DNA of 64,000 bases, taken from Bacteroidota bacterium. Lineage in GTDB: Bacteria > Bacteroidota > Bacteroidia > Chitinophagales > JADIYW01. Positions within the stretch are counted from its first letter, which is position 1, and every line of letters begins with the position of its first letter. Under the pieces are notes generated by a model, which was not told where the DNA came from, did no database searches, and saw nothing but the letters and a program-made list of their open reading frames with translations. This document shows positions 1 to 64,000 of the stretch, piece after piece. The translations under genes and the position numbers were made by a program. The DNA lies in the NCBI GenBank assembly GCA_963169645.1, contig CAUJCO010000013.1, positions 62,001-126,000 of the forward strand, in the 5' to 3' direction.

Positions 1-43
1 CGAATATATTCATGAAAATGTCTATAAATTAAAACAAAAATGA
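1..43 (+). CDS. C-terminal end of an unidentified upstream gene (partial)
   Basis: Reading from base 2, an open frame runs to a TGA at 41-43 and encodes EYIHENVYKLKQK. The residue mix (alternating charged, aromatic and Lys/Gln residues) is like a real protein C-terminus, and the frame is open to the window edge. Only 13 residues are visible, so the family cannot be named. It could be chance. Confidence 0.3.
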   Translation, partial: EYIHENVYKLKQK

Positions 44-123
44 AGTAATACGGTTTATACTGTCGTATTTATATGAAAACTAAGGTTTTATATTGAGATA
101 GCATACTTTTTCCCAATTAATAA

Positions 124-261
124 GTGTATATTATAAGTAGTTTACGGCAGCAATTCACAAAAGAAAATTACCAAATCTTTATTTGTGGACAACTTTACGG
201 TATTGATTTTGAAAAACAAGCAGTTACTGTTAATTTTGCACCGATTTTTAAAAATAAATAG
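124..261 (+). pseudogene. Short coding-like ORF just before atpD, possible gene remnant
   Basis: A 45-codon frame opens right after a TAA at 121-123 and ends with TAG at 259-261, 12 bases before atpD. Its translation includes YQIFICGQLYGIDFEKQAV and ends in APIFKNK, with codon use like the neighbours. There is no ATG; GTG at 124 is the only usual alternative start and lacks a visible ribosome site. It resembles the tail of a degraded gene, or a short gene with an atypical start. No family is recognised. Confidence 0.3.
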
Positions 262-1779
<1,518 letters not shown>

Positions 1780-1861
1780 TGTAACAATAAATCAATTAAA
1801 GAATGAAATAAATAATGTTGAATAGCAAAATTTCATTTCATTACTAAATTAAATTATAAAA

Positions 1862-2107
1862 ATGCAATTAAACATTCTTACTCCGGAAAACAATATCTTC
1901 TCAGGCGAGGCAGAATCTGTACAATTAAATGGTATGGATGGTAAGTTTGAAATTTTGAACAACCACGCTCCTCTTATTGCTTCTTTAATTGAAGGTACGG
2001 TAAGAATTAAAACTGCCTCCGGAAAACAAGAGTTTAAACTAAAAAGTGGTATTGTGGAAGTTTTAAAAAACAATGTTTCTGTTTTAACAGAAGGTGTTGT
2101 TGAATAA
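1862..2107 (+). CDS. atpC: F1F0 ATP synthase subunit epsilon, short form
   Basis: Epsilon subunit of the F1 central stalk. The 81 residues cover only the N-terminal beta-sandwich (MQLNILTPENNIFSGEAESV, then GKFEILNNHAPLIASL) and stop after LTEGVVE. The C-terminal two-helix domain, which in longer epsilon subunits inhibits ATP hydrolysis, is absent. That length is usual in Bacteroidota, so this is not truncation by mutation. It lies 82 bases after atpD and is followed by a strong terminator, so the two are probably one transcript. Confidence 0.95.
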   Translation: MQLNILTPENNIFSGEAESVQLNGMDGKFEILNNHAPLIASLIEGTVRIKTASGKQEFKLKSGIVEVLKNNVSVLTEGVVE

Positions 2108-2130
2108 AACAAACCAAAATATGAATAAAA

Positions 2131-2155
2131 AAGGAGCCTAAGTGCTCCTTTTTTT
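2131..2155 (+). terminator. Intrinsic terminator after atpC
   Basis: Perfect 7-bp stem AAGGAGC/GCTCCTT (2131-2137 and 2144-2150) with a 6-base loop, running into seven T residues. It closes the atpD-atpC unit. Confidence 0.88.
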
Positions 2156-2291
2156 ATTTCCTATAATCAATATTATCTTCCATTCACCGAATAATTGAAA
2201 AAACATACCGAATACCAATTGATTTCTTAAAACTATCTTAACATTATTGACATATTGAAGAATAAAATCTATCTTAATGCTATAAAAAATT

Positions 2292-2684
2292 ATGTCTATG
2301 AAAACAGAAATTAAACTAATAGACATAGGAACCCGACTTATTGCTGCAGGAATCTTTGCATTCTCTGTATTTATGAAATTCACTTCAGCTGCTGCCTCTG
2401 TGTACGTATTCCAGTTAATTGGAATGGAGCCTGCCGGACGTTATGCCGTTGGTATCTTAGAATGTATCGCCATCGTGTTATTGCTTATTCCCAAAACTGC
2501 ATGGCGTGGTGCAATCTTAGGATCACTGATGATGTTTGGTGCAATTTGCATGCACTTAACTATCGGCGAAGTGAATATTCTAAACGATGGTGGCTTGATG
2601 TTCGCATCAGCAATTGTGGTACTATTCTGCTGTATTAGCGTTTTGGTATTCCACAAAACGGATTTAGAAACAGAATTGAATTAA
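2292..2684 (+). CDS. DoxX-like four-helix membrane protein
   Basis: A 130-residue protein with about four transmembrane helices (near 10-30, 50-67, 72-92 and 102-122) and few charges. The layout, with GTRLIAAGIFAFSVFMKF in helix 1 and GRYAVGILECIAIVLLLIP in helix 2, matches the DoxX/DoxX-like superfamily, whose members have mixed or unknown roles (some linked to redox or thiol stress). It stands alone after the atpC terminator and converges on the MFS-like gene with an 8-base gap. The ATG at 2298 is an alternative start. The fold class is fairly safe; the function is not known. Confidence 0.65.
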   Translation: MSMKTEIKLIDIGTRLIAAGIFAFSVFMKFTSAAASVYVFQLIGMEPAGRYAVGILECIAIVLLLIPKTAWRGAILGSLMMFGAICMHLTIGEVNILNDGGLMFASAIVVLFCCISVLVFHKTDLETELN

Positions 2685-2692
2685 ACTTTAGC

Positions 2693-3730
2693 TTATTTCG
2701 ATTTATACTTTCTCAAAATCCAGCCATTACAAAAAACAAATACCATACTCAATACGAGTAGAAATAGCGTATTTGTTTGAATATTTCTGAATTGTTGCAC
2801 GTAGGATGGCAATCCTGCGAGTATAATAGAAAAACCTAATGCAAGTCCGGCTCCTGTTGCCGGACTATTTTTTATCTGATGTTGAACCAAAACCATTGTA
2901 ATTGGTACGGCACTTTGCAAACAGACAATTCCAACACAAACCAATGGAAAATATTGTTTTCCAAATGTTAGAAAGAGTACAGAAAGTAATAAGGTAACAA
3001 AAATCCATTTTTTCCAACCTATCTTATCCGAAAAAAAACCACCCATCAATTTACCTAAAAAGGCGGCAACTGCCAATGATAATAATTGTAGGTTATTTCC
3101 ATAACTCATAACATGGAAAATATTCCAAAAAAGAGAACGCAAGGCTATGGACAATAATAAAATTAACATGACAAAATCATGCGTATCTAATAACTCAATA
3201 GTTTCGTTTGAATTTGATGTAGCATACAATGGAAAATCCAATTTTGATAAAAAAAATAGAATGACCAACAACAATGCAATAAAAACATAAAAATAAGCAA
3301 ATGAAGAAGCGCCTAAAATACCACCTATAATTAGCCCTACTACACCGGGCGAAGTAAATATGCCGGCTAACGTTGATTTACCTTTTTCTAATTGATAACA
3401 AACAGCACCGCCACAAACATGTATAATTGCTGACGCTGATGCACTAAAAAGTATTGCCCAAAAAACATTAAAATACGATATTACAACGGCACCTATCATA
3501 AGTAATATTGCTATTAAACTAAATGATTTTACTTCACGTACCTTATCTATCCATATTCCAACGGGTACTTGGCCGCCAAATGCAATAAATGCATAAATTA
3601 AAAATGAAATAGAAGTAAATTGAATATCGTGCTGCGTGGCAGACAACAATGCCAATAAATAACCGGCAATAAAATCATTGATTCCGTGCGAAACACCAAA
3701 AAGCGTTGCCATCTTATATTTGTGCTTCAT
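2693..3730 (-). CDS. MFS-like multi-pass transporter, last gene of a small-membrane-protein cluster
   Basis: A 345-residue, very hydrophobic protein with about 11 predicted membrane helices. The first helix (GVSHGINDFIAGYLLALL) and the charged loop after helix 2 (GIWIDKVREVKS) resemble the major facilitator superfamily, perhaps the fosmidomycin-resistance (Fsr) type. It is shorter than the usual 390-400 residues of that superfamily. Its ATG overlaps the stop of the preceding 102-aa gene in an ATGA arrangement, so translation of the two is probably coupled. The substrate cannot be read from the sequence. Confidence 0.6.
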   Translation of the reverse strand: MKHKYKMATLFGVSHGINDFIAGYLLALLSATQHDIQFTSISFLIYAFIAFGGQVPVGIWIDKVREVKSFSLIAILLMIGAVVISYFNVFWAILFSASASAIIHVCGGAVCYQLEKGKSTLAGIFTSPGVVGLIIGGILGASSFAYFYVFIALLLVILFFLSKLDFPLYATSNSNETIELLDTHDFVMLILLLSIALRSLFWNIFHVMSYGNNLQLLSLAVAAFLGKLMGGFFSDKIGWKKWIFVTLLLSVLFLTFGKQYFPLVCVGIVCLQSAVPITMVLVQHQIKNSPATGAGLALGFSIILAGLPSYVQQFRNIQTNTLFLLVLSMVFVFCNGWILRKYKSK

Positions 3731-4035
3731 AGTTGTATATTATTTATCCAAATTCCGATAAATGCAGATAACGTATTTTGCAAAAATGAAATCAACATGG
3801 CTTTATCTATCGGTTGATTTAAAAATAAAAACAAAATAAAACCTTCCGTAATTGCTACACCCGTTTCCAAAAAAAGTATATGTATGGATGTAGTATGATA
3901 TAAGATATTTAGCAGTGGCCAAGTAAGGCAATTAGCTAAAAACAAAATCAATAAACTATATCCTATTTTATCTCTATTAAAATAAAAATAGATGGGAATT
4001 TCTATCAGCAATGTCAGCAAAAAATAGGCAAGCAT
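3727..4035 (-). CDS. Small integral membrane protein of unknown function
   Basis: A 102-residue protein with about three to four hydrophobic helices (MLAYFLLTLLIEIPIYFYF at the start, then segments near 25-45, 50-70 and 80-98). No known family is recognised. It sits 3 bases after the 64-aa gene and overlaps the MFS-like gene by 4 bases, so it is almost certainly co-translated with it and may be a partner or accessory subunit of that transporter (inference). Confidence 0.65.
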   Translation of the reverse strand: MLAYFLLTLLIEIPIYFYFNRDKIGYSLLILFLANCLTWPLLNILYHTTSIHILFLETGVAITEGFILFLFLNQPIDKAMLISFLQNTLSAFIGIWINNIQL

Positions 4036-4038
4036 GCG

Positions 4039-4233
4039 TTATTTTTTCGAGCTTTCGTTTTTATAAACATACATAAAAATAAGAATACCCAATGCTGTCA
4101 TCAAGCCCATTACCCAAGGAAAATAATTAGCAGTTGAGCCACCCATTTTAAAACCGTTATCATCTAATGGAACATCGCCAAACGTAAATAAAGCTACGCT
4201 TAGTAAGCATGCAAACAAGATTGATTTCTTCAT
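4039..4233 (-). CDS. Small membrane protein, 64 aa
   Basis: Starts at the ATG at 4233 (MKKSILFACLLSVALFTFGD), not at an upstream in-frame ATG at 4299, because MKKSIL begins a classic signal-like segment and the previous gene ends one base earlier. After a short acidic linker (VPLDDNGFKMGG) comes a second hydrophobic helix at about 39-57 and a charged tail NESSKK. The family is unknown. It is part of the leftward five-gene chain and follows the 45-aa gene after one base. Confidence 0.55.
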   Translation of the reverse strand: MKKSILFACLLSVALFTFGDVPLDDNGFKMGGSTANYFPWVMGLMTALGILIFMYVYKNESSKK

Positions 4234-4234
4234 A

Positions 4235-4372
4235 TCATTTTTTAGTTTTGTTTCTATAAACCATAAAAAAAATAAGCAAAAGCACCACAATCGCAGCAAC
4301 TGTCATAATGGTAAATTGTTTACCCATGTATTCACCTATCAATGGCTTAGCTTGTAATATTTCCAACATCAT
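4235..4372 (-). CDS. Tiny single-helix membrane protein, 45 aa
   Basis: The frame from ATG at 4372 (a second ATG is at 4369) to TGA at 4235-4237 encodes 45 residues: a short amphipathic N-terminus (MMLEILQAKPLIGEYMGKQ), one helix of about 18 residues (MTVAAIVVLLLIFFMVY) and a basic tail RNKTKK. It overlaps the 59-aa gene by 26 bases and ends one base before the 64-aa gene. Such tight packing on one strand, with each product a membrane protein, supports a real gene despite its size. The function is unknown. Confidence 0.5.
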   Translation of the reverse strand: MMLEILQAKPLIGEYMGKQFTIMTVAAIVVLLLIFFMVYRNKTKK

Positions 4373-4526
4373 TGTTCTTTTTATTTTTCTTTTTTACGTA
4401 TGAAATTACATATATAACGGTAAATATGCCGGCTGCAAGCACTACTACTAATAATAAAAAAGGAATCGCTAAAACGATTGGAGATACAGCATCTAAAACA
4501 ACCATCGATAAAAGAAAATTAGGCAT
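4347..4526 (-). CDS. Tiny single-helix membrane protein, 59 aa
   Basis: Runs from ATG at 4526 to TAA at 4347-4349 and encodes 59 residues starting MPNFLLSMVVLDAVSPIV. One long hydrophobic stretch at about 16-43 is followed by a lysine-rich cytoplasmic-type tail (YVKKKNKKNND). It is the first visible gene of the leftward chain of five membrane-protein genes and overlaps the next by 26 bases. No family is recognised. Confidence 0.5.
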   Translation of the reverse strand: MPNFLLSMVVLDAVSPIVLAIPFLLLVVVLAAGIFTVIYVISYVKKKNKKNNDVGNITS

Positions 4527-4621
4527 CTGTGTTATTTTAAAAATTAAAATAAGTTGTACTAAACTAAATTTACAAAATCTCTATTAAAATAGCACCTATA
4601 AATACTTAAGATATGCTAATA

Positions 4622-5089
4622 CTAATATCGAATGGATTTTTTGACACGTTGAATTTCTTTTTGCGAATCGCGTTCTTTAATGGTTTCACGTTTGTCAAAA
4701 GCTTTTTTACCGCGTGCTAATACAATTTCTATTTTGGCAATGCCACGTTCATTAAAAAAAAGCTTATACGGAATTATCGTTAATCCTTTTTCTTTTATTT
4801 TAGATTCTAATCTGCGAATTTCTTTTTTGTTCAATAAAAGTTTACGCAAACGCATCGGTTCGTGGTTAGCATAACTCCCATTTTTATATTCCGAAATATG
4901 CAAACTTTTCAGCCATAGTTCACTGTTTTTAAAATAACAAAAACTGTCGCCCATGTTCACTTTCCCCTCTTTCACCGATTTAATTTCTGTTCCGGTAAGC
5001 ACTATGCCTGCCTTAAACGATTCTATAAACTCGTAGTTGTACGCAGCTTTCCGGTTTACAATTAAAGGCAGTTCAAATTTTTTGCTCAC
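4622..5089 (-). CDS. smpB: SsrA-binding protein SmpB
   Basis: RNA-binding partner of tmRNA in trans-translation, which frees stalled ribosomes and tags the unfinished protein for degradation. The 155 residues match the family in length and motifs: IVNRKAAYNYEFIESFKAGI, then GTEIKSVKEGKVNMGDSFCY, NGSYANHEPMRLRKLLLNK and a basic C-terminal tail (KKAFDKRETIKERDSQKE) that becomes helical on the ribosome. A TAACTTTG box lies only 5 bases upstream of the ATG, so the mRNA may be nearly leaderless. The tmRNA gene itself is not in this window. Confidence 0.97.
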   Translation of the reverse strand: MSKKFELPLIVNRKAAYNYEFIESFKAGIVLTGTEIKSVKEGKVNMGDSFCYFKNSELWLKSLHISEYKNGSYANHEPMRLRKLLLNKKEIRRLESKIKEKGLTIIPYKLFFNERGIAKIEIVLARGKKAFDKRETIKERDSQKEIQRVKKSIRY

Positions 5090-5164
5090 ACAACAAAGTT
5101 ACAATTTATGCTTGCACATTTATGATTTCAGATTTATTTTTTTATTGTAACTTGTAATCGTACA

Positions 5165-5194
5165 TTGTAAATCTGAATTCTGAAATTATATTTA
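5165..5194 (+). promoter_or_regulatory. Possible promoter of the spmAB-like gene
   Basis: TTG at 5165-5167, 19 bases, then TATATTTA at 5187-5194, close to the Bacteroidota primary-sigma pattern (TTTG, 17-20 bases, TAnnTTTG) though the final G is missing. The gene starts at 5205, giving a very short leader. Confidence 0.35.
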
Positions 5195-5204
5195 AAATCA
5201 TTGT

Positions 5205-6449
5205 ATGGTACTCAACTATATTTGGATATTATTTTTTGTTATTGCATTCATCATCGTTGTATTTAAGCTAATTATTTTTGGAGATGTTACGGCAATGACT
5301 GCGACCGTAAATGCTATTACGGATTCTTCCAAAACTGCATTTGAAATTTCACTCGGATTAACCGGTGTCATGTGTTTCTGGTTAGGCATCATGAAAGTAG
5401 GTGAAAGAGGTGGTGCAATTGCAATTTTTTCAAGATTGATAAGTCCATTTTTTTCTCGCTTATTTCCCGAAATCCCAAAAGACCATCCGGCAATGGGTAG
5501 CATCTTAATGAACTATTCTGCCAACATGCTCGGATTGGATAATGCGGCAACACCATTGGGATTGAAGGCAATGAAAGAACTACAAGAAATTAACCCAAAT
5601 AAGGAACAAGCTTCCAATGCCATGATTATGTTTTTGACACTAAACACGGCTGGATTTACCATTATTCCGGTAAGTATTATTGCATTTAGAGCAACTGCCG
5701 GAGCCGTCAATCCAACAGATATTTTTTTACCGCTTTTAATTGCTACTTATGGCGGCATGATTTCCGGATTGATATTATGCACGTTTATTCAGAAAATAAA
5801 ATGGGATACTGTGCTAACGGCTTGGGTGCTTGGTATAGTAGGTTTTATTGGTGGTTTAACGTATTTGTTTAGTGCATTGCCTAAAGAAACTATGGAAAAT
5901 ATTAGCAATGTGATTGGTGGCATAATCATATTTTCCGTTATCATTACATTTATTGTATTTGCCTATACAAAAAAAGTAGATGTGTACGAATCCTTTATTG
6001 ATGGTGCAAAAGAAGGCTTTGAAGTAGCTGTAAAAATTATTCCCTATTTAGTGGCGATGTTAGTTGGCATTGGTGTTTTCAGAGCCAGCGGTGGCATGGA
6101 ATTTATTACCAATGGCATTGCCTACATATTTCAAAATCTGCATTTAGACACCCGATTTGTGGATGCATTGCCTGTTGCTATAATGAAACCATTTAGTGGT
6201 AGTGGTGCACGTGGTTTAATGGTAGATTTAATAAAACCGGTTACGGAAGGCGGTTTGGGTGCAGATAGTTTTGCCGGAAGATTAGCCGGTATTTTTAATG
6301 GAAGCCACGATACTACATTTTACGTGTTGGCCGTTTACTTTGGCTCTGTTGCCATAAAAAAAACAAGATATGTTGTTGCCACGAGTTTATTCGCTGAACT
6401 AGTTAGTATAATTTTGAGTATAGTGGTTTGTTATATTTTCTTTGGATAA
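5205..6449 (+). CDS. Fused SpmA-SpmB 'spore maturation' / nucleoside-recognition (Gate) membrane protein
   Basis: A 414-residue polytopic membrane protein. Residues about 1-200 match SpmA (LGLTGVMCFWLGIMKVGE, NMLGLDNAATPLGLKAM, MIMFLTLNTAGFTIIPVS). Residues about 230-414 match SpmB (FIDGAKEGFEVAVKIIPYL, MKPFSGSGARGLM, GSHDTTFYVLAVYFGSV). In Bacillus these are separate proteins needed for spore-core dehydration; in Bacteroidota they occur as one chain in non-sporulating cells, where the role is unknown. Both halves carry Gate-type (nucleoside recognition) domains, suggesting transport or channel gating. Family assignment is safe, function is not. Confidence 0.85.
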   Translation: MVLNYIWILFFVIAFIIVVFKLIIFGDVTAMTATVNAITDSSKTAFEISLGLTGVMCFWLGIMKVGERGGAIAIFSRLISPFFSRLFPEIPKDHPAMGSILMNYSANMLGLDNAATPLGLKAMKELQEINPNKEQASNAMIMFLTLNTAGFTIIPVSIIAFRATAGAVNPTDIFLPLLIATYGGMISGLILCTFIQKIKWDTVLTAWVLGIVGFIGGLTYLFSALPKETMENISNVIGGIIIFSVIITFIVFAYTKKVDVYESFIDGAKEGFEVAVKIIPYLVAMLVGIGVFRASGGMEFITNGIAYIFQNLHLDTRFVDALPVAIMKPFSGSGARGLMVDLIKPVTEGGLGADSFAGRLAGIFNGSHDTTFYVLAVYFGSVAIKKTRYVVATSLFAELVSIILSIVVCYIFFG

Positions 6450-6460
6450 TTTATCAAGAT

Positions 6461-6490
6461 AAAAAAAACAACTTGCTCATTCATCAAGTT
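6461..6490 (-). terminator. Intrinsic terminator after glnS
   Basis: Read on the minus strand, AACTTG and CAAGTT form a 6-bp stem with a 9-base loop, followed by eight T residues. It touches the glnS stop codon. The stem is short, so termination may be partial. Confidence 0.5.
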
Positions 6491-8133
6491 CATTTCGACC
6501 AATTATCTTTTAATCCAACCGTTTTATTAAAGATAATATTGGAAGATGTTGAATCTTTATCTAAATAGAAATATCCTTTGCGTAAGAATTGAAAATGATG
6601 TTCTAACGTTGCACTTTGCAAAGCCGGTTCTGCAAATGCTTTTGGAATCACATGCAAACTATTTTCGTTGATATAATCTTTGAAATCACCTTCTTCATCC
6701 GAAGGATTTTCTACTTTAAATAATCTATCATATTCGCGAATTTCTACCGGAATTGCATACGCAGCACTTACCCAATGTAAGGTGCCTTGCACTTTTATGC
6801 CGGAAGTATCTTTACCACTTTGGCTATCTGCATGATATGTACAATGTATCTCTATTACATTACCACTCGCATCTTTCATCACTTCATTACATGTAACAAT
6901 AAAAGCTCCTTTTAATCGGATGGCTTTTCCTACTTCCATTTTAAATATTTTCTTTTGTGGCGTTTCCACAAAGTCATCCCGTTCTATAAAAATTTCTTTA
7001 GTAAATGTTACGGCACGTGTGCCGCCGTTTTCATCTTCCGGATTATTTTCTATATCTAATAAAAGTTCGTTTTCTAAGTTGGTAATTATCACTTTAACCG
7101 GATTAAAAACCACCATTCTACGCAAAGAAATTTTATTTAAATCTTCGCGTGTACAAAATTCCAAGAGTGAAAATTCATTTATCTTTTCGCGTTTGGCGAT
7201 GCCTGCTTTTTCACAAAATTGACGGATAGCCGTAGCCGTAATTCCGCGACGACGCATACCGGAAATAGTTGGCATTCTTGGGTCGTCCCAACCATTTACA
7301 TGTTGTTCATTTACCAACTGCAATAATTTGCGTTTGCTCATTACGGTATAGTTGACATTTACACGGGCAAACTCATATTGTTTGGATGGATAGATACCCA
7401 ATTTGGCAATCAACCAATCATATACTTCACGATGTGGAACAAACTCTAATGTGCAAATAGAATGTGTAATCTTTTCGATAGAGTCGCTTTGTCCGTGTGC
7501 AAAATCATACATTGGATAAATACACCATTTATCGCCGGTTCTATGATGGTGTGCAAATTTGATGCGATATAATAACGGGTCACGCATCAACATATTGGAT
7601 GAAGACATGTTTATTTTAGCACGCAATGTTTTTTCACCTTCTTTAAACGCACCTTCTTTCATTTTGGTAAATAATTCCAAATTTTCAGCTACACTTCTAT
7701 CTCTGTAAGGAGAGTTTTTTCCGGCTTCCGTAGGTGTTCCTTTTTGTGCAGCTATCTCATCTGCTGTTAAATCACAAACATACGCATCGCCTTGTTTTAT
7801 TAGCTGAATGGCGTATGCATATAACGTATCAAAATAATCGCTGGCATAAAATACATTTGCCCATTTAAACCCTAACCATTGCACATCTTGTTGAATGCTT
7901 TCAACATATTCTGTATCTTCTGTAACCGGATTGGTATCATCAAAACGAAGATTCGTTTTTCCGCCAAATTTTTCAGCAACACCAAAATTTAAACAAATAG
8001 AAGCAGCATGTCCCATGTGTAAATAACCATTTGGCTCCGGCGGAAAACGCGTTAATATCGTATCATATTTTCCGTTTTTTAAATCTTGCTCTACAATCTC
8101 TTCTATAAAATTTGATGTCTTAATCTCTTCCAT
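6490..8133 (-). CDS. glnS: Glutaminyl-tRNA synthetase
   Basis: Class I aminoacyl-tRNA synthetase that charges tRNA-Gln directly. It carries PPEPNGYLHMGHA (HIGH motif), DDTNPVTEDTEYVESI, the Gln-binding segment around WCIYPMYDFAHGQSD, and MSKRKLLQLV (KMSKS motif); the C-terminal beta-barrel anticodon domain ends at DNWSK. I chose the ATG at 8133 (MEEIKTSNFIEEIVEQDL) as family members begin near here; in-frame ATGs at 8145 and 8166 would add 4 or 11 residues of little family character. Length, 547 aa, equals the usual about 550. gltX lies upstream on the same strand, so the two related synthetases may be co-transcribed. Confidence 0.96.
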   Translation of the reverse strand: MEEIKTSNFIEEIVEQDLKNGKYDTILTRFPPEPNGYLHMGHAASICLNFGVAEKFGGKTNLRFDDTNPVTEDTEYVESIQQDVQWLGFKWANVFYASDYFDTLYAYAIQLIKQGDAYVCDLTADEIAAQKGTPTEAGKNSPYRDRSVAENLELFTKMKEGAFKEGEKTLRAKINMSSSNMLMRDPLLYRIKFAHHHRTGDKWCIYPMYDFAHGQSDSIEKITHSICTLEFVPHREVYDWLIAKLGIYPSKQYEFARVNVNYTVMSKRKLLQLVNEQHVNGWDDPRMPTISGMRRRGITATAIRQFCEKAGIAKREKINEFSLLEFCTREDLNKISLRRMVVFNPVKVIITNLENELLLDIENNPEDENGGTRAVTFTKEIFIERDDFVETPQKKIFKMEVGKAIRLKGAFIVTCNEVMKDASGNVIEIHCTYHADSQSGKDTSGIKVQGTLHWVSAAYAIPVEIREYDRLFKVENPSDEEGDFKDYINENSLHVIPKAFAEPALQSATLEHHFQFLRKGYFYLDKDSTSSNIIFNKTVGLKDNWSK

Positions 8134-8201
8134 TTTCTTATTCATTTTTATCAACCTACAACTCAATATCTTCCATTTAATTTTATTGCAATCCTAAAAA
8201 A

Positions 8202-9701
8202 TCACAATTGGCTATAACAGTTTTTAATACGTTGAATACTTTCCGTTTTTCCGAACAATAACATCAAATCCGGAATTGCCGGCCCAGATAATTCGCCGAC
8301 CAAACTCACGCGTAAAAACTTCATAAAGTCGCCCATTTTCAACGTTTGTTCTGTAACATATGTTTTTAAATAAGCTTCTAAATCACTCGCGTTTTCTGGT
8401 GCATGTAATAAACTTTGCTCCAAACTATCCAAGTTCAATGTATCTTTAATTTTGTTTACTTTTTCCAAATTAGCAGAATCATATTTTTCGGTTGCTTTAA
8501 ATATGTAACCAAAGTTTTCTACATCATTGATAAACACCATACGTTCTTTTATTAGTGCCATCGCTTGTGTTAAATTAGCATCCTCTTGTACACCAAATTT
8601 TTCTTCAACTATATTTTTCACTAACGTTGCCAATCGTTCGTTGCTTGTATGTTTGATGTATTCTGCATTAAACCATTTTGCTTTTTCAAAATCAAACTTG
8701 GCACCTGCTTTATGAATATTATCTAAACTAAATGCTTGTATCAATTCTTCTTTTGTAAAAATTTCTTGTTCTGTTCCGGGATTCCATCCTAAGAATGCCA
8801 ACATATTTAATACTGCCTCAGGCAAGTAACCCCGTTGTTTGTAGCCGCTACTTATTTCTTGGCTAACCGGATCTTTCCACTCTAATGGAAAAACAGGAAA
8901 GCCTAAACGGTCGCCGTCGCGTTTGCTTAATTTTCCATTTCCATCCGGTTTTAATAATAAGGGTAAATGGGCAAATTTCGGCATCGCATCTTCCCAACCT
9001 AAAAAACGATATAACAACACATGCAGTGGTGCACTTGGCAACCACTCTTCGCCACGAATAACGTGTGTAATTTTCATGATATAATCGTCGCATACATTGG
9101 CTAAATGATATGTTGGCATACCATCGCTTTTCAACAAGACTTTATCATCCATTTGGGTGGTTTGCACCATCACATTTCCACGAATTTCATCTGTAAATCG
9201 AATAGTTTCATCTTCCGGAATTTTAATGCGAATAACATACGGTTCATTCTTAGCTAAGCGTTGTGCCACTTCTTGTTCCGAAAGTGTTATCGAATTTTTG
9301 CCGTGCATACGTGTAACCGCATCATATTTAAAATTAGGAAAAGTATTTTTCAAATATTCCAAATCCGATTCGGTATCAAAAGCATAATACGCTAATCCTC
9401 GGTGAAGCAATTGCTCTGCATATTGACGGTACATTCCTTTTCGGTCGCTTTGACGATAGGGTGCATGCGTTCCTTCTCCAAAACCTACGCCTTCGTTTGG
9501 TTCAATTCCCATCCATTTTAAGGATTCAATAATATATTGTTCTGCTCCGGGTACAAATCTATTTTGATCTGTATCTTCAATTCGTAAAATAAAATCACCT
9601 TGGTGTTTTTTGGCAAATAAATAATTATACAATGCCGTGCGGACACCACCTATATGAAGCGGACCGGTTGGGCTGGGAGCAAATCGAACTCGAACAGACA
9701 T
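8202..9701 (-). CDS. gltX: Glutamyl-tRNA synthetase
   Basis: Class I synthetase that attaches Glu to tRNA-Glu. The 499 residues open with VRVRFAPSPTGPLHIGG (HIGH motif at about 17-20), followed by RIEDTDQNR, the HVIRGEEWLPSAPLH signature and GKLSKRDGDR (KMSKS motif, near 260). The C-terminal half is the helical anticodon-binding cage. The presence of GlnRS next door means this enzyme is expected to be discriminating, charging only tRNA-Glu (inference). It is followed by glnS on the same strand. Confidence 0.97.
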   Translation of the reverse strand: MSVRVRFAPSPTGPLHIGGVRTALYNYLFAKKHQGDFILRIEDTDQNRFVPGAEQYIIESLKWMGIEPNEGVGFGEGTHAPYRQSDRKGMYRQYAEQLLHRGLAYYAFDTESDLEYLKNTFPNFKYDAVTRMHGKNSITLSEQEVAQRLAKNEPYVIRIKIPEDETIRFTDEIRGNVMVQTTQMDDKVLLKSDGMPTYHLANVCDDYIMKITHVIRGEEWLPSAPLHVLLYRFLGWEDAMPKFAHLPLLLKPDGNGKLSKRDGDRLGFPVFPLEWKDPVSQEISSGYKQRGYLPEAVLNMLAFLGWNPGTEQEIFTKEELIQAFSLDNIHKAGAKFDFEKAKWFNAEYIKHTSNERLATLVKNIVEEKFGVQEDANLTQAMALIKERMVFINDVENFGYIFKATEKYDSANLEKVNKIKDTLNLDSLEQSLLHAPENASDLEAYLKTYVTEQTLKMGDFMKFLRVSLVGELSGPAIPDLMLLFGKTESIQRIKNCYSQL

Positions 9702-9808
9702 AATTTGAAAGTGTTATATTTAGGATGTAAATTTAGGCAATTATATTTTTTTATTGAATAAGCTAACATCATTTTCCAATTAATACTTCTACAAATCTAT
9801 TTTCCTGC

Positions 9809-10450
9809 ATGTATTTCGTTCGAACACCTTTTTTTATTAAGAAATTAGCACCTAAAATAATTTGGGAATTACCGAATACCTCTAATTCAATTTACCTGAC
9901 GTTTGATGATGGCCCACATCCTGAAATTACACCTTGGATTTTGGATCAATTGAAAAAATATCAAGCAAAAGCTACTTTTTTTTGTTTAGGAAAAAATATA
10001 GAAAAACATCCTGCTATTGTACAGCAAATGTTGTTGGATGGACACACCATTGCCAATCATGGTTATGACCATTTAAACGGATGGAAAATAAAAGATGATG
10101 TGTATTTCCAAGACTTTTTAAAAACGCAACAAATGCTATTACCATTCAACGAAAAAAAAACAACCTTATTTAGGCCGGCTTATGGAAAAATAAAACCATC
10201 TCAAATGGCACTTTTGCAAAAAGCCACACCCAACGATTTGAAAATAATAAATTGGAGTTTAATGCCCGGTGATTTTGATACAGCCATCCACTCCATATCT
10301 TGTTTTAGAAATTTACAACGCGTGCAGCAGGGCGATATTATTGTGTTGCACGACAACGAAAAATCGTGGAAACATATTGCCTTTTGTTTGCCTTTATTTT
10401 TAGAATTTTGCAAGACAAAACAAATACAGTTAAAAACTATACCGAATTAA
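9809..10450 (+). CDS. Polysaccharide deacetylase family protein (NodB homology, CE4)
   Basis: Metal-dependent de-N-acetylase fold acting on peptidoglycan or other N-acetylated glycans. The five NodB motifs are visible in 213 residues: TFDDGPHPE at 31-39 (catalytic and metal Asp33/Asp34), HTIANHGYDH at 79-88 (His84/His88 metal pair), RPAYGK, WSLMPGDFD, and DIIVLHDN. There is no clear signal peptide, though the N-terminus (FVRTPFFIKKLAPKIIW) could be a membrane-associating segment. It heads a rightward run with the TatD-like gene 18 bases downstream. The natural substrate is not evident. Confidence 0.9.
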   Translation: MYFVRTPFFIKKLAPKIIWELPNTSNSIYLTFDDGPHPEITPWILDQLKKYQAKATFFCLGKNIEKHPAIVQQMLLDGHTIANHGYDHLNGWKIKDDVYFQDFLKTQQMLLPFNEKKTTLFRPAYGKIKPSQMALLQKATPNDLKIINWSLMPGDFDTAIHSISCFRNLQRVQQGDIIVLHDNEKSWKHIAFCLPLFLEFCKTKQIQLKTIPN

Positions 10451-10468
10451 AAAAATTAGAATAAAAAA

Positions 10469-11242
10469 ATGCAATTAATAGATACGCATACTCATCTATA
10501 TGAAGCGCAATTTAATGAAGATAGAAATTGCATGATACAACGTGCCTTGGAACAGCAGGTACAAAAGATGATTATTCCAAATGTAGATTCGACTACGATT
10601 CAGCCTATGCTGGATTTGGTACAACAATATCCAAATAACATTTTTGCGATGATGGGCTTGCATCCTTGTTATGTAAAACCGGAAACATATAAAACAGAAT
10701 TAGCAATCGTAGAAAAAAATCTCTTTCAATCAAATGAGAAATATGTTGCTATAGGTGAGATTGGAATTGATTTATACTGGGATAAATCAACCTTAGACAT
10801 ACAAAAAGAAGCCTTTGAAATACAGTGTGATTGGGCTTTAGCACTCAACTTACCTATTGCCATCCACTCCAGAGATTCTACGTATGTTTTAATAGAGATT
10901 TTAAAAAAAAGAAAGCAAAATCCGAAGGGCGTATTTCATTGTTTTACCGGAAGTTTAGAAGAAGCAAATGAGATAATTAAGCTTGGATTTTATCTTGGAA
11001 TTGGTGGTGTAGCAACCTATAAAAACACGCATCTACGCGAAACATTAAAAAATATTTCACTTGATAAAATAGTATTAGAAACCGATGCACCTTACTTGCC
11101 ACCTGTACCATATAGAGGTAAAAGAAATGAGAGTGCCTATATTAAAATCGTGGCAGAAACGTTATGTACAGTATATGAGAAAAGCTTTGATGAAATAGCA
11201 CAAATTACTACATCAAATGCTGAAAATTTATTCAACATATAG
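10469..11242 (+). CDS. TatD family metal-dependent hydrolase (DNase)
   Basis: A 257-residue TIM-barrel metallohydrolase. Metal ligands are in place: DTHTH at 5-9 (His7, His9), GEIGIDLYW (Glu), AIHSRDS, HCFTGS and the terminal ETDAPYLPP (Asp). Family members are 3'-5' exonucleases or D-aminoacyl-tRNA-like hydrolases; TatD itself is a DNase and is not part of Tat secretion. It starts at the ATG at 10469, 18 bases after the deacetylase gene, and a lipoprotein gene follows after 21 bases, consistent with one operon. Confidence 0.94.
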   Translation: MQLIDTHTHLYEAQFNEDRNCMIQRALEQQVQKMIIPNVDSTTIQPMLDLVQQYPNNIFAMMGLHPCYVKPETYKTELAIVEKNLFQSNEKYVAIGEIGIDLYWDKSTLDIQKEAFEIQCDWALALNLPIAIHSRDSTYVLIEILKKRKQNPKGVFHCFTGSLEEANEIIKLGFYLGIGGVATYKNTHLRETLKNISLDKIVLETDAPYLPPVPYRGKRNESAYIKIVAETLCTVYEKSFDEIAQITTSNAENLFNI

Positions 11243-11263
11243 TTGATATTAAAAAACAAAATT

Positions 11264-12193
11264 ATGAACAAAATACTTTATTCTCTTCTTGCATCGTTTC
11301 TATTAATAAATGCTTGCACTAAACCAGAAACAATAGAAGGTCCCAAACTTATTTTCAAATTCAAATTTGATTCTACTCAAGTACGCCTAAATAACTTCGG
11401 ACAACCAATTACGGTTTTACCGGCAGGGCATAGTGCTCAGTCGCCTATTTTCCATTCTATGTCATCGCATTATATAGAGTTAGCACCGGATTCATTATCG
11501 CCATTAGGCACCGGAAATATATTATATAGAGCTGCAGAAGTAGGTTCCGGAAGTTCACTTGCTATCGACTTTTCAAAGGCTATTTTTGCCGGAAATAACG
11601 AAGTATTTTATTCCGTTCCGATAAAAAATGTAACACCCGGAAATTACAAATGGTTGCGTGTTTCTTTAGCCTATCAAAACTATGACATTAAAATAAAATA
11701 TGAAAACAATCTCTATACGATAGCAAATGGCATGTATGATGGTAATGTAGCTTCTTTTGTTGGTTTTAATACCTATTTGACATCGTATAAAGTAAAAACG
11801 CAAACCGTAACGGTGAATGCCAGCAAAAAACAAGGTTATGGAGCTGTTGAATTATTTAATGTTCCGTCTTATTTTCCGACACTTACACCGATACAATTTC
11901 AGGCACCGGAAAATGCAACCACCGTGCCTAATCCAAGTTGGAATACATCACCTATTCCGGCAGGTTCGTGCGTAGTTACCGGACGATTTACTACAACAAA
12001 CGGGCTTTCAATTATTGGTAATGAAACTCAAGATATTATTGTAACAGTTGCACTTTCTGTCAATAAAAGTTTTGAATGGAAAGATAAAAATGGCGATGGT
12101 TTGTATCAACCCTTAAATGCTGCCGATAATTCCATTATCGAAGATAGTGTAGTTGATATGGGTATCCGTGGTTTAATTCCAATTGTGGAATAA
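11264..12193 (+). CDS. Putative lipoprotein of unknown function
   Basis: Starts at the ATG at 11264 (MNKILYSLLASFLLINAC); the in-frame upstream codon at 11243 would put extra residues before a classic lipoprotein signal. The lipobox LINAC predicts lipid attachment at Cys18. The mature part (about 290 aa) is rich in beta-type and Ser/Thr/Asn residues, with the conserved-looking opening LIFKFKFDSTQVRLN and GNNEVFYSVPIKNVTPGNYKWLRVSL, reminiscent of MbnP-like surface proteins, but I cannot assign a family. It ends with a DKNGDGLYQP segment, a possible Ca-binding loop. Confidence 0.7.
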   Translation: MNKILYSLLASFLLINACTKPETIEGPKLIFKFKFDSTQVRLNNFGQPITVLPAGHSAQSPIFHSMSSHYIELAPDSLSPLGTGNILYRAAEVGSGSSLAIDFSKAIFAGNNEVFYSVPIKNVTPGNYKWLRVSLAYQNYDIKIKYENNLYTIANGMYDGNVASFVGFNTYLTSYKVKTQTVTVNASKKQGYGAVELFNVPSYFPTLTPIQFQAPENATTVPNPSWNTSPIPAGSCVVTGRFTTTNGLSIIGNETQDIIVTVALSVNKSFEWKDKNGDGLYQPLNAADNSIIEDSVVDMGIRGLIPIVE

Positions 12194-12234
12194 ATAAGAT
12201 TTTTATTCCTGTTTATTATGATTAATTTTAATCA

Positions 12235-13230
12235 ATGCAAGTAAAAAATAATTACTCTAGCGACTATTATATACAAGGAATTCTACAAAAAGATAGGATT
12301 ATTTTAAGTAAGGCTATTACCATTATTGAAAGCACCAAACAAGCCGATGAACGCTTAGCCGATGAGATTTTACAAGCTTGCATACGATTACAAAAAAACA
12401 GTAAACGAATTGCCATTACAGGCTCGCCGGGTGCCGGAAAAAGTACGTTCATTAATACACTTGGTAAGATTTTATTAGACCAACAACAATCGGTTGCCGT
12501 GTTAGCCATCGACCCTTCGAGTAGCAAAAGTAAAGGCAGCATCTTAGGTGATAAAACACGCATGGAAGATTTAGTGGGCAACAGCAATTGCTATATTCGT
12601 CCAACGGCGAGCAATAGTAATTTAGGTGGCGTGGCACGCAATACACGAGAAACAATCTTATTGTGTGAGGCTTTCGGATTTGATTATATTTTTATAGAAA
12701 CTGTTGGCGTTGGGCAATCCGAAACGATGGTGAAAAATATGGTGGATTTATTTTTATTATTATTGCTTCCAAATTCCGGTGATGAACTACAAGGCATCAA
12801 ACGTGGTATCATGGAAATGGCAGATATTGTATTAATTAATAAATCAGAAGAAGAGAATAAAGCGGCTGCAAAAATTGCCGCTACGCAAGTAAAACATGCA
12901 TTGCATTTATTTGCTGCATCTGAAAAAGATTGGACGACACCGGTTTTAAATATTTCTTCGATACAGCAAACCGGATTCCAAGAATTAATTCATAAAATAG
13001 ATGCTTATTTTTTAAAAATAGAAAGTTCCGGCTACAAACAACAGCTCCGAAAACAACAAGATTTATTTTGGTTAGAAGAAACAATTTTACAAGAGCTACA
13101 ACAAGCTTTTTCTTCTAACAAAAACATTGCTGATTTAAAAAATAAATTACAAAAGAAGATTATTGAAAATGAAATAAACGCAGTTCAAGCAGCAAAATTT
13201 TTAGTACAAAAGTTCTTGGAACAACCTTAA
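12235..13230 (+). CDS. meaB: Methylmalonyl-CoA mutase-associated GTPase (MeaB/ArgK family)
   Basis: G3E-family P-loop GTPase that escorts cobalamin loading and protects methylmalonyl-CoA mutase from inactivation. It has ITGSPGAGKST at about 61-71 (Walker A), VLAIDPSSSKSKGSILGDKTRM (Walker B and switch region), FIETVGVGQSE (switch II) and VLINKSE (base-specificity NKxE). The 331 residues fit the family. The mutase genes are not in this window. A PduO-type adenosyltransferase, which makes the coenzyme for that mutase, lies 14 kb away. It ends one base before the convergent hypothetical gene. Confidence 0.95.
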   Translation: MQVKNNYSSDYYIQGILQKDRIILSKAITIIESTKQADERLADEILQACIRLQKNSKRIAITGSPGAGKSTFINTLGKILLDQQQSVAVLAIDPSSSKSKGSILGDKTRMEDLVGNSNCYIRPTASNSNLGGVARNTRETILLCEAFGFDYIFIETVGVGQSETMVKNMVDLFLLLLLPNSGDELQGIKRGIMEMADIVLINKSEEENKAAAKIAATQVKHALHLFAASEKDWTTPVLNISSIQQTGFQELIHKIDAYFLKIESSGYKQQLRKQQDLFWLEETILQELQQAFSSNKNIADLKNKLQKKIIENEINAVQAAKFLVQKFLEQP

Positions 13231-13231
13231 T

Positions 13232-13663
13232 TTATTGGATAACTTCCACACCATCCACAAAGCGATTCGTTTCTCCATTCCAAAAGAAATTTCCTCTTTT
13301 TTCTACATAATGTAAGCTTACATTTTTATTGCTACCTTTCATAATTTCATTTAATTGAGTAGCAATTTCTTCATCGCTCACAGAAAAATTCCACGTATTA
13401 TTGGTTGTATTGCTTCCACCTGTTGCATTTACACTTCCTGTATTTAATGTACCTTCATAGGTTTTAAAAATCAAACCTTTTTTGGAAAAATTAATCAGCA
13501 TACCTGCACTATAACCTTCTTCCGATGTTGAATTAAAATAGAAAACTGCACCTAATAAGGTAACTACAAATAAGGTAATAAAAAAATACAATACTTTTTT
13601 GAAAAAGCGTTTTATTGGATGTGTTTGTGCTGTATTTGGTGTTGGTTGAATTGGCTCTGCCAT
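13232..13663 (-). CDS. Conserved Bacteroidota protein with one N-terminal membrane helix
   Basis: A 143-residue protein: a short Pro/Gln-rich cytoplasmic N-terminus, a helix at about 26-46 (VLYFFITLFVVTLLGAVFYF), then a small extracytoplasmic domain with SAGMLINFSKKGLIFKTYEG and a C-terminal FFWNGETNRFVDGVEVI. This matches a widespread family sometimes misannotated as 6-phosphogluconate dehydrogenase; it has no dehydrogenase features. The function is unknown. It converges on meaB with a one-base gap and no obvious terminator between. Confidence 0.65.
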   Translation of the reverse strand: MAEPIQPTPNTAQTHPIKRFFKKVLYFFITLFVVTLLGAVFYFNSTSEEGYSAGMLINFSKKGLIFKTYEGTLNTGSVNATGGSNTTNNTWNFSVSDEEIATQLNEIMKGSNKNVSLHYVEKRGNFFWNGETNRFVDGVEVIQ

Positions 13664-13878
13664 TGCGGATATTTTTCACGAATTTAATCATTAATTTTAA
13701 ATTGTGTTTATATTCAAACATTTCCTAATAAATACAAAAACAATTCCATTTCATTTTTTGTATTAATATGAAACTGAATAGAAGAAGCTCATACCATTTT
13801 ATTCTGTATAAAATAAGGCTATTTTACGAAATCCTACCTATATTTACCTTGTCTGAAAATCCATATATCTAAAATCAT

Positions 13879-16560
13879 ATGCAGTCGATTACCAAAATTG
13901 TTTTTAGTCTTTTTTTATGCTTGTTTACAGTAAATAGTTTTGCTACGCATAATCGAGCCGGTGAAATAACATACAAGCATTTATCCGGATTTACTTATGA
14001 GTTTACCATTACCACATACACAAAAATTAGTGGCATTAGTGCCGATGCAGATAGAACCCGTTTAGGCATCTCTTGGGGCGATGGTACTTTTGACTCATTA
14101 GCAAGAAACTCAGAGATTTTATTATCTGCAGATATCAAACAAAATAAATATATTGGTGTTCACACCTATTCCGGGCCATTTACTTACGTTGTAGGTGTAC
14201 AAGATCCCAACCGTATCGACAATATCATCAATATTAACAATGCCGTAAATACACCTTTTTATTTAGAAGATACCGTAAAGATTTTAGACCCGAATATTAT
14301 TGGCTATAACAACTCACCGCAACTACTGAATCCACCGATAGAATATGGCAATGTTGGACAATTATTTACACATAATCCGAATGCGTTTGATCCGGATGGT
14401 GATAGTTTATCGTATAGTATTTCCACTCCAATGCAAGCACAAGGTTTGCCGGTAAGTGGTTATTCGCCACCCAATCTTATTCAGCCCGGACCAAACAATC
14501 AAATTTCCATCAACCAAAAAACCGGAGAGTTAAATTGGGATGCTCCGCAATTAGCCGGCATCTACAATATTGTTATTTTAATAAAAGAATACAGAAATGG
14601 GATTTTTATCGGCACGGTAATTCGTGATTTACAAATCATCATAGACGCCACAAACAATCAACCACCTCTATTATCCATCCCAACTCAAATTTGCAAAGTA
14701 GTAGGTGATTCTATTCTTTTTACAGCAACTGCAACTGATCCAAATACACAAGATAAAATTACTTTAAGCGCCAATGGTGCACCTTTCATTGTTTCCAATC
14801 CGGCAACTTTCACAACCGGTGTTCCGGCCAATCCGGCAAGTGGAATTTTTAAATGGAATCTTACCTGTGATCATCTTTTGAAAAATGATTACTTCGTAGT
14901 ATTTAATGCAGTGGATAATTTTAATGGACCACCTTTAACCAATCAAAAAACATTAACTATAAAAGTACTTGCACCGGCACCTAAATCTTTGAGTGCCGTA
15001 TTAAACATTGCCAACAAAACTGTGCGACTAAGTTGGGATAGTTTATACGCATGTGCAAGTAGTTCTAAATTCCAAGAGTTTTCTATTTGGAGAAAAAAAG
15101 GATGTAATACAACCATAGATACTTGCAATGCAGATTTAGCTTCAATAGGCTATACTAAAATAGGCACGACTAAATTCTACTCATTTACAGATAATACCAT
15201 TCATACCGGAAACCAATACAGTTACAGAGTCGTTGCTGAATTTGGCGACAAAACCAACTCTAGTTTGGTGCTTAATAGATTTAGCGGGTTACCTTCAGTA
15301 GAACAATGTATTACGGTACCTGCTGATATTCCGGTATTATACAATGTTGATGTGCGAAACACAGATGCAACGAATGGGAATATATATATTGAGTGGTCGA
15401 GACCATTTGCCAATAAATTAGATACAATCATTAATCATGGACCGTATAGCATGAAATTATATCGTGCAACCGGAATAAATGGAACCAATTACACATTGGT
15501 TAAAACAACAACTGCACCTACATTTTCAGCAATTACGGATACAACCTTTTTAGATTCTGCATTAAATACTGTAAACAATGCCTATACATATAAAGTAGCA
15601 TTTATTGCCAGAGGCACTGATAGTATTGGCGAAAGCGAGCCGTCCTCATCTGTATTTCTAAATATAGCACCACAATATCAAGCAATGCAATTGTCTTGGA
15701 ATTTTAATGTATCATGGAATAATTACAGTTACACTATCTTCAGAAAATTACCAAGTGGCACTACATTTGATTCTTTAACTACGATTACTACTACAACATA
15801 CAGAGACACTGCATTAATGAATGATAGCTTGTATTGTTATAAAATAAGAAGCACCGGAAGCTATGCAATTCCCGGATTCAAATCACCTTTAATCAATTTT
15901 TCACAGGAAGTATGTGCGCGACCAAAAGATACAATTACAGCATGTGTGCCTACATTAACCGTAAGCAATTTCTGTACAGATGACAAATTAGATACTTCAG
16001 AATATAAAAACTTTTTAAGTTGGACCTTTGATAATACAAGTAACTGTTCGGTTAGTGATATCGAGAAAATACGCATATTCTATGCTCCCACAACACAAGA
16101 AACATTGGTACAAATAGACAGTGTTGTAGGCAGTATATTTAACTTATACACACACATTTTAACCGAAAGAAGTTTGGCCGGTTGCTATGCAATACAAGCA
16201 GTGCGAAAAAATGGAAATACGAGTATGCTATCCAATAAAGTATGTGTAGATAATTGTCCGTTGTATAATTTACCAAATGCATTTACACCAAATGGTGATG
16301 GACAAAATGATGTATATACACCCATTATACCATATAGATTAGTTGAACGCATCGATATGAAAATATACAATCGTTGGGGCAATCTAGTGTTTGAAACGAC
16401 AAATCCTGATATCAATTGGAATGGTACTGATTCCAAAACGAACAAAGTATTGTACACGGGCGTGTATTATTATATGTGCGATGTTTATTACAAAACAACA
16501 AATGGAATACAAAAATTAAACAAACCGCTTAGCGGTTATATTCATTTATTTAGAGAATAA
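13879..16560 (+). CDS. Surface protein with T9SS type B (CHU_C / gliding motility-associated) C-terminal domain
   Basis: An 893-residue exported protein. A signal peptide (MQSITKIVFSLFLCLFTVNSFA) precedes an N-terminal domain with HNRAGEITYKHLSGFTYEF, found in many Bacteroidota surface proteins. A cadherin-like segment (FDPDGDSLSYSIS and TGELNWDAPQLAGIYN, about 170-250) and two or three fibronectin III-like modules (about 370-640) follow. The end has LPNAFTPNGDGQNDVYTP, IYNRWGNLVFET and YTGVYYYMCDVYYK, the CHU_C domain that directs type IX secretion. Probably an adhesin or matrix protein at the cell surface. ribE begins one base after its stop, so the two share a transcript despite unrelated roles. 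Confidence 0.88.
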   Translation: MQSITKIVFSLFLCLFTVNSFATHNRAGEITYKHLSGFTYEFTITTYTKISGISADADRTRLGISWGDGTFDSLARNSEILLSADIKQNKYIGVHTYSGPFTYVVGVQDPNRIDNIININNAVNTPFYLEDTVKILDPNIIGYNNSPQLLNPPIEYGNVGQLFTHNPNAFDPDGDSLSYSISTPMQAQGLPVSGYSPPNLIQPGPNNQISINQKTGELNWDAPQLAGIYNIVILIKEYRNGIFIGTVIRDLQIIIDATNNQPPLLSIPTQICKVVGDSILFTATATDPNTQDKITLSANGAPFIVSNPATFTTGVPANPASGIFKWNLTCDHLLKNDYFVVFNAVDNFNGPPLTNQKTLTIKVLAPAPKSLSAVLNIANKTVRLSWDSLYACASSSKFQEFSIWRKKGCNTTIDTCNADLASIGYTKIGTTKFYSFTDNTIHTGNQYSYRVVAEFGDKTNSSLVLNRFSGLPSVEQCITVPADIPVLYNVDVRNTDATNGNIYIEWSRPFANKLDTIINHGPYSMKLYRATGINGTNYTLVKTTTAPTFSAITDTTFLDSALNTVNNAYTYKVAFIARGTDSIGESEPSSSVFLNIAPQYQAMQLSWNFNVSWNNYSYTIFRKLPSGTTFDSLTTITTTTYRDTALMNDSLYCYKIRSTGSYAIPGFKSPLINFSQEVCARPKDTITACVPTLTVSNFCTDDKLDTSEYKNFLSWTFDNTSNCSVSDIEKIRIFYAPTTQETLVQIDSVVGSIFNLYTHILTERSLAGCYAIQAVRKNGNTSMLSNKVCVDNCPLYNLPNAFTPNGDGQNDVYTPIIPYRLVERIDMKIYNRWGNLVFETTNPDINWNGTDSKTNKVLYTGVYYYMCDVYYKTTNGIQKLNKPLSGYIHLFRE

Positions 16561-16561
16561 A

Positions 16562-17155
16562 ATGTTTACTGGAATTATAGAAGAAATAGGCGAAATTATC
16601 GACCTAAAAAAAGAAGGCAGCAATTTACATCTTACTATTAAAAGTGCGTTATCCAATACACTTAAGATAGATCAGAGTGTAGCACATAATGGTGTTTGTT
16701 TAACGGTGATAAAGAAAAACAAAAACACGCATACGGTAACAGCCATTAAAGAAACGTTAGATATTACTACATTAGGTGTTTTACAAATTGGAAGTAATAT
16801 CAATCTTGAACGTGCAATGCAAGCCGGTGCTCGCTTAGACGGTCACATGGTACAAGGACATGTAGACCAAACGGCTTACATCACAAAAATTACACCTAAA
16901 AATGGCAGTTGGGATTTTCATTTTAAATTTCATAAAACGCCAAAATTTACGTTAGTGAACAAAGGTTCTGTTTGTATTGACGGCACCAGTCTTACGGTAG
17001 TTAAAGCCACAAAAAATTCATTTTTTGTTTCTATTATTCCATACACATTTGAGCATACTATCTTTCACACCTATCAAGTTGGAGATGCTGTTAATATTGA
17101 GTTTGATGTAATCGGAAAATATGTGGAGCGATTGATACATCAATATAGAAAATAA
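16562..17155 (+). CDS. ribE: Riboflavin synthase, alpha subunit
   Basis: Dismutates two 6,7-dimethyl-8-ribityllumazine molecules to riboflavin, the last step of vitamin B2 synthesis. The 197-residue protein has two lumazine-binding repeats: the first opens MFTGIIEEIGEI with HNGVCLTV, the second has GHMVQGHVDQTAYI and DGTSLTVV. Residues GARLDGH link them. It begins one base after the preceding surface-protein gene, and ends before a strong shared terminator. Confidence 0.97.
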   Translation: MFTGIIEEIGEIIDLKKEGSNLHLTIKSALSNTLKIDQSVAHNGVCLTVIKKNKNTHTVTAIKETLDITTLGVLQIGSNINLERAMQAGARLDGHMVQGHVDQTAYITKITPKNGSWDFHFKFHKTPKFTLVNKGSVCIDGTSLTVVKATKNSFFVSIIPYTFEHTIFHTYQVGDAVNIEFDVIGKYVERLIHQYRK

Positions 17156-17157
17156 AA

Positions 17158-17190
17158 AAAAGGCTGTTTGAAAAATTCAAACAGCCTTTT
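17158..17190. terminator. Bidirectional intrinsic terminator between ribE and amt
   Basis: A 15-bp perfect inverted repeat, AAAAGGCTGTTTGAA and its complement around a three-base loop. With A-runs on the left and T-runs on the right, it ends ribE rightward and amt leftward. Confidence 0.9.
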
Positions 17191-17208
17191 AAATATAGGA
17201 AGTATATC

Positions 17209-18573
17209 TTACAAATCTATTTTTAATGTTTGATAAGATTCACCATGTTGTGTAACATCTAATCCGATTTCTTCTTCTTCTTTTGAAACACGGATTGGCT
17301 CAATTAAGTTCGTGATGTAATATAATAAGTAAGAACCTAAGAAAGCAAATGCAGCAACAAAAACTAAGGCAATCATGTGGTGCATAAATGTTTTTGTTTG
17401 ACCGTAAACTAAGCCCCAATCAGTGATGCCTGTTCCATAGTCGGCAGCAAATACACCTGTTAAAATCATACCTACCATACCACCTACACCATGACAAGGG
17501 AATACATCCAACGTATCATCTAAAGTCGATTTATTTTTGAAGTGTACTGCGAAATTACTTACGGTTGCAGCAATAGCACCTATTGCAATACTTTCACCTA
17601 CGTTCACGAAACCGCAAGCCGGTGTGATGGCTACTAAACCTACTACCGCACCAATACAAGCACCGATAGAAGAAACTTTATAACCACGCATTGCATCTAC
17701 CAATACCCATGCTACCATTGCGGAAGCTGCTGCAGTGTTAGTTGTAGCAAATGCATTTACTGCTTTTGCATTTACACCTAATGCAGAACCGGCGTTAAAA
17801 CCGAACCATCCGAACCATAGTAAACCTGTACCGATGATTACATACGGAATATTTGCGTACTCATGTGTGCGTTCCGATTCTGAACGAGCACCCATGAATA
17901 AAGCACCAGCTAATGCGGCAAAACCTGCACTCATGTGAACAACAGTACCACCTGCAAAGTCTAGCACGCCATATTTAAACAAGATGCCATCCGGGTGCCA
18001 AGTCATGTGGCAAATTGGAGCGTAAATGCATACAAAAAACAAGAAAACAAACAATAAATATCCGGAAAACTTTACACGTTGTGCAAATGAACCTGTAATT
18101 AATGCCGGTGTAATGATGGCAAATTTTAATTGGAACATTGCAAACATGATTAATGGAATTGTTGGAGCTAAAACATTTAAAGGAGTTCCTTTTGCTGCCG
18201 GAGCGAGCGAAATACCTTTAAACATAAAAAAAGTTGTTGGATTTCCGATCACACCTCCAATGCTATCACCAAAACAAAGGCTAAAACCAAATGCTACCCA
18301 AATAACACTCATAAAGCCCAAGCAAATTACGCTTTGGAAAACGGTAGAAATAATGTTTTTTCTGTTTGCCATACCACCGTAGAAGAAACCTAATGCCGGT
18401 GTCATAATCAAAACTAAAGCTGCAGCAACGATCATCCATGCAGTGTCAGCAGCATTCATATCACCGGATGAATTTCCTGTAAGTGATTGTCCGGGATTGA
18501 AAGCACCAGCGATTACCAATCCTAGAAAGATGAACGCCGGTAGTAGGTATTTTTTTCTCATTGCCATACACAT
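17209..18573 (-). CDS. amt: Ammonium transporter (Amt family)
   Basis: Integral membrane ammonium channel, 454 aa with 11-12 helices. The family signatures are clear: MNAADTAWMIVAAALVLIM with GFFYGGM, FAGGTVVHMSAGFAALAGAL (first pore His region), GSALGVNAKAVNAF and DVFPCHGVGGMVG (second pore His region), with a C-terminal tail. A cleavable leader (KKYLLPAFIFLGLVIAGAF) precedes the channel. Starts at 18573, 18567 and 18561 are all possible; the last (MRKKYLL) looks most like a signal start. No GlnK/PII gene adjoins. A TAAATTTG box lies upstream at 18602-18609. Confidence 0.96.
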   Translation of the reverse strand: MCMAMRKKYLLPAFIFLGLVIAGAFNPGQSLTGNSSGDMNAADTAWMIVAAALVLIMTPALGFFYGGMANRKNIISTVFQSVICLGFMSVIWVAFGFSLCFGDSIGGVIGNPTTFFMFKGISLAPAAKGTPLNVLAPTIPLIMFAMFQLKFAIITPALITGSFAQRVKFSGYLLFVFLFFVCIYAPICHMTWHPDGILFKYGVLDFAGGTVVHMSAGFAALAGALFMGARSESERTHEYANIPYVIIGTGLLWFGWFGFNAGSALGVNAKAVNAFATTNTAAASAMVAWVLVDAMRGYKVSSIGACIGAVVGLVAITPACGFVNVGESIAIGAIAATVSNFAVHFKNKSTLDDTLDVFPCHGVGGMVGMILTGVFAADYGTGITDWGLVYGQTKTFMHHMIALVFVAAFAFLGSYLLYYITNLIEPIRVSKEEEEIGLDVTQHGESYQTLKIDL

Positions 18574-18911
18574 AAAAATTTAAGAGGTTATTTAATAATG
18601 ACAAATTTATGAAAAAATACTTTTATTATTTCATAGTTCATTTTCAAAATAACGCTAATTTAAAGAAAATAGTTCACATTTTTATTTTTATAATGTTTTA
18701 TAAACTACAATCAACTGATTTTCTATGAGTTAGAAATGCGTGAGTTTTCTGTGTTTAAAATTCCTTAATATTTCTATGTGAAAAAAGAAAAATAAAATCA
18801 CTAAAAAAAAGGAAAAAAATCACCAAATAGGATGATAAAAAACAAAATAATAAAGAAATTAAGAGCGAATGCTCTATAAAAAATAAAAAACGGTAAAAAA
18901 AATTGAAAAAA
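18574..18911. other. AT-rich intergenic region between speA and amt
   Basis: 338 bases with no ORF of gene-like quality and no RNA gene visible. It is dominated by A-rich runs on the plus strand (about 18780-18910). Besides the amt -7 box at 18602-18609 I see no clear terminator hairpin for speA. Confidence 0.6.
18602..18609 (-). promoter_or_regulatory. Promoter -7 box for amt
   Basis: On the minus strand TAAATTTG, a match to the Bacteroidota -7 consensus TAnnTTTG, 29-41 bases before the possible amt starts. No convincing TTTG -33 element sits at the right distance. Confidence 0.4.
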
Positions 18912-20300
18912 TTAGTATCCTAAAATATCCAACATAGATTCTGAGCTTTGCTCGTTGGCAAATACACTGTATGTAAGCTTACCATTGGCATCTTTGTCGA
19001 TAATGATTTTTTTAGGTGATGGAATTAAACAATGCTTGGTTCCTCCATAACCGCTTAATGAATCTTGATAAGCACCGGTATGGAAAAAACCGATATATAA
19101 CTTTTGATCGCCAATAATTTTGGGCATATACACTTGGTTAATATCCACTTCCGAGTTGTAGTAATCACTTACATCACAACTTAAACCGCCAATAATAGTT
19201 CGTTGGTATGCTTGATTCCAATTATTAATAGGCAATAAAATAAAACGTTGGTTCATGCCCCAAATATCCGGCACGGTGGTCATCAGTGAGCCATTAATCA
19301 TATACCACAACTCGCTGTCGTTTTGCTTCTTTTGGCCGATGACCTCAAATATAGTACAACCACTTTCCCCTACCGTAAAGTTTCCGAACTCTGTATAAAT
19401 ATTTGGATGATCGATTTCTGCTTCATCGCAGAAGTTTTTAATCTTAGTAACAATCTCTTCTATTAAATATGCATAATCATATTTAGAACCTAACGAATAC
19501 CGTATCGGCATACCTCCACCAATATTTATGCTATTTAATTCCGGACAAACCGTTTTCAACTCAACATACATATTGAGGCATTTATTTAATTCACTCCAAT
19601 AGTAGGCAGAATCTTTAATGCCCGAATCGATAAAAAAGTGCAACATGCGCAATTTTACATTCTGTTTCGGCTTAATTTTTTCTATATAAAATGGAATAAC
19701 ATCGCGTTGGCGAATTCCCAACCTTGATGTATAAAATTGGTATTTAGGTTCTTCTTCGGCTGCAATACGCAATCCGATATTCAAATCATTTTCAAAATTC
19801 TGATATGCATCAAACTCATCCATATTATCCAATATCGGAACTACATTTGAAAAGCCATCATTAATTAAATCAAGAATATTTTGTGTGTATTTTTTAGGCT
19901 TAAACCCATTGCAAATAATCCTGATTTTTTTATCTACTTTTTTATTATTATATAAAGATTGAATCAAATTAATATCATACGCACTGGACGTTTCTAAGTG
20001 TGCATTATTCTTTAACACTTCATCTAACACATACGAAAAATGATTACTTTTGGTACAATAGCAATAATAATAATGTCCATTATATCCAACACTTTCAAAC
20101 GCTTCTTGAAACCAACGTCTTGCCCGATTGATATTATCTCCAATTTTGGGTAAATATGTGATAGTTAATGGAGCACCGTGTTCCTCAATAACACTGCGTA
20201 AATCTATCTTATGAAAACGCAACCAATTATCTTCTAAATCAAAGCCATCTTGTGGAAAATAATACGTTTGCTCAATTAAGTCAATATAGCGATCTCTCAT
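18912..20300 (-). CDS. speA: Arginine decarboxylase (PLP-dependent, biosynthetic type, short form)
   Basis: Converts arginine to agmatine, the entry to polyamine synthesis. The protein is an alanine-racemase-fold (group III) decarboxylase: YYYCYCTKSNHFSYV places the PLP lysine at about 84; NSINIGGGMPIRYS is the glycine loop holding the phosphate; YTEFGNFTVGESG and the C-terminal YIGFFHTGAYQDSLSGYGG complete the site. At 462 residues it is much shorter than E. coli SpeA (about 660), as is usual for the Bacteroidota form. It is transcribed away from argS, with a 175-base shared upstream region. Diaminopimelate or ornithine decarboxylase are less likely given the sequence. Confidence 0.85.
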   Translation of the reverse strand: MRDRYIDLIEQTYYFPQDGFDLEDNWLRFHKIDLRSVIEEHGAPLTITYLPKIGDNINRARRWFQEAFESVGYNGHYYYCYCTKSNHFSYVLDEVLKNNAHLETSSAYDINLIQSLYNNKKVDKKIRIICNGFKPKKYTQNILDLINDGFSNVVPILDNMDEFDAYQNFENDLNIGLRIAAEEEPKYQFYTSRLGIRQRDVIPFYIEKIKPKQNVKLRMLHFFIDSGIKDSAYYWSELNKCLNMYVELKTVCPELNSINIGGGMPIRYSLGSKYDYAYLIEEIVTKIKNFCDEAEIDHPNIYTEFGNFTVGESGCTIFEVIGQKKQNDSELWYMINGSLMTTVPDIWGMNQRFILLPINNWNQAYQRTIIGGLSCDVSDYYNSEVDINQVYMPKIIGDQKLYIGFFHTGAYQDSLSGYGGTKHCLIPSPKKIIIDKDANGKLTYSVFANEQSSESMLDILGY

Positions 20301-20475
20301 TGTAAATTAAGGAATTAATGAATTGTTGAATTCGTGCATTTCATTTATCCATGCAAAAATAATAACTTTGAACGAGAATTAAATAGATAAATTCCAAGCA
20401 ATACGGTATAGTAATATTGCGTTGACGATAAGCTATTGATTCCATTTCAAAAAACAGATAATAGCGACACCTCAC

Positions 20476-22245
20476 ATGAATATTTTTGAGACCATTCAAC
20501 AACAAGTACAACAAGCTTTTCCCATTTTATTTGGCAATGAAATAGAATTGAACAAAATAACCATCAATGAAACGCTGAAAGAATTTGAAGGTGATGTTAC
20601 ATTGGTGGTATTTCCATTACTAAAACTTACACAAAAAAAACCGGAAGAAACGGCAACGATTATTGGCGAATATTTAGTAAAGACCAACAACAATATAGCC
20701 TCATTTAATGTCATTAAAGGATTTTTAAATCTAGTTTTGAAAGATGATTTTTGGGTAGATTTTATAACAAAAAATCAATCCAACGCTATAACTTCCAAAT
20801 CAGCAACTATTTTAATAGAATATTCATCGCCGAATACTAACAAACCGATTCACTTAGGACACGTTCGCAACAATGTGTTGGGCTATGCATTGGCAGGTAT
20901 CTTTAAAGCAAATGGTTATCCTACCTTTAAAGCCAATTTGATAAACGACCGAGGAATTCATATTTGCAAAAGTATGTTGGCTTGGCAAAAATTTGGAAAC
21001 GGAGAAACACCGGAATCATCCAACATGAAAGGTGATAAATTAGTAGGTAAATATTATGTAGAATTTGACAAACATTATAAAGCCGAAATAGAAGCACTCA
21101 TACAAACCGGAAAAACTAAAGAGGAAGCCGAAAAACAAGCACCTATTCTATTAGAAGCACATGCCATGCTTTTAAAATGGGAAAATGGCAATGCAGAAAT
21201 TGTGGAATTATGGAGAAAAATGAATGCTTGGGTGTATGCAGGATTTGATATAACATACAAAAATTTAGGCGTTGATTTTGACAAATATTACTACGAAAGC
21301 AACACCTATCTTTTAGGCAAAGACATGGTAGAAGATGGATTAAAAAAAGGCGTATTTTATAAGAAAGAAAATGGAAGTGTTTGGATAGATTTATCATCAG
21401 ATGGATTGGATGAAAAATTAGTATTGCGTGCGGATGGTACTTCGGTGTATATTACACAAGATATTGGAACTGCCGATTTAAAATACAACGATTTTCACAT
21501 GAGCCGCTCTATCTATGTAGTAGGCAATGAACAAGATTATCACTTTAAAGTATTAAAGCTCATTTTACAAAAATTAGGACGACCTTATGCAGACGGAATT
21601 CAGCATTATTCCTATGGAATGGTGGATCTTCCAAGTGGCAGAATGAAATCGAGAGAAGGAACTGTGGTGGATGCCGATGATTTAATGGACGACATGATTG
21701 CAGCCGCAAAAGAGCAAACCGAAGCATTAGGGAAAATTGAAGATTTCAACGAAGAAGAAAAACAAGCTTTATTTAAAACGATTGGTTTAGGTGCATTAAA
21801 ATTTTTCTTATTGCGTGTAGATCCGAAAAAACGAATTTTATTCGATCCTAAAGAAAGCATCGATTTACACGGATATACCGGACCATTTGTACAATACACC
21901 TATGCACGTACAAGAAGCATTTGGAGAAAATACCAAGAAACACAACAAGCTACCAACGCGATTGCTACATACACATTGCATCCTGCAGAAAAAGAATTAA
22001 TAAAAGTATTATATAATTACCCAATTGTATTGGCAGAAAGCTGCAAAGAAATGAATCCGGCTAAAGTGGTAGATTATGCCTACGAATTAGCAAAAACATT
22101 TAATAAATTTTACAACGAATGTTCTATTTTAGCGGCGGAAAAAACGGAAGAAAAAGCATTTAGAATGCAATTAAACCAACGCACCGGCAACACCATTAAA
22201 ACATGCTTTGCAATTGTTGGTATAGAGGTTCCGGAAAGAATGTAA
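20476..22245 (+). CDS. argS: Arginyl-tRNA synthetase
   Basis: Class I synthetase for tRNA-Arg. The 589 residues show an N-terminal Arg-tRNA synthetase domain (about 1-100), IEYSSPNTNKPIHLGHVRNN with the HIGH motif at 126-129, the KMSKS-equivalent SGRMKSREGTVV, and a C-terminal DALR anticodon-binding domain (GYTGPFVQYTYARTRSI onward). It ends in a Met (VGIEVPERM), the family's typical C-terminus. The SET-domain gene follows after 28 bases on the same strand. Confidence 0.97.
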   Translation: MNIFETIQQQVQQAFPILFGNEIELNKITINETLKEFEGDVTLVVFPLLKLTQKKPEETATIIGEYLVKTNNNIASFNVIKGFLNLVLKDDFWVDFITKNQSNAITSKSATILIEYSSPNTNKPIHLGHVRNNVLGYALAGIFKANGYPTFKANLINDRGIHICKSMLAWQKFGNGETPESSNMKGDKLVGKYYVEFDKHYKAEIEALIQTGKTKEEAEKQAPILLEAHAMLLKWENGNAEIVELWRKMNAWVYAGFDITYKNLGVDFDKYYYESNTYLLGKDMVEDGLKKGVFYKKENGSVWIDLSSDGLDEKLVLRADGTSVYITQDIGTADLKYNDFHMSRSIYVVGNEQDYHFKVLKLILQKLGRPYADGIQHYSYGMVDLPSGRMKSREGTVVDADDLMDDMIAAAKEQTEALGKIEDFNEEEKQALFKTIGLGALKFFLLRVDPKKRILFDPKESIDLHGYTGPFVQYTYARTRSIWRKYQETQQATNAIATYTLHPAEKELIKVLYNYPIVLAESCKEMNPAKVVDYAYELAKTFNKFYNECSILAAEKTEEKAFRMQLNQRTGNTIKTCFAIVGIEVPERM

Positions 22246-22273
22246 GAACGATAAAATAGAAACAACCAAATAA

Positions 22274-22678
22274 ATGGAATTATACTTAAAGACTGTTAGA
22301 GGAAAAGGAAGAGGCGTTTTCTGCACAGAAGATTTAAACGAAGGTGATATCATAGAAGTCTGTCCGGTGATTGTTTGCCCACCGCAAGACTGCAAACATT
22401 TAGATAAAACCACTTTATATCATTATTATTTTCAATGGGGCAATGACGGAAAAAGTGCCGGTGTGGTGTGCGGATATGGTGCTATGTACAACCATTCTTA
22501 CAATCCAAATGCAATTTATGAAACCTTTTATGAGAAAAAAATTTTCCGTGTAAAAGCACGCAAATTCATTAAAGCCAATACAGAAATAACCATCAATTAC
22601 AATTACTATCCGGATGACCAAACGCCGGTTTGGTTTGATGTAGAAAAGATGAAAGCAAAAAAAAGTACGAAGAAATAA
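22274..22678 (+). CDS. SET domain-containing protein
   Basis: A 134-residue protein that is almost only a SET fold, the protein-lysine methyltransferase domain. The hallmarks are GKGRGVFCTEDLNEGDII at the start, GYGAMYNHSYNPNA (NHS motif that binds AdoMet) and ITINYNYYP near the end. Its C-terminus is lysine-rich (KMKAKKSTKK). It lacks the flanking pre- and post-SET zinc regions of eukaryotic enzymes. Substrates of bacterial short SET proteins are mostly unknown. It probably shares a transcript with argS. Confidence 0.88.
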   Translation: MELYLKTVRGKGRGVFCTEDLNEGDIIEVCPVIVCPPQDCKHLDKTTLYHYYFQWGNDGKSAGVVCGYGAMYNHSYNPNAIYETFYEKKIFRVKARKFIKANTEITINYNYYPDDQTPVWFDVEKMKAKKSTKK

Positions 22679-22777
22679 TTGCTTTATAGCATTAACTTCA
22701 CCGGCATTTTCTATACAAGAAAATGAATATCGCGAATTAATTTTACTATTTGTAAATTAGTAGTTCAATGTATTTAA

Positions 22778-25219
22778 ATGAAATATTTTATTTCATGTAT
22801 TATGCTTATTGTTTCTTTCTTTGCAGAAAACAACCTTGCTCATGCTCAAAACACGTATGTTTTTAAAGGAAAGATAATTGATGCAACAAGCAATATAGAG
22901 ATACCTTATACCAATATCATCGATTCTGTCAATAACTTATTTACAAGTACGGATATCAATGGTATGTTTGAATTTAAATTACCAACCAACTCATATACGT
23001 TTGATATTTCTTTTGTTGGATATGAACATCAACAAATCAACGTATTTATCACAAAAGATACATTTATACAAATTACATTACAACAAGATATTCGCTTAAA
23101 TGAAGTAGAAATTACTTCCAATAGATTGCAAAAAACGGCAACACTAAACACATCCGGCATGACAACGATTACAGCTGCAAGTGTGGAACGCTTACCGGCA
23201 TTTTTAGGCGAGAAAGATGTGCTGAAAGCGGTGCTACTCACACCGGGCATCCAAAGTGGACAAGAAGGTGCACGCGGCATTTTTGTACGAGGCGGAAGTC
23301 CGGATCAAAATTTAATTTTATACAACAATGCGTCCATATTTAATGCAGCACATATATATGGCTTTCTTTCTGTTTTTACAGCCGAGGCAATTGAAAAAAT
23401 GGACATCCATAAATCGTATATTCCGGTGCAATATGGTGGCCGGTTATCTTCTGTGTTAGCCATCACACCTAATTATGGAAATACAGAAAAATGGAAAGGT
23501 GATTTTCACATTGGATTACTAACTTCTAAATTGCATATAGAAGGTCCGTTGAAAAAAAACACGACGTCGATGAATTTCACAATTCGCGATTGTCATGCCG
23601 GACTTTTCACGATGCCCATCACCAAAAAACAATACAAAAAAATTGATAATGGCGATGGTGGATTTAGTTACTATTTTTATGATATCAATGCCGCAATCCA
23701 ACATCAATTTAATAAAAAACATTCGTTAGCTTGGAGCTTTTATACCGGAAATGATTTTTATTTATTCAAAGAATCAAGAGATTTTTCCAGAAAAAATACC
23801 TACTACAGAGCCGACACAAAAAACAAATTAAACTGGATGAATATTGCCCATAATTTAGAATGGAAAATACAATTACCCAAAATTAACATCCGTAATATAT
23901 ATGCCTTTAGTTATTACAAACTCTACTCTAAACAATTGCTATATGAAGTAGATAGAAACTTTTCCCGATACACTAATCAAATCCAACATACCGATTACAG
24001 AACTACCTCCAACATAAATGAAAATAGTTGGCAAACCAACTTTACTCAAACAAAAAACAAGCTACATACGTTTAATTATGGAATAAAATTTAGTCAGCGT
24101 GGTTTCACTATTAGTACGGTAAATGTAATCGTGAAAGATAGCAGTAACCACATTTTTTTAAGAGATACATTTACCAATCCCAAAATAAATACACTTGATT
24201 TTTACACATATGCCGATTATTTATTTTCATGGAATAACAAGATAGATTTGAATGTTGGATTTCAATGTATGTTGTATCACATCCGTAAAAAAACATTTAT
24301 CTATCCGCAACCGCGCATTGAATTAATTTATCATCCTGTTTCAGGGTTAAGCATTCGTGCATCTGTTGTTCAAAATATACAACCGATGCATTTGCTCACC
24401 AATAATACCGGCGAAATTCAAAACGATGTGTGGGTGCCTGCATCCGATAAAGTACAACCCGAAACAGCATGGCAATATGCAGCCGGCATACAATACGAAC
24501 ATCCTAAAGGATATATTGCCAGCATAGATGCGTATTATAAATCCATGCAACATCTTACAGAATATAAATACGGTACAACTTTTATGTTGAACAAGATGGC
24601 TTGGGATGAACAACTACTCAACAGCGGTAAAGGAACAGCGTATGGTGTAGAATGCTTCTTTGCCAAAACGAGTGGGCAATTTACCGCGTGGTTTAAATAT
24701 AATTTAGGATGGAGTACACGACAATTTCCGGAACTAAATGAAGGAAAAAAATACTTTTATAAATACGATAGGCGGCATGATATTTCGATTGTATTACAAT
24801 ATAAACTCAAAAAACATTTTGATTTTTCAATAGCATGGACGTACGGGACAGGCTGGAGAATGACTACGCCAAGTGCAAAATATGCCAGCGATGAAACACT
24901 CTATAATTATGATGTTGCAAATGAGCCGTTAGTTGGAAATCAAAGTATGCTAATGCAATGGAATGCCCGAAATAACTACGTTTTGCCGTCGTATCAACAT
25001 TTAGATATTGGAATGAATTATGAAAAAAAATCTAAACGTGTAACACATAAACTAAACGTGAGTGTATATAATGTGTATAATCATTTTAATGTATTTGCTG
25101 TTTATCGAAAATCTAACTTAGATACCGAAGGTAATAAGTTTAAAGAATACAAACAACTCAGTTTATTTCCGGTAACACCATCCATCGGTTATTCCATATA
25201 TTTTGAGCAAAATAAATAA
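22778..25219 (+). CDS. TonB-dependent receptor with N-terminal carboxypeptidase-regulatory-like domain
   Basis: An 813-residue outer-membrane receptor. Signal peptide at 1-23 (CIMLIVSFFAENNLAHAQ), then a carboxypeptidase D regulatory-like beta-sandwich (about 27-110: FKGKIIDATSNIEIPYTNI to EVEITSNRL), a plug domain (ERLPAFLGEKDVLKAVLLTPG, RGIFVRGGSPDQNLILY) and a beta-barrel to the C-terminus (IGYSIYFEQNK). The DUF4249 lipoprotein gene starts 4 bases after its stop. This pairing is common in Bacteroidota and suggests a ligand-uptake unit with an outer-membrane lipoprotein partner. The ligand cannot be read from sequence. Confidence 0.93.
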   Translation: MKYFISCIMLIVSFFAENNLAHAQNTYVFKGKIIDATSNIEIPYTNIIDSVNNLFTSTDINGMFEFKLPTNSYTFDISFVGYEHQQINVFITKDTFIQITLQQDIRLNEVEITSNRLQKTATLNTSGMTTITAASVERLPAFLGEKDVLKAVLLTPGIQSGQEGARGIFVRGGSPDQNLILYNNASIFNAAHIYGFLSVFTAEAIEKMDIHKSYIPVQYGGRLSSVLAITPNYGNTEKWKGDFHIGLLTSKLHIEGPLKKNTTSMNFTIRDCHAGLFTMPITKKQYKKIDNGDGGFSYYFYDINAAIQHQFNKKHSLAWSFYTGNDFYLFKESRDFSRKNTYYRADTKNKLNWMNIAHNLEWKIQLPKINIRNIYAFSYYKLYSKQLLYEVDRNFSRYTNQIQHTDYRTTSNINENSWQTNFTQTKNKLHTFNYGIKFSQRGFTISTVNVIVKDSSNHIFLRDTFTNPKINTLDFYTYADYLFSWNNKIDLNVGFQCMLYHIRKKTFIYPQPRIELIYHPVSGLSIRASVVQNIQPMHLLTNNTGEIQNDVWVPASDKVQPETAWQYAAGIQYEHPKGYIASIDAYYKSMQHLTEYKYGTTFMLNKMAWDEQLLNSGKGTAYGVECFFAKTSGQFTAWFKYNLGWSTRQFPELNEGKKYFYKYDRRHDISIVLQYKLKKHFDFSIAWTYGTGWRMTTPSAKYASDETLYNYDVANEPLVGNQSMLMQWNARNNYVLPSYQHLDIGMNYEKKSKRVTHKLNVSVYNVYNHFNVFAVYRKSNLDTEGNKFKEYKQLSLFPVTPSIGYSIYFEQNK

Positions 25220-25223
25220 GTTG

Positions 25224-26168
25224 ATGAAGCATATCGAAAAAATAATAACAATAAAAAATCAACGTTCACTCACATTAAAGTGGTGTTTTGTAATTTTTTG
25301 TTTGATAGTTTCATCATGCCAGAAAGAGTTAGTTTTTAAATATGACATTGATGAAACCAAACAAGTGATTATTGCCAATTTATATCCGGATAATTTATTA
25401 CACGTAAATATTAGTAAAAGCAAGCAGCCAGACGATTATACTTCCGTACAATATTTAAGCAACTGCAAAGTCGATGTATATGAAGACAACGTGTATAAAG
25501 CCACATTACCATTTATTTTAAAAGACTCTTTATCCGGTTTTGGATATTACAGTTCCAATTTTATTTTGGAAGAAAATAAAACATATAAAATTATATCGAC
25601 ACATCCGGAATTAGGCATTGCGGAAGCCACAGAATATTTACCTAAAAAACCGGTAATTACGCAATATAATTTATTACAACATGCCACCATATACCAACCT
25701 ACAATGGAAGGAAAATACACTTTCACATTACAAGATGAAAGCACACAAGAAGATGCCTATTTTTTGGCAACTTTTTATAGAATATTGAAGCCGGTTGTTA
25801 AAAAAAACGGCGACACCATTTACCAATACGACTACGTATACTTACCGAGTTCTGCTGCAGAATTACCAAATCCATCTAATTATTTCCGCACGTATTTTAC
25901 AGATAAAAATTTCAATGGTACAACTACTTCGTTTACAATAAATTTTCCTAGTCAATACAACGACATTTATAAAGAAATTTTATTGATTGTAGAGTTATCC
26001 AAATGTGGACATGCTTTTTACGAATGGAATACACAGCAAATTCCTGTCAGCACGTACTACCTCAATGAAGGGCAATTAGAACGGAGTAATTTAAAAGGAA
26101 ATATTACAAATGGTTACGGACATTTCACTGCCAATAATAGTATTTTCTGGGGCTTTACAATAAAGTGA
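25224..26168 (+). CDS. DUF4249 family lipoprotein
   Basis: Starts at the ATG at 25224, 4 bases after the receptor stop; an in-frame ATG at 25203 overlaps the receptor and is less likely. An N-terminal hydrophobic segment with the lipobox IVSSC gives a lipidated cysteine. The mature domain (QVIIANLYPDNLLHVNISKSK, CKVDVYEDNVYKATLPF, YKIISTHPELGIAEATEYLP) matches the DUF4249 beta-rich family that typically neighbours TonB receptors. Probably surface or periplasmic, working with that receptor. Molecular function unknown. Confidence 0.85.
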   Translation: MKHIEKIITIKNQRSLTLKWCFVIFCLIVSSCQKELVFKYDIDETKQVIIANLYPDNLLHVNISKSKQPDDYTSVQYLSNCKVDVYEDNVYKATLPFILKDSLSGFGYYSSNFILEENKTYKIISTHPELGIAEATEYLPKKPVITQYNLLQHATIYQPTMEGKYTFTLQDESTQEDAYFLATFYRILKPVVKKNGDTIYQYDYVYLPSSAAELPNPSNYFRTYFTDKNFNGTTTSFTINFPSQYNDIYKEILLIVELSKCGHAFYEWNTQQIPVSTYYLNEGQLERSNLKGNITNGYGHFTANNSIFWGFTIK

Positions 26169-26201
26169 TTCTTTGAGAATGAAGCATCTTATGGAATAGC
26201 T

Positions 26202-26250
26202 TGAGATGTGAGACTTGAGTATTGAGTATTGAGATATGAGAATTGAGATT
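26202..26250. repeat. Heptanucleotide tandem array, 7 copies of TGAGNNN
   Basis: Seven contiguous 7-base units: TGAGATG, TGAGACT, TGAGTAT, TGAGTAT, TGAGATA, TGAGAAT, TGAGATT. The invariant TGAG recurs exactly every 7 bases. Non-coding, between the DUF4249 stop and the DUF2795 gene. Confidence 0.9.
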
Positions 26251-26270
26251 TTTCAGTAATACATAACACC

Positions 26271-26382
26271 TAATACTTAATACTTAATACTTAATACTTA
26301 ATACCTAATACTTAATACTTAATACCTAATACTTAATACTTAATACCTAATACTTAATACTTAATACCTAATACTTAATACT
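26271..26382. repeat. Heptanucleotide tandem array, 16 copies of TAATACT or TAATACC
   Basis: Sixteen contiguous 7-base units, 112 bases in all. From the third unit on, TAATACC appears at every third position, giving a 21-base higher-order period of two TAATACT plus one TAATACC. It starts 20 bases after the TGAGNNN array. Confidence 0.95.
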
Positions 26383-26409
26383 AAAGCTTTCACTTTGTTT
26401 GTCATAATA

Positions 26410-26434
26410 AAAAAAACCGCATCTAAAGATGCGG
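26410..26434 (-). terminator. Intrinsic terminator after the DUF2795 gene
   Basis: CCGCATC/GATGCGG, a 7-8 bp GC-rich stem with a tiny loop at 26417-26434, followed on the minus strand by about eight T residues. It ends the leftward DUF2795 transcript and separates it from the repeat arrays. Confidence 0.85.
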
Positions 26435-26463
26435 CTACATTTTTTCAAGAAAAGTTGGGTTGA

Positions 26464-26685
26464 TTAATATTCGTCTTCGTTGAATAAGAAATCTTCTTTG
26501 GTTGGATATTCCGGCCAAATATCTTCTATACTTTCATATAATTCTTCGTCATCTTCCAGCTCTTGCAAGTTTTCAATCACTTCTAAAGGTGCTCCGGTAC
26601 GAATGGCATAATCAATCAATTCATCTTTAGAAGCCGGCCATGGTGCTTCTTCTAAATACGAAGCTAATTCGAGTGTCCAGTACAT
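26464..26685 (-). CDS. DUF2795 domain protein
   Basis: A 73-residue, very acidic, soluble protein. YWTLELASYLEEAPWPASKDELIDYAIRTGAP is the DUF2795 signature and ENLQELEDDEELYESIEDIWPEYP the conserved acidic middle. The family is nearly universal and highly conserved in Bacteroidota; its function is not established. It is a single-gene unit with its own -7 box and terminator. Confidence 0.9.
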   Translation of the reverse strand: MYWTLELASYLEEAPWPASKDELIDYAIRTGAPLEVIENLQELEDDEELYESIEDIWPEYPTKEDFLFNEDEY

Positions 26686-26727
26686 AATATGTTTGTTTAT
26701 TTATGAGTTAATACTTGTTTTAGGGTG

Positions 26728-26735
26728 CAAATATA
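26728..26735 (-). promoter_or_regulatory. Promoter -7 box for the DUF2795 gene
   Basis: On the minus strand TATATTTG followed by CACCC, matching TAnnTTTG. It lies 42 bases before the ATG. The aconitase gene has the same box with the same CACCC extension. Confidence 0.5.
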
Positions 26736-26790
26736 TGCTTTATAATTAAAAATTAAAATAAAAATTAACCACCTAATTATCACCCATTTA

Positions 26791-27336
26791 TCAATGGCTT
26801 TTCCACACAATTTCAGGTTCGTTGGCATCATTTGCCAGCTTACGTGCTAACACAAACAAAAAGTCGGATAATCGGTTTAAGTATTGCACCAAAATGGGAT
26901 TAATATTTTCATTTTCCGCCAATCGAACCACACTTCGCTCTGCTCTACGGCAAACCGTTCGGGCAACGTGTGCTACCGATGCAGCTTTGTTTCCGCCCGG
27001 CAAAATAAAGAATTTTAATTCCGGCAGCACCTCGTTCATCTTATCAATATAGTTTTCTAATTGCACGATATGAGCTGCTGTTATTTCCGGCAAAATCAAA
27101 TTTTTCTTTCCGGGCTCTGCTGCTAAGTGTGTACCCAAATCAAATAATCTACTTTGTATAGAATGCATTAAATCGGTGTATTCTTTTTCTTCCATATAGG
27201 TTGTCACCAACCCTAAAAACGAATTGAGTTCATCAACAGTACCATACGATTCTATGCGTAATTCTGCCTTAGAAACACGCTTTCCGCCGTATAGTGCTGT
27301 TGTGCCTTTATCGCCTTTTTTTGTGTATATTTTCAT
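26791..27336 (-). CDS. Cob(I)yrinic acid a,c-diamide adenosyltransferase (PduO type)
   Basis: ATP:cob(I)alamin adenosyltransferase that makes coenzyme B12. The 181 residues open with MKIYTKKGDKGTTALYGGKRVSK (ATP-binding segment), then SYGTVDELNSFLGL, and end with RTVCRRAERSVVRLAE and YLNRLSDFLFVLARKLAND, the core trimer-interface helices. Its product serves methylmalonyl-CoA mutase, whose chaperone meaB is in the same window. It is downstream of the FKBP gene but separated by a terminator. Confidence 0.95.
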   Translation of the reverse strand: MKIYTKKGDKGTTALYGGKRVSKAELRIESYGTVDELNSFLGLVTTYMEEKEYTDLMHSIQSRLFDLGTHLAAEPGKKNLILPEITAAHIVQLENYIDKMNEVLPELKFFILPGGNKAASVAHVARTVCRRAERSVVRLAENENINPILVQYLNRLSDFLFVLARKLANDANEPEIVWKSH

Positions 27337-27403
27337 GTGGTATTTTTTTATTGATGGTGCAATTTACTATTCTGTAACAAGATTTTATTACAATTTTCTG
27401 CAC

Positions 27404-27430
27404 AAAAAAAACTGCCTAAAAGGCAGTTTT
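27404..27430 (-). terminator. Intrinsic terminator after the first FKBP gene
   Basis: Perfect 9-bp stem AAACTGCCT/AGGCAGTTT with an AAA loop, followed on the minus strand by a run of eight T residues. It closes the leftward FKBP pair just before the adenosyltransferase gene. Confidence 0.85.
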
Positions 27431-27458
27431 CTATTTATAATTGGTAAGATATTGGAAA

Positions 27459-28223
27459 TTAATGAGCTTGTTTTTTAGCTGCTTCTTCCATAATGCGTTG
27501 CAAATCTTCATTGCTCATTTGAGGTTGAGCTTCTTGCTTTGGCATTTCTTTTTCGATGCTTATCAATTCTACTTCAAAAATCAACGTTTCATTTGGTCCG
27601 ATGCCGGCTTGTGGCATACCTTGCGGTCCATACGCTAAATTACCCGGAATATAGAATTTATATTTAGAGCCTACGCCCATTAATTGAACACCTTCTGTCC
27701 AACCCGGAATTACGCCATTTAATGGGAACGTAACCGGCTCACCTCTTTCTACAGAGCTATCAAATACTTTTCCTCCAATTAATGTTCCGGTATAATGTAC
27801 TTTTACGATGCTGGTATCTGTTGGTTTTGGTCCGTTGCCTTCTTTAATTACTTCATACATCAAGCCACTTGCTGTTTTTTTGATGTTTTTATTTTTGCTG
27901 ATTTCTTCAAAGAATTTATCCGATTTTTTTTGGCTGTTATTCATCAAATATGATTGAATTTTTTCGCCGGATGTTTCATCAACTGTAAAGAAACCTTTTT
28001 TGCTATTTAATTCATCATAGATACCTTTTGCAATATAATCGATATTTAAAAGTGAACTATCAAATGAGCTTCTTAAGTTTTTACCCATCAACACACCAAT
28101 CATATACGAAACAGAGTCGATGTCTTTTTTAGGTTTTGCACTTACATAATTGCCGCCTTTTGAGCCGCATGCTGCAAACAACACGATTGCCGCAGCAGAA
28201 ATAATTAAAATTGATTTTTTCAT
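27459..28223 (-). CDS. FKBP-type peptidyl-prolyl isomerase, lipoprotein
   Basis: A 254-residue exported isomerase. MKKSILIISAAAIVLFAAC ends in a lipobox, so it is anchored through Cys19. Residues about 35-125 form the FkpA/Mip-type helical dimerisation part (DSVSYMIGVLMGKNL). The FKBP domain (about 130-230) shows VKVHYTGTLIGGKVFDSS, FPLNGVIPGWTEGVQLM, YKFYIPGNLAYG and IFEVELISI with active-site residues in place. It likely folds envelope proteins. It follows a paralogue by 28 bases: a tandem duplication. Confidence 0.94.
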   Translation of the reverse strand: MKKSILIISAAAIVLFAACGSKGGNYVSAKPKKDIDSVSYMIGVLMGKNLRSSFDSSLLNIDYIAKGIYDELNSKKGFFTVDETSGEKIQSYLMNNSQKKSDKFFEEISKNKNIKKTASGLMYEVIKEGNGPKPTDTSIVKVHYTGTLIGGKVFDSSVERGEPVTFPLNGVIPGWTEGVQLMGVGSKYKFYIPGNLAYGPQGMPQAGIGPNETLIFEVELISIEKEMPKQEAQPQMSNEDLQRIMEEAAKKQAH

Positions 28224-28251
28224 TTTGAATTCTATTAATATTATTGGTTGT

Positions 28252-29043
28252 TTATTGTCCTTCTATCATCATATTAGATGGTGCTTGCGGTACTTGTGGT
28301 TTTGGTTTTTCAATACCTAATAATTCTACATCAAAAATTAAAGTAGCATTATGGCCAATACCGGCTTGTGGCACGCCCTGTTCTCCGTACGCTAAATTAC
28401 CGGGAATATAGAAACGGTATTTAGAGCCAACGGACATCAATTGCACACCTTCTGTCCAGCCTTTAATTACGGCATTTAACGGAAATGTAGCCGGCTCACC
28501 TCTTTCCACAGAGCTATCAAAAATATCGCCATTGGTTAATTTCCCGGTATAATGTACGGTTACTTTGTCTGTTGCAGATGGTTTTTCGCCAATAGTATCT
28601 TTTAAAATTTCATATCGCAAGCCACTTGCAGTTGTTTTCACATTGGGCAATTGAGCGATACTATCTATAAATTGTTTAGATTTTGCTTCTTCAGCAGCAT
28701 GCATTTCTTCTTGTTTTTTTTCAAAATAAGCTTGTGTATATGCCATTGCCAATTTAGAATCTAATTTTAATGGAGACGAACTAATAGCATCTTTCATGCC
28801 TTGTTCAAATAATTTTGTATTGATATCGTTCACACCATTTTTTAGCATATCAGCCCCAATTTGAGAACCTAAGAAATAGGAAACGGTATCTACACCTGTT
28901 TGAATATTTAATGTAGTTATAGAATCTGGAATGGTGCAAGCTGCATGCGTTTTTTTAGAATTCTTCTTACAACATTTTGACTTTGCTTCACTTGAAAAAA
29001 TAACAGCCAAGGTAAGAACAGCGGTAAGTAATAATTTATTCAA
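28252..29043 (-). CDS. FKBP-type peptidyl-prolyl isomerase, periplasmic paralogue
   Basis: A 263-residue paralogue of the next gene. The signal peptide (MNKLLLTAVLTLAVIFSSEA) is of the ordinary, non-lipoprotein kind and is followed by a basic Cys-containing stretch KSKCCKKNSKK. The Mip-like helical part (VDTVSYFLGSQIGADML) and FKBP domain (VTVHYTGKLTNGDIFDSSVE, FPLNAVIKGWTEGVQLM, YRFYIPGNLAYGEQG) follow. It is first in the leftward pair. The two copies differ in membrane anchoring, suggesting divided labour between soluble and lipidated forms. Confidence 0.94.
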   Translation of the reverse strand: MNKLLLTAVLTLAVIFSSEAKSKCCKKNSKKTHAACTIPDSITTLNIQTGVDTVSYFLGSQIGADMLKNGVNDINTKLFEQGMKDAISSSPLKLDSKLAMAYTQAYFEKKQEEMHAAEEAKSKQFIDSIAQLPNVKTTASGLRYEILKDTIGEKPSATDKVTVHYTGKLTNGDIFDSSVERGEPATFPLNAVIKGWTEGVQLMSVGSKYRFYIPGNLAYGEQGVPQAGIGHNATLIFDVELLGIEKPKPQVPQAPSNMMIEGQ

Positions 29044-29163
29044 TGTACTAATTTTAGAAACGCAAAAATACGCTATTTTATTACATCTATTACATTATTA
29101 ACGATTTTTAATAATGGAAAGTAAAAAACAAGCCATAAGCAATACATATACTATAAAAATATA

Positions 29164-30288
29164 CTATACCAACTCCGATAATCGTTTCATAATAGGATAC
29201 CAATCTACACCGCCTCTATCTTTTCCTAATCGAATTACTATTACATTTTTGGTTTCATTAATAAGCATAATTTGTCCATTAAAACCGGCTGCGTAATAAA
29301 CATCACTATCAGCATCATCTACAGAATAATACCAACCTAAACAATACTTATCTTCTTCTATACTTCGATGCGTGGTATCATTGCAATAATTCAACCAATT
29401 TTTAGGGAATAATTGTTGGCGTTTATATTTCCCGTTATGTGCTATCATAATGCCGAATTTTGCCAAATCGCGTGCTGACATATTTAAGCCACCATAAAAC
29501 TTTGGATTGCGGGAAATTTTACTATCCAATGCCCAATACGCAGTGTCTTGCATGCCTAATTTATTCCACATACGCTCGTAAAAATAATCCATTAATGGTT
29601 TGTTGCCCAATGCTTTTTTTATGCACTCACCTAATATCTGCGTATCAATGGATTTGTATTTATATTGCTTACCCGGCGGTGTATCAAATTTTGCAGCATA
29701 AATGGAACGCGTTAAGTTTTTTTCGTAATAATATTGTAGCGTTTGAAATATCTTACCGTACTCATCATAATTTAAACCCGACTCCATTTGAGTAAGTTGT
29801 CGCAGTGTCAATTGGTTAAATCGGGCATCTTTTAAATCTTTAAAAAAAGTAGTAACCGGCATATCTGCATTTTGAATATATCCATCTTGAATGGCCATTC
29901 CTAACAAGGCCGTAACAAACACTTTGGTAACAGAAAAAAGCTGAGTGTACTCTCCTTCTTTTACACCGTTGAGATACCTTTTAAAAATAAGCGTATCATT
30001 TTTTACAACTAAAAAAGAGGTGGTGCTCGTTTGTTTTAAAAAAAAATCCGGATACTGATATTTTAAAGCATTTGCACTATCCAACCACAACGTTAGCTCC
30101 GGCAAAGCCACTTGTTTTTCTGTGATTTGCACCGTTTTTTTAGCCGGTGGCAACAAAGCAGTTGTATAAAATTTGCCATCAAAAATGGATGGTACACGTA
30201 GTGTATTATTGAAATACAATACGGAAATACTCATCACACATAATACAATGACCGTTACAATTTTTAACCTACTTATTTTCTTTTGCAT
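29164..30288 (-). CDS. Serine hydrolase, beta-lactamase family (class C fold)
   Basis: A 374-residue protein with an N-terminal signal anchor (LKIVTVIVLCVMSISVLYF) and a beta-lactamase/penicillin-binding fold. LFSVTKVFVTALLGMAIQDGYI carries the SxxK nucleophile, KQYKYKSIDTQILGECI the YxS/YxN-type second motif, and YYAAGFNGQIMLI the third in place of the usual HxG. Such proteins are often esterases or D-Ala peptidases rather than drug-degrading enzymes. It follows the barrel-like protein gene by 17 bases on the same strand. Confidence 0.85.
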   Translation of the reverse strand: MQKKISRLKIVTVIVLCVMSISVLYFNNTLRVPSIFDGKFYTTALLPPAKKTVQITEKQVALPELTLWLDSANALKYQYPDFFLKQTSTTSFLVVKNDTLIFKRYLNGVKEGEYTQLFSVTKVFVTALLGMAIQDGYIQNADMPVTTFFKDLKDARFNQLTLRQLTQMESGLNYDEYGKIFQTLQYYYEKNLTRSIYAAKFDTPPGKQYKYKSIDTQILGECIKKALGNKPLMDYFYERMWNKLGMQDTAYWALDSKISRNPKFYGGLNMSARDLAKFGIMIAHNGKYKRQQLFPKNWLNYCNDTTHRSIEEDKYCLGWYYSVDDADSDVYYAAGFNGQIMLINETKNVIVIRLGKDRGGVDWYPIMKRLSELV

Positions 30289-30305
30289 TGTCGATGCTAT
30301 CTCCT

Positions 30306-31151
30306 TTATTTTTTAGTATCAATAGCTACATTAATATACAATCCAGCTTTTAAATGCAGATTATTGAAGGTTGTTTTTTGATACGTATTTTTATCAAAAA
30401 TATCGCTGTATCCTTTTTTCTGATAACGTAAAAAATCGTAATCAAAACCCAAGCTAAATCCTGCTTTGCGTTTTATTAAATATCGGATTTGAAAATCGGT
30501 ACCAAAATAAAATTTCTTTCCGGTGCCACTATCGTAATAATCATCTGCTGCAAAACCTCCAATTCGAATGGAAGGATGGATTTGTAAAGCTTTATTTTTT
30601 AGAAATTCGAATACGTACCCAAATTGGGCAGATACAATAAAGAACATCGCATTTTTACGCGAAAGTAAATTACCTAAGTTGGGATCTTTCTTATATTTTT
30701 TTATGGTGGTGAATTGGTAATTCATACCAAAATACAATCCTTTCCAAAAATTAGCTTGCAAACTAAATTGAATATTACTTGCTTTATATTGTTTGGATAA
30801 ATTGGTTTTGGTTTCTCTATCTGCCCACACCGGAGCGGAATCTTTCACCGGATAATAAGTACTATGAAAGATGTCATTTTCTTGTATTAGTGGATGATAA
30901 AATGCATAATCGAATCCGATTAGCAGATGGACGACACTTGGTTTCCATTTTTGTTTTTTGGATAAAGATGTCGTGCTTGTAGCATTTTCTTCTATCTCCA
31001 TTGGTTGTGGCTTTTCATCAATTGGTTTGAATGCAACAGAATCCATTAATGTTTGTTGCAAATGGATAGTATCAACTGAATTGAAGGATGCATCTTGAGC
31101 AGCCGACAGTAATGGAAGTGAACCAAACAATACAAGTAAATACCATTTCAT
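30306..31151 (-). CDS. Exported protein, probable outer-membrane beta-barrel
   Basis: A 281-residue protein with a signal peptide (MKWYLLVLFGSLPLLSAAQ). After a disordered linker (about 20-70, rich in Glu/Thr/Ser/Lys) come alternating aromatic/polar strands such as FSLQANFWKGLYFGMNYQF, FIVSAQFGYVFEF, FYFGTDFQIRYLI and FSLGFDYDFLRY, ending in a strand-like HLKAGLYINVAID. This is typical of small outer-membrane beta-barrels. The specific family is not recognised. Confidence 0.6.
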   Translation of the reverse strand: MKWYLLVLFGSLPLLSAAQDASFNSVDTIHLQQTLMDSVAFKPIDEKPQPMEIEENATSTTSLSKKQKWKPSVVHLLIGFDYAFYHPLIQENDIFHSTYYPVKDSAPVWADRETKTNLSKQYKASNIQFSLQANFWKGLYFGMNYQFTTIKKYKKDPNLGNLLSRKNAMFFIVSAQFGYVFEFLKNKALQIHPSIRIGGFAADDYYDSGTGKKFYFGTDFQIRYLIKRKAGFSLGFDYDFLRYQKKGYSDIFDKNTYQKTTFNNLHLKAGLYINVAIDTKK

Positions 31152-31212
31152 CTGAATTGATTTTGAAATAACGATTATTATTGTACAATAATAAAAAGTG
31201 AATGTATAAAAA

Positions 31213-31240
31213 TAAAAAAAATCCCGACAAAGGTCGGGAC
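31213..31240 (-). terminator. Intrinsic terminator after giant protein 1
   Basis: A 7-bp stem TCCCGAC/GTCGGGA at 31222-31239, with seven T residues following on the minus strand. It ends the leftward giant gene 22 bases after its stop codon. Confidence 0.85.
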
Positions 31241-31261
31241 TTTTTGGTTCAGTTTCTAAAC

Positions 31262-34200
31262 TTATTCTTTTATAAATTTAGACTGCATCATTTTACCGGA
31301 TGACACGTCCTGAATTTGAATAATATAAACACCATCTGCAAATGCACTCACATCTAAATGGAGTGTTTGAGTTCCTTTTGCAACGGCTGTTTTTTGGTAG
31401 AGCATTTCTTGACCGATTGCATTGTAAACGGTAATATTTACTTTTGACGCCGCAGACGATTGATAATCGATGAAGATAGTGTGATCCGTTGGATTTGGAT
31501 AAACGCTTGTAATGGCATCATCGTAGGAAATATCATCTACATTAATCATAATAACATTGGAGTATTTGAAACTTCCATCAAGGTCTATCATTTTTAAACG
31601 ATAATAATTATGGCCTAATAATGGATTTAAATCATCCAACGTATAATTCAACGGTTGAGCACTATTGCCGGCTGCCGGACGTTCACCAACATAACTAAAT
31701 GGACCGGATAAATTATCGGCACGTTCTACCTCAAATTTGGCGGTATTAATTTCGGATGCTGTTGTCCAGTTTAATACGTTTTTATTGCCATCATTATAGC
31801 CGGTGAAACTAGTTAATTCTACCGGAAGCGGAGAAATATCCCAAGGACTATCACCTGCACCACCGGTACCACCGGAGAAGCCCGTTAATCCGTTGTATTC
31901 GCAGAAATGAATTCCATTACACCATTGGTGATATACATTGTTATCATCCCAATCTGTAACGACAATTGTATTACAACGTGTAACACCCGGAGGACCTACA
32001 TATACGCCACTCGAATTCCAATAACTTAAACAACCCGCTTCTGAGTAACCATTTGGACCGACAGAAATTGCTTTCGGACTTACATCAGTAGCCGGATTAA
32101 ACACATGTCCATTTGCTGATTTAAACCATTCAAAATCTTCATAATTGGATGGATATGTAACTGCAAATGTTTGTGCTGCATTAATTACATTGTATTTCTC
32201 TTGATTTTGATAATAGAAACGAACTTTTACCGGATTTGACGGATTGATACTACCACTTGTAACATTGAAATCCCAACGTCTTTCCATTACGTATTCTGCA
32301 TAATGATTAGGGAAATCTTCGAATTTGTGGAAGTTATTTACACCATCATACGTAATTGTAGCCGTTCCTTCAAATGTATTTCCATTAGGAAACAAGGAGA
32401 ATACGAAGCGATCATCCGAAGTTGCAGGAGTTCCTTTATCATCATAATAATGACGCCATCCATCTCTAGAAGTACAGTATTTATTAGTTGACAATACAGG
32501 TGCTGTCGTATATTCCCAAACTCTACCTTTGCAACGACGACCAACTTGGATAATACCATCCAATACAACGCGATCTGTTATAAATGGATTTACGATATCA
32601 TAATCAAGTACAATGTAATATGTTGTATTCGGTTCCAGTTGTTGACCGGTACCCATATTATACCAAATTGTATCATCTACCATACCACCATTTCCGTGCG
32701 GACCTGTTACATTGGAACCGAATGAACCACCACCACAATCGTTCCATGTTTGACAATCTGCGGTTGAGACATTAGCATTTCCAGGAGTACATAATTGTCC
32801 ACCTGCTTCTACTTTCCAAAGTGCCATATTGAACTCAACGGAACTTGTAGTACCGGAAGTACATGCATGGTTAGCTCCGGCAGGCATTGCTTTTGCTAAT
32901 GCGGATGTATTTACATAGATATAATAATCATCACAGAAAGTACCTATCGGATCTGTAGTGAATTTAAAATAAGATGAATGTTTAGGATTGCCATCATTGA
33001 AACAAGTGTATAATCCGGAACCAACCACACTACTGCTCGGTGTTTCACCGGTATGTGATTCTACACTCCAACAATAAGGAACGTCTAAGGTCATATTTGT
33101 TGCATCAACACAATCATCCGCACTTTTCTGTTCAGATACACATAATTTGAAATGTTTATTTTGCTCATTGCCGGCTAAATCCCAAACTTGTAAATAAATA
33201 TAATCACCCGGGTTTGCTGATATCGAGAAATCAGGGTCAACACCGGTTCCGCCTACACTGCATTTTAAGAAAGTTAAATTAGAAGTAGATGTTGTACTAC
33301 CTCCGTTGTATGCTGCAATTGCTAATTCCGGATAACCACTTAAATCTAAATCAAATTCATCATCTCCTTCAATCTTAATAAATGATTTTGTGTTATTACC
33401 ACATGCGGCCGGCATTTGAAATTTAAACCAAACATCGCCACAATTTTGAGTACAAGAAGGAATTCCGGAAGAGTTGGCAATGCCTATCAAGTTTGGATTT
33501 GACCAAGTAGGATTAGTACCAAACGTATAACCGGCGCCTGAGGTTTGCCATGTTCCATTGCTGTATTGGCAAGAAGCCGAACTGATAGGTACGGTTGTAG
33601 CTCCGGATGCTTCGTTATTTGAAGGTCCACTATAAGAAGGTTGATTATTTTTAATTTGAATACTGAAATATCCGTCTAAGCCAATTCCGGCGGTTCCATC
33701 TACTTGAACATAATAAGTATAACCCGGTTTCAAACATTGTGGAGTTAAAACTACTGTTGGATAAACTCCGTTGGCTAATGAATTTGGAATACCTTGGTAG
33801 TCGTTAAATTCTAATTGATTCCAATTGGATGCACTTGGTGTTGCACATCCTGCAATTGTATTATCAATTGATGCATAGGTGTTATCTGATAATTCCCAAA
33901 TGGTAATATCCGGTAAGAAGTAATTTTGAGTGAATGGAAACCAAGAATTTCCTTTTACTTCAATAGAAACATCTGCCGATGTTGGCGCAACAAATTTATA
34001 CCAAACAGAACGTTGAATACTGCCCGCTACTTGTTGTTTTTCGTTTGATTCTAACGTTGCACAAATATTGTTATCATTGGTATAACCTGAATAAGTACCT
34101 GTTACCGTTAATGTTTTTGCATTACATATTTTATCATTTGCAGGAGCAGAAGTTGTGCCCATATTTTCTACTTCTACTGTAAAATAACCTTGTTTATTTA

Positions 34201-37200
34201 AACCACTACCATCTACTTGAATATAAAAATCTGTATTGGGTGGTAAACATACATTCATGGTGGCATTGAAAGTTAATGCAGGATCAACAGACTCAATAGG
34301 TGTTAAGGTAGTGAAGGCTGTTGGTGAACAACCCGGATTTCCTTGCACTAACAACATTTGTAAATCAATTTGGTCACCTACATTATTTGGGTCATTTAAA
34401 GCACGAATTTCTACATCTATATTATTTGCCACATTTGGAGTTCTAAAATGGAACCATACTGTTTGGTCTAACGTATAATTACCATCCGTCATTAAAGCAG
34501 CTTCTCCTGTTTCAACATCGGAGCAGAAGTTATGCCAATTAGTTGAAGTATTGCCCACTTTATTACCCACTGTTCCTCCTAAAACACCTAAATAACCGTT
34601 TGCAGGTGTGGTACCCACTTGACAAATATTATCATTGGTTGGTAATGGATGTGGATTAATACGTGTAACATCTACTTTAAAATTACCTTGCTCGTTTAAT
34701 CCACTACCATCTACCATTAAATAATAGGTTGTATTTTGTTCTAAGCAATGGAACTCAAATGACTCGTAGAATGGCAATCCTAATGCGCTATAGCCATCAT
34801 CCACCAATGTAAATGAGCTAGCACAAGGACCACCTGTTGGATTCATTTTATATAATGCAATCTGTGGATCCATGGCATCGCCAAATGGCCAAGGCAAACC
34901 ACTTGTTACTTCCACTTCGACAGCATGTGGTGCTGGCGTATTGGGTGTTGTAAATTTATACCAAACATCCGCATCTTTAGTGAACGTGGTTGGTTCAGAA
35001 TAAATGGTTTGTATGGTTGCACATCTATTTGTTTGATTATTAACGGTAGTAGTGCTTCCTATTGATGCCGGATATGTTACTGGTGTTGCGTTACAAATAT
35101 CATCATTTGCTGGTCCGGTAAGTGTCTGCGGCACCGCTTGAATTTGTAATTCAAAATATCCGCGTTTGTTCAAGCCTGCGCCATCTACCATTAAGAAATA
35201 GGTTTTACCCGGATCCAAACATTTTACGGTTAATTCATTATCTCCATCTACATTATCCGGAAGGCCATCTGCAGCAATACCCACCATTTCGCCTGTACAA
35301 GTATTGTCAGATGTTTCAAAAACTCCGATCTGAGTATATAGTAAATCACCTCTATTATCCGGATCGCTGATTGTATTAATTTTTACTTCTCCAGTGCTTG
35401 GTGCAGTAAATTTATACCAAACAGTTCCATCCGGTGAGAAATCAGTAAAGAAGTTTCCACCATTTACAGCCGGCTCGCCAGCTATTCCGGCACAGTAATT
35501 ATTTTCCACCCGCATGCAAGAGCCAGCATTATTTCTTACACCATTGTGTAAACCTGTTGCTGATGGATAACCCGTAGTTGGTGAAGAATATGTTCCGGCT
35601 CCACTAGCAGGTGAAACCCTAGTATCATAAATTGTAGGATTTGTCCATACAGCCGGTGTGCCTAAATCAATGGCATCACAAGGTAAATCGTTGGTTGCCG
35701 GTCTGTCTCTTGGGTCTGCTGTTAATTTCAAATAAAACTCACCTCGTGTACAAGTTGGACAAAGTGTTTCAGAACTACCATCTACCAATAAGTAATAGAT
35801 AGAATCCGGCATTAAGCACTCAATAGTGTATTCTTCGTCGTGAAGTAAAGCATCATGGTTAGAACCAATGTGAACTAATCTATCTTTTTCAGTAGATAAA
35901 TCTGCACAGGTACCTAGATATCCACCCGGCAAGAAGAATACGGCTAATTGTGCACTAATTTCCGGTTCATCATATGGCGGAATAAGATCTGAAATTGTAT
36001 TGATGGCTTCAATCTTTAATTTACCGGATTTTGGTGCTTTGAATTTATACCAAACCGGGCTATTTAATTCACCCCAACCCGGCGGACGTACGCCTAAAGA
36101 TGCCGGAATATCATTAGTTGTTGTTGCACAATAATTATTTTGTCCAAGGAGTTGAACAACTGTATTACTATTACAGTTTGTCCATGGAGCAGAATTGGTA
36201 GCTGAAAGATCGATAGCTTGACATAATAAATCATTTGGCGTGTGTTTACCATAATCAGAAATTCTGATATCATAATATCCGTTTGTATTGGTTCCACCAT
36301 CTACAACTAAATAATATACGGTATTAGGTTTTAGACAGCTTACAATAAGATTTTCATCTGAACCTAGTAAGCCGGTTGGGTCCGGACCTCCTACTGTTGG
36401 ATCATAATAACTTCCAACTACGTAATGACTACTTGCACAAGCACCATCTGAGTACAATGCTAATTGCAAATCTATTTCGTCGCCTGCCATCCAGCCATTT
36501 TCTAGTGAATTCATATTCCCGCCGGCACCACCTAACACTTCATGTGTTGCATCATCATAATAAGGGTTTGAGAATGCTTCAATATTTACAGAAGCATCTG
36601 TAAAACCTACTGCAGGAGGTGTTGTAAATTTATACACGACTGCCTTATCAAATCCAAAGGCAGAAGGAGCAGAAGCATTGGAAAAACTCGACACTCCACA
36701 TAAATTTGATAAATTACGGGCATAAATACTTCCACCATCCGGAACACTTCCTAAATCTTCGGCATTACAGAATGTAGTTTCACCTTCTTCAGGGAACCAG
36801 AAACGCAATGAGAAATCGCCTTCTTCTAATGCGGCAGCTATACCTAAACAAGTTGGGTCATAATCGCCGCCATCTACTAATAACCAATAATATAAATTTG
36901 GATTTAAGCAACTGAAATAAGCGTCTTCATCATTGGATGCAATACTATTTTCGGTTTGAACCAATGTTTTAGTGGCATTGCAATCATTGGTAGTTGTTGA
37001 GTACAATGCCATTTGGATACTGATATCATCACTACCATTATCATTGGCATCTACAACAATACTTCTACCCGGTACTTGTCCAAATTTGTACCATACACCG
37101 GCATCATTATCCTGACAAACTTCTGCTGTCCAATCAGGTTGTGGATCTGAACATTTTGTACCTCTTATATTATTTTCACTATTAAATGATTGAGAATTGT

Positions 37201-39523
37201 AGGTATAAGCAGTTTGAACCGTAATATTGGTTGCATTACAGATAAGGTCATTAGCCGGATAAGGTCCTTTATCTTTTACGGTTAAACCAAAATAACCTTC
37301 TTTAGTTGATCCTGTTACAGCTTCAAAATTACTACCACTCACAAGGATATAATAGTCTGTATTCGAGTTTAAGCAATATTGGCCTTCCATTGTTTCAGTG
37401 AATGGTGGTGTATCATAATCTTTATCGATTAAGGTCATACTACCACAAGTTCCACTATAGAGTGCTAATTTTAAGTCTATTTGGTCGCCATGAGAACCTG
37501 GGTCGTTATAGCCATCTATTGCAATATTTCTACCGGCTCCACCGGAACCCGTATTAAATTTAAACCAAACGGTTTGATATGGGTCGGTAGGTACGCCGAC
37601 TAATGTCCAGCCCGGATTAGGATCACCGGCGGTGCCTGCACAGAAATTATTCCATCTATTTACGCCTGTTGCATCACCAATAGTACCACCTTGAGATAAG
37701 GTACCTAAAGATATTGCTTGAGAGCATAAGTCTGCACCTTTAGGCGCATTCTCCCCTCTAACTGAAACCTGATATTGACCTCTGCCTCCACAAACTCCAT
37801 CTTGTTCTGCATCCACCATAACATAATAAGTAGAACTTGGATCTAAACAAAATCCTCCACTTTCTTCAACTACTCCGCATGCTGCAGGATCCCAACTACC
37901 AACATAAGATAAAGTAGGCGGGCAAGTACCACCAGTTTTTTTATAAATTTCGCCTTCTAAACCACCCCAAGTACCAAAATCAGCAATATTATTAAAATGC
38001 AAATAATATTTAGATGCCGGATTTGACGGTGTCGTAAAATAAAACCAATCCGTAGCATCATTTCCTTGGTCATTCACCGGATCCGTGTGGCCACCTGTGT
38101 TTACTCCAGAGCAAACATTATTATATGTGGAAGTAGTTGCAGATTGATTGATACCTATTGTACCTGTACCTATTTGCACAGCATTACAAATATTATCCGG
38201 TCCGGCAGATGCATTTGGTGTAGAGATGGACACATTATAGCCTCCTGTACTTTCACCACCTATGCATAAATCAAAATTTGAAGCTGTTCCATACTGAACA
38301 TAATAAGTAGTATTACCAGTCAAGCAAGTAGCTGTAACGGAGCCCCCGCTAGACGCACACCATCTATCGCTTGCTTCATTTGTTAGATTTGCGAACGTGC
38401 AATTTGTGGATGCTCCTTTTTCATAGATTGTAACAAATGAATTATTACCACCATTTTCTGAGATGGAAGCTGTTACTTGTGATAACCCTGAAGCCGGTGT
38501 CGTAAATGTATACCAAGCTGTATTATAACCTGAATATGCAAAAGGTTCACTGGTTTCGTTGGAATAAGAACTATTATTAAATGAGCCATTATAAGTAGTT
38601 CCCGGCGTCATTGTGATACTTGTTGCTTGATTAAAATTATCATTACTACCTGTACCTGTTCTTGAAACATTTAAGCTTGTATTTCCGCCGCCACTCGCTG
38701 TAAGTTTAATAAAATATGTTCCATTTTTTGGACCTCTAACTGTTGCTACACCACTACCACTTGCAACTAAACACATTCCGGTACAACTTCCTGTAGCTGA
38801 ATAATACACTTCGACATTGGATGAGTTTTGGCTTGGGTCGAAAGTAAGTGAGCTAATAGTTCCTGTATGTGCATAAGAATACCATGTTTCGGTACATTGT
38901 GTGGCGTCATTTGTTCTAAGATTTCCTGTACCATTTGCAGTTAGAGCAATGGCTGTTGCACAAGTTTTATTAGTTACATAACCTGAACTTAAATTTGCTG
39001 CATTAAAATCACTGCCACCTACGGTCCAATATGCTGTATAACCATACGTAATAGTAGTAGGGCAATCTCCTGTACATGTTCCTGTTAACGTAGTAGAGCC
39101 TGTTGAAGAGCCATTTTGTTGATAATTATTACTTCCTGCATTATATGTAGGCACTGTCCAAGTGTCTGTCCTTAAGCAAGCCCCACTTGCATCACAATCT
39201 TCAAAATTATCATTTTCTTGATATCTGAATTGTACACTTATAGAAGATGGCCAGCAATCTCTACTGTAATAGGTATTCGTTCCCCAAATATCTCTATTAG
39301 GGTCCCAACTTTGTGAGCTATTTGTTCCGTTTTGGTAATCGCAACCACTTGCATTTCCTGCAAAAGTCCACTGCCAGTCTGAATCATTCACTGCACCATC
39401 ACAGTCCGTACCCGGTGTACTAGATAAATTGCTAACATGTAACTTGAGTGTTTTTTGTGCATAGGAATTATTAAAAATAAAAAGCACAGAAAAAAAGAAG
39501 ATAAATTTGTAAAATGTATGCAT
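31262..39523 (-). CDS. Giant T9SS-secreted repeat protein 1 (2753 aa)
   Basis: Signal peptide to about residue 23 (FSVLFIFNNSYAQ), then KTLKLHVSNLSS and a Cys-rich N-terminal domain shared with giant protein 2. About 10-12 repeats of 150-200 residues follow. Each runs roughly N-D-x-I-C, N-x-C/A, V-W-Y/F-K/H-F-x-x-P, a stretch with DxQxALY, then CLxPNxxYYxxVDG and a final strand (for example KCLDPGKTYFLMVDG, VCLPPNTDFYIQVDG). They look like extracellular beta-sandwich domains akin to pre-peptidase C-terminal (PPC) modules. Residues 2567-2753 hold LPVELTSFTGYNDG and a type A T9SS sorting domain (VYPNPTDHTIFIDY, VYIIQIQDVSSGKMMQSK). Probably a cell-surface or released fibre-like protein. A small exported protein gene lies 51 bases upstream on the same strand. 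Confidence 0.85.
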   Translation of the reverse strand: MHTFYKFIFFFSVLFIFNNSYAQKTLKLHVSNLSSTPGTDCDGAVNDSDWQWTFAGNASGCDYQNGTNSSQSWDPNRDIWGTNTYYSRDCWPSSISVQFRYQENDNFEDCDASGACLRTDTWTVPTYNAGSNNYQQNGSSTGSTTLTGTCTGDCPTTITYGYTAYWTVGGSDFNAANLSSGYVTNKTCATAIALTANGTGNLRTNDATQCTETWYSYAHTGTISSLTFDPSQNSSNVEVYYSATGSCTGMCLVASGSGVATVRGPKNGTYFIKLTASGGGNTSLNVSRTGTGSNDNFNQATSITMTPGTTYNGSFNNSSYSNETSEPFAYSGYNTAWYTFTTPASGLSQVTASISENGGNNSFVTIYEKGASTNCTFANLTNEASDRWCASSGGSVTATCLTGNTTYYVQYGTASNFDLCIGGESTGGYNVSISTPNASAGPDNICNAVQIGTGTIGINQSATTSTYNNVCSGVNTGGHTDPVNDQGNDATDWFYFTTPSNPASKYYLHFNNIADFGTWGGLEGEIYKKTGGTCPPTLSYVGSWDPAACGVVEESGGFCLDPSSTYYVMVDAEQDGVCGGRGQYQVSVRGENAPKGADLCSQAISLGTLSQGGTIGDATGVNRWNNFCAGTAGDPNPGWTLVGVPTDPYQTVWFKFNTGSGGAGRNIAIDGYNDPGSHGDQIDLKLALYSGTCGSMTLIDKDYDTPPFTETMEGQYCLNSNTDYYILVSGSNFEAVTGSTKEGYFGLTVKDKGPYPANDLICNATNITVQTAYTYNSQSFNSENNIRGTKCSDPQPDWTAEVCQDNDAGVWYKFGQVPGRSIVVDANDNGSDDISIQMALYSTTTNDCNATKTLVQTENSIASNDEDAYFSCLNPNLYYWLLVDGGDYDPTCLGIAAALEEGDFSLRFWFPEEGETTFCNAEDLGSVPDGGSIYARNLSNLCGVSSFSNASAPSAFGFDKAVVYKFTTPPAVGFTDASVNIEAFSNPYYDDATHEVLGGAGGNMNSLENGWMAGDEIDLQLALYSDGACASSHYVVGSYYDPTVGGPDPTGLLGSDENLIVSCLKPNTVYYLVVDGGTNTNGYYDIRISDYGKHTPNDLLCQAIDLSATNSAPWTNCNSNTVVQLLGQNNYCATTTNDIPASLGVRPPGWGELNSPVWYKFKAPKSGKLKIEAINTISDLIPPYDEPEISAQLAVFFLPGGYLGTCADLSTEKDRLVHIGSNHDALLHDEEYTIECLMPDSIYYLLVDGSSETLCPTCTRGEFYLKLTADPRDRPATNDLPCDAIDLGTPAVWTNPTIYDTRVSPASGAGTYSSPTTGYPSATGLHNGVRNNAGSCMRVENNYCAGIAGEPAVNGGNFFTDFSPDGTVWYKFTAPSTGEVKINTISDPDNRGDLLYTQIGVFETSDNTCTGEMVGIAADGLPDNVDGDNELTVKCLDPGKTYFLMVDGAGLNKRGYFELQIQAVPQTLTGPANDDICNATPVTYPASIGSTTTVNNQTNRCATIQTIYSEPTTFTKDADVWYKFTTPNTPAPHAVEVEVTSGLPWPFGDAMDPQIALYKMNPTGGPCASSFTLVDDGYSALGLPFYESFEFHCLEQNTTYYLMVDGSGLNEQGNFKVDVTRINPHPLPTNDNICQVGTTPANGYLGVLGGTVGNKVGNTSTNWHNFCSDVETGEAALMTDGNYTLDQTVWFHFRTPNVANNIDVEIRALNDPNNVGDQIDLQMLLVQGNPGCSPTAFTTLTPIESVDPALTFNATMNVCLPPNTDFYIQVDGSGLNKQGYFTVEVENMGTTSAPANDKICNAKTLTVTGTYSGYTNDNNICATLESNEKQQVAGSIQRSVWYKFVAPTSADVSIEVKGNSWFPFTQNYFLPDITIWELSDNTYASIDNTIAGCATPSASNWNQLEFNDYQGIPNSLANGVYPTVVLTPQCLKPGYTYYVQVDGTAGIGLDGYFSIQIKNNQPSYSGPSNNEASGATTVPISSASCQYSNGTWQTSGAGYTFGTNPTWSNPNLIGIANSSGIPSCTQNCGDVWFKFQMPAACGNNTKSFIKIEGDDEFDLDLSGYPELAIAAYNGGSTTSTSNLTFLKCSVGGTGVDPDFSISANPGDYIYLQVWDLAGNEQNKHFKLCVSEQKSADDCVDATNMTLDVPYCWSVESHTGETPSSSVVGSGLYTCFNDGNPKHSSYFKFTTDPIGTFCDDYYIYVNTSALAKAMPAGANHACTSGTTSSVEFNMALWKVEAGGQLCTPGNANVSTADCQTWNDCGGGSFGSNVTGPHGNGGMVDDTIWYNMGTGQQLEPNTTYYIVLDYDIVNPFITDRVVLDGIIQVGRRCKGRVWEYTTAPVLSTNKYCTSRDGWRHYYDDKGTPATSDDRFVFSLFPNGNTFEGTATITYDGVNNFHKFEDFPNHYAEYVMERRWDFNVTSGSINPSNPVKVRFYYQNQEKYNVINAAQTFAVTYPSNYEDFEWFKSANGHVFNPATDVSPKAISVGPNGYSEAGCLSYWNSSGVYVGPPGVTRCNTIVVTDWDDNNVYHQWCNGIHFCEYNGLTGFSGGTGGAGDSPWDISPLPVELTSFTGYNDGNKNVLNWTTASEINTAKFEVERADNLSGPFSYVGERPAAGNSAQPLNYTLDDLNPLLGHNYYRLKMIDLDGSFKYSNVIMINVDDISYDDAITSVYPNPTDHTIFIDYQSSAASKVNITVYNAIGQEMLYQKTAVAKGTQTLHLDVSAFADGVYIIQIQDVSSGKMMQSKFIKE

Positions 39524-39574
39524 AGTTTTATTTTCTTAAAAATTGATAATACATTATTAGTAGATATGATAAAT

Positions 39575-40006
39575 CTATTTATTTTGTAAAATTGACTCTT
39601 TATATTGTTTTAGGTCGATTTCTTGTACTGTTAATCCTAATTGAGTAGCGATTTCTTGTACAACTGCCTTATTAAAAACTGAATTTGTTTTTATTGCAAA
39701 GGTGTTTTTGGTTGGACAAAATTTTAGAATATCCTGATTTTGCATAAACCTTCCTATCATTATTAAAGCGTTGGCATTATCATATTGGGCAAATGCATAA
39801 CAATAAATTGCTCCATCATTTACATCTTCCTCTTTAAAGGACTGAGCATAGGATTGAATACTTGCTTTTGAAAACGTTGATTTATTTGCAGATTCCTCTG
39901 AACTATTATTAGTTAAAGACGTTGCTTCTAATCCATTATCCGCTTTCATGTTGGAATATGACATTAGAATAACCATAACAAATAACATTTTGTAGATGTT
40001 TCTCAT
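39575..40006 (-). CDS. Small exported partner of giant protein 1 (143 aa)
   Basis: Signal peptide at the start (MRNIYKMLFVMVILMSYSNMKA), then a Ser/Asn-rich linker and a small alpha/beta domain (about 65-140). The domain has DGAIYCYAFAQYDNANALIM, ILKFCPTKNTFAIKTNSVFN and helical VVQEIATQLGLTVQEIDLKQ. The order of strands and helix is like that of the 172-aa protein ahead of giant protein 2. It is 51 bases upstream of giant gene 1 on the same strand, so co-transcription is likely. No named family is recognised; a chaperone, adaptor or immunity-type role is possible but unproven. Confidence 0.7.
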   Translation of the reverse strand: MRNIYKMLFVMVILMSYSNMKADNGLEATSLTNNSSEESANKSTFSKASIQSYAQSFKEEDVNDGAIYCYAFAQYDNANALIMIGRFMQNQDILKFCPTKNTFAIKTNSVFNKAVVQEIATQLGLTVQEIDLKQYKESILQNK

Positions 40007-40484
40007 AGCTTAAAATTTACAGTAAATAGTGTTAATAACTCCACCTAAATTTAAATAAAAGTTAACAGCTATCCAAATATTTAACATATTAAAAATACAA
40101 CTCATTCATACTGTAAATTTTTTACTTAAAAAAATCCATTTGAAGTAATATTTTTTAATCTTTTTCAAATATTTTCTTCTAATTAATCAATCAAATAAAA
40201 CTTATTTAAACTACTTTTAAACGGATATCTATCGCAGTATAATTGAACGCATTCAAAAGGAGTTGTCACCTTTTGACACCTGTTAACTACTTCTTCAAAT
40301 TTATTATTTATTATCTGGGTTTGTTTTAAACTAATAGTTGAACGAGTCACACGACACGTCGAGGGCGAAATGAATTCTGTTATTCCATAATTAAAATCAA
40401 GAATCGTATTTTCGGCAATAAAGTATATTTTTTATTTGCTTAGTTTAAGATATCAACCTATTTTGTAAAACAAACAGTTATCCA
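40007..40484. other. Divergent intergenic region between the small protein gene and the TMTC-like gene
   Basis: 478 bases, no RNA gene or credible ORF seen. It holds a promoter-like element for the rightward gene at 40435-40465 and TTAACA motifs at 40062-40067 and 40081-40086 upstream of the leftward gene. A less AT-rich patch at about 40238-40380 is unexplained. Confidence 0.6.
40435..40465 (+). promoter_or_regulatory. Probable promoter of the TMTC-like gene
   Basis: TTTG at 40435-40438, 20 bases, then TATTTTG at 40459-40465: close to TTTG-N17-20-TAnnTTTG, one T short in the -7 box. It lies 20 bases before the start codon. Confidence 0.45.
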
Positions 40485-42323
40485 ATGATTTTGATGGAAA
40501 AGCTTTCAGAAAGAAAATGGCTTGTCGTAGTTATTTTAATACTCATTGGATTATTCCTTTATTTTCCTACTATTCAGTACAATTATGCGCTTGATGATTA
40601 CTTTATCAATACAGAATTACCCCAAAAAGAACAAGGAATAGAAGGGCTTTTTTCTGTATTTAAAACGAGATTCAACAAGAGTGATTACCGACCTATTTTG
40701 ACACTTTCTTACGCTATTGAAAATTATTTTTCCGGCTCTCCCAATCCGGCAGTTTCACATGGTGTTAATGTTGTACTTTATATATTATTATGTATCAGTA
40801 TTTATTTTCTGCTACTACAATTACCACTCGGCGAACATCGAAATATTTTTGCTGTAGCCATCACTCTTTTATTCCTTACGCATCCTATTCATACGAACGT
40901 TGTTTGCAATTTAAAAAGCAGAGACAACATTTTAAGTATGTTATTTGGCATACTATCTTGTTGGGTTATTTTTCAATCATTTAATAAAAAGAAAAACACC
41001 TCTATACTATTATATTTGCTTGCATCTTTATTATTTATACTTGCCATTTTAAGCAAATACGATGCAGTAAGTATTGTACTGTTTTTACCTTTTCTGATTT
41101 TGCTCTTTTATGGCAAAGAAATGTGGAAACAAGCAGCATTTATTTTTATACTCTTTTTCTTTTTACAAGTATTCTTTTATAGTATTTTACCGAACTTACT
41201 CATCGCATCTCCAGTTAACGAAAAAGCCATAACGTATGTAACATATACTGAAAATCCATTTTTTGATGTTGGCAATTTATTTTCAAAAATAGCCATGGCG
41301 GCTGTTACATTTTTTTATTATTTAAAATTTTTACTCGTTCCGTACGGTTATTGGTATTATTTCGGATACGACCAAGTTGTACTCTATCCATTTTTTAGTT
41401 GGCAAACTTTACTATGTGTAAGCTTAGGAATTGTATTTTTAGTCTGTTCAATTTATGCTTGGATGAAAGACAAACTCTTGGCACTTGGATTAATTTCTAC
41501 GCTTATTTTTTTAGTATATTGCTTAAATTTCATAGTGCCTGTTGCCGGCATTATTGCAGACCGATATGCTTTCATGGCTTCCTTGGGTTTTTGCATTACC
41601 ATAATTGCTATTTTACATAAAATCAATCCAAAAAATACCACGCTATTTTTCTTGTCAACGATAGTAATTGCAAGCATTTGGTTTGCATTTTCGTATCAAC
41701 GAAGCAAGGTTTGGAAAGATAGCATTACACTTATAGAAAACGACATACCGCATTTAGAAAAATCCTATGAAGCACAACGCATTGCGGCAATGACCTACAT
41801 GGAAAAATATGACAAAACTATAGATAGAAATTACTTACAACATGCCTTGAAACATATTCAAAAGGCCAATAAAATATATCCATCCAACAGTGTGTGCCAT
41901 ATTTTTGAAGGTATAATTTATTACAAAATGGGCAACACGCAAAATGCACTTCATCAATATAAAATAGCCCAACAAAATGACACCATTAATACGGAAGCAA
42001 CAGAATTAATTGCAGATTTATATTACGAACAAAAAAAGATGGAGGATGCCGTAGTACTATATCAATCCATTTACAATAAAGACACTACAAACAATGGTGT
42101 TATCAATAAAATATCTACTATTATTTATGAATCAGTTGGTGCAGATAGTGTATTAAAATACAATAACAATCTTATACAAACGCAGCAGCATTTATTTGCT
42201 CCTTACGAAAATTTAGGCTATTTATTTCTTCTAAAAAATGATACAATACTTGCCAAAAAATATTTTAACGATGCTGTATTAAAAGGAATGAATCCACAGG
42301 GTGTTCCAACATTTATACAATAA
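40485..42323 (+). CDS. TMTC-like (GT-C fold) multi-pass membrane protein with C-terminal TPRs
   Basis: A 612-residue protein: about 10-11 membrane helices in residues 12-400, then a soluble TPR-like region at about 430-612 (repeat units KANKIYPSNSVCHIFEGIIYYKMG and ATELIADLYYEQKKMEDAVV). The first extracytoplasmic loop holds YALDDYF with an Asp37-Asp38 pair and SDYRPILTLSYAIEN; helix/loop 3-4 has LTHPIHTNVVCNLKSRDNIL. Acidic loop, YRP, HPxHxxxV and R-D/E are hallmarks of the TMTC/DUF1736 family, which in animals transfers mannose to protein Ser/Thr. The activity here is inferred from family only. An in-frame ATG at 40494 is an alternative start. It converges on giant gene 2 and diverges from small-protein gene 1. 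Confidence 0.78.
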   Translation: MILMEKLSERKWLVVVILILIGLFLYFPTIQYNYALDDYFINTELPQKEQGIEGLFSVFKTRFNKSDYRPILTLSYAIENYFSGSPNPAVSHGVNVVLYILLCISIYFLLLQLPLGEHRNIFAVAITLLFLTHPIHTNVVCNLKSRDNILSMLFGILSCWVIFQSFNKKKNTSILLYLLASLLFILAILSKYDAVSIVLFLPFLILLFYGKEMWKQAAFIFILFFFLQVFFYSILPNLLIASPVNEKAITYVTYTENPFFDVGNLFSKIAMAAVTFFYYLKFLLVPYGYWYYFGYDQVVLYPFFSWQTLLCVSLGIVFLVCSIYAWMKDKLLALGLISTLIFLVYCLNFIVPVAGIIADRYAFMASLGFCITIIAILHKINPKNTTLFFLSTIVIASIWFAFSYQRSKVWKDSITLIENDIPHLEKSYEAQRIAAMTYMEKYDKTIDRNYLQHALKHIQKANKIYPSNSVCHIFEGIIYYKMGNTQNALHQYKIAQQNDTINTEATELIADLYYEQKKMEDAVVLYQSIYNKDTTNNGVINKISTIIYESVGADSVLKYNNNLIQTQQHLFAPYENLGYLFLLKNDTILAKKYFNDAVLKGMNPQGVPTFIQ

Positions 42324-42324
42324 A

Positions 42325-42352
42325 AAAATCTCGGCATTTCTGCCGAGATTTT
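42325..42352. terminator. Bidirectional intrinsic terminator between the TMTC-like gene and giant gene 2
   Basis: A perfect 12-bp stem AAAATCTCGGCA/TGCCGAGATTTT with a TTTC loop and T or A runs on both flanks, ending both convergent transcripts. Confidence 0.9.
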
Positions 42353-42372
42353 CATTTCTTTTTCTGTTTGAA

Positions 42373-45300
42373 TTAATCTTTTACAAACTTCGTTTGGTAT
42401 CTGTTTCCGGATGATGTGTTTTTCAAATCCAAGATGTACATACCTTTTGCATAGCTTTGAACATCAAGTGTTAACGTGTGCAATCCGGCACTCAACTGAT
42501 AGATATTAGATTGCATTGCTTGACCAATTGCATTAAATACATCTAACGCAATTTTCTGATCTTTACTTGCTTGATAAACCACATTCAATTGGTTGTTTGT
42601 TGGATTTGGATATACTTGAACAATTCCGTCTGTATTTACATTCACTTCGTTTACTTTGATTATGATAATTTTAGAATATTCATACGAACCATCTTTGTCT
42701 ATAATTTTTAATCGATAGTAATTATTTCCAATCACCGGATGTTCATCAATCAAACTGTAATCTAATGGAAGACTACTATTTCCGGCTGCTGGTCTTTCTC
42801 CAATATAATTGAAGTTTATAGCATCCAAACTCTTTTCTACTTCAAATTTTAATGAATTTAATTCTGAAGCAGTTGTCCAATTCAACACATTTACATCACC
42901 ATCGTTATAACCGGTAAAACTGGTTAGTTCTACAGGCAATACAGTTGATGGTGGTAAAGATGTTTTTACAATCAATACTTGTCCTGCAGATGCACAACCT
43001 GCTGTATTCTCATCACTAATTATTTGCATTACATACGTTGCACATGCCGGCAAGATGAATGTGGATGAGAAGTTGGTTGCAGTGGTTCCACCTGTTACTT
43101 TTTCAAAGATGGCACAGTTTACTAAGATGTCATCATATTGACCAAGAGGTGCGACACAAGGCGTTTGGTCTAAGAACATAGACATTGCCGTAGCACCACA
43201 ACCAATTTCAGAAACAGAGAAAATAACGGTAACGGTATCAACCGGAGTTCCATCACAATCTGTAGTAAATGAAACGTAGTTTACAGAGTTATTACTACCG
43301 GTCAAACAATCGTAGTATTGAGGTGAAAGATTTACACCATTCGTATTCATGTTCCAACATTGTGCCTGACCATAAATAATGTTGTTTGGTGTACAAGTTT
43401 GTTTAGGCGGACAATCCACAGAAACACAGAAACCAAATGTTGGATTTGATGGTGTAGTTGGTGCATTTTCATTAAACACCTGAACATATAATGTTTCTCC
43501 AGGGAATGCTGCTAACGAGAAATCGACATCATTTCCAAAACCACCATCCGAGCAATTGATTTGTTGTAATGTGCCACCACAACCACCTACGGATCTATAA
43601 ATTCCAATATGTTGGTGTGAGTTATTCGTAATAGAACCGATTGGATACTCATCATTACCTTGTACACGAATACCGGTCGCATCTAAGGGAACGGTAAATT
43701 TAAACCAATAATCATTACAGTTGGTTTCGCCATTACATCCAACAGCTTGTACAGAACGGGTAGCTCTATCCACATCGATCGCGGCATCTAAAATGCTATA
43801 ACTATTATTATAGTATTGATTATCGCTTGTACATGGTCCTTGTGCTTGAGTACGGACAAATTGAGTTACATCAATAGCACCACATGGTTCATCATTTGCA
43901 ACACTCGGATATGCCGTCGCGTTATCGATATTTGTTAAATTGAAATTCCAAGTTCCTCTATCCGGTGGAATACCTGCAACGCCATCGTTTCCATCAAATC
44001 GTAAATAATAAGTAGCACCCGGAACTAAACATCTCATATCCCACGTATTTAATACGGAAGTTAAGAAAGTTGTATTATCATCTCTCGTTAAGCCGGAAAA
44101 TCCGGAAACGCCACAATTATATCCGGCAGGAACACTATATAAATCCGCATTCAACGTCATAGTAGACGGACTATAAGAAGATGTATTTAAGCGAACTTCG
44201 CCGGATGGCGGTGCTACAAATGTGTACCATAAGGTCTCATCGTAATCATTGCCATTAGCCGGTGATTGTGGCGAAGGAGAAATATTTGGTTCATTCGTTT
44301 GCGTAGTAGCACATCTATTATCTGCTCCTACATTTCCTGCACCTACAATTACTGTTGGAGCAGTGCAAATATTATCTGCCGGATTGGTAGTACCACTCGT
44401 AAATTGTACAGATACCGTGAAGTTATCACCTACATCTCCACCGCCAATTCCGTCCCATCCTTGAACTTGCACATAGTATGTTCTTCCTTCTTCTATTTCC
44501 CAACATTCCAATGTCAGTGTTTCGTTATTGGTAACAGAGCCTGTCGTTGGAGAAGCTTTTACTTCAACAAGATTAGCAAAATTAGTACCCGGACAAATCG
44601 TAGCATCTTGACGATAAACAACTATAGAACCATTAATAGCATCACCGCCTACATTTGTAACAGATACGTTATAAGTGCCATCTGTATTACTTGCAGTAAA
44701 ACGATACCATAACGTATGGTCATAAGAAGCATCTGTTATGTCATTCATCGGACCATTAATATTCGGTTCATTTACTTCTTGTGTTGCACATCTATTGTCT
44801 TGATTTGTTGCACTCACTGTATTTGAAACGGTGAATGTTCCTAAATTACCATTTGCAGCAGTTGCTCCAATTCCACAAATATCGTCGTTCACCGGAGTTG
44901 TTTTCGGAACGTGCGTCAATTGGATATTGAAATTTCCTACATCAGCAGTTGCCGGCCAATCATTACCATCTACTTGTATGTAATATCTTCTAGATGATGA
45001 TAAGCAAGGCCATGTTTCTGTTATTCTATCTGTTGTACCTACGGTATTTAATGCTAATCCGGTACCTCTTGCAATTTCTGTCAATTGGCTCCAATTTGGA
45101 ATATCCGCTGGAGAACCACTGCATGAAATGGCGGCTGTTGTAGGCATTTGATACAATACATAATTTACACCGCCTGTAATGCCACTTGTTGGCTCTAAAC
45201 TCATTGTTATATCGCCATCAGTAGGTGGAATAAACGTAAACCAAACTGTTTCGTCATAATCATTAGAAGTAACATCATCACCTGTGTTATTCATATTATT

Positions 45301-48300
45301 ACTTGTATTTGGCTCACCTGCTTCTTCCCAAGCACATCGGTTTGTTCTTGTTAAACTTCCTGTTGTGCCGTTGGATGGAACTGTCAATACATCTGCTGAA
45401 CAAATCAAATCATAGTTAGTTGGAGTTGTTGGACCAGGTGTACCGGAACCATCGTCTGTAATTGTAACTAAGAAATTATTTTGATCATCTGTAAATGGTA
45501 CGTTGTCGTTTCCATCTATTTGTAAATAATATCTAGTATTAGGCAATAAACAAGTGTAACTTCCGGATATAGAATTTGCTACGGCCGTACGTGTTCCACC
45601 TTCTTGAATTAATTGATTACTAATTCCTGTTGTGGTTCTAAATAATGGAAAAGAACCATTATTGTAATATAATGTAAAATTAGGACTGAATGTTCCACTT
45701 ACTGCAGGATCATCAACTACAGATATTGTAATGGTTCCTGGTGTTGCCGGTGTCGTAAAATAATACCATACCGTTTCATCTTCAGCTCCTAAAGCGGCTG
45801 TGTGATCAGTGGTACTATTTCCACAATAATCGCCATTCTCTCCATTCTCACAGGTCGCACATCTGTTATGTCCGGCCACTGTTAATGAGCCACCTGCAGG
45901 CAACAAGCCATCAATTGGTGCTACATCATCCGCCGGAATCGCATTTGCTAAATTATCATTTGGTGCTCTACCTGTTCCGCTACCTAAATCACGAACATCT
46001 ACGTTGTAGTAGTAATTATCTGTAAAGCCAGGGAAAGTAAAGCCAAATAAACTTACATCTGCTCCATCTACTTGAATATAATATGTAGTATTAGGCGATA
46101 CGCAGTTCAACGTTACTTTTGCTGTTGGATCAATAATTCCACCTAATAATGTTGCAAAACCCATATCGTCATCTAATGCAACTATATTAGAGAATGGAGT
46201 TGTAGAACATGGATTACCGGATGGAACATATTTATAAACTGCAACGGAAGGTACTGTAAAGAATCCCCCAATACCAATTAAGGAAGTAACCTCCACTTCA
46301 ACTGTTCCCGGATTTGGTCCGGTAGTAAATTTATGCCACATGGTTTCATCGTAACATGGTTCATTTTGAACGCAACTTTGAGATGTATTCGGTTCGTTAA
46401 TTTCTTGAGTTGCACAGATATTATTTTGTGTTGTTAATGATAAAGTTGCACCAGAATTTAAGGTACCACTACCTACATTTGTAGCACCACAAATATTATC
46501 ATTTGTTTGGAAGTTGATATTGATGTTACTCATTGAAATAGACACCGTAAAATCACCTTGATCGGAACCAAACAATGGGCAAGTACTTGAACCTAAAACT
46601 CGCAAGAAATAGCGTGTATTTGGTTTTGGACAAGTAATTTTAATTTCTTCTTCTCGCGGATATAATACATTAAACACAGCTCCTTCACCTACTCTTAAAA
46701 GTGGATTAAATTGCGAATTAGTTGCTGCTTGTGCGTTACAAGAACCGGTAGTGAATGTACCATTGTATTCATACAAATCTAAATCCGGATCAAAACATAC
46801 ACCAGATGGGTTGGTTACTCGGATGGTAATATCACCGGGACGAAGCGGACCTAATGCCGGACCTGTATTAAACGTGTACCAAACAGTTGGATCGGAATTG
46901 GTATTAAATGGATTTAAATCCCAACCGTTTGCTTCCGGTTCATTATATTCTGCCGTTGCACATCGATTATTATGATTAAATACAATCGTTTCTCCGGGAT
47001 TTAAATATGTATTTTGATTGAGCGGATTGTATGTTCCTCCAGCATTGTACACTTGATGAGATTGACAGAACATATCGTTACCGCCGGCAGTGGAAGCTAC
47101 AGGTGTAGTATATGCCACATTAGAAGCATACGTTGGGTCGGATGCCAATGTTGTTACCCGCATACGGAACTGACCTGTTTCGCAATCAGAGCCGGAGAAT
47201 GCCGGACCACAAGTCGTCATATTCCTTTCACCATCCACTTGCACCCAATATGTTCTACCCGGAACTAAACAAGAAACAGTAATTTCTTCATCGTCTGAAT
47301 TGGCAATACCAAATACTGCCGGATCATAATCTTCATCAAATTTAAAACCACCTGTTTGAATGTTTGCACAATTTTGAGATGGAATATCAAATATTGCTAT
47401 TCCTAAATCTATATCATCCACACCACCATCTTCAATAGCTTCTATTCTTACTTTTCCGGTAGATGGTGCTACAAACTTGAACCATAAAGTATGTTCTACA
47501 TTAATATCAAATAAAGTACCATTAATTTCATCCGCAATTTGTCCGTTTCCTTCATACGACAAATCAATAGAAGCACATTCATTATTGAATGCGATTGGTG
47601 AATTATAAACTGCCCCAACTGTATTAGAGATTGGCGTCATTAGATAGGCGTCGCAAATAGAATCATTGGTAGATGCCGGAATTCCATTTAATTCTTGCAC
47701 AGAAATCCTGAAATCTCCTTCTACATCTTCTACATCGGCAGCACATGTATAACCGGCTTCGCCATCTATCATGATGTAATAGGTTTGTCCCGGAATTAAG
47801 CATCTCGCCACATAATACTCATCAAATCCACATGTTCCGGTACACAGAACACAGACACCTGTATAGTCATCTTCGTTTAATAAATCGATTTCAACTGCAC
47901 CTCCGTCAAATCCATTTCCATTACCAACCTCTGTAAGTCTCCATTTGTCAAAACAATTGGAAGTTTGATATAATGCTAATTGTAGATTAATATTTTCGTG
48001 GTAATCGGCATCACCTTTTATTTGAGAACGATTCTCTGCTCTAATTTTTACTTTTCCACTTGGTGGTGCGACAAACCGAGCCCAAACTGTTTTATCTGTT
48101 GATGCATTTTTAGCTGTCCATTCTGATGGAACCGGATCATTAATAGAAGTAGCACATCGGTTGGTCATACTAGCCCAATTTAATGAACCATAGCTTACAG
48201 CAGAATTATTCATGGTTAACGGCTGGGCAAAACAAGGCTCATCGTGTTTCAAGTTGGTATTAGGAACACCTAAACTTGTGTAAGGAGAACCCACATCGCC

Positions 48301-51246
48301 CGGACTTGCATTATTATATAAGCCTAAGCCGGCATCTGCAACCTGTAATCTAAAATAACCCATGATACAATCTCCGGCATCTATTAAATCGCAAGTAGCA
48401 TAACTACCACCATCTATCTGTAGATAATAGTATTTATTAGGGTCTAAACATGTAGCGATTAAACTATTTCCTTCATTACATGTTAAAGAATTTCCGCATG
48501 TGTTATAAATATCATAATAGGAAACAGTAACGACGCCTGCTTCTACAGATTCTTGGATACCGTGATCTTGTGATATGATTGGTGTCCATAAGAAGCGTGG
48601 ATCTGAGCAGTGTGAATTGGTTCCATCTCCTAAAATAGGCTCCCAAATTGCAGCTTGAATATCGAGGTCGTCATCTATGCTAGGAGAACCACTTGGTGCC
48701 GATTGTGCAGTGATACGTACAGATCCGGATGCCGGTGGTCTAAATCTAAACCAAACATCTGCATCTAAAGATTGGGTAAAGTCTGCTCTCCAGGACAAAT
48801 CCGGTGTGGCACAGAAATTATCATAAATAACACCATTGTTAATTTGTCCGTTATTTGGTACAACGCCTAAATCAATTGCTCCACAAATACTATCATTAGA
48901 AGGTGCACCACCTAAGGTTGGTGCTGAGGTAATTTTATGAGAACCATTATCGAAACTCCACTGTCCTTCGTAACACGGAGTAATGGCTCCTGCATCTTTT
49001 ACTTGTACATAATAGGTTGTATTTGGTTCCGGGCATTTTAATCGGAACATATCAGCATAACAAGGAGCTCCAAACCCGATTCCAGTTGTCGCATCACATA
49101 AATCTCCGGGAATATTCATTTCAGCAGCTTGAACTAAATTGCCACCTACCGGGCAAGCATAAGTAGTTGCATTTTTATAGAAAGTTACCCGACTTTGAAA
49201 TAAAGTTCCAATACAAACTGTACCTCGATTCGCATTATTTAAAGTATTATCATCTTCATACCAATAAATCCAATCCGGAGGCACATTACTACCTGTAGTA
49301 AATTTATACCAGACAGTTGCCGAATGAGATCCTGAATTTGGGTTTGGTCCACCCGGCGATGCGCCAGGTTCTCCTGCTTCAGCCGATGTACATTTATTGG
49401 TATGCGGTAATCCAAAGAATTTAGCAGCTCCTAATTTAGAAGAAGGTCCGTTATTTGCCCAATTCACTCCGGTTGTCGGACCATTTTGAAGTCCATTTGT
49501 AGTTATATAACCTAAATCAACAGCATCGCAAATCATATCTGAAGGTCTAAATTGATCTTTTGCTACTTTTATATTAAAATCAACTCTATTCGTTGTACCA
49601 ACAGGATCTACTTGAATATAATAATTTGTATTAGGTTTTAAGCAAAGACGTTTTACTTCTGCATGGCCTCCATTAACAAGATTGAGTGGATCTATTTCAT
49701 CTCTATCTAAATAAGTTAAATTTGCATAATCGCCTCCGCTATTTGGACAATTTCGAGTCGTTGCTGCAGATTCTTCATATACATAAACAGCCGGATAAGT
49801 AAGTGTACCGGAAGAGCCTAATCTTTCCACACGAATTTTATACGTATGAGCTAATTGTGCCAGAGCCGGTGCTGAAGGATAATCGGCAGGTGGTGTTCTA
49901 AAACGATACCAAACGGTTTTATTTAAACTGGATAAAATAGATGTATTATCCGGTTCACTACAACATCCTTTGCTTTCGGAAGCACAATCGGTAGATTGAT
50001 TAAAAATCGCTAAATCATAATCACCATCTTCCCAACCTGTAGCAGAACCTGTAGTTGGTCGAGGGTCGAATGAACTATTGAGTGTTCCCATAAATCCATT
50101 TACACCCGGCGTAGTTGAGTTTGCAGGCTGACATATATAATCCGGACCAGCTTGTACTCCATTATCTGAAACGTTCAAATTAAATCTTCCCATATCACAA
50201 GTTGCAATACCTTGCATTTCTACTTGCACGTAATAGGTTTGATTCGGTTTCGGACAACTGATATCAATAACACTATTATCCGTTCCTAAAGAACCGACAG
50301 AACCCACTTGAGATATTTGGGTAAATGGATTGGTTGAATACGTAAATGGACAGCCTGATAAAGTTGATGGACCTTCATACACTCTTGTCCAGCCAAAAAC
50401 AGTTCCACCGGAAATGCAAAGAGTTCCACCGGATCCAGAACCGCCTATGGCATCTACATCTACTGTAATTGCCGTTCCCGGATTTGAACCTGTAGTAAAT
50501 TTCATCCAAACGGTTTCATCATTGGAATCATTATTGGGTTCATCTGCTGCACAAATATCTTCTGTAGAATAACCAATATTGTTAAAATTATTCCTACTAA
50601 TGGAACTTCCGGTATTTAAAGTTCCCATATCGTAAGCACCACAGATATAGTTATCAGATGTTTGAGACCGATAACTTCCGGCGACTTCCCAACGATATGT
50701 AACCGTAATCGTTCCGGCACAATTCCATCCACCGTTAAATCCTCTATTGTAATTACATGTGGCGGTATACGGCCCATAATTTCCTGTAGCAGCGGCGCTA
50801 CTTGGGTACGTACTATTTACATTAACGGTACAGGCTAACTCACTCACTACATTTCCAAAGCCTCCACCAATAATACACGCATCAGCACAATCTTGATCCC
50901 AACCTTCTACGTTAAAATCTATATTTCCGGATGGCCATTGGCATTCAAAATCATAATTTCGATCAAATACTGTAAAATTTGGCGAAGTAGAATTGCTATT
51001 TTGGTCATCACTTAGATTATAGCAATCTTCGTCAACATCTGTTCCTCCATCATCTATATCAAACACCCAATCTAATTGGTTGTCGGAAGTTCCAATACAA
51101 TTGGCATCACAATCTGTACCACTGGTATTATTAGCACTAATCGATAATATTCTTAATCGGAGTGTTTTCTGTGCGAACGTATTATTTGCACATACAAATA
51201 GTAAGATAATTATAGAAAAAAAAAATTTTGTGTAATTATTTCTCAT
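42373..51246 (-). CDS. Giant T9SS-secreted repeat protein 2 (2957 aa)
   Basis: The longest gene in the window and a paralogue of giant protein 1. The signal peptide ends near residue 26 (LLFVCANNTFAQ), followed by KTLRLRILSISAN and GTDCD, matching the start of the mature giant protein 1. About 12-13 repeats carry the cores NDxICGA, NxCAT, VWYxF, ALY and CLxPNxxYYxQVDG (for example SCLVPGRTYWVQVDG, TCLLPNTRYYLQIDG), plus many DxDxD-rich loops that could bind calcium. The last about 190 residues (LPVELTSFTGYNDG to VYPNPTNNQLNVVY and YQTKFVKD) form the same linker and type A T9SS sorting domain. It begins 26 bases after its small partner gene, so the two are probably one transcript. Confidence 0.85.
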   Translation of the reverse strand: MRNNYTKFFFSIIILLFVCANNTFAQKTLRLRILSISANNTSGTDCDANCIGTSDNQLDWVFDIDDGGTDVDEDCYNLSDDQNSNSTSPNFTVFDRNYDFECQWPSGNIDFNVEGWDQDCADACIIGGGFGNVVSELACTVNVNSTYPSSAAATGNYGPYTATCNYNRGFNGGWNCAGTITVTYRWEVAGSYRSQTSDNYICGAYDMGTLNTGSSISRNNFNNIGYSTEDICAADEPNNDSNDETVWMKFTTGSNPGTAITVDVDAIGGSGSGGTLCISGGTVFGWTRVYEGPSTLSGCPFTYSTNPFTQISQVGSVGSLGTDNSVIDISCPKPNQTYYVQVEMQGIATCDMGRFNLNVSDNGVQAGPDYICQPANSTTPGVNGFMGTLNSSFDPRPTTGSATGWEDGDYDLAIFNQSTDCASESKGCCSEPDNTSILSSLNKTVWYRFRTPPADYPSAPALAQLAHTYKIRVERLGSSGTLTYPAVYVYEESAATTRNCPNSGGDYANLTYLDRDEIDPLNLVNGGHAEVKRLCLKPNTNYYIQVDPVGTTNRVDFNIKVAKDQFRPSDMICDAVDLGYITTNGLQNGPTTGVNWANNGPSSKLGAAKFFGLPHTNKCTSAEAGEPGASPGGPNPNSGSHSATVWYKFTTGSNVPPDWIYWYEDDNTLNNANRGTVCIGTLFQSRVTFYKNATTYACPVGGNLVQAAEMNIPGDLCDATTGIGFGAPCYADMFRLKCPEPNTTYYVQVKDAGAITPCYEGQWSFDNGSHKITSAPTLGGAPSNDSICGAIDLGVVPNNGQINNGVIYDNFCATPDLSWRADFTQSLDADVWFRFRPPASGSVRITAQSAPSGSPSIDDDLDIQAAIWEPILGDGTNSHCSDPRFLWTPIISQDHGIQESVEAGVVTVSYYDIYNTCGNSLTCNEGNSLIATCLDPNKYYYLQIDGGSYATCDLIDAGDCIMGYFRLQVADAGLGLYNNASPGDVGSPYTSLGVPNTNLKHDEPCFAQPLTMNNSAVSYGSLNWASMTNRCATSINDPVPSEWTAKNASTDKTVWARFVAPPSGKVKIRAENRSQIKGDADYHENINLQLALYQTSNCFDKWRLTEVGNGNGFDGGAVEIDLLNEDDYTGVCVLCTGTCGFDEYYVARCLIPGQTYYIMIDGEAGYTCAADVEDVEGDFRISVQELNGIPASTNDSICDAYLMTPISNTVGAVYNSPIAFNNECASIDLSYEGNGQIADEINGTLFDINVEHTLWFKFVAPSTGKVRIEAIEDGGVDDIDLGIAIFDIPSQNCANIQTGGFKFDEDYDPAVFGIANSDDEEITVSCLVPGRTYWVQVDGERNMTTCGPAFSGSDCETGQFRMRVTTLASDPTYASNVAYTTPVASTAGGNDMFCQSHQVYNAGGTYNPLNQNTYLNPGETIVFNHNNRCATAEYNEPEANGWDLNPFNTNSDPTVWYTFNTGPALGPLRPGDITIRVTNPSGVCFDPDLDLYEYNGTFTTGSCNAQAATNSQFNPLLRVGEGAVFNVLYPREEEIKITCPKPNTRYFLRVLGSSTCPLFGSDQGDFTVSISMSNININFQTNDNICGATNVGSGTLNSGATLSLTTQNNICATQEINEPNTSQSCVQNEPCYDETMWHKFTTGPNPGTVEVEVTSLIGIGGFFTVPSVAVYKYVPSGNPCSTTPFSNIVALDDDMGFATLLGGIIDPTAKVTLNCVSPNTTYYIQVDGADVSLFGFTFPGFTDNYYYNVDVRDLGSGTGRAPNDNLANAIPADDVAPIDGLLPAGGSLTVAGHNRCATCENGENGDYCGNSTTDHTAALGAEDETVWYYFTTPATPGTITISVVDDPAVSGTFSPNFTLYYNNGSFPLFRTTTGISNQLIQEGGTRTAVANSISGSYTCLLPNTRYYLQIDGNDNVPFTDDQNNFLVTITDDGSGTPGPTTPTNYDLICSADVLTVPSNGTTGSLTRTNRCAWEEAGEPNTSNNMNNTGDDVTSNDYDETVWFTFIPPTDGDITMSLEPTSGITGGVNYVLYQMPTTAAISCSGSPADIPNWSQLTEIARGTGLALNTVGTTDRITETWPCLSSSRRYYIQVDGNDWPATADVGNFNIQLTHVPKTTPVNDDICGIGATAANGNLGTFTVSNTVSATNQDNRCATQEVNEPNINGPMNDITDASYDHTLWYRFTASNTDGTYNVSVTNVGGDAINGSIVVYRQDATICPGTNFANLVEVKASPTTGSVTNNETLTLECWEIEEGRTYYVQVQGWDGIGGGDVGDNFTVSVQFTSGTTNPADNICTAPTVIVGAGNVGADNRCATTQTNEPNISPSPQSPANGNDYDETLWYTFVAPPSGEVRLNTSSYSPSTMTLNADLYSVPAGYNCGVSGFSGLTRDDNTTFLTSVLNTWDMRCLVPGATYYLRFDGNDGVAGIPPDRGTWNFNLTNIDNATAYPSVANDEPCGAIDVTQFVRTQAQGPCTSDNQYYNNSYSILDAAIDVDRATRSVQAVGCNGETNCNDYWFKFTVPLDATGIRVQGNDEYPIGSITNNSHQHIGIYRSVGGCGGTLQQINCSDGGFGNDVDFSLAAFPGETLYVQVFNENAPTTPSNPTFGFCVSVDCPPKQTCTPNNIIYGQAQCWNMNTNGVNLSPQYYDCLTGSNNSVNYVSFTTDCDGTPVDTVTVIFSVSEIGCGATAMSMFLDQTPCVAPLGQYDDILVNCAIFEKVTGGTTATNFSSTFILPACATYVMQIISDENTAGCASAGQVLIVKTSLPPSTVLPVELTSFTGYNDGDVNVLNWTTASELNSLKFEVEKSLDAINFNYIGERPAAGNSSLPLDYSLIDEHPVIGNNYYRLKIIDKDGSYEYSKIIIIKVNEVNVNTDGIVQVYPNPTNNQLNVVYQASKDQKIALDVFNAIGQAMQSNIYQLSAGLHTLTLDVQSYAKGMYILDLKNTSSGNRYQTKFVKD

Positions 51247-51272
51247 ACTTAGAATATAAAGGTGAAATAAAC

Positions 51273-51791
51273 TTATTTGTCCGTTGAAGATTGCTGAATA
51301 AATTTCATATACTCGGTATAGGAAGCACTATTTTTTCTTAATAAGAAATCTTCCACCGGAATAGGTTCAAATGTTGCAAATACTAATTTTGCTGCAGCTT
51401 CAAACGAGGAAACATCAAATTTATCTGTAGTAAGTAACATAAAAGAATCCCATTCTTTCATAGAAACTTTATAAATTGATTTATCTTCTTCAAATGCTTT
51501 AAAAAGTTTGGAAACTCCTACTGTTGAATTTCCAAATGTAAATTTGTATGCCTGTAATTTATAATTAACTACATCATTTGGAATTAACCCTTTTGCCAAA
51601 TCATGTGTTCGTTGAGATTTATCGCTACAATTACAAGGTGTTTCGTTATCTAAGTTGAACGTTTGATAAAAACCTTTAACTAATGGTACATCCACTTTAG
51701 TTTTCTCATCGTCTGAAGAAATGTGCTGTGCTTTCAACAATCCAAATGGAAATAAAAGTAGCAACAAAAAGATTTGTATATATTTTTTCAT
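51273..51791 (-). CDS. Small exported partner of giant protein 2 (172 aa)
   Basis: Signal peptide (MKKYIQIFLLLLLFPFGLLKAQ), then a linker with one CNC motif (NETPCNCSDKSQ) and an alpha/beta domain at about 85-160. The domain has VVNYKLQAYKFTFGNSTVGV, DKSIYKVSMKEWDSFMLLTT and helical SFEAAAKLVFATFEPIPVED. The strand-strand-helix order parallels the 143-aa protein ahead of giant protein 1, with low but suggestive similarity. It is 26 bases upstream of giant gene 2. No named family is recognised. Confidence 0.72.
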   Translation of the reverse strand: MKKYIQIFLLLLLFPFGLLKAQHISSDDEKTKVDVPLVKGFYQTFNLDNETPCNCSDKSQRTHDLAKGLIPNDVVNYKLQAYKFTFGNSTVGVSKLFKAFEEDKSIYKVSMKEWDSFMLLTTDKFDVSSFEAAAKLVFATFEPIPVEDFLLRKNSASYTEYMKFIQQSSTDK

Positions 51792-51834
51792 AATGTCGTG
51801 ATTTAATAGTTTGTAATAAAATTACTAAAAAAAC

Positions 51835-51850
51835 TTAACATTAATGTTAA
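51835..51850. promoter_or_regulatory. 16-base perfect palindrome upstream of the second giant-protein cassette
   Basis: TTAACATTAATGTTAA is a perfect inverted repeat centred 51 bases before the small-protein start codon. It has the size of a dimeric repressor or activator site. No regulator gene adjoins, so this is a candidate only. Confidence 0.35.
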
Positions 51851-51892
51851 AAAATAAATTATTTGACAAATGCCAAATTTTAAAGAAAGATG

Positions 51893-53386
51893 TTAAAAAT
51901 TTACCTGTATTAGATACCGTCCATTTACACCTATTTCTGCTAAATAACCGCCCTCAACTTTTTCTAATTTTTGAAGTTGAATCTTGTTGCCGGAAATTAT
52001 AGGCTCGCCAAATCTATCCGGAATCCAAAGCGTAGTAATACCTGAATTAGCTGTTTTTGCTTGTAATTCCATCGTACCATTATCCGGATTAGAAATAAGA
52101 TGTATTGGCTTGCCGAAGATAGCATCTGGACGTGAGCGGCTAATCACATTCAAATAAAGTTCATTTTTATTGCCCGTAAAATTTCCATATTTATCTACCT
52201 CGATAAGATGTAATGACGTATTATCATATTGCAAACCATCCCAACTAATTGCATGCGGATCACCGGGTGCTTGTGCCCATTGCCACCATGTAGATGAAGT
52301 AAAATTAGCATCTTCTTTTTTAGCAAAACGCTTATATTTATTGACATCAGAAGTCGGATTTCCAAAGAAACCAAATTCACCAATAAACGTAGTAGTTTCG
52401 TATAATTTTGACAATCCGTATAATAAATCCAACCCTTGTTCTATTGTTAAAAGATTAGAGATGGATTCAAAATAATGATGTGGTGCAAAAACAATATTTT
52501 CTTCCTCTGTAAAATCCGGACTGGGAATAAATGGAATTCCTTGCCCATTCCACGTTACACTCATCTCAAAGAAAATTATATGCTTATACGCTTTTGCATC
52601 TTGCTCTGATAAACGAATGGCATTTATAGCTTTGCGGTAAAATTTGCCTAATTTATACGACTCTTCATTTATTGGCTTATAGCCTAAACTCGGCTCATTC
52701 AACAAATCATATCCAACCACATTCCAATATTTAGCGGTGTGTTTCACCAATTCTTTCCACGCTTGAATACAAGCATCTTGAATGTCATTTTTATTATCCC
52801 AAAAATTTTGCCATGCATGGATTACCGCCGGACTACTTTCTCTACCACCGACACCACCGGAACTCGACATACAAGTTGGTTGATTATCTGTGTAGATTGC
52901 CCATAACGGAGCACCGTCCCAACCATTTAATGGATTTTCGCAACTTTCATTATTTGGTGTAAAAATGTGTTTGGAAAACGCATCTTGATGCATATCCAAC
53001 AATACATATATCTTGTACTTTGCTGCTGTTTCTATAAAGTTTGAAAGTTGTTGAATATAGGTTGAATTGTATTGTCCACGCTGTGGCTCTAACTGGCTCC
53101 AACTAAATATTAATCGTATGCAATTAATGCCGTATTGAGCCATTAACTTTAAATCGTTTTCCTCATACGTTTTAGTTGTCGGCACAGACGGATTGGCTTG
53201 CCAATAATCTCCAAATACATTATAATTTACGCCACGTAAAAGTACGTATCGACCTTGTTGGTCATAGATGCCGGCATCGGCACCTTTTTTAGCATATAAC
53301 AGATTTTCTGAACTACTTAATATTTCTTTTTTACAAGAAACCAAAAGCGTGGAAAACAGTAATAAAAGGTAGATTTTTTTGTGCAT
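51893..53386 (-). CDS. Glycoside hydrolase family 5-like lipoprotein (endoglycoceramidase-like)
   Basis: A 497-residue lipoprotein: MHKKIYLLLLFSTLLVSC gives a lipidated Cys18. The TIM-barrel domain (about 40-400) has VLLRGVNYNVF, GINCIRLIFSWSQLEPQRG, YKIYVLLDMHQDAFSKH and the two catalytic acids: E231 in YDLLNEP (acid/base) and E337 in FIGEFGF (nucleophile). A C-terminal beta domain follows. The order of motifs with DMHQDAFS and a long loop carrying Cys149 and Cys172 is like endoglycoceramidases and beta-glycosylceramidases of GH5. Exact substrate (glycolipid or beta-glucan) is uncertain. The gene stands alone downstream of ferritin on the same strand. Confidence 0.85.
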   Translation of the reverse strand: MHKKIYLLLLFSTLLVSCKKEILSSSENLLYAKKGADAGIYDQQGRYVLLRGVNYNVFGDYWQANPSVPTTKTYEENDLKLMAQYGINCIRLIFSWSQLEPQRGQYNSTYIQQLSNFIETAAKYKIYVLLDMHQDAFSKHIFTPNNESCENPLNGWDGAPLWAIYTDNQPTCMSSSGGVGGRESSPAVIHAWQNFWDNKNDIQDACIQAWKELVKHTAKYWNVVGYDLLNEPSLGYKPINEESYKLGKFYRKAINAIRLSEQDAKAYKHIIFFEMSVTWNGQGIPFIPSPDFTEEENIVFAPHHYFESISNLLTIEQGLDLLYGLSKLYETTTFIGEFGFFGNPTSDVNKYKRFAKKEDANFTSSTWWQWAQAPGDPHAISWDGLQYDNTSLHLIEVDKYGNFTGNKNELYLNVISRSRPDAIFGKPIHLISNPDNGTMELQAKTANSGITTLWIPDRFGEPIISGNKIQLQKLEKVEGGYLAEIGVNGRYLIQVNF

Positions 53387-53439
53387 GATATCTTACTTCC
53401 TCTAAAATAAGAAATCATAGACATAGTATAAAAAATAAA

Positions 53440-53967
53440 TTACTCTTTATTTTTTTTGTTATCTTTTGATGCGGCATTCACCAATTTTTCAAATTCTTTA
53501 TCTATATAATAAAGACTTTGAGGTCCTTTGCCTATTAACTTTATTTTATCGATAATTCGATTAAATTGTACTTCTTCTTCACGTTGTTCCATAACAAAAA
53601 ATTGTAAAAAATCTTCTGTAGCGTGATCGTCTTCTTCTTGCGTAACCTTTAATATATTGTAGATAGACTTCGTTACTTTTTGTTCGCCGGATAATGCGTG
53701 TTGGCACACTTCTAAAATATCTTTAAAATCTACTTTAGGTTGTTTCACTGCAGGGACAATTGCATGTCCACCGACTTCGTTGATATAATCGAAGAACTTC
53801 ATAAAATGTACATGCTCTTCATCGGATTGTTTGCGAAAAAACTTTGCACAACCTTCTAAGCCTTCTTTCTCGCACCATGCAGCAACGGAAAGGTAACTAA
53901 AGAATGCACCGGCTTCTAATTCTAAGTGTACATTTAAAACTTTCTCTACTTTTTTAGGAATAATCAT
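53440..53967 (-). CDS. ftnA: Ferritin (non-haem iron storage)
   Basis: A 175-residue four-helix-bundle ferritin that oxidises and stores iron in a 24-mer. Ferroxidase ligands are visible: HLELEAGAFFSYLSVAAWCE (Glu in helix A), SDEEHVHFMKFFDYIN (Glu/His in helix B), and a C-terminal helix pair with QEEDDHATEDFLQFFVMEQREEE. Short lysine-rich tail. A TAACTTTG box at 53985-53992 is a likely -7 element. It is upstream of the GH5-like gene. Confidence 0.94.
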   Translation of the reverse strand: MIIPKKVEKVLNVHLELEAGAFFSYLSVAAWCEKEGLEGCAKFFRKQSDEEHVHFMKFFDYINEVGGHAIVPAVKQPKVDFKDILEVCQHALSGEQKVTKSIYNILKVTQEEDDHATEDFLQFFVMEQREEEVQFNRIIDKIKLIGKGPQSLYYIDKEFEKLVNAASKDNKKNKE

Positions 53968-54288
53968 ACGTTATAATTTCATTTCAAAGTTAACAAACCA
54001 AGCGAACAATTTGTTCTTTATTTCCATCTTTTATTTTAATTTAATCCGCAGTGCATATTAATTATAATAATTATTTTTTTTAGTTAATTGAATGCCACAC
54101 TAATATATTTGTCACTTATTTTCTTAGTCGAAAAAGAAACAAAAAAACGAGGCAAAACTAATTGCGCTGCTGGTATTTCCATTCCACGCTACGTAGCATC
54201 CCTTTTTTTGTTCTACTATTTGAGATTTATTTTTTACATTATTCTTTTTTTTTCGCCCAATGGAGTATTTTAGAATCAATATTAACTA
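53968..54288. other. Intergenic region before the frameshifted SRPBCC-like gene
   Basis: 321 bases. Besides the ferritin -7 box, it holds a patch at about 54130-54205 that is less AT-rich than its surroundings. A 61-codon ORF crosses it but lacks gene-like features. No RNA gene or promoter is clear. Confidence 0.55.
53985..53992 (-). promoter_or_regulatory. Promoter -7 box for ferritin
   Basis: On the minus strand TAACTTTG, matching TAnnTTTG, 17 bases before the start codon. The -33 element is not clear. Confidence 0.4.
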
Positions 54289-54764
54289 ATGAAAGATTAC
54301 ACTTTTAAAGTTCAATCAACCATCCATTTAAATAGTTCTGATGTTTGGAATATCATCTCTACTATGGAACAAGTAAACAACGAACTTTTCCCTTTTGCAC
54401 GCATGACGTATCCGGTAAACAAAAATCATTTTTGTAATTTAATAGAAGCTTCAAATGAAAAATTATTTACAAGTTGGATTTTACTTTTTGGAATTTTACC
54501 GATAGACATTCACTTTTTAAAATTAGAAAAAATTGAAGAGGGAAAGCATTTTATGAAAACTCTACTTCGATAATAAATAAATATTGGAAACATACAAGAT
54601 TACTTATCGCAGAAAATGAAAATACGATTCTAATAGATGAAGTGTATTTTTCACCTCGTATTCCAATATTAGGAATTATTCTTTTTCCAATTTACAAAAA
54701 AATATTCAGTAATAGACATCGGCAATTATTGCAAATAAATAAAAAAACCGCCAAGAAATCTTGA
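54289..54764 (+). pseudogene. SRPBCC/START-like protein, interrupted by a one-base frameshift
   Basis: The frame opens at ATG 54289 (MKDYTFKVQSTIHLNSSDVW), typical of an SRPBCC-like ligand-binding cavity protein, but stops after 94 codons. In the next frame, from about 54546, the translation goes on as AFYENSTSIINKYWKHTRLL, then AENENTILIDEVYFSPRIP and IFSNRHRQLLQINKK to TGA at 54762. NKYWKHTR, IDEVYFSP and FSNRHRQLL are the family's usual C-terminal features. Adding one A to the AAA at 54543-54545 restores a full-length product of about 158 aa. It is either a recent mutation or a homopolymer sequencing error. Confidence 0.75.
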
Positions 54765-54776
54765 CGGTTTTATATT
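54741..54776. terminator. Terminator shared by the SRPBCC-like gene and aconitase
   Basis: CCGCCAAGA pairs with TCTTGACGG (one mismatch, 54748-54769) around an AA loop, with A-runs to the left and T-runs to the right. It serves both convergent genes, most clearly the leftward aconitase. Confidence 0.7.
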
Positions 54777-54792
54777 ACAATTGGAGCTGTGA

Positions 54793-57060
54793 TTATCCGG
54801 CTACTTGTTGTTTAATTAAGTTCAATGCTGAACCAGCTTTAAACCAACCAATTTGTTGTTCATTGTAAGAATGTGCTACTTCAAAACTATCTGAAGAGCC
54901 ATCTTTATGATGCAATACTATGGTTAAGTTTTTGCCCGGTGCAAATGAAGTTAAACCAACGATATCAATCGTATCTGTTTCTTGTACTTTCTCGTAATCT
55001 TCTTTATTTACGAATGTCAACGCCAACATACCTTGTTTTTTCAAGTTGGTTTCATGGATACGTGCAAAAGATTTTACCACTACTGCACGAACACCTAAGT
55101 GACGTGGTTCCATTGCAGCGTGCTCACGAGAAGAACCTTCGCCGTAGTTTTCATCACCAAACACGATAGAACCTAAACCTGCAGCTTTGTAAGCACGAGC
55201 AGTTGCCGGAACAGCACCGTATTCACCTGATACTTCATTCAATACGTTGTCTGTTTTTTCATTAAATGCATTTACGGCACCAATCAACATATTGTTAGAG
55301 ATATTATCTAAGTGGCCTCTGTAACGCAACCACGGCCCTGCCATTGAAATGTGATCCGTAGTACATTTTCCTTTTGCTTTAATTAACAATTTCAAGCCTG
55401 TTAAGTCTGTGCCTTCCCAAGGTTGGAAGCCTGCTAATAATTGCAAACGTTCTGAATCTGGTTTTACAACTACTTCTACTGAAGAACCATCTTCAGCCGG
55501 AGCTTGATAGCCTGCATCTTCTACAGAGAAACCATTTGGTGGCAATTCAAAACCTGTAGGTTCATCTAATTTTACTTGTTCGCCATTTTCGTTGGTTAAT
55601 GTATCTGTAATTGGGTTGAAATCTAATCTTCCTGCAATTGCCAATGCTGTTACTAATTCCGGAGATCCAACGAATGCATACGTGTTTGGGTTACCATCAG
55701 CACGCTTAGCAAAGTTTCTATTAAAAGAATGAACAATGGTGTTTTTCTCTTGTTTTTCAGCACCTTCACGGCTCCATTGACCGATACAAGGACCGCAAGC
55801 GTTAGCAAAAACATTAGCTCCAATTTCATCAAATAATTTAATGAAACCATCTCTTTCAATCGTATAACGCACTTGCTCCGAACCCGGTGTTATAGTGAAT
55901 TGAGCTTTTGATTTTAAGTTTTTATCTTTTACTTGTTTGGCTAAAGATGCCGCACGAGAAATATCTTCATAAGATGAGTTGGTGCAAGAACCAATTAAAC
56001 CTACTTTTACTTCTAATGGCCAGCCATTTTTCTCTGCCTCTTCTTTCATTTTAGAAATAGGTGTAGCCAAATCCGGTGTGAAAGGTCCGTTCAAGTGTGG
56101 TTCTAATTCAGATAAATTAATTTCGATAACTTGGTCGAAATATTTTTCCGGATTTTCATAACATTCCGGATCTGCATTTAAATACGGTTTAATCGTATCA
56201 GCTAAGGCTGCAACTTCAGCACGACCTGTTCCGGATAAATAACGAGACATAGATTCATCATACCCGAAAGTAGAAGTAGTTGCACCAATTTCGGCACCCA
56301 TGTTGGCGATTGTACCTTTACCTGTACAAGACATTGCGGTAACACCTTCGCCAAAATATTCAACGATAGCACCAGTACCACCTTTTACAGTTAGAATACC
56401 GGCTACTTTTAAAATAACATCTTTAGGAGAAGTCCAGCCACTTAATTTTCCGGTTAATTTTACACCTATTAATTTAGGCCATTTTAATTCCCAAGCCATA
56501 CCAGCCATTACGTCTACTGCATCTGCGCCACCAACACCAATGGCAATCATACCTAAACCACCAGCATTTACGGTGTGTGAGTCGGTACCAATCATCATTC
56601 CGCCCGGAAATGCATAATTTTCTAGTACTACTTGGTGAATAATACCTGCACCCGGTTTCCAGAAACCAACACCGTATTTATTAGATACGGAAGACAAGAA
56701 ATTATACACTTCATTATTGATATTAATAGCTTCTTGCAAATCTTTATCTGCACCAATTTTAGCTTGGATTAAGTGATCCGCATGAACAGTAGAAGGAACT
56801 GCTACTCTTTTACGGCCTGCTTGCATAAATTGCAATAACGCCATTTGAGCAGTCGCATCTTGCATCGCTACACGATCCGGTGCAAAATCTACATACGATT
56901 TTCCACGTTGGAAATCTTCTAAACTCTGCGATTCGTGTAAGTGTGCAAATAAAATTTTTTCTGCTAAAGTTAAAGGTCTATTTAAAAGTGCTTTAGCTTT
57001 ATCCACTTTCGCAGGAAATTCTGCGTAAACCTTTTTAATCATATCCAAATCAAAAATCAT
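54793..57060 (-). CDS. acn: Aconitate hydratase (mitochondrial-type)
   Basis: Iron-sulphur enzyme of the citric acid cycle that isomerises citrate to isocitrate. The 755 residues match the mitochondrial-like aconitase family: [28 protein letters not shown], and the three Fe-S cysteines at about 359 ([12 protein letters not shown]), 422 and 425 ([13 protein letters not shown]). The C-terminal swivel domain has [19 protein letters not shown] with active-site Ser/Arg. A TACCTTTG box (57107-57114) lies upstream. Confidence 0.97.
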
Positions 57061-57106
57061 GGTATTGGAGTTTTAAAAATTAGAAAATAAGAATTGAAAT
57101 CGGGTG

Positions 57107-57114
57107 CAAAGGTA
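57107..57114 (-). promoter_or_regulatory. Promoter -7 box for aconitase
   Basis: On the minus strand TACCTTTG followed by CACCC, a match to TAnnTTTG, 46 bases before the start codon. The DUF2795 gene has the same extended box. The -33 element is weak. Confidence 0.5.
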
Positions 57115-57201
57115 CGACATTCTGAAGAAAACTTCATAAATGATGCCATAAATTCATCAAAAAATACATTTTATTAAATTATTTAATCTTAATTTAGAAA
57201 G

Positions 57202-57645
57202 ATGCCAACATTTTCGTCCTATACATCCATTCAAAAAGCGGTGGAACTATTTAACAAACAAGCTTACAACGTTGGATTGGATTTTAAAGTTTATACCATA
57301 GAACCATCTTGTTTGTATGTACAAGCAAGTTTTGATTTTAGCTATTATATCAATGTCGATTTGGAGTTTAGAGAGGTATTCTATACTAATATTCCAAAAG
57401 ATGCCGCATGGCCGGATGCTTGGTATGCCGATCAACTTTTTTTATTGACAGAAGATGAACTGGAAGATATAATACAATTTAAAGAAATTGAAATACCGGA
57501 AGGAAAAACAGTTTTTGGATTAGTATTAAATATTATTGGAAAAGAAAATTACTTTATCAACGGAACCATCATCTGCACAGAATTCTATATTAATTGGAGA
57601 CATCCCAACCATAATCCACTATATAATTTTCCGGAGAACGACTAA
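57202..57645 (+). CDS. Hypothetical protein, 147 aa
   Basis: A soluble 147-residue alpha/beta protein of unrecognised family, with no signal peptide or membrane helix. An N-terminal helix (SIQKAVELFNKQAYNVGL) precedes aromatic-rich strands (CLYVQASFDFSYYINVDLEF, VFYTNI), a WPDAWYADQLFLL segment and a conserved-looking C-terminus with NYFINGTIICTEFYINWRHP. It is divergent from aconitase and about 140 bases ahead of the Cys-rich lipoprotein gene. A stand-alone gene; no function can be given. Confidence 0.6.
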   Translation: MPTFSSYTSIQKAVELFNKQAYNVGLDFKVYTIEPSCLYVQASFDFSYYINVDLEFREVFYTNIPKDAAWPDAWYADQLFLLTEDELEDIIQFKEIEIPEGKTVFGLVLNIIGKENYFINGTIICTEFYINWRHPNHNPLYNFPEND

Positions 57646-57787
57646 ATTCGATGAACCCATCTACTAAAATCGATTTCTTGCAATGGATTAAATAACAAAA
57701 GTCAAGAAATTTTTAACTGTTATAATTAACTAAAATAAGTAGCTATATTTAGTTACATAAATAAATACTAACCAAATAAAATTCTTT

Positions 57788-58456
57788 ATGAAAAAAACAT
57801 TTTTATCCGTAATTGCTATTGTTCTTGTAGCATGTTTATCATTTGTATCGTGTCAAAAAACCACTGAACTTACAGGCTCACCGGCTTCATTAGAACAAAA
57901 ATTAGCCAAAGACCAAGTGCTTACAGATGCGATAAATGCTGCTAAAGATTTGTACCTAAAAACATCTGGCGGAACATTAAACGATGCTAACAGCCTAACA
58001 GAATTACAAGCCATTATAGCTAAAGTAAACAATAAAACAGCTACGTCTGCTGATTTGACAAAAGCTGCAACTATATTAGGTATGCCGTATGAATCGTTCA
58101 TCAAAGAAATCCAAGAATTTGGGGTTGCATTAGGTAAAGTAAATGAAAAATATCCGGAATTATCAAAAATGAATAGCTCCGATTTACAAGCTACTTTCAC
58201 AAAAGCCATCGAATTAAATCCTGAATTAAAAAATTCATTAGGTGCTGATGCCATTGTAAACGGTAAAGTAATGGCTTGCCCGTTGAGAGATATCTGTAAC
58301 TTAGCAGTTACCTTAACAAAAATGTTTGCCGGTGATGCAATTTGTGCTGCAATCAATGTAACAACGATTCCGGTAGTAGGCGGACTTTTATGTTCCTTAG
58401 TTTTAAACTTAGGTGCCGGCTTATTAACAGGCATTTGTAACGCATTACCATGCTAA
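57788..58456 (+). CDS. Lipoprotein with a cysteine-rich hydrophobic C-terminal tail
   Basis: A 222-residue lipoprotein. The signal MKKTFLSVIAIVLVACLSFV is followed by a lipobox Cys22. Residues about 33-155 are helical and mostly polar (EQKLAKDQVLTDAINAAKDL and DLTKAATILGMPYESFIKEI). The last 60 residues change character: hydrophobic, Gly/Ala-rich, with six cysteines at 164, 170, 186, 202, 217 and 222 (CPLRDICNL, AICAAINVTTIPVVGGLLC, LLTGICNALPC). No family is recognised. The tail could form a disulphide-bonded or membrane-inserting peptide-like domain. It has its own terminator and is followed by a MacB-like permease gene. Confidence 0.7.
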   Translation: MKKTFLSVIAIVLVACLSFVSCQKTTELTGSPASLEQKLAKDQVLTDAINAAKDLYLKTSGGTLNDANSLTELQAIIAKVNNKTATSADLTKAATILGMPYESFIKEIQEFGVALGKVNEKYPELSKMNSSDLQATFTKAIELNPELKNSLGADAIVNGKVMACPLRDICNLAVTLTKMFAGDAICAAINVTTIPVVGGLLCSLVLNLGAGLLTGICNALPC

Positions 58457-58477
58457 AAAATTCAATTTAGTATTATA

Positions 58478-58503
58478 AAAACCATCCTTCGGGATGGTTT
58501 TTT
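58478..58503 (+). terminator. Intrinsic terminator after the Cys-rich lipoprotein
   Basis: AAACCATCC/GGATGGTTT, a perfect 9-bp stem closed by a TTCG tetraloop and followed by a T-run. Confidence 0.9.
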
Positions 58504-58564
58504 CATTTGTAATATTTTGTAAATATTTTCTACCTATATAAACAACTTCCTTTATCTTTAAACG

Positions 58565-59800
58565 GTGAATTTTTTAGAAATACTCACATTGTCATTTCGT
58601 TCAGTTCGGGCAAATATTATCCGAACGGTTATCACGTGTTGCATCATCGGTTTTGGAATAATGGCATTGGTTGGCATTCTTACTTCTGTAGATGGTTTAA
58701 AAGGTTATTTATCTGAAAGCTTTAGCAGCATGGGTGCCGGCACATTTAAAATACGCAATAAAAATCTAGGGTTTAGCTTGGATGCGGATGAGGATGTTGC
58801 ACAAAAAGTATATAGAAGTATTTCTTATTTCGAGGCGGTTCAATTTAAAAATAAAATCAACAATCAATATCCAACTTCATTGCAATATATAGGTGGGCAA
58901 GGTTCTATCGTAAAAAGTGGAACTACCAAAACCAATCCCAATATTCTTGTTTTAGGTTCGGATGAAAATTACTTACAAAATGAGAGCTATACCCTTTTAC
59001 AAGGTCGGAATTTCAATGAAACAGATATGAAATTTGGCTCCAATGTGGTTATTTTGGGTTACACGGTAGCTAAAAAATTATTCGGCAAATCATACGCCAT
59101 TGAAGGACGAATAGTGCATATCGACAATGTCAAATTTAATGTCATTGGTGTATTAAATGAGAAAGGCTCCAGCTTTATAACAACCGATAATATTGTGGTG
59201 ATACCGCTTACCAAAGCTAGGCAACTATATGCACAAAGCAATCCTTCGTATGTCATTAGTGTAAAAGGTGATAATCCGGAAAATTTACAACCGGCTGTAG
59301 ACGCTGCAACTTTAGCGATGCGCAATGTACGAAAACTTCGTCCGGGTGAAGAAATAAATTTTGACATTTTAAAAAGCGACAGTATTTCCGGAATGTTTGT
59401 AGAGAAAATGAGCTATGCAACAATGGCAGGTTTCGTCATTGGCATCATTACACTCATGGGTGCTGCAATTGGATTGATGAATATTATGTTGGTAAGTGTT
59501 ACAGAACGTACTAAAGAAATTGGCACATTAAAAGCAATTGGAGCCAGCAACAAAACGATTCGTTTACAATTTTTATTAGAGGCAATCGTTATTTGCCAAT
59601 TAGGTGGATTGCTGGGCATTTTATTAGGTATCATTGCCGGCAACGCCGTTTCTTTATCTGTAGGTGGCACTTTTATTATACCTTGGATTTGGATGTTGGT
59701 TGGTATTAGTTTTTGTTTTATTGTTGGATTAATTTCCGGCATTTATCCGGCATTTAAAGCATCACAACTTGATCCAATTGAAGCCTTGCGATATGAATGA
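58565..59800 (+). CDS. ABC transporter permease, MacB/FtsX type
   Basis: A 411-residue permease. One N-terminal helix (about 18-40), a large periplasmic MacB-type domain (about 45-275), and three C-terminal helices in the FtsX domain (GFVIGIITLMGAAIGLMNIML, then TERTKEIGTLKAIGASNKTIRLQFLLEA). The start is a GTG at 58565, chosen because MNFLEILTLSFRSVRANIIR is the conserved family opening and no in-frame ATG gives it. No ATPase gene adjoins. Family members export peptides, lipoproteins or siderophores, or signal mechanically across the membrane. Confidence 0.9.
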   Translation: MNFLEILTLSFRSVRANIIRTVITCCIIGFGIMALVGILTSVDGLKGYLSESFSSMGAGTFKIRNKNLGFSLDADEDVAQKVYRSISYFEAVQFKNKINNQYPTSLQYIGGQGSIVKSGTTKTNPNILVLGSDENYLQNESYTLLQGRNFNETDMKFGSNVVILGYTVAKKLFGKSYAIEGRIVHIDNVKFNVIGVLNEKGSSFITTDNIVVIPLTKARQLYAQSNPSYVISVKGDNPENLQPAVDAATLAMRNVRKLRPGEEINFDILKSDSISGMFVEKMSYATMAGFVIGIITLMGAAIGLMNIMLVSVTERTKEIGTLKAIGASNKTIRLQFLLEAIVICQLGGLLGILLGIIAGNAVSLSVGGTFIIPWIWMLVGISFCFIVGLISGIYPAFKASQLDPIEALRYE

Positions 59801-59850
59801 TGTCCATTATACAATATCTTTTATTTTAAAAAAAACGTGAATGGCATAAA

Positions 59851-59882
59851 AAAAACGCTGAATAAAATTCAGCGTTTTTTTA
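59851..59882. terminator. Bidirectional terminator between the permease and rplI
   Basis: A 10-bp or longer perfect stem AACGCTGAAT/ATTCAGCGTT with an AAA loop, A-run to the left and T-run to the right. It ends the permease rightward and the rpsF-rpsR-rplI operon leftward. Confidence 0.9.
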
Positions 59883-59904
59883 TTGTTGTAAGAATTAGTT
59901 TTGC

Positions 59905-60351
59905 TTATTCGGCAACTACTTCAAATTCAATCTCTGTAGATACTTCTTTGTACAAGTTTACATTTGCTTTATACGTTCCTACTTCTTTTACTTCACCGAT
60001 GATATGTACTTTTTTTCTATCAACTTGTAAGTCGAATTGGTTTTTTAAAGCTTCTGCAACTTGAATATTGGTAACACTACCAAATAGCTTTCCGGTAGTA
60101 CCGGCTTTTGCACCTACAATTACTTTCGAAGCTTTTAATTTTTCTGCCAAAGCCTTGAAGTCTTCAATCAACTTCGCAATTTTTGCAGATTGTTGTTTTT
60201 TAATTTCTTCGTTGTGTTTTTTATTAGATGCATTTGCTATTTGAGCAAATCCTTGAGGAATTAGGTAATTACGACCGTAGCCTGGTTTCACATTTACTAC
60301 ATCGAATTTAGTGCCTAAGTTTTCTATATCTTTTAATAAAATTACTTCCAT
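59905..60351 (-). CDS. rplI: 50S ribosomal protein L9
   Basis: 148-residue large-subunit protein at the base of the L1 stalk. MEVILLKDIENLGTKFDVVNV and the rRNA-binding GYGRNYLIPQGFAQIA are the classic N-terminal domain, joined by a long helix to the C-terminal domain (GKLFGSVTNIQVAEALKNQ). It is the last gene of the leftward operon rpsF-rpsR-rplI, 7 bases after rpsR. Confidence 0.98.
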   Translation of the reverse strand: MEVILLKDIENLGTKFDVVNVKPGYGRNYLIPQGFAQIANASNKKHNEEIKKQQSAKIAKLIEDFKALAEKLKASKVIVGAKAGTTGKLFGSVTNIQVAEALKNQFDLQVDRKKVHIIGEVKEVGTYKANVNLYKEVSTEIEFEVVAE

Positions 60352-60358
60352 GATTTTC

Positions 60359-60625
60359 TTATTTTAAAAGGTCAGTAACATAAGGCAATATTGCCACGTG
60401 ACGTGCTTTTTTCACTGCTTGTGAAATTTTACGTTGATATTTCAATGAGTTTCCTGTAATACGGCGAGGCAATAATTTACCTTGATCGTTCACAAATTTC
60501 AACAAGAATTGTGGATCCTTGTAGTCGATGTATTTGATACCACTTTTTTTGAATCGGCAGTATTTTTTCTTGTTTGAACCAATCTTAGGTGCATTCAAAA
60601 ATTTAATTTCGTCTTGTGTTGCCAT
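60359..60625 (-). CDS. rpsR: 30S ribosomal protein S18
   Basis: 88-residue small-subunit protein that binds with S6. I chose the ATG at 60625 (MATQDEIKFLNAPKIGSNKKKY); an upstream in-frame start at 60655 falls within rpsF. A purine-rich GGAGGTT site lies inside the rpsF 3' end, an unusually good Shine-Dalgarno for this phylum. YIDYKDPQFLLKFVNDQGK and RRITGNSLKYQRKISQAVKK are the conserved core. The stop of rpsF and this start are one base apart. Confidence 0.97.
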   Translation of the reverse strand: MATQDEIKFLNAPKIGSNKKKYCRFKKSGIKYIDYKDPQFLLKFVNDQGKLLPRRITGNSLKYQRKISQAVKKARHVAILPYVTDLLK

Positions 60626-60626
60626 T

Positions 60627-60980
60627 TTAAACCTCCGCTTTTTTAGATTTACCACTTAATTTGTTTCTGCGTTGCTCCGCATACGCGATTGCATGTTTGT
60701 CTAAACGTGTTGTCAAGAAACGCATGATGTTTTCATCGCGTTTAAATTCAACCTCAAACTTGCGGATAAATTGAGGATCTACCTCAAATTGTAACAAGGT
60801 ATAAAAACCTGTTGTTTTCTTTTGGATTGGATAAGCCAATTGCTTGATGCCCCAATCTTCTTTGTGAACCACATTTCCGCCAGCTTTTTCTATTAGCTCC
60901 GCGTACTTTTTTACGGTTCTTGTGTACTCATCGTTACTGAGCACCGGCGTTGTAATAAAAACCGTTTCGTAATTGTTCAT
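60627..60980 (-). CDS. rpsF: 30S ribosomal protein S6
   Basis: 117-residue ferredoxin-like small-subunit protein and first gene of the leftward operon rpsF-rpsR-rplI. NNYETVFITTPVLSNDEY, VVHKEDWGIKQLAYPIQKKT and YTLLQFEVDPQFIRKFEVEF are typical. The C-terminus is short and basic. An inverted repeat and a -7-like box sit just upstream (61001-61027), possibly for autoregulation by S6:S18. Confidence 0.97.
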   Translation of the reverse strand: MNNYETVFITTPVLSNDEYTRTVKKYAELIEKAGGNVVHKEDWGIKQLAYPIQKKTTGFYTLLQFEVDPQFIRKFEVEFKRDENIMRFLTTRLDKHAIAYAEQRRNKLSGKSKKAEV

Positions 60981-61000
60981 AATAGGATTAATTTAATAAT

Positions 61001-61027
61001 TCCGAAAAATTTCGGACTGCAAAAATA
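61001..61027 (-). promoter_or_regulatory. Leader hairpin and -7 box of the rpsF operon
   Basis: On the minus strand TATTTTTG (61020-61027), a -7 match, is followed by an inverted repeat TCCGAAA/TTTCGGA (61001-61016) at about the transcript start. The operon start codon is 21 bases further. The hairpin may be a regulator or S6:S18 site; the known S6:S18 leader motif is usually longer. Confidence 0.35.
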
Positions 61028-61260
61028 CAATTTTATTTGATAAATCGAAAATGAAACGATTTGAAAATGAAGGTTTAATGTTAAATTTTGGTGATTTTGA
61101 ACTTTAGTTATGTGGAATTTTATGATTTTTACCGATTTCGAAGTCAGCGTCTAGAATTCATTCTGTATTTATTTAATTACTCGACAAATGTTGTTACATC
61201 GAAATTCATATCGAAGAACTGGTAAAATCTAAATTCTGAAATCGAAAAATCAAAGTTCAA

Positions 61261-61695
61261 CTAAATCTTTTCTACTCGTTTCTGATGGCGACCTCCTTCA
61301 AAATCAGTAGTCAGGAAAGTGTGTACCATTTCTTGTGCTTCATCAATGGTAACAAAACGTGCCGGCAAGCAAATCATGTTAGCATTGTTGTGTTGGCGAG
61401 CTAAAACGGCAATTTCGTTTTGCCAACATAAAGCAGCTCGAATTTGTTGGTGTTTATTGGCTGTAATGGCCACACCATTTGCTGAACCACAAATTAATAT
61501 CCCAAAATCAACCGTAGCATTTTCTATTTCTTTTGCGGCTGCATGTGCATAATCCGGATAATCACAACTATCTGTTGAATGCGTACCCACATCTATTACT
61601 TCTACTTTATTTTTTTCTAAATATTGTTTGATAACTGTTTTGTATTCAACACCGGCATGATCAGAGCCAATTACTATTTTACTTGGAAAATTCAT
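61261..61695 (-). CDS. rpiB: Ribose-5-phosphate isomerase B
   Basis: Interconverts ribulose-5-P and ribose-5-P in the pentose phosphate pathway. The 144 residues show KIVIGSDHAGVEYK (residues 7-20), DVGTHSTDSCDYPDYA, GILICGSANGVAITANK with catalytic Cys69, and LARQHNNANMICLPAR, all RpiB/LacAB-family features. The stretch at 60981-61260 downstream (between it and rpsF) holds no gene. Confidence 0.96.
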   Translation of the reverse strand: MNFPSKIVIGSDHAGVEYKTVIKQYLEKNKVEVIDVGTHSTDSCDYPDYAHAAAKEIENATVDFGILICGSANGVAITANKHQQIRAALCWQNEIAVLARQHNNANMICLPARFVTIDEAQEMVHTFLTTDFEGGRHQKRVEKI

Positions 61696-61900
61696 ACTAC
61701 AAAAATAATTGATTTCAACTTATTCACTATTACTATAATATCAACCTAACTAAAAATATCATTCAGACTATAACTTATTGAAATAAAGCTTCAGATTAAA
61801 ACATCAAAAATTCAATTTAAAAAATCCGTAAGTAAATGCTTATTTTTATCACCTAAATAGCGCTGCTATTCATCATTCAATTTATTAAAAATAACTTTTG

Positions 61901-63121
61901 ATGGCTAAAAACGAATCTCCTTTAAAGAAAACTTGGATACGATTATTAAAAAACAAGCCGGCTATTATCAGTTTGGTTATTATTTGCATAGCGGTGGTTT
62001 TGGCTATTATAGGTCCAAGCATTGCTCCTGATAAAACTCCGGATGCTGACGATCAAGTATTGCAATTAGCCAATATGAATCCGGGATTTACAACAAAGAT
62101 GTTGCTTGTACAAAAAAATAGAGAAGAAAATCCAACCTCTTTTTTAAAACGTGTTTTTACGGGCAAAGACAATCCAAACGAAATGTTACCAATTGTATCT
62201 TATTCGTTTGATTCAACTAATATTATTTTACAAACCTATGAAGGCGAAGGAAGAGGTTCCTTACAAAAATCAATACCTATAGTGGATGTTTGCGAAGCCT
62301 TATCTATTACTCAACCGGAAATTCAATACCAAGGCAAGCAAGCTACTTTTACTGATTTTAAAGAACAAAAGTATAGCATTGACATTGAAAAATTAAAAAA
62401 GGAAATTGCGAATGAGCGAGTTATTAATAAAACATATCATTTAGGAACGGATGGTTATGGTCGCGATATTTTAAGCCGTTTATTATTTGGTGTTCGAGTA
62501 TCACTATCGGTTGGCTTAGTGGCCGTTTTAATTTCGTTAACCATCGGCATTTTTATGGGCAGCATAGCCGGCTTTTATAGAGGCACCGTTGACAATGTTA
62601 TTATGTGGTTCATTAATGTAATATGGGCAATCCCAACAATTCTGTTAGCCATGGCTATCCGATTTGCTATTGGTGATAAAATTCCATCCTTCTTAGCCAT
62701 CTTTATCGCGGTGGGCTTGTCTATGTGGGTAGAAGTGGCTCGTATAGTACGCGGACAAGTAATGTCAGTACGGGAAATGGAATACGTTCAAGCAGCTCGT
62801 GGGCTTGGATATCAAAATGGCAGAATTATCCTCAAACATATTTTACCTAATATCATCGGGCCTATTATGGTTGTTGCCGCCTCTGATTTTGCATCTGCAA
62901 TACTAATTGAGGCCGGCTTATCATTTGTTGGCATCGGTGTAAAACCACCAACACCAAGTTGGGGAACCATGTTAAACGACCATAGGGCGTATCTTTTAAC
63001 TCCGGATAAAGCATTTTTGGCATTAGCACCCGGAATTTGCATTATGGTCATGGTATTGACATTCAACCTATTAGGAAACGGGCTGCGCGATGCTTTTGAT
63101 GTAAAAGGGCAAACGCAATAG
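61901..63121 (+). CDS. ABC transporter permease, DppC/OppC type
   Basis: A 406-residue inner-membrane permease of the peptide/nickel family. ATG at 61901 is preferred over an in-frame TTG three bases earlier. An N-terminal helix (AIISLVIICIAVVLAIIG) is followed by an insertion of about 125 residues before LGTDGYGRDILSRLLFGVR; such a long periplasmic insert is common in Bacteroidota DppC proteins. The EAA-type loop is EYVQAARGLGYQNGRIILKHILPN, and GLSFVGIGVKPPTPSWGTML is typical. Partner DppB, ATPases and binding protein are not visible here, so the system is encoded elsewhere. Confidence 0.93.
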   Translation: MAKNESPLKKTWIRLLKNKPAIISLVIICIAVVLAIIGPSIAPDKTPDADDQVLQLANMNPGFTTKMLLVQKNREENPTSFLKRVFTGKDNPNEMLPIVSYSFDSTNIILQTYEGEGRGSLQKSIPIVDVCEALSITQPEIQYQGKQATFTDFKEQKYSIDIEKLKKEIANERVINKTYHLGTDGYGRDILSRLLFGVRVSLSVGLVAVLISLTIGIFMGSIAGFYRGTVDNVIMWFINVIWAIPTILLAMAIRFAIGDKIPSFLAIFIAVGLSMWVEVARIVRGQVMSVREMEYVQAARGLGYQNGRIILKHILPNIIGPIMVVAASDFASAILIEAGLSFVGIGVKPPTPSWGTMLNDHRAYLLTPDKAFLALAPGICIMVMVLTFNLLGNGLRDAFDVKGQTQ

Positions 63122-63239
63122 TTTATAAGTATTAATTATCAACCACTTACACTATTTCCATATTAAATCTTTACTTTATATGGAATTTATATCGAAGGTT
63201 AATAAAAGATTGAACTAAAGTTGTAATTTTGTTGTTCCT

Positions 63240-63270
63240 TTTGTGAAATAGAAAGTTATACCTACTTTTG
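63240..63270 (+). promoter_or_regulatory. Promoter of psd
   Basis: TTTG at 63240-63243, 19 bases, then TACTTTTG at 63263-63270: a full match to the Bacteroidota primary-sigma consensus TTTG-N17-20-TAnnTTTG. Transcription would start near 63276, 28 bases before the start codon. The 182 bases between the permease and psd hold nothing else clear. Confidence 0.7.
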
Positions 63271-63303
63271 GTGAGCATAATTGCCAATAAAATTAGAAAC
63301 TGA

Positions 63304-63975
63304 ATGAAACGTACATATATACATAAAGAAGGATGGAAAATTGTATTAACCACTTTCTCTGTAGTTTTAGCCATCAACTTAATTACAAATTTTGTATTTA
63401 AGGCAGGCCCAACAGTTAGCTGGTTCGTATTTGGCATCACTTTTCCAATTTTTTGTTTTGTTACCTATTTTTTCCGCAACCCCAAACGCAACCTGATTAC
63501 AGATGACGACAAGATTATTTGTCCGGCAGATGGAAAAATAGTAGTGGTGGAAGAAGTATATGAACCGGAATATTTTGAAGATAAACGTTTACAAGTGTCT
63601 GTGTTTATGTCTCCGGCAAATGTACACGTAAACAGAGCACCGATTAAAGGTGAAGTGAAATACTCTAAATATCACGATGGAAAATATTTGGTAGCTTGGC
63701 ATCCTAAATCTTCTACTGAAAACGAACGTACGTCTATCGTTATTGATAACGGAAGCGTAGATGTTTTGGTACGTCAAATAGCCGGAAAAGTAGCCCGAAG
63801 AATTGTTTATTATTTAGAAGAAGGCGATCGCATTGAACAAGGTGCCGATTTTGGTTTCATCAAATTTGGTTCGAGAGTGGATATGTTTTTACCATTAGAT
63901 ACCAAGATAAATGTGGTACTTGGACAAAAAGTAAAAGGTGGCATTACCGTTATTGGTGAATTACCAACTGAATAA
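63304..63975 (+). CDS. psd: Phosphatidylserine decarboxylase (short, archaetidylserine-type)
   Basis: Pyruvoyl enzyme that makes phosphatidylethanolamine from phosphatidylserine at the inner membrane. The 223-residue precursor has two N-terminal hydrophobic segments (about 14-32 and 40-57), DKIICPADGKIVVVEEV, FMSPANVHVNRAPIKGEV and FIKFGSRVDMFLP. Self-cleavage would fall between Gly189 and Ser190, giving a pyruvoyl group on the alpha chain. The short length fits the PSD-A type that is usual in Bacteroidota. It is the last complete gene in the window. Confidence 0.95.
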   Translation: MKRTYIHKEGWKIVLTTFSVVLAINLITNFVFKAGPTVSWFVFGITFPIFCFVTYFFRNPKRNLITDDDKIICPADGKIVVVEEVYEPEYFEDKRLQVSVFMSPANVHVNRAPIKGEVKYSKYHDGKYLVAWHPKSSTENERTSIVIDNGSVDVLVRQIAGKVARRIVYYLEEGDRIEQGADFGFIKFGSRVDMFLPLDTKINVVLGQKVKGGITVIGELPTE

Positions 63976-64000
63976 GAAAAAAAAGTTCATTTGATAATAA

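Follow-up and report, generated by a model that had tools for sequence, protein, structure and literature searches.

A putative TMTC-like glycosyltransferase gene beside genes for giant T9SS proteins and small exported proteins in a Bacteroidota genome

The locus considered here sets one gene for a multi-pass, TMTC-like membrane protein between two gene pairs, each made up of a small exported protein and a giant protein bearing a T9SS sorting domain. The question it raises is whether the enzyme, the small proteins and the giants belong together in function and, if they do, what the enzyme may act upon. The window, by which we mean the whole stretch of 64,000 nucleotides that was analysed, comes from a Bacteroidota genome of 2.7 Mb in 14 contigs, which belongs to a little-known group of the order Chitinophagales.

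Layout of the locus and its two giants

The features of the locus are collected in Table 1. All five genes named in the preliminary description were recovered as open reading frames with identical coordinates, and the gaps that it had claimed, of 26 bases between SB and GB and of 51 bases between SA and GA, were confirmed.

Table 1. Features of the locus, with positions in the window.
Feature	Position	Strand	Remarks
SB, 172-aa exported small protein	51273-51791	-	ORF, signal-peptide-like N-terminus
GB, giant of 2957 aa with a signal peptide, an N-terminal domain (~25-195), repeats of beta-sandwich type and a C-terminal T9SS type A sorting domain	42373-51246	-	
GB N-terminal domain	50662-51174	-	only in genomes with the SB family; co-diverges with SB
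Hairpin resembling a bidirectional terminator, between TM and GB	42324-42353		13-pair stem on -, 12 on +
TM, 612-aa TMTC-like GT-C glycosyltransferase (predicted fold)	40485-42323	+	GT-C ~1-430, TPR superhelix ~426-612
SA, 143-aa exported small protein ahead of GA	39575-40006	-	highly diverged
GA, giant of 2753 aa; T9SS type A sorting domain	31262-39523	-	
281-aa exported outer-membrane-barrel-like protein, 3' of GA	30306-31151	-	possible extra part

The barrel-like gene had been left out of the preliminary description of the locus. In two congeners (G002 and G003) it is likewise conserved 3' of a giant, and its product gave no PorP/SprF match in NCBIfam or Pfam at E 0.1. Just upstream of SB lies a gene for an endoglycoceramidase-like GH5 protein (51893-53386), and G002 and G003 likewise keep this gene next to the cassette. 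Two tandem genes for exported FKBP-type peptidyl-prolyl isomerase-like proteins (27459-29043), conserved in G002, are found a few genes from GA.

Both giants carry the marks of T9SS type A cargo, namely a signal peptide, here judged by eye from the sequence, and a C-terminal type A sorting domain (TIGR04183), which scores 52.6 and 38.5 bits in the two proteins against a curated cut-off of 23. The T9SS translocon is encoded in the same genome (SprA, E 4e-153), together with about 46 proteins whose sorting domain scores above the cut-off; 12 of these proteins lie in open frames of at least 1000 aa. Beta-sandwich repeats of the PF23759 type score above the Pfam cut-off in GB (43.8 bits) and just below it in GA; the repeats of GB, which also has a PF18962 match, are ~160-200 aa long, and a W-[YFLM]-x-[FY] motif returns mostly every 150-210 residues in the giants. 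By BLASTP, GA and GB share ~24% identity overall and are close only in their last ~190 aa (53%); they are paralogous but old. The preliminary view of the two cassettes as duplicates thus has to be divided: it stands historically, through the gene ahead of the second giant in G003, a clear SB paralogue whose product is ~50% identical to the 172-aa protein, and it is not supported for a duplication of the whole cassette, the bodies of the giants being only 24-35% identical. Compared with its G003 orthologue, GA is mostly 67-95% identical after residue ~600 and 55-60% identical in the last ~150 aa, and the first ~600 aa reach at most ~31%. A second variable block, besides the N-terminus of GA, is found at residues ~300-600 of GB, which are 41-63% identical to the G005 orthologue, as against 79-95% in most other parts.

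The preliminary description had made its reading depend on whether relatives keep the small gene and the TMTC-like gene with the giants, and on this count it stands. In the congeners, the small gene lies directly upstream of all seven giants (7/7), genomes that lack the small gene also lack a giant of the GA/GB type, and a TMTC-like gene adjoins a giant in every contig that is long enough (the window, G002, G003 and G005). The gene order in G003 is SB-GB, convergent TM, ferritin, second SB-family gene, GA orthologue, barrel-like gene and beta-lactamase-like gene; TM is convergent with GB-SB in G005, and in G002 it is divergent from a single small-giant pair, after which comes the barrel-like gene. 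In G004, a giant-SB pair lies at the end of a contig. It could be argued that the five genes are functionally unlinked and came together by chance, since TM and GB are transcribed convergently as separate units and a terminator-like hairpin parts the two. This synteny among congeners and the recurrence of the arrangement elsewhere, described below, make a chance assembly very improbable.

The small exported proteins and the N-terminal domain of the giants

The structural model of SB has a mean pLDDT of 83.5, with most positions from residue ~41 onwards exceeding 90, and its predicted topology, beta-alpha-beta-beta-alpha-beta, is that of an HMA-like ferredoxin fold; among PDB structures it is matched best by HMA domains (Foldseek probability 0.99, with a moderate E-value of 0.05). 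The likeness to HMA domain proteins lies in this predicted fold, and SB differs from them in being exported, in its long N- and C-terminal extensions and in lacking the metal-loop cysteine: the HMA CxxC site is absent, with no cysteine between the first strand and the first helix in SB and its homologues. A C53-x-C55 motif in the loop N-terminal to the fold is invariant across the SB family, which has no match among Pfam families when searched with SB. The N-termini of both small proteins look like signal peptides and neither protein has a sorting domain, so that both are presumably periplasmic. The relationship of SA to SB is distant. BLAST gave no match between them, and SA matches the profile of the SB family weakly, as 9/2000 shuffles score as high and the hhalign P is 0.11; SA is 20% identical to its G003 counterpart. 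It probably belongs to the same family, mainly by its position and through the G003 intermediate.

Apart from the window's own genome, clear SB homologues turned up in just four congeners, where each immediately precedes a giant. The profile of the giant N-terminal domain hits 5/61 genomes, which are exactly the five congeners that have the small gene; the domain and the small gene occur in equal copy number in each genome, seven in all, and the remaining congeners have neither. The seven small/giant pairs give 21 pairwise values, which are mutually dependent, and among these the identity of the small proteins follows that of the N-terminal domain (r = 0.95, or 0.84 without SA) more closely than that of giant residues 200-600 (r = 0.62, or 0.35 without SA) or 600-1400 (r = 0.47, or 0.39 without SA). 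Relative to G003, SA and the 5' block of GA have both diverged or been replaced, to the same degree. Such co-divergence is the pattern that a binding pair would give, and neighbouring DNA exchanged as one tract can give it too. The earlier proposal that each giant has a dedicated partner is supported by co-divergence with the N-terminal domain, from which we infer binding.

The small proteins might instead be independent secreted proteins whose genes stay upstream through operon inertia or because they serve as a translational leader. Unrelated small genes (LRR or 173-aa), or none, precede giants elsewhere, and an exported gene lies upstream of 2/8 other giants in the host genome, which would suit such an explanation; the one-to-one occurrence with a particular N-terminal domain in 7/7 cases, the fact that the closest match in rate is to that very domain, and the joint divergence or replacement of SA and the 5' block of GA speak against it, and we regard it as rather unlikely. 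Partnership of each small protein with its own giant is the reading that we carry forward.

It was also considered whether the same small-giant pair is present in every enzyme locus, and this was rejected, as other loci have LRR proteins, 173-aa exported proteins or none. An LRR exported protein of 290-297 aa takes the place of the HMA-fold protein before enzyme-linked giants at L027:9142-14474 and L083:10578-15607. Exported proteins of 173-174 aa, with no Pfam match where tested, are encoded ~10-25 bases before giants at L086:3893-4414, L046:7291-7815 and L098:11223-11744, and form with them another kind of small-giant pair.

The TMTC-like enzyme and its proximity to giant genes

The AF2 model of TM (pLDDT 90.7) was compared with known structures by a structural aligner, in which the best matches of residues ~1-430 are all GT-C glycosyltransferases: AglB (Z 19.4), Pmt4 (19.0), Pmt1-Pmt2 (18.3) and ArnT (18.3), with STT3 and PglB also among them and GT-C Z scores ranging from 16 to 19. 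Residues ~426-612 match TPR proteins. The GT-C match came from this aligner; plain Foldseek gave only TPR matches among its best 50 rows, and a profile search of the PDB with the enzyme alignment gave only TPR matches among its best 60. The ligand-binding motifs described for TMTCs are DD, SHKSYRP, RxD, KE(T/Q)xxT, DW and ERxxY (PMC7801869). In an alignment of 34 homologues, DD (D37-D38, acidic residues of the first periplasmic loop), the R and P of YRP, the EL3 lysine K191 and [DE]R360 are each kept in 34/34, and R146 in 31/34; the R of RxD is kept with its D shifted by one, KE(T/Q) varies at its second position, and the DW motif was not recognised. Pfam TMTC_DUF1736 matches 6/34 of the family members and PMT_2 matches 7/34, and the window protein itself has no TMTC_DUF1736 match. 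By predicted fold, domain order and motifs, TM is thus a TMTC-like GT-C enzyme, and the label given to it in the preliminary description is borne out at this level, with most ligand-binding motifs kept.

In the host genome, three of the four TMTC-like genes adjoin T9SS giants: the gene of the window and two on contig C8, one of which is divergent from an LRR-protein/giant pair and the other directly before a giant. With 12 giants among ~2400 genes (an estimated number), and on the assumption that the three cases are independent, chance would give such a linkage with a probability of ~3e-5 to 1e-4. Eight other giants of this genome have no TMTC-like neighbour. In a tree of 70 homologues, a fully supported clade of 18 rows, all from the family of the window, has 13 genes linked to a giant, 3 without such a link and 2 that could not be scored; a giant thus lies within three genes in 13/16 scorable cases, compared with 5/44 in the rest of the order (Fisher p = 7e-7, not corrected for phylogeny). 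In other orders of the class, 7/47 TMTC-like genes are linked, against 33/542 other genes in the same loci. A general linkage of the enzyme family to giants was therefore rejected, the counts outside the clade being these 5/44 and 7/47. Linked pairs occur convergent, divergent or on the same strand, and because of this variation in orientation the link is not just one operon inherited whole. The linked giants do not form one homologous repeat family.

Other genes of note lie in such surroundings. At L085:1-8006, a full homologue of vitamin-K-dependent gamma-carboxylase (HTTM and VKGC lumenal domain) is encoded directly upstream of an exported giant of 2150 aa, itself close to a TMTC-like gene. 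Genes for GT2 proteins that weakly resemble polyprenyl-phosphate sugar synthases, below the family cut-offs, adjoin enzyme-linked giants at L040:5052-5795 and L045:3433-4197. Elsewhere in the order, in a different family, a gene repeatedly found beside the TMTC-like one encodes a protein of ~965-995 aa (L115, L117, L118, L122, L126, L127, L129, L136 and L137), which starts like a GH3 (beta-N-acetylhexosaminidase-like) enzyme in the four that were read.

The TMTC-like family is found in 198/299 genomes of the order and 68/119 across the class, often with several members per genome. Since it is so widespread and mostly not beside giants, its members would have other substrates, and TM might too. 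The enzyme could modify another envelope molecule, such as lipid A in the manner of ArnT, a polysaccharide or many periplasmic proteins, and variable regions of surface genes could simply gather both kinds of gene. The commonness of the family and its mostly unlinked state outside one clade fit this explanation, as do the place of ArnT, a lipid A enzyme, among the closest folds and the occurrence of other members of the order beside unrelated genes, e.g. that of the GH3 enzyme. It accounts less well for the 13/16 genes of the clade that adjoin a giant, in every orientation, for the link on two separate contigs of the host genome, and for the surroundings of the window locus, which are mostly ordinary housekeeping or transport genes, syntenic in congeners. 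We consider it improbable, though to be taken seriously, and retain the giants themselves as the candidate substrates.

A possible pathway and its relation to known systems

The general O-glycosylation of Bacteroidota uses a sequon that starts with D-S/T (PMC8550257). In GA and GB, Asp-Ser/Thr is strongly avoided, with 11 occurrences against 73 expected; Ser/Thr-Asp, Glu-Ser/Thr and Asn-Ser/Thr are near expectation, and the other proteins of the window are 2.4-fold enriched for the D-S/T-hydrophobic sequon. As a mark of enzyme-linked giants alone, this avoidance was rejected, the unlinked giants L146 and L148 showing it too; the sequon is enriched in L147, L149, L151 and L152, and in the linked giants L093 and L101. 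Avoidance of D-S/T is thus characteristic of one class of giants and does not prove a link to the enzyme.

We propose that the products of the locus are two very large proteins, secreted or located at the cell surface, together with the tools to prepare them; the analysis gave no support for the narrower role in a surface fibre or matrix that the preliminary description had put forward. Each giant would enter the periplasm by means of its signal peptide and leave by the T9SS, guided by its C-terminal sorting domain. The small protein, with its HMA-like fold, would bind the N-terminal domain of the giant as a cognate escort or assembly factor, and it should stay behind in the periplasm, since it has no sorting domain. 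The TMTC-like enzyme would be an inner-membrane protein whose TPR domain faces the periplasm, and before export it would glycosylate the beta-sandwich repeats of the giant, taking the sugar from a polyprenyl-phosphate donor. The GT2 proteins at L040 and L045 and the avoidance of D-S/T may be taken as supporting hints for such periplasmic glycosylation of the giants. Our confidence and our doubt are evenly balanced on this reading, in which a TMTC-like enzyme specific to the locus glycosylates GA and GB while they are in the periplasm, ahead of their export by the T9SS, and each giant has a cognate partner there. The extension to the whole clade, whose bacterial TMTC-type GT-C enzymes would be dedicated glycosyltransferases for individual T9SS giants, each giant with its own periplasmic partner, is put forward more tentatively.

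SprB-type giants are T9SS adhesins with PorP/SprF accessory proteins. The present locus resembles them in encoding very large T9SS-exported repeat proteins with adjacent genes, including a barrel-like gene nearby, and differs in the type A sorting domain and in its accessories, namely a GT-C enzyme together with an exported protein of predicted HMA-like fold. Like TMTC1-4, the animal O-mannosyltransferases of the GT-C/PMT clan, TM has a GT-C membrane domain followed by TPRs, with DD, YRP, the lysine and [D/E]R kept; the animal enzymes have cadherins as acceptors, whereas the window enzyme is bacterial and tied by gene order to T9SS giants, and the DUF1736 match is weak or absent in the bacterial enzymes. 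The general O-glycosylation of Bacteroides and Tannerella likewise takes place in the periplasm on exported proteins, including T9SS cargo, as we infer for the giants; it acts generally, whereas here one enzyme is linked to particular giants that avoid D-S/T. Full-length prokaryotic homologues of TMTCs have already been noted (PMC7801869). Each component class is thus known, and the combination is not described in the literature searched, where we found no system of such composition, in agreement with the preliminary description, no paper joining the T9SS with GT-C/TMTC enzymes, and none giving a substrate to the bacterial relatives of TMTCs.

The recurrent linkage to T9SS giants provides a specific, testable candidate substrate for these bacterial relatives. 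If the enzymes are indeed dedicated to the giants, the bacterial TMTC relatives would thereby gain their first substrate class, in parallel with the modification of cadherins by the TMTCs of animals. It suggests that giants may be built at the level of the locus, from a secretion signal, a cognate periplasmic escort of the N-terminal domain and a glycosyltransferase of their own, which would work alongside the general O-glycosylation of the cell.
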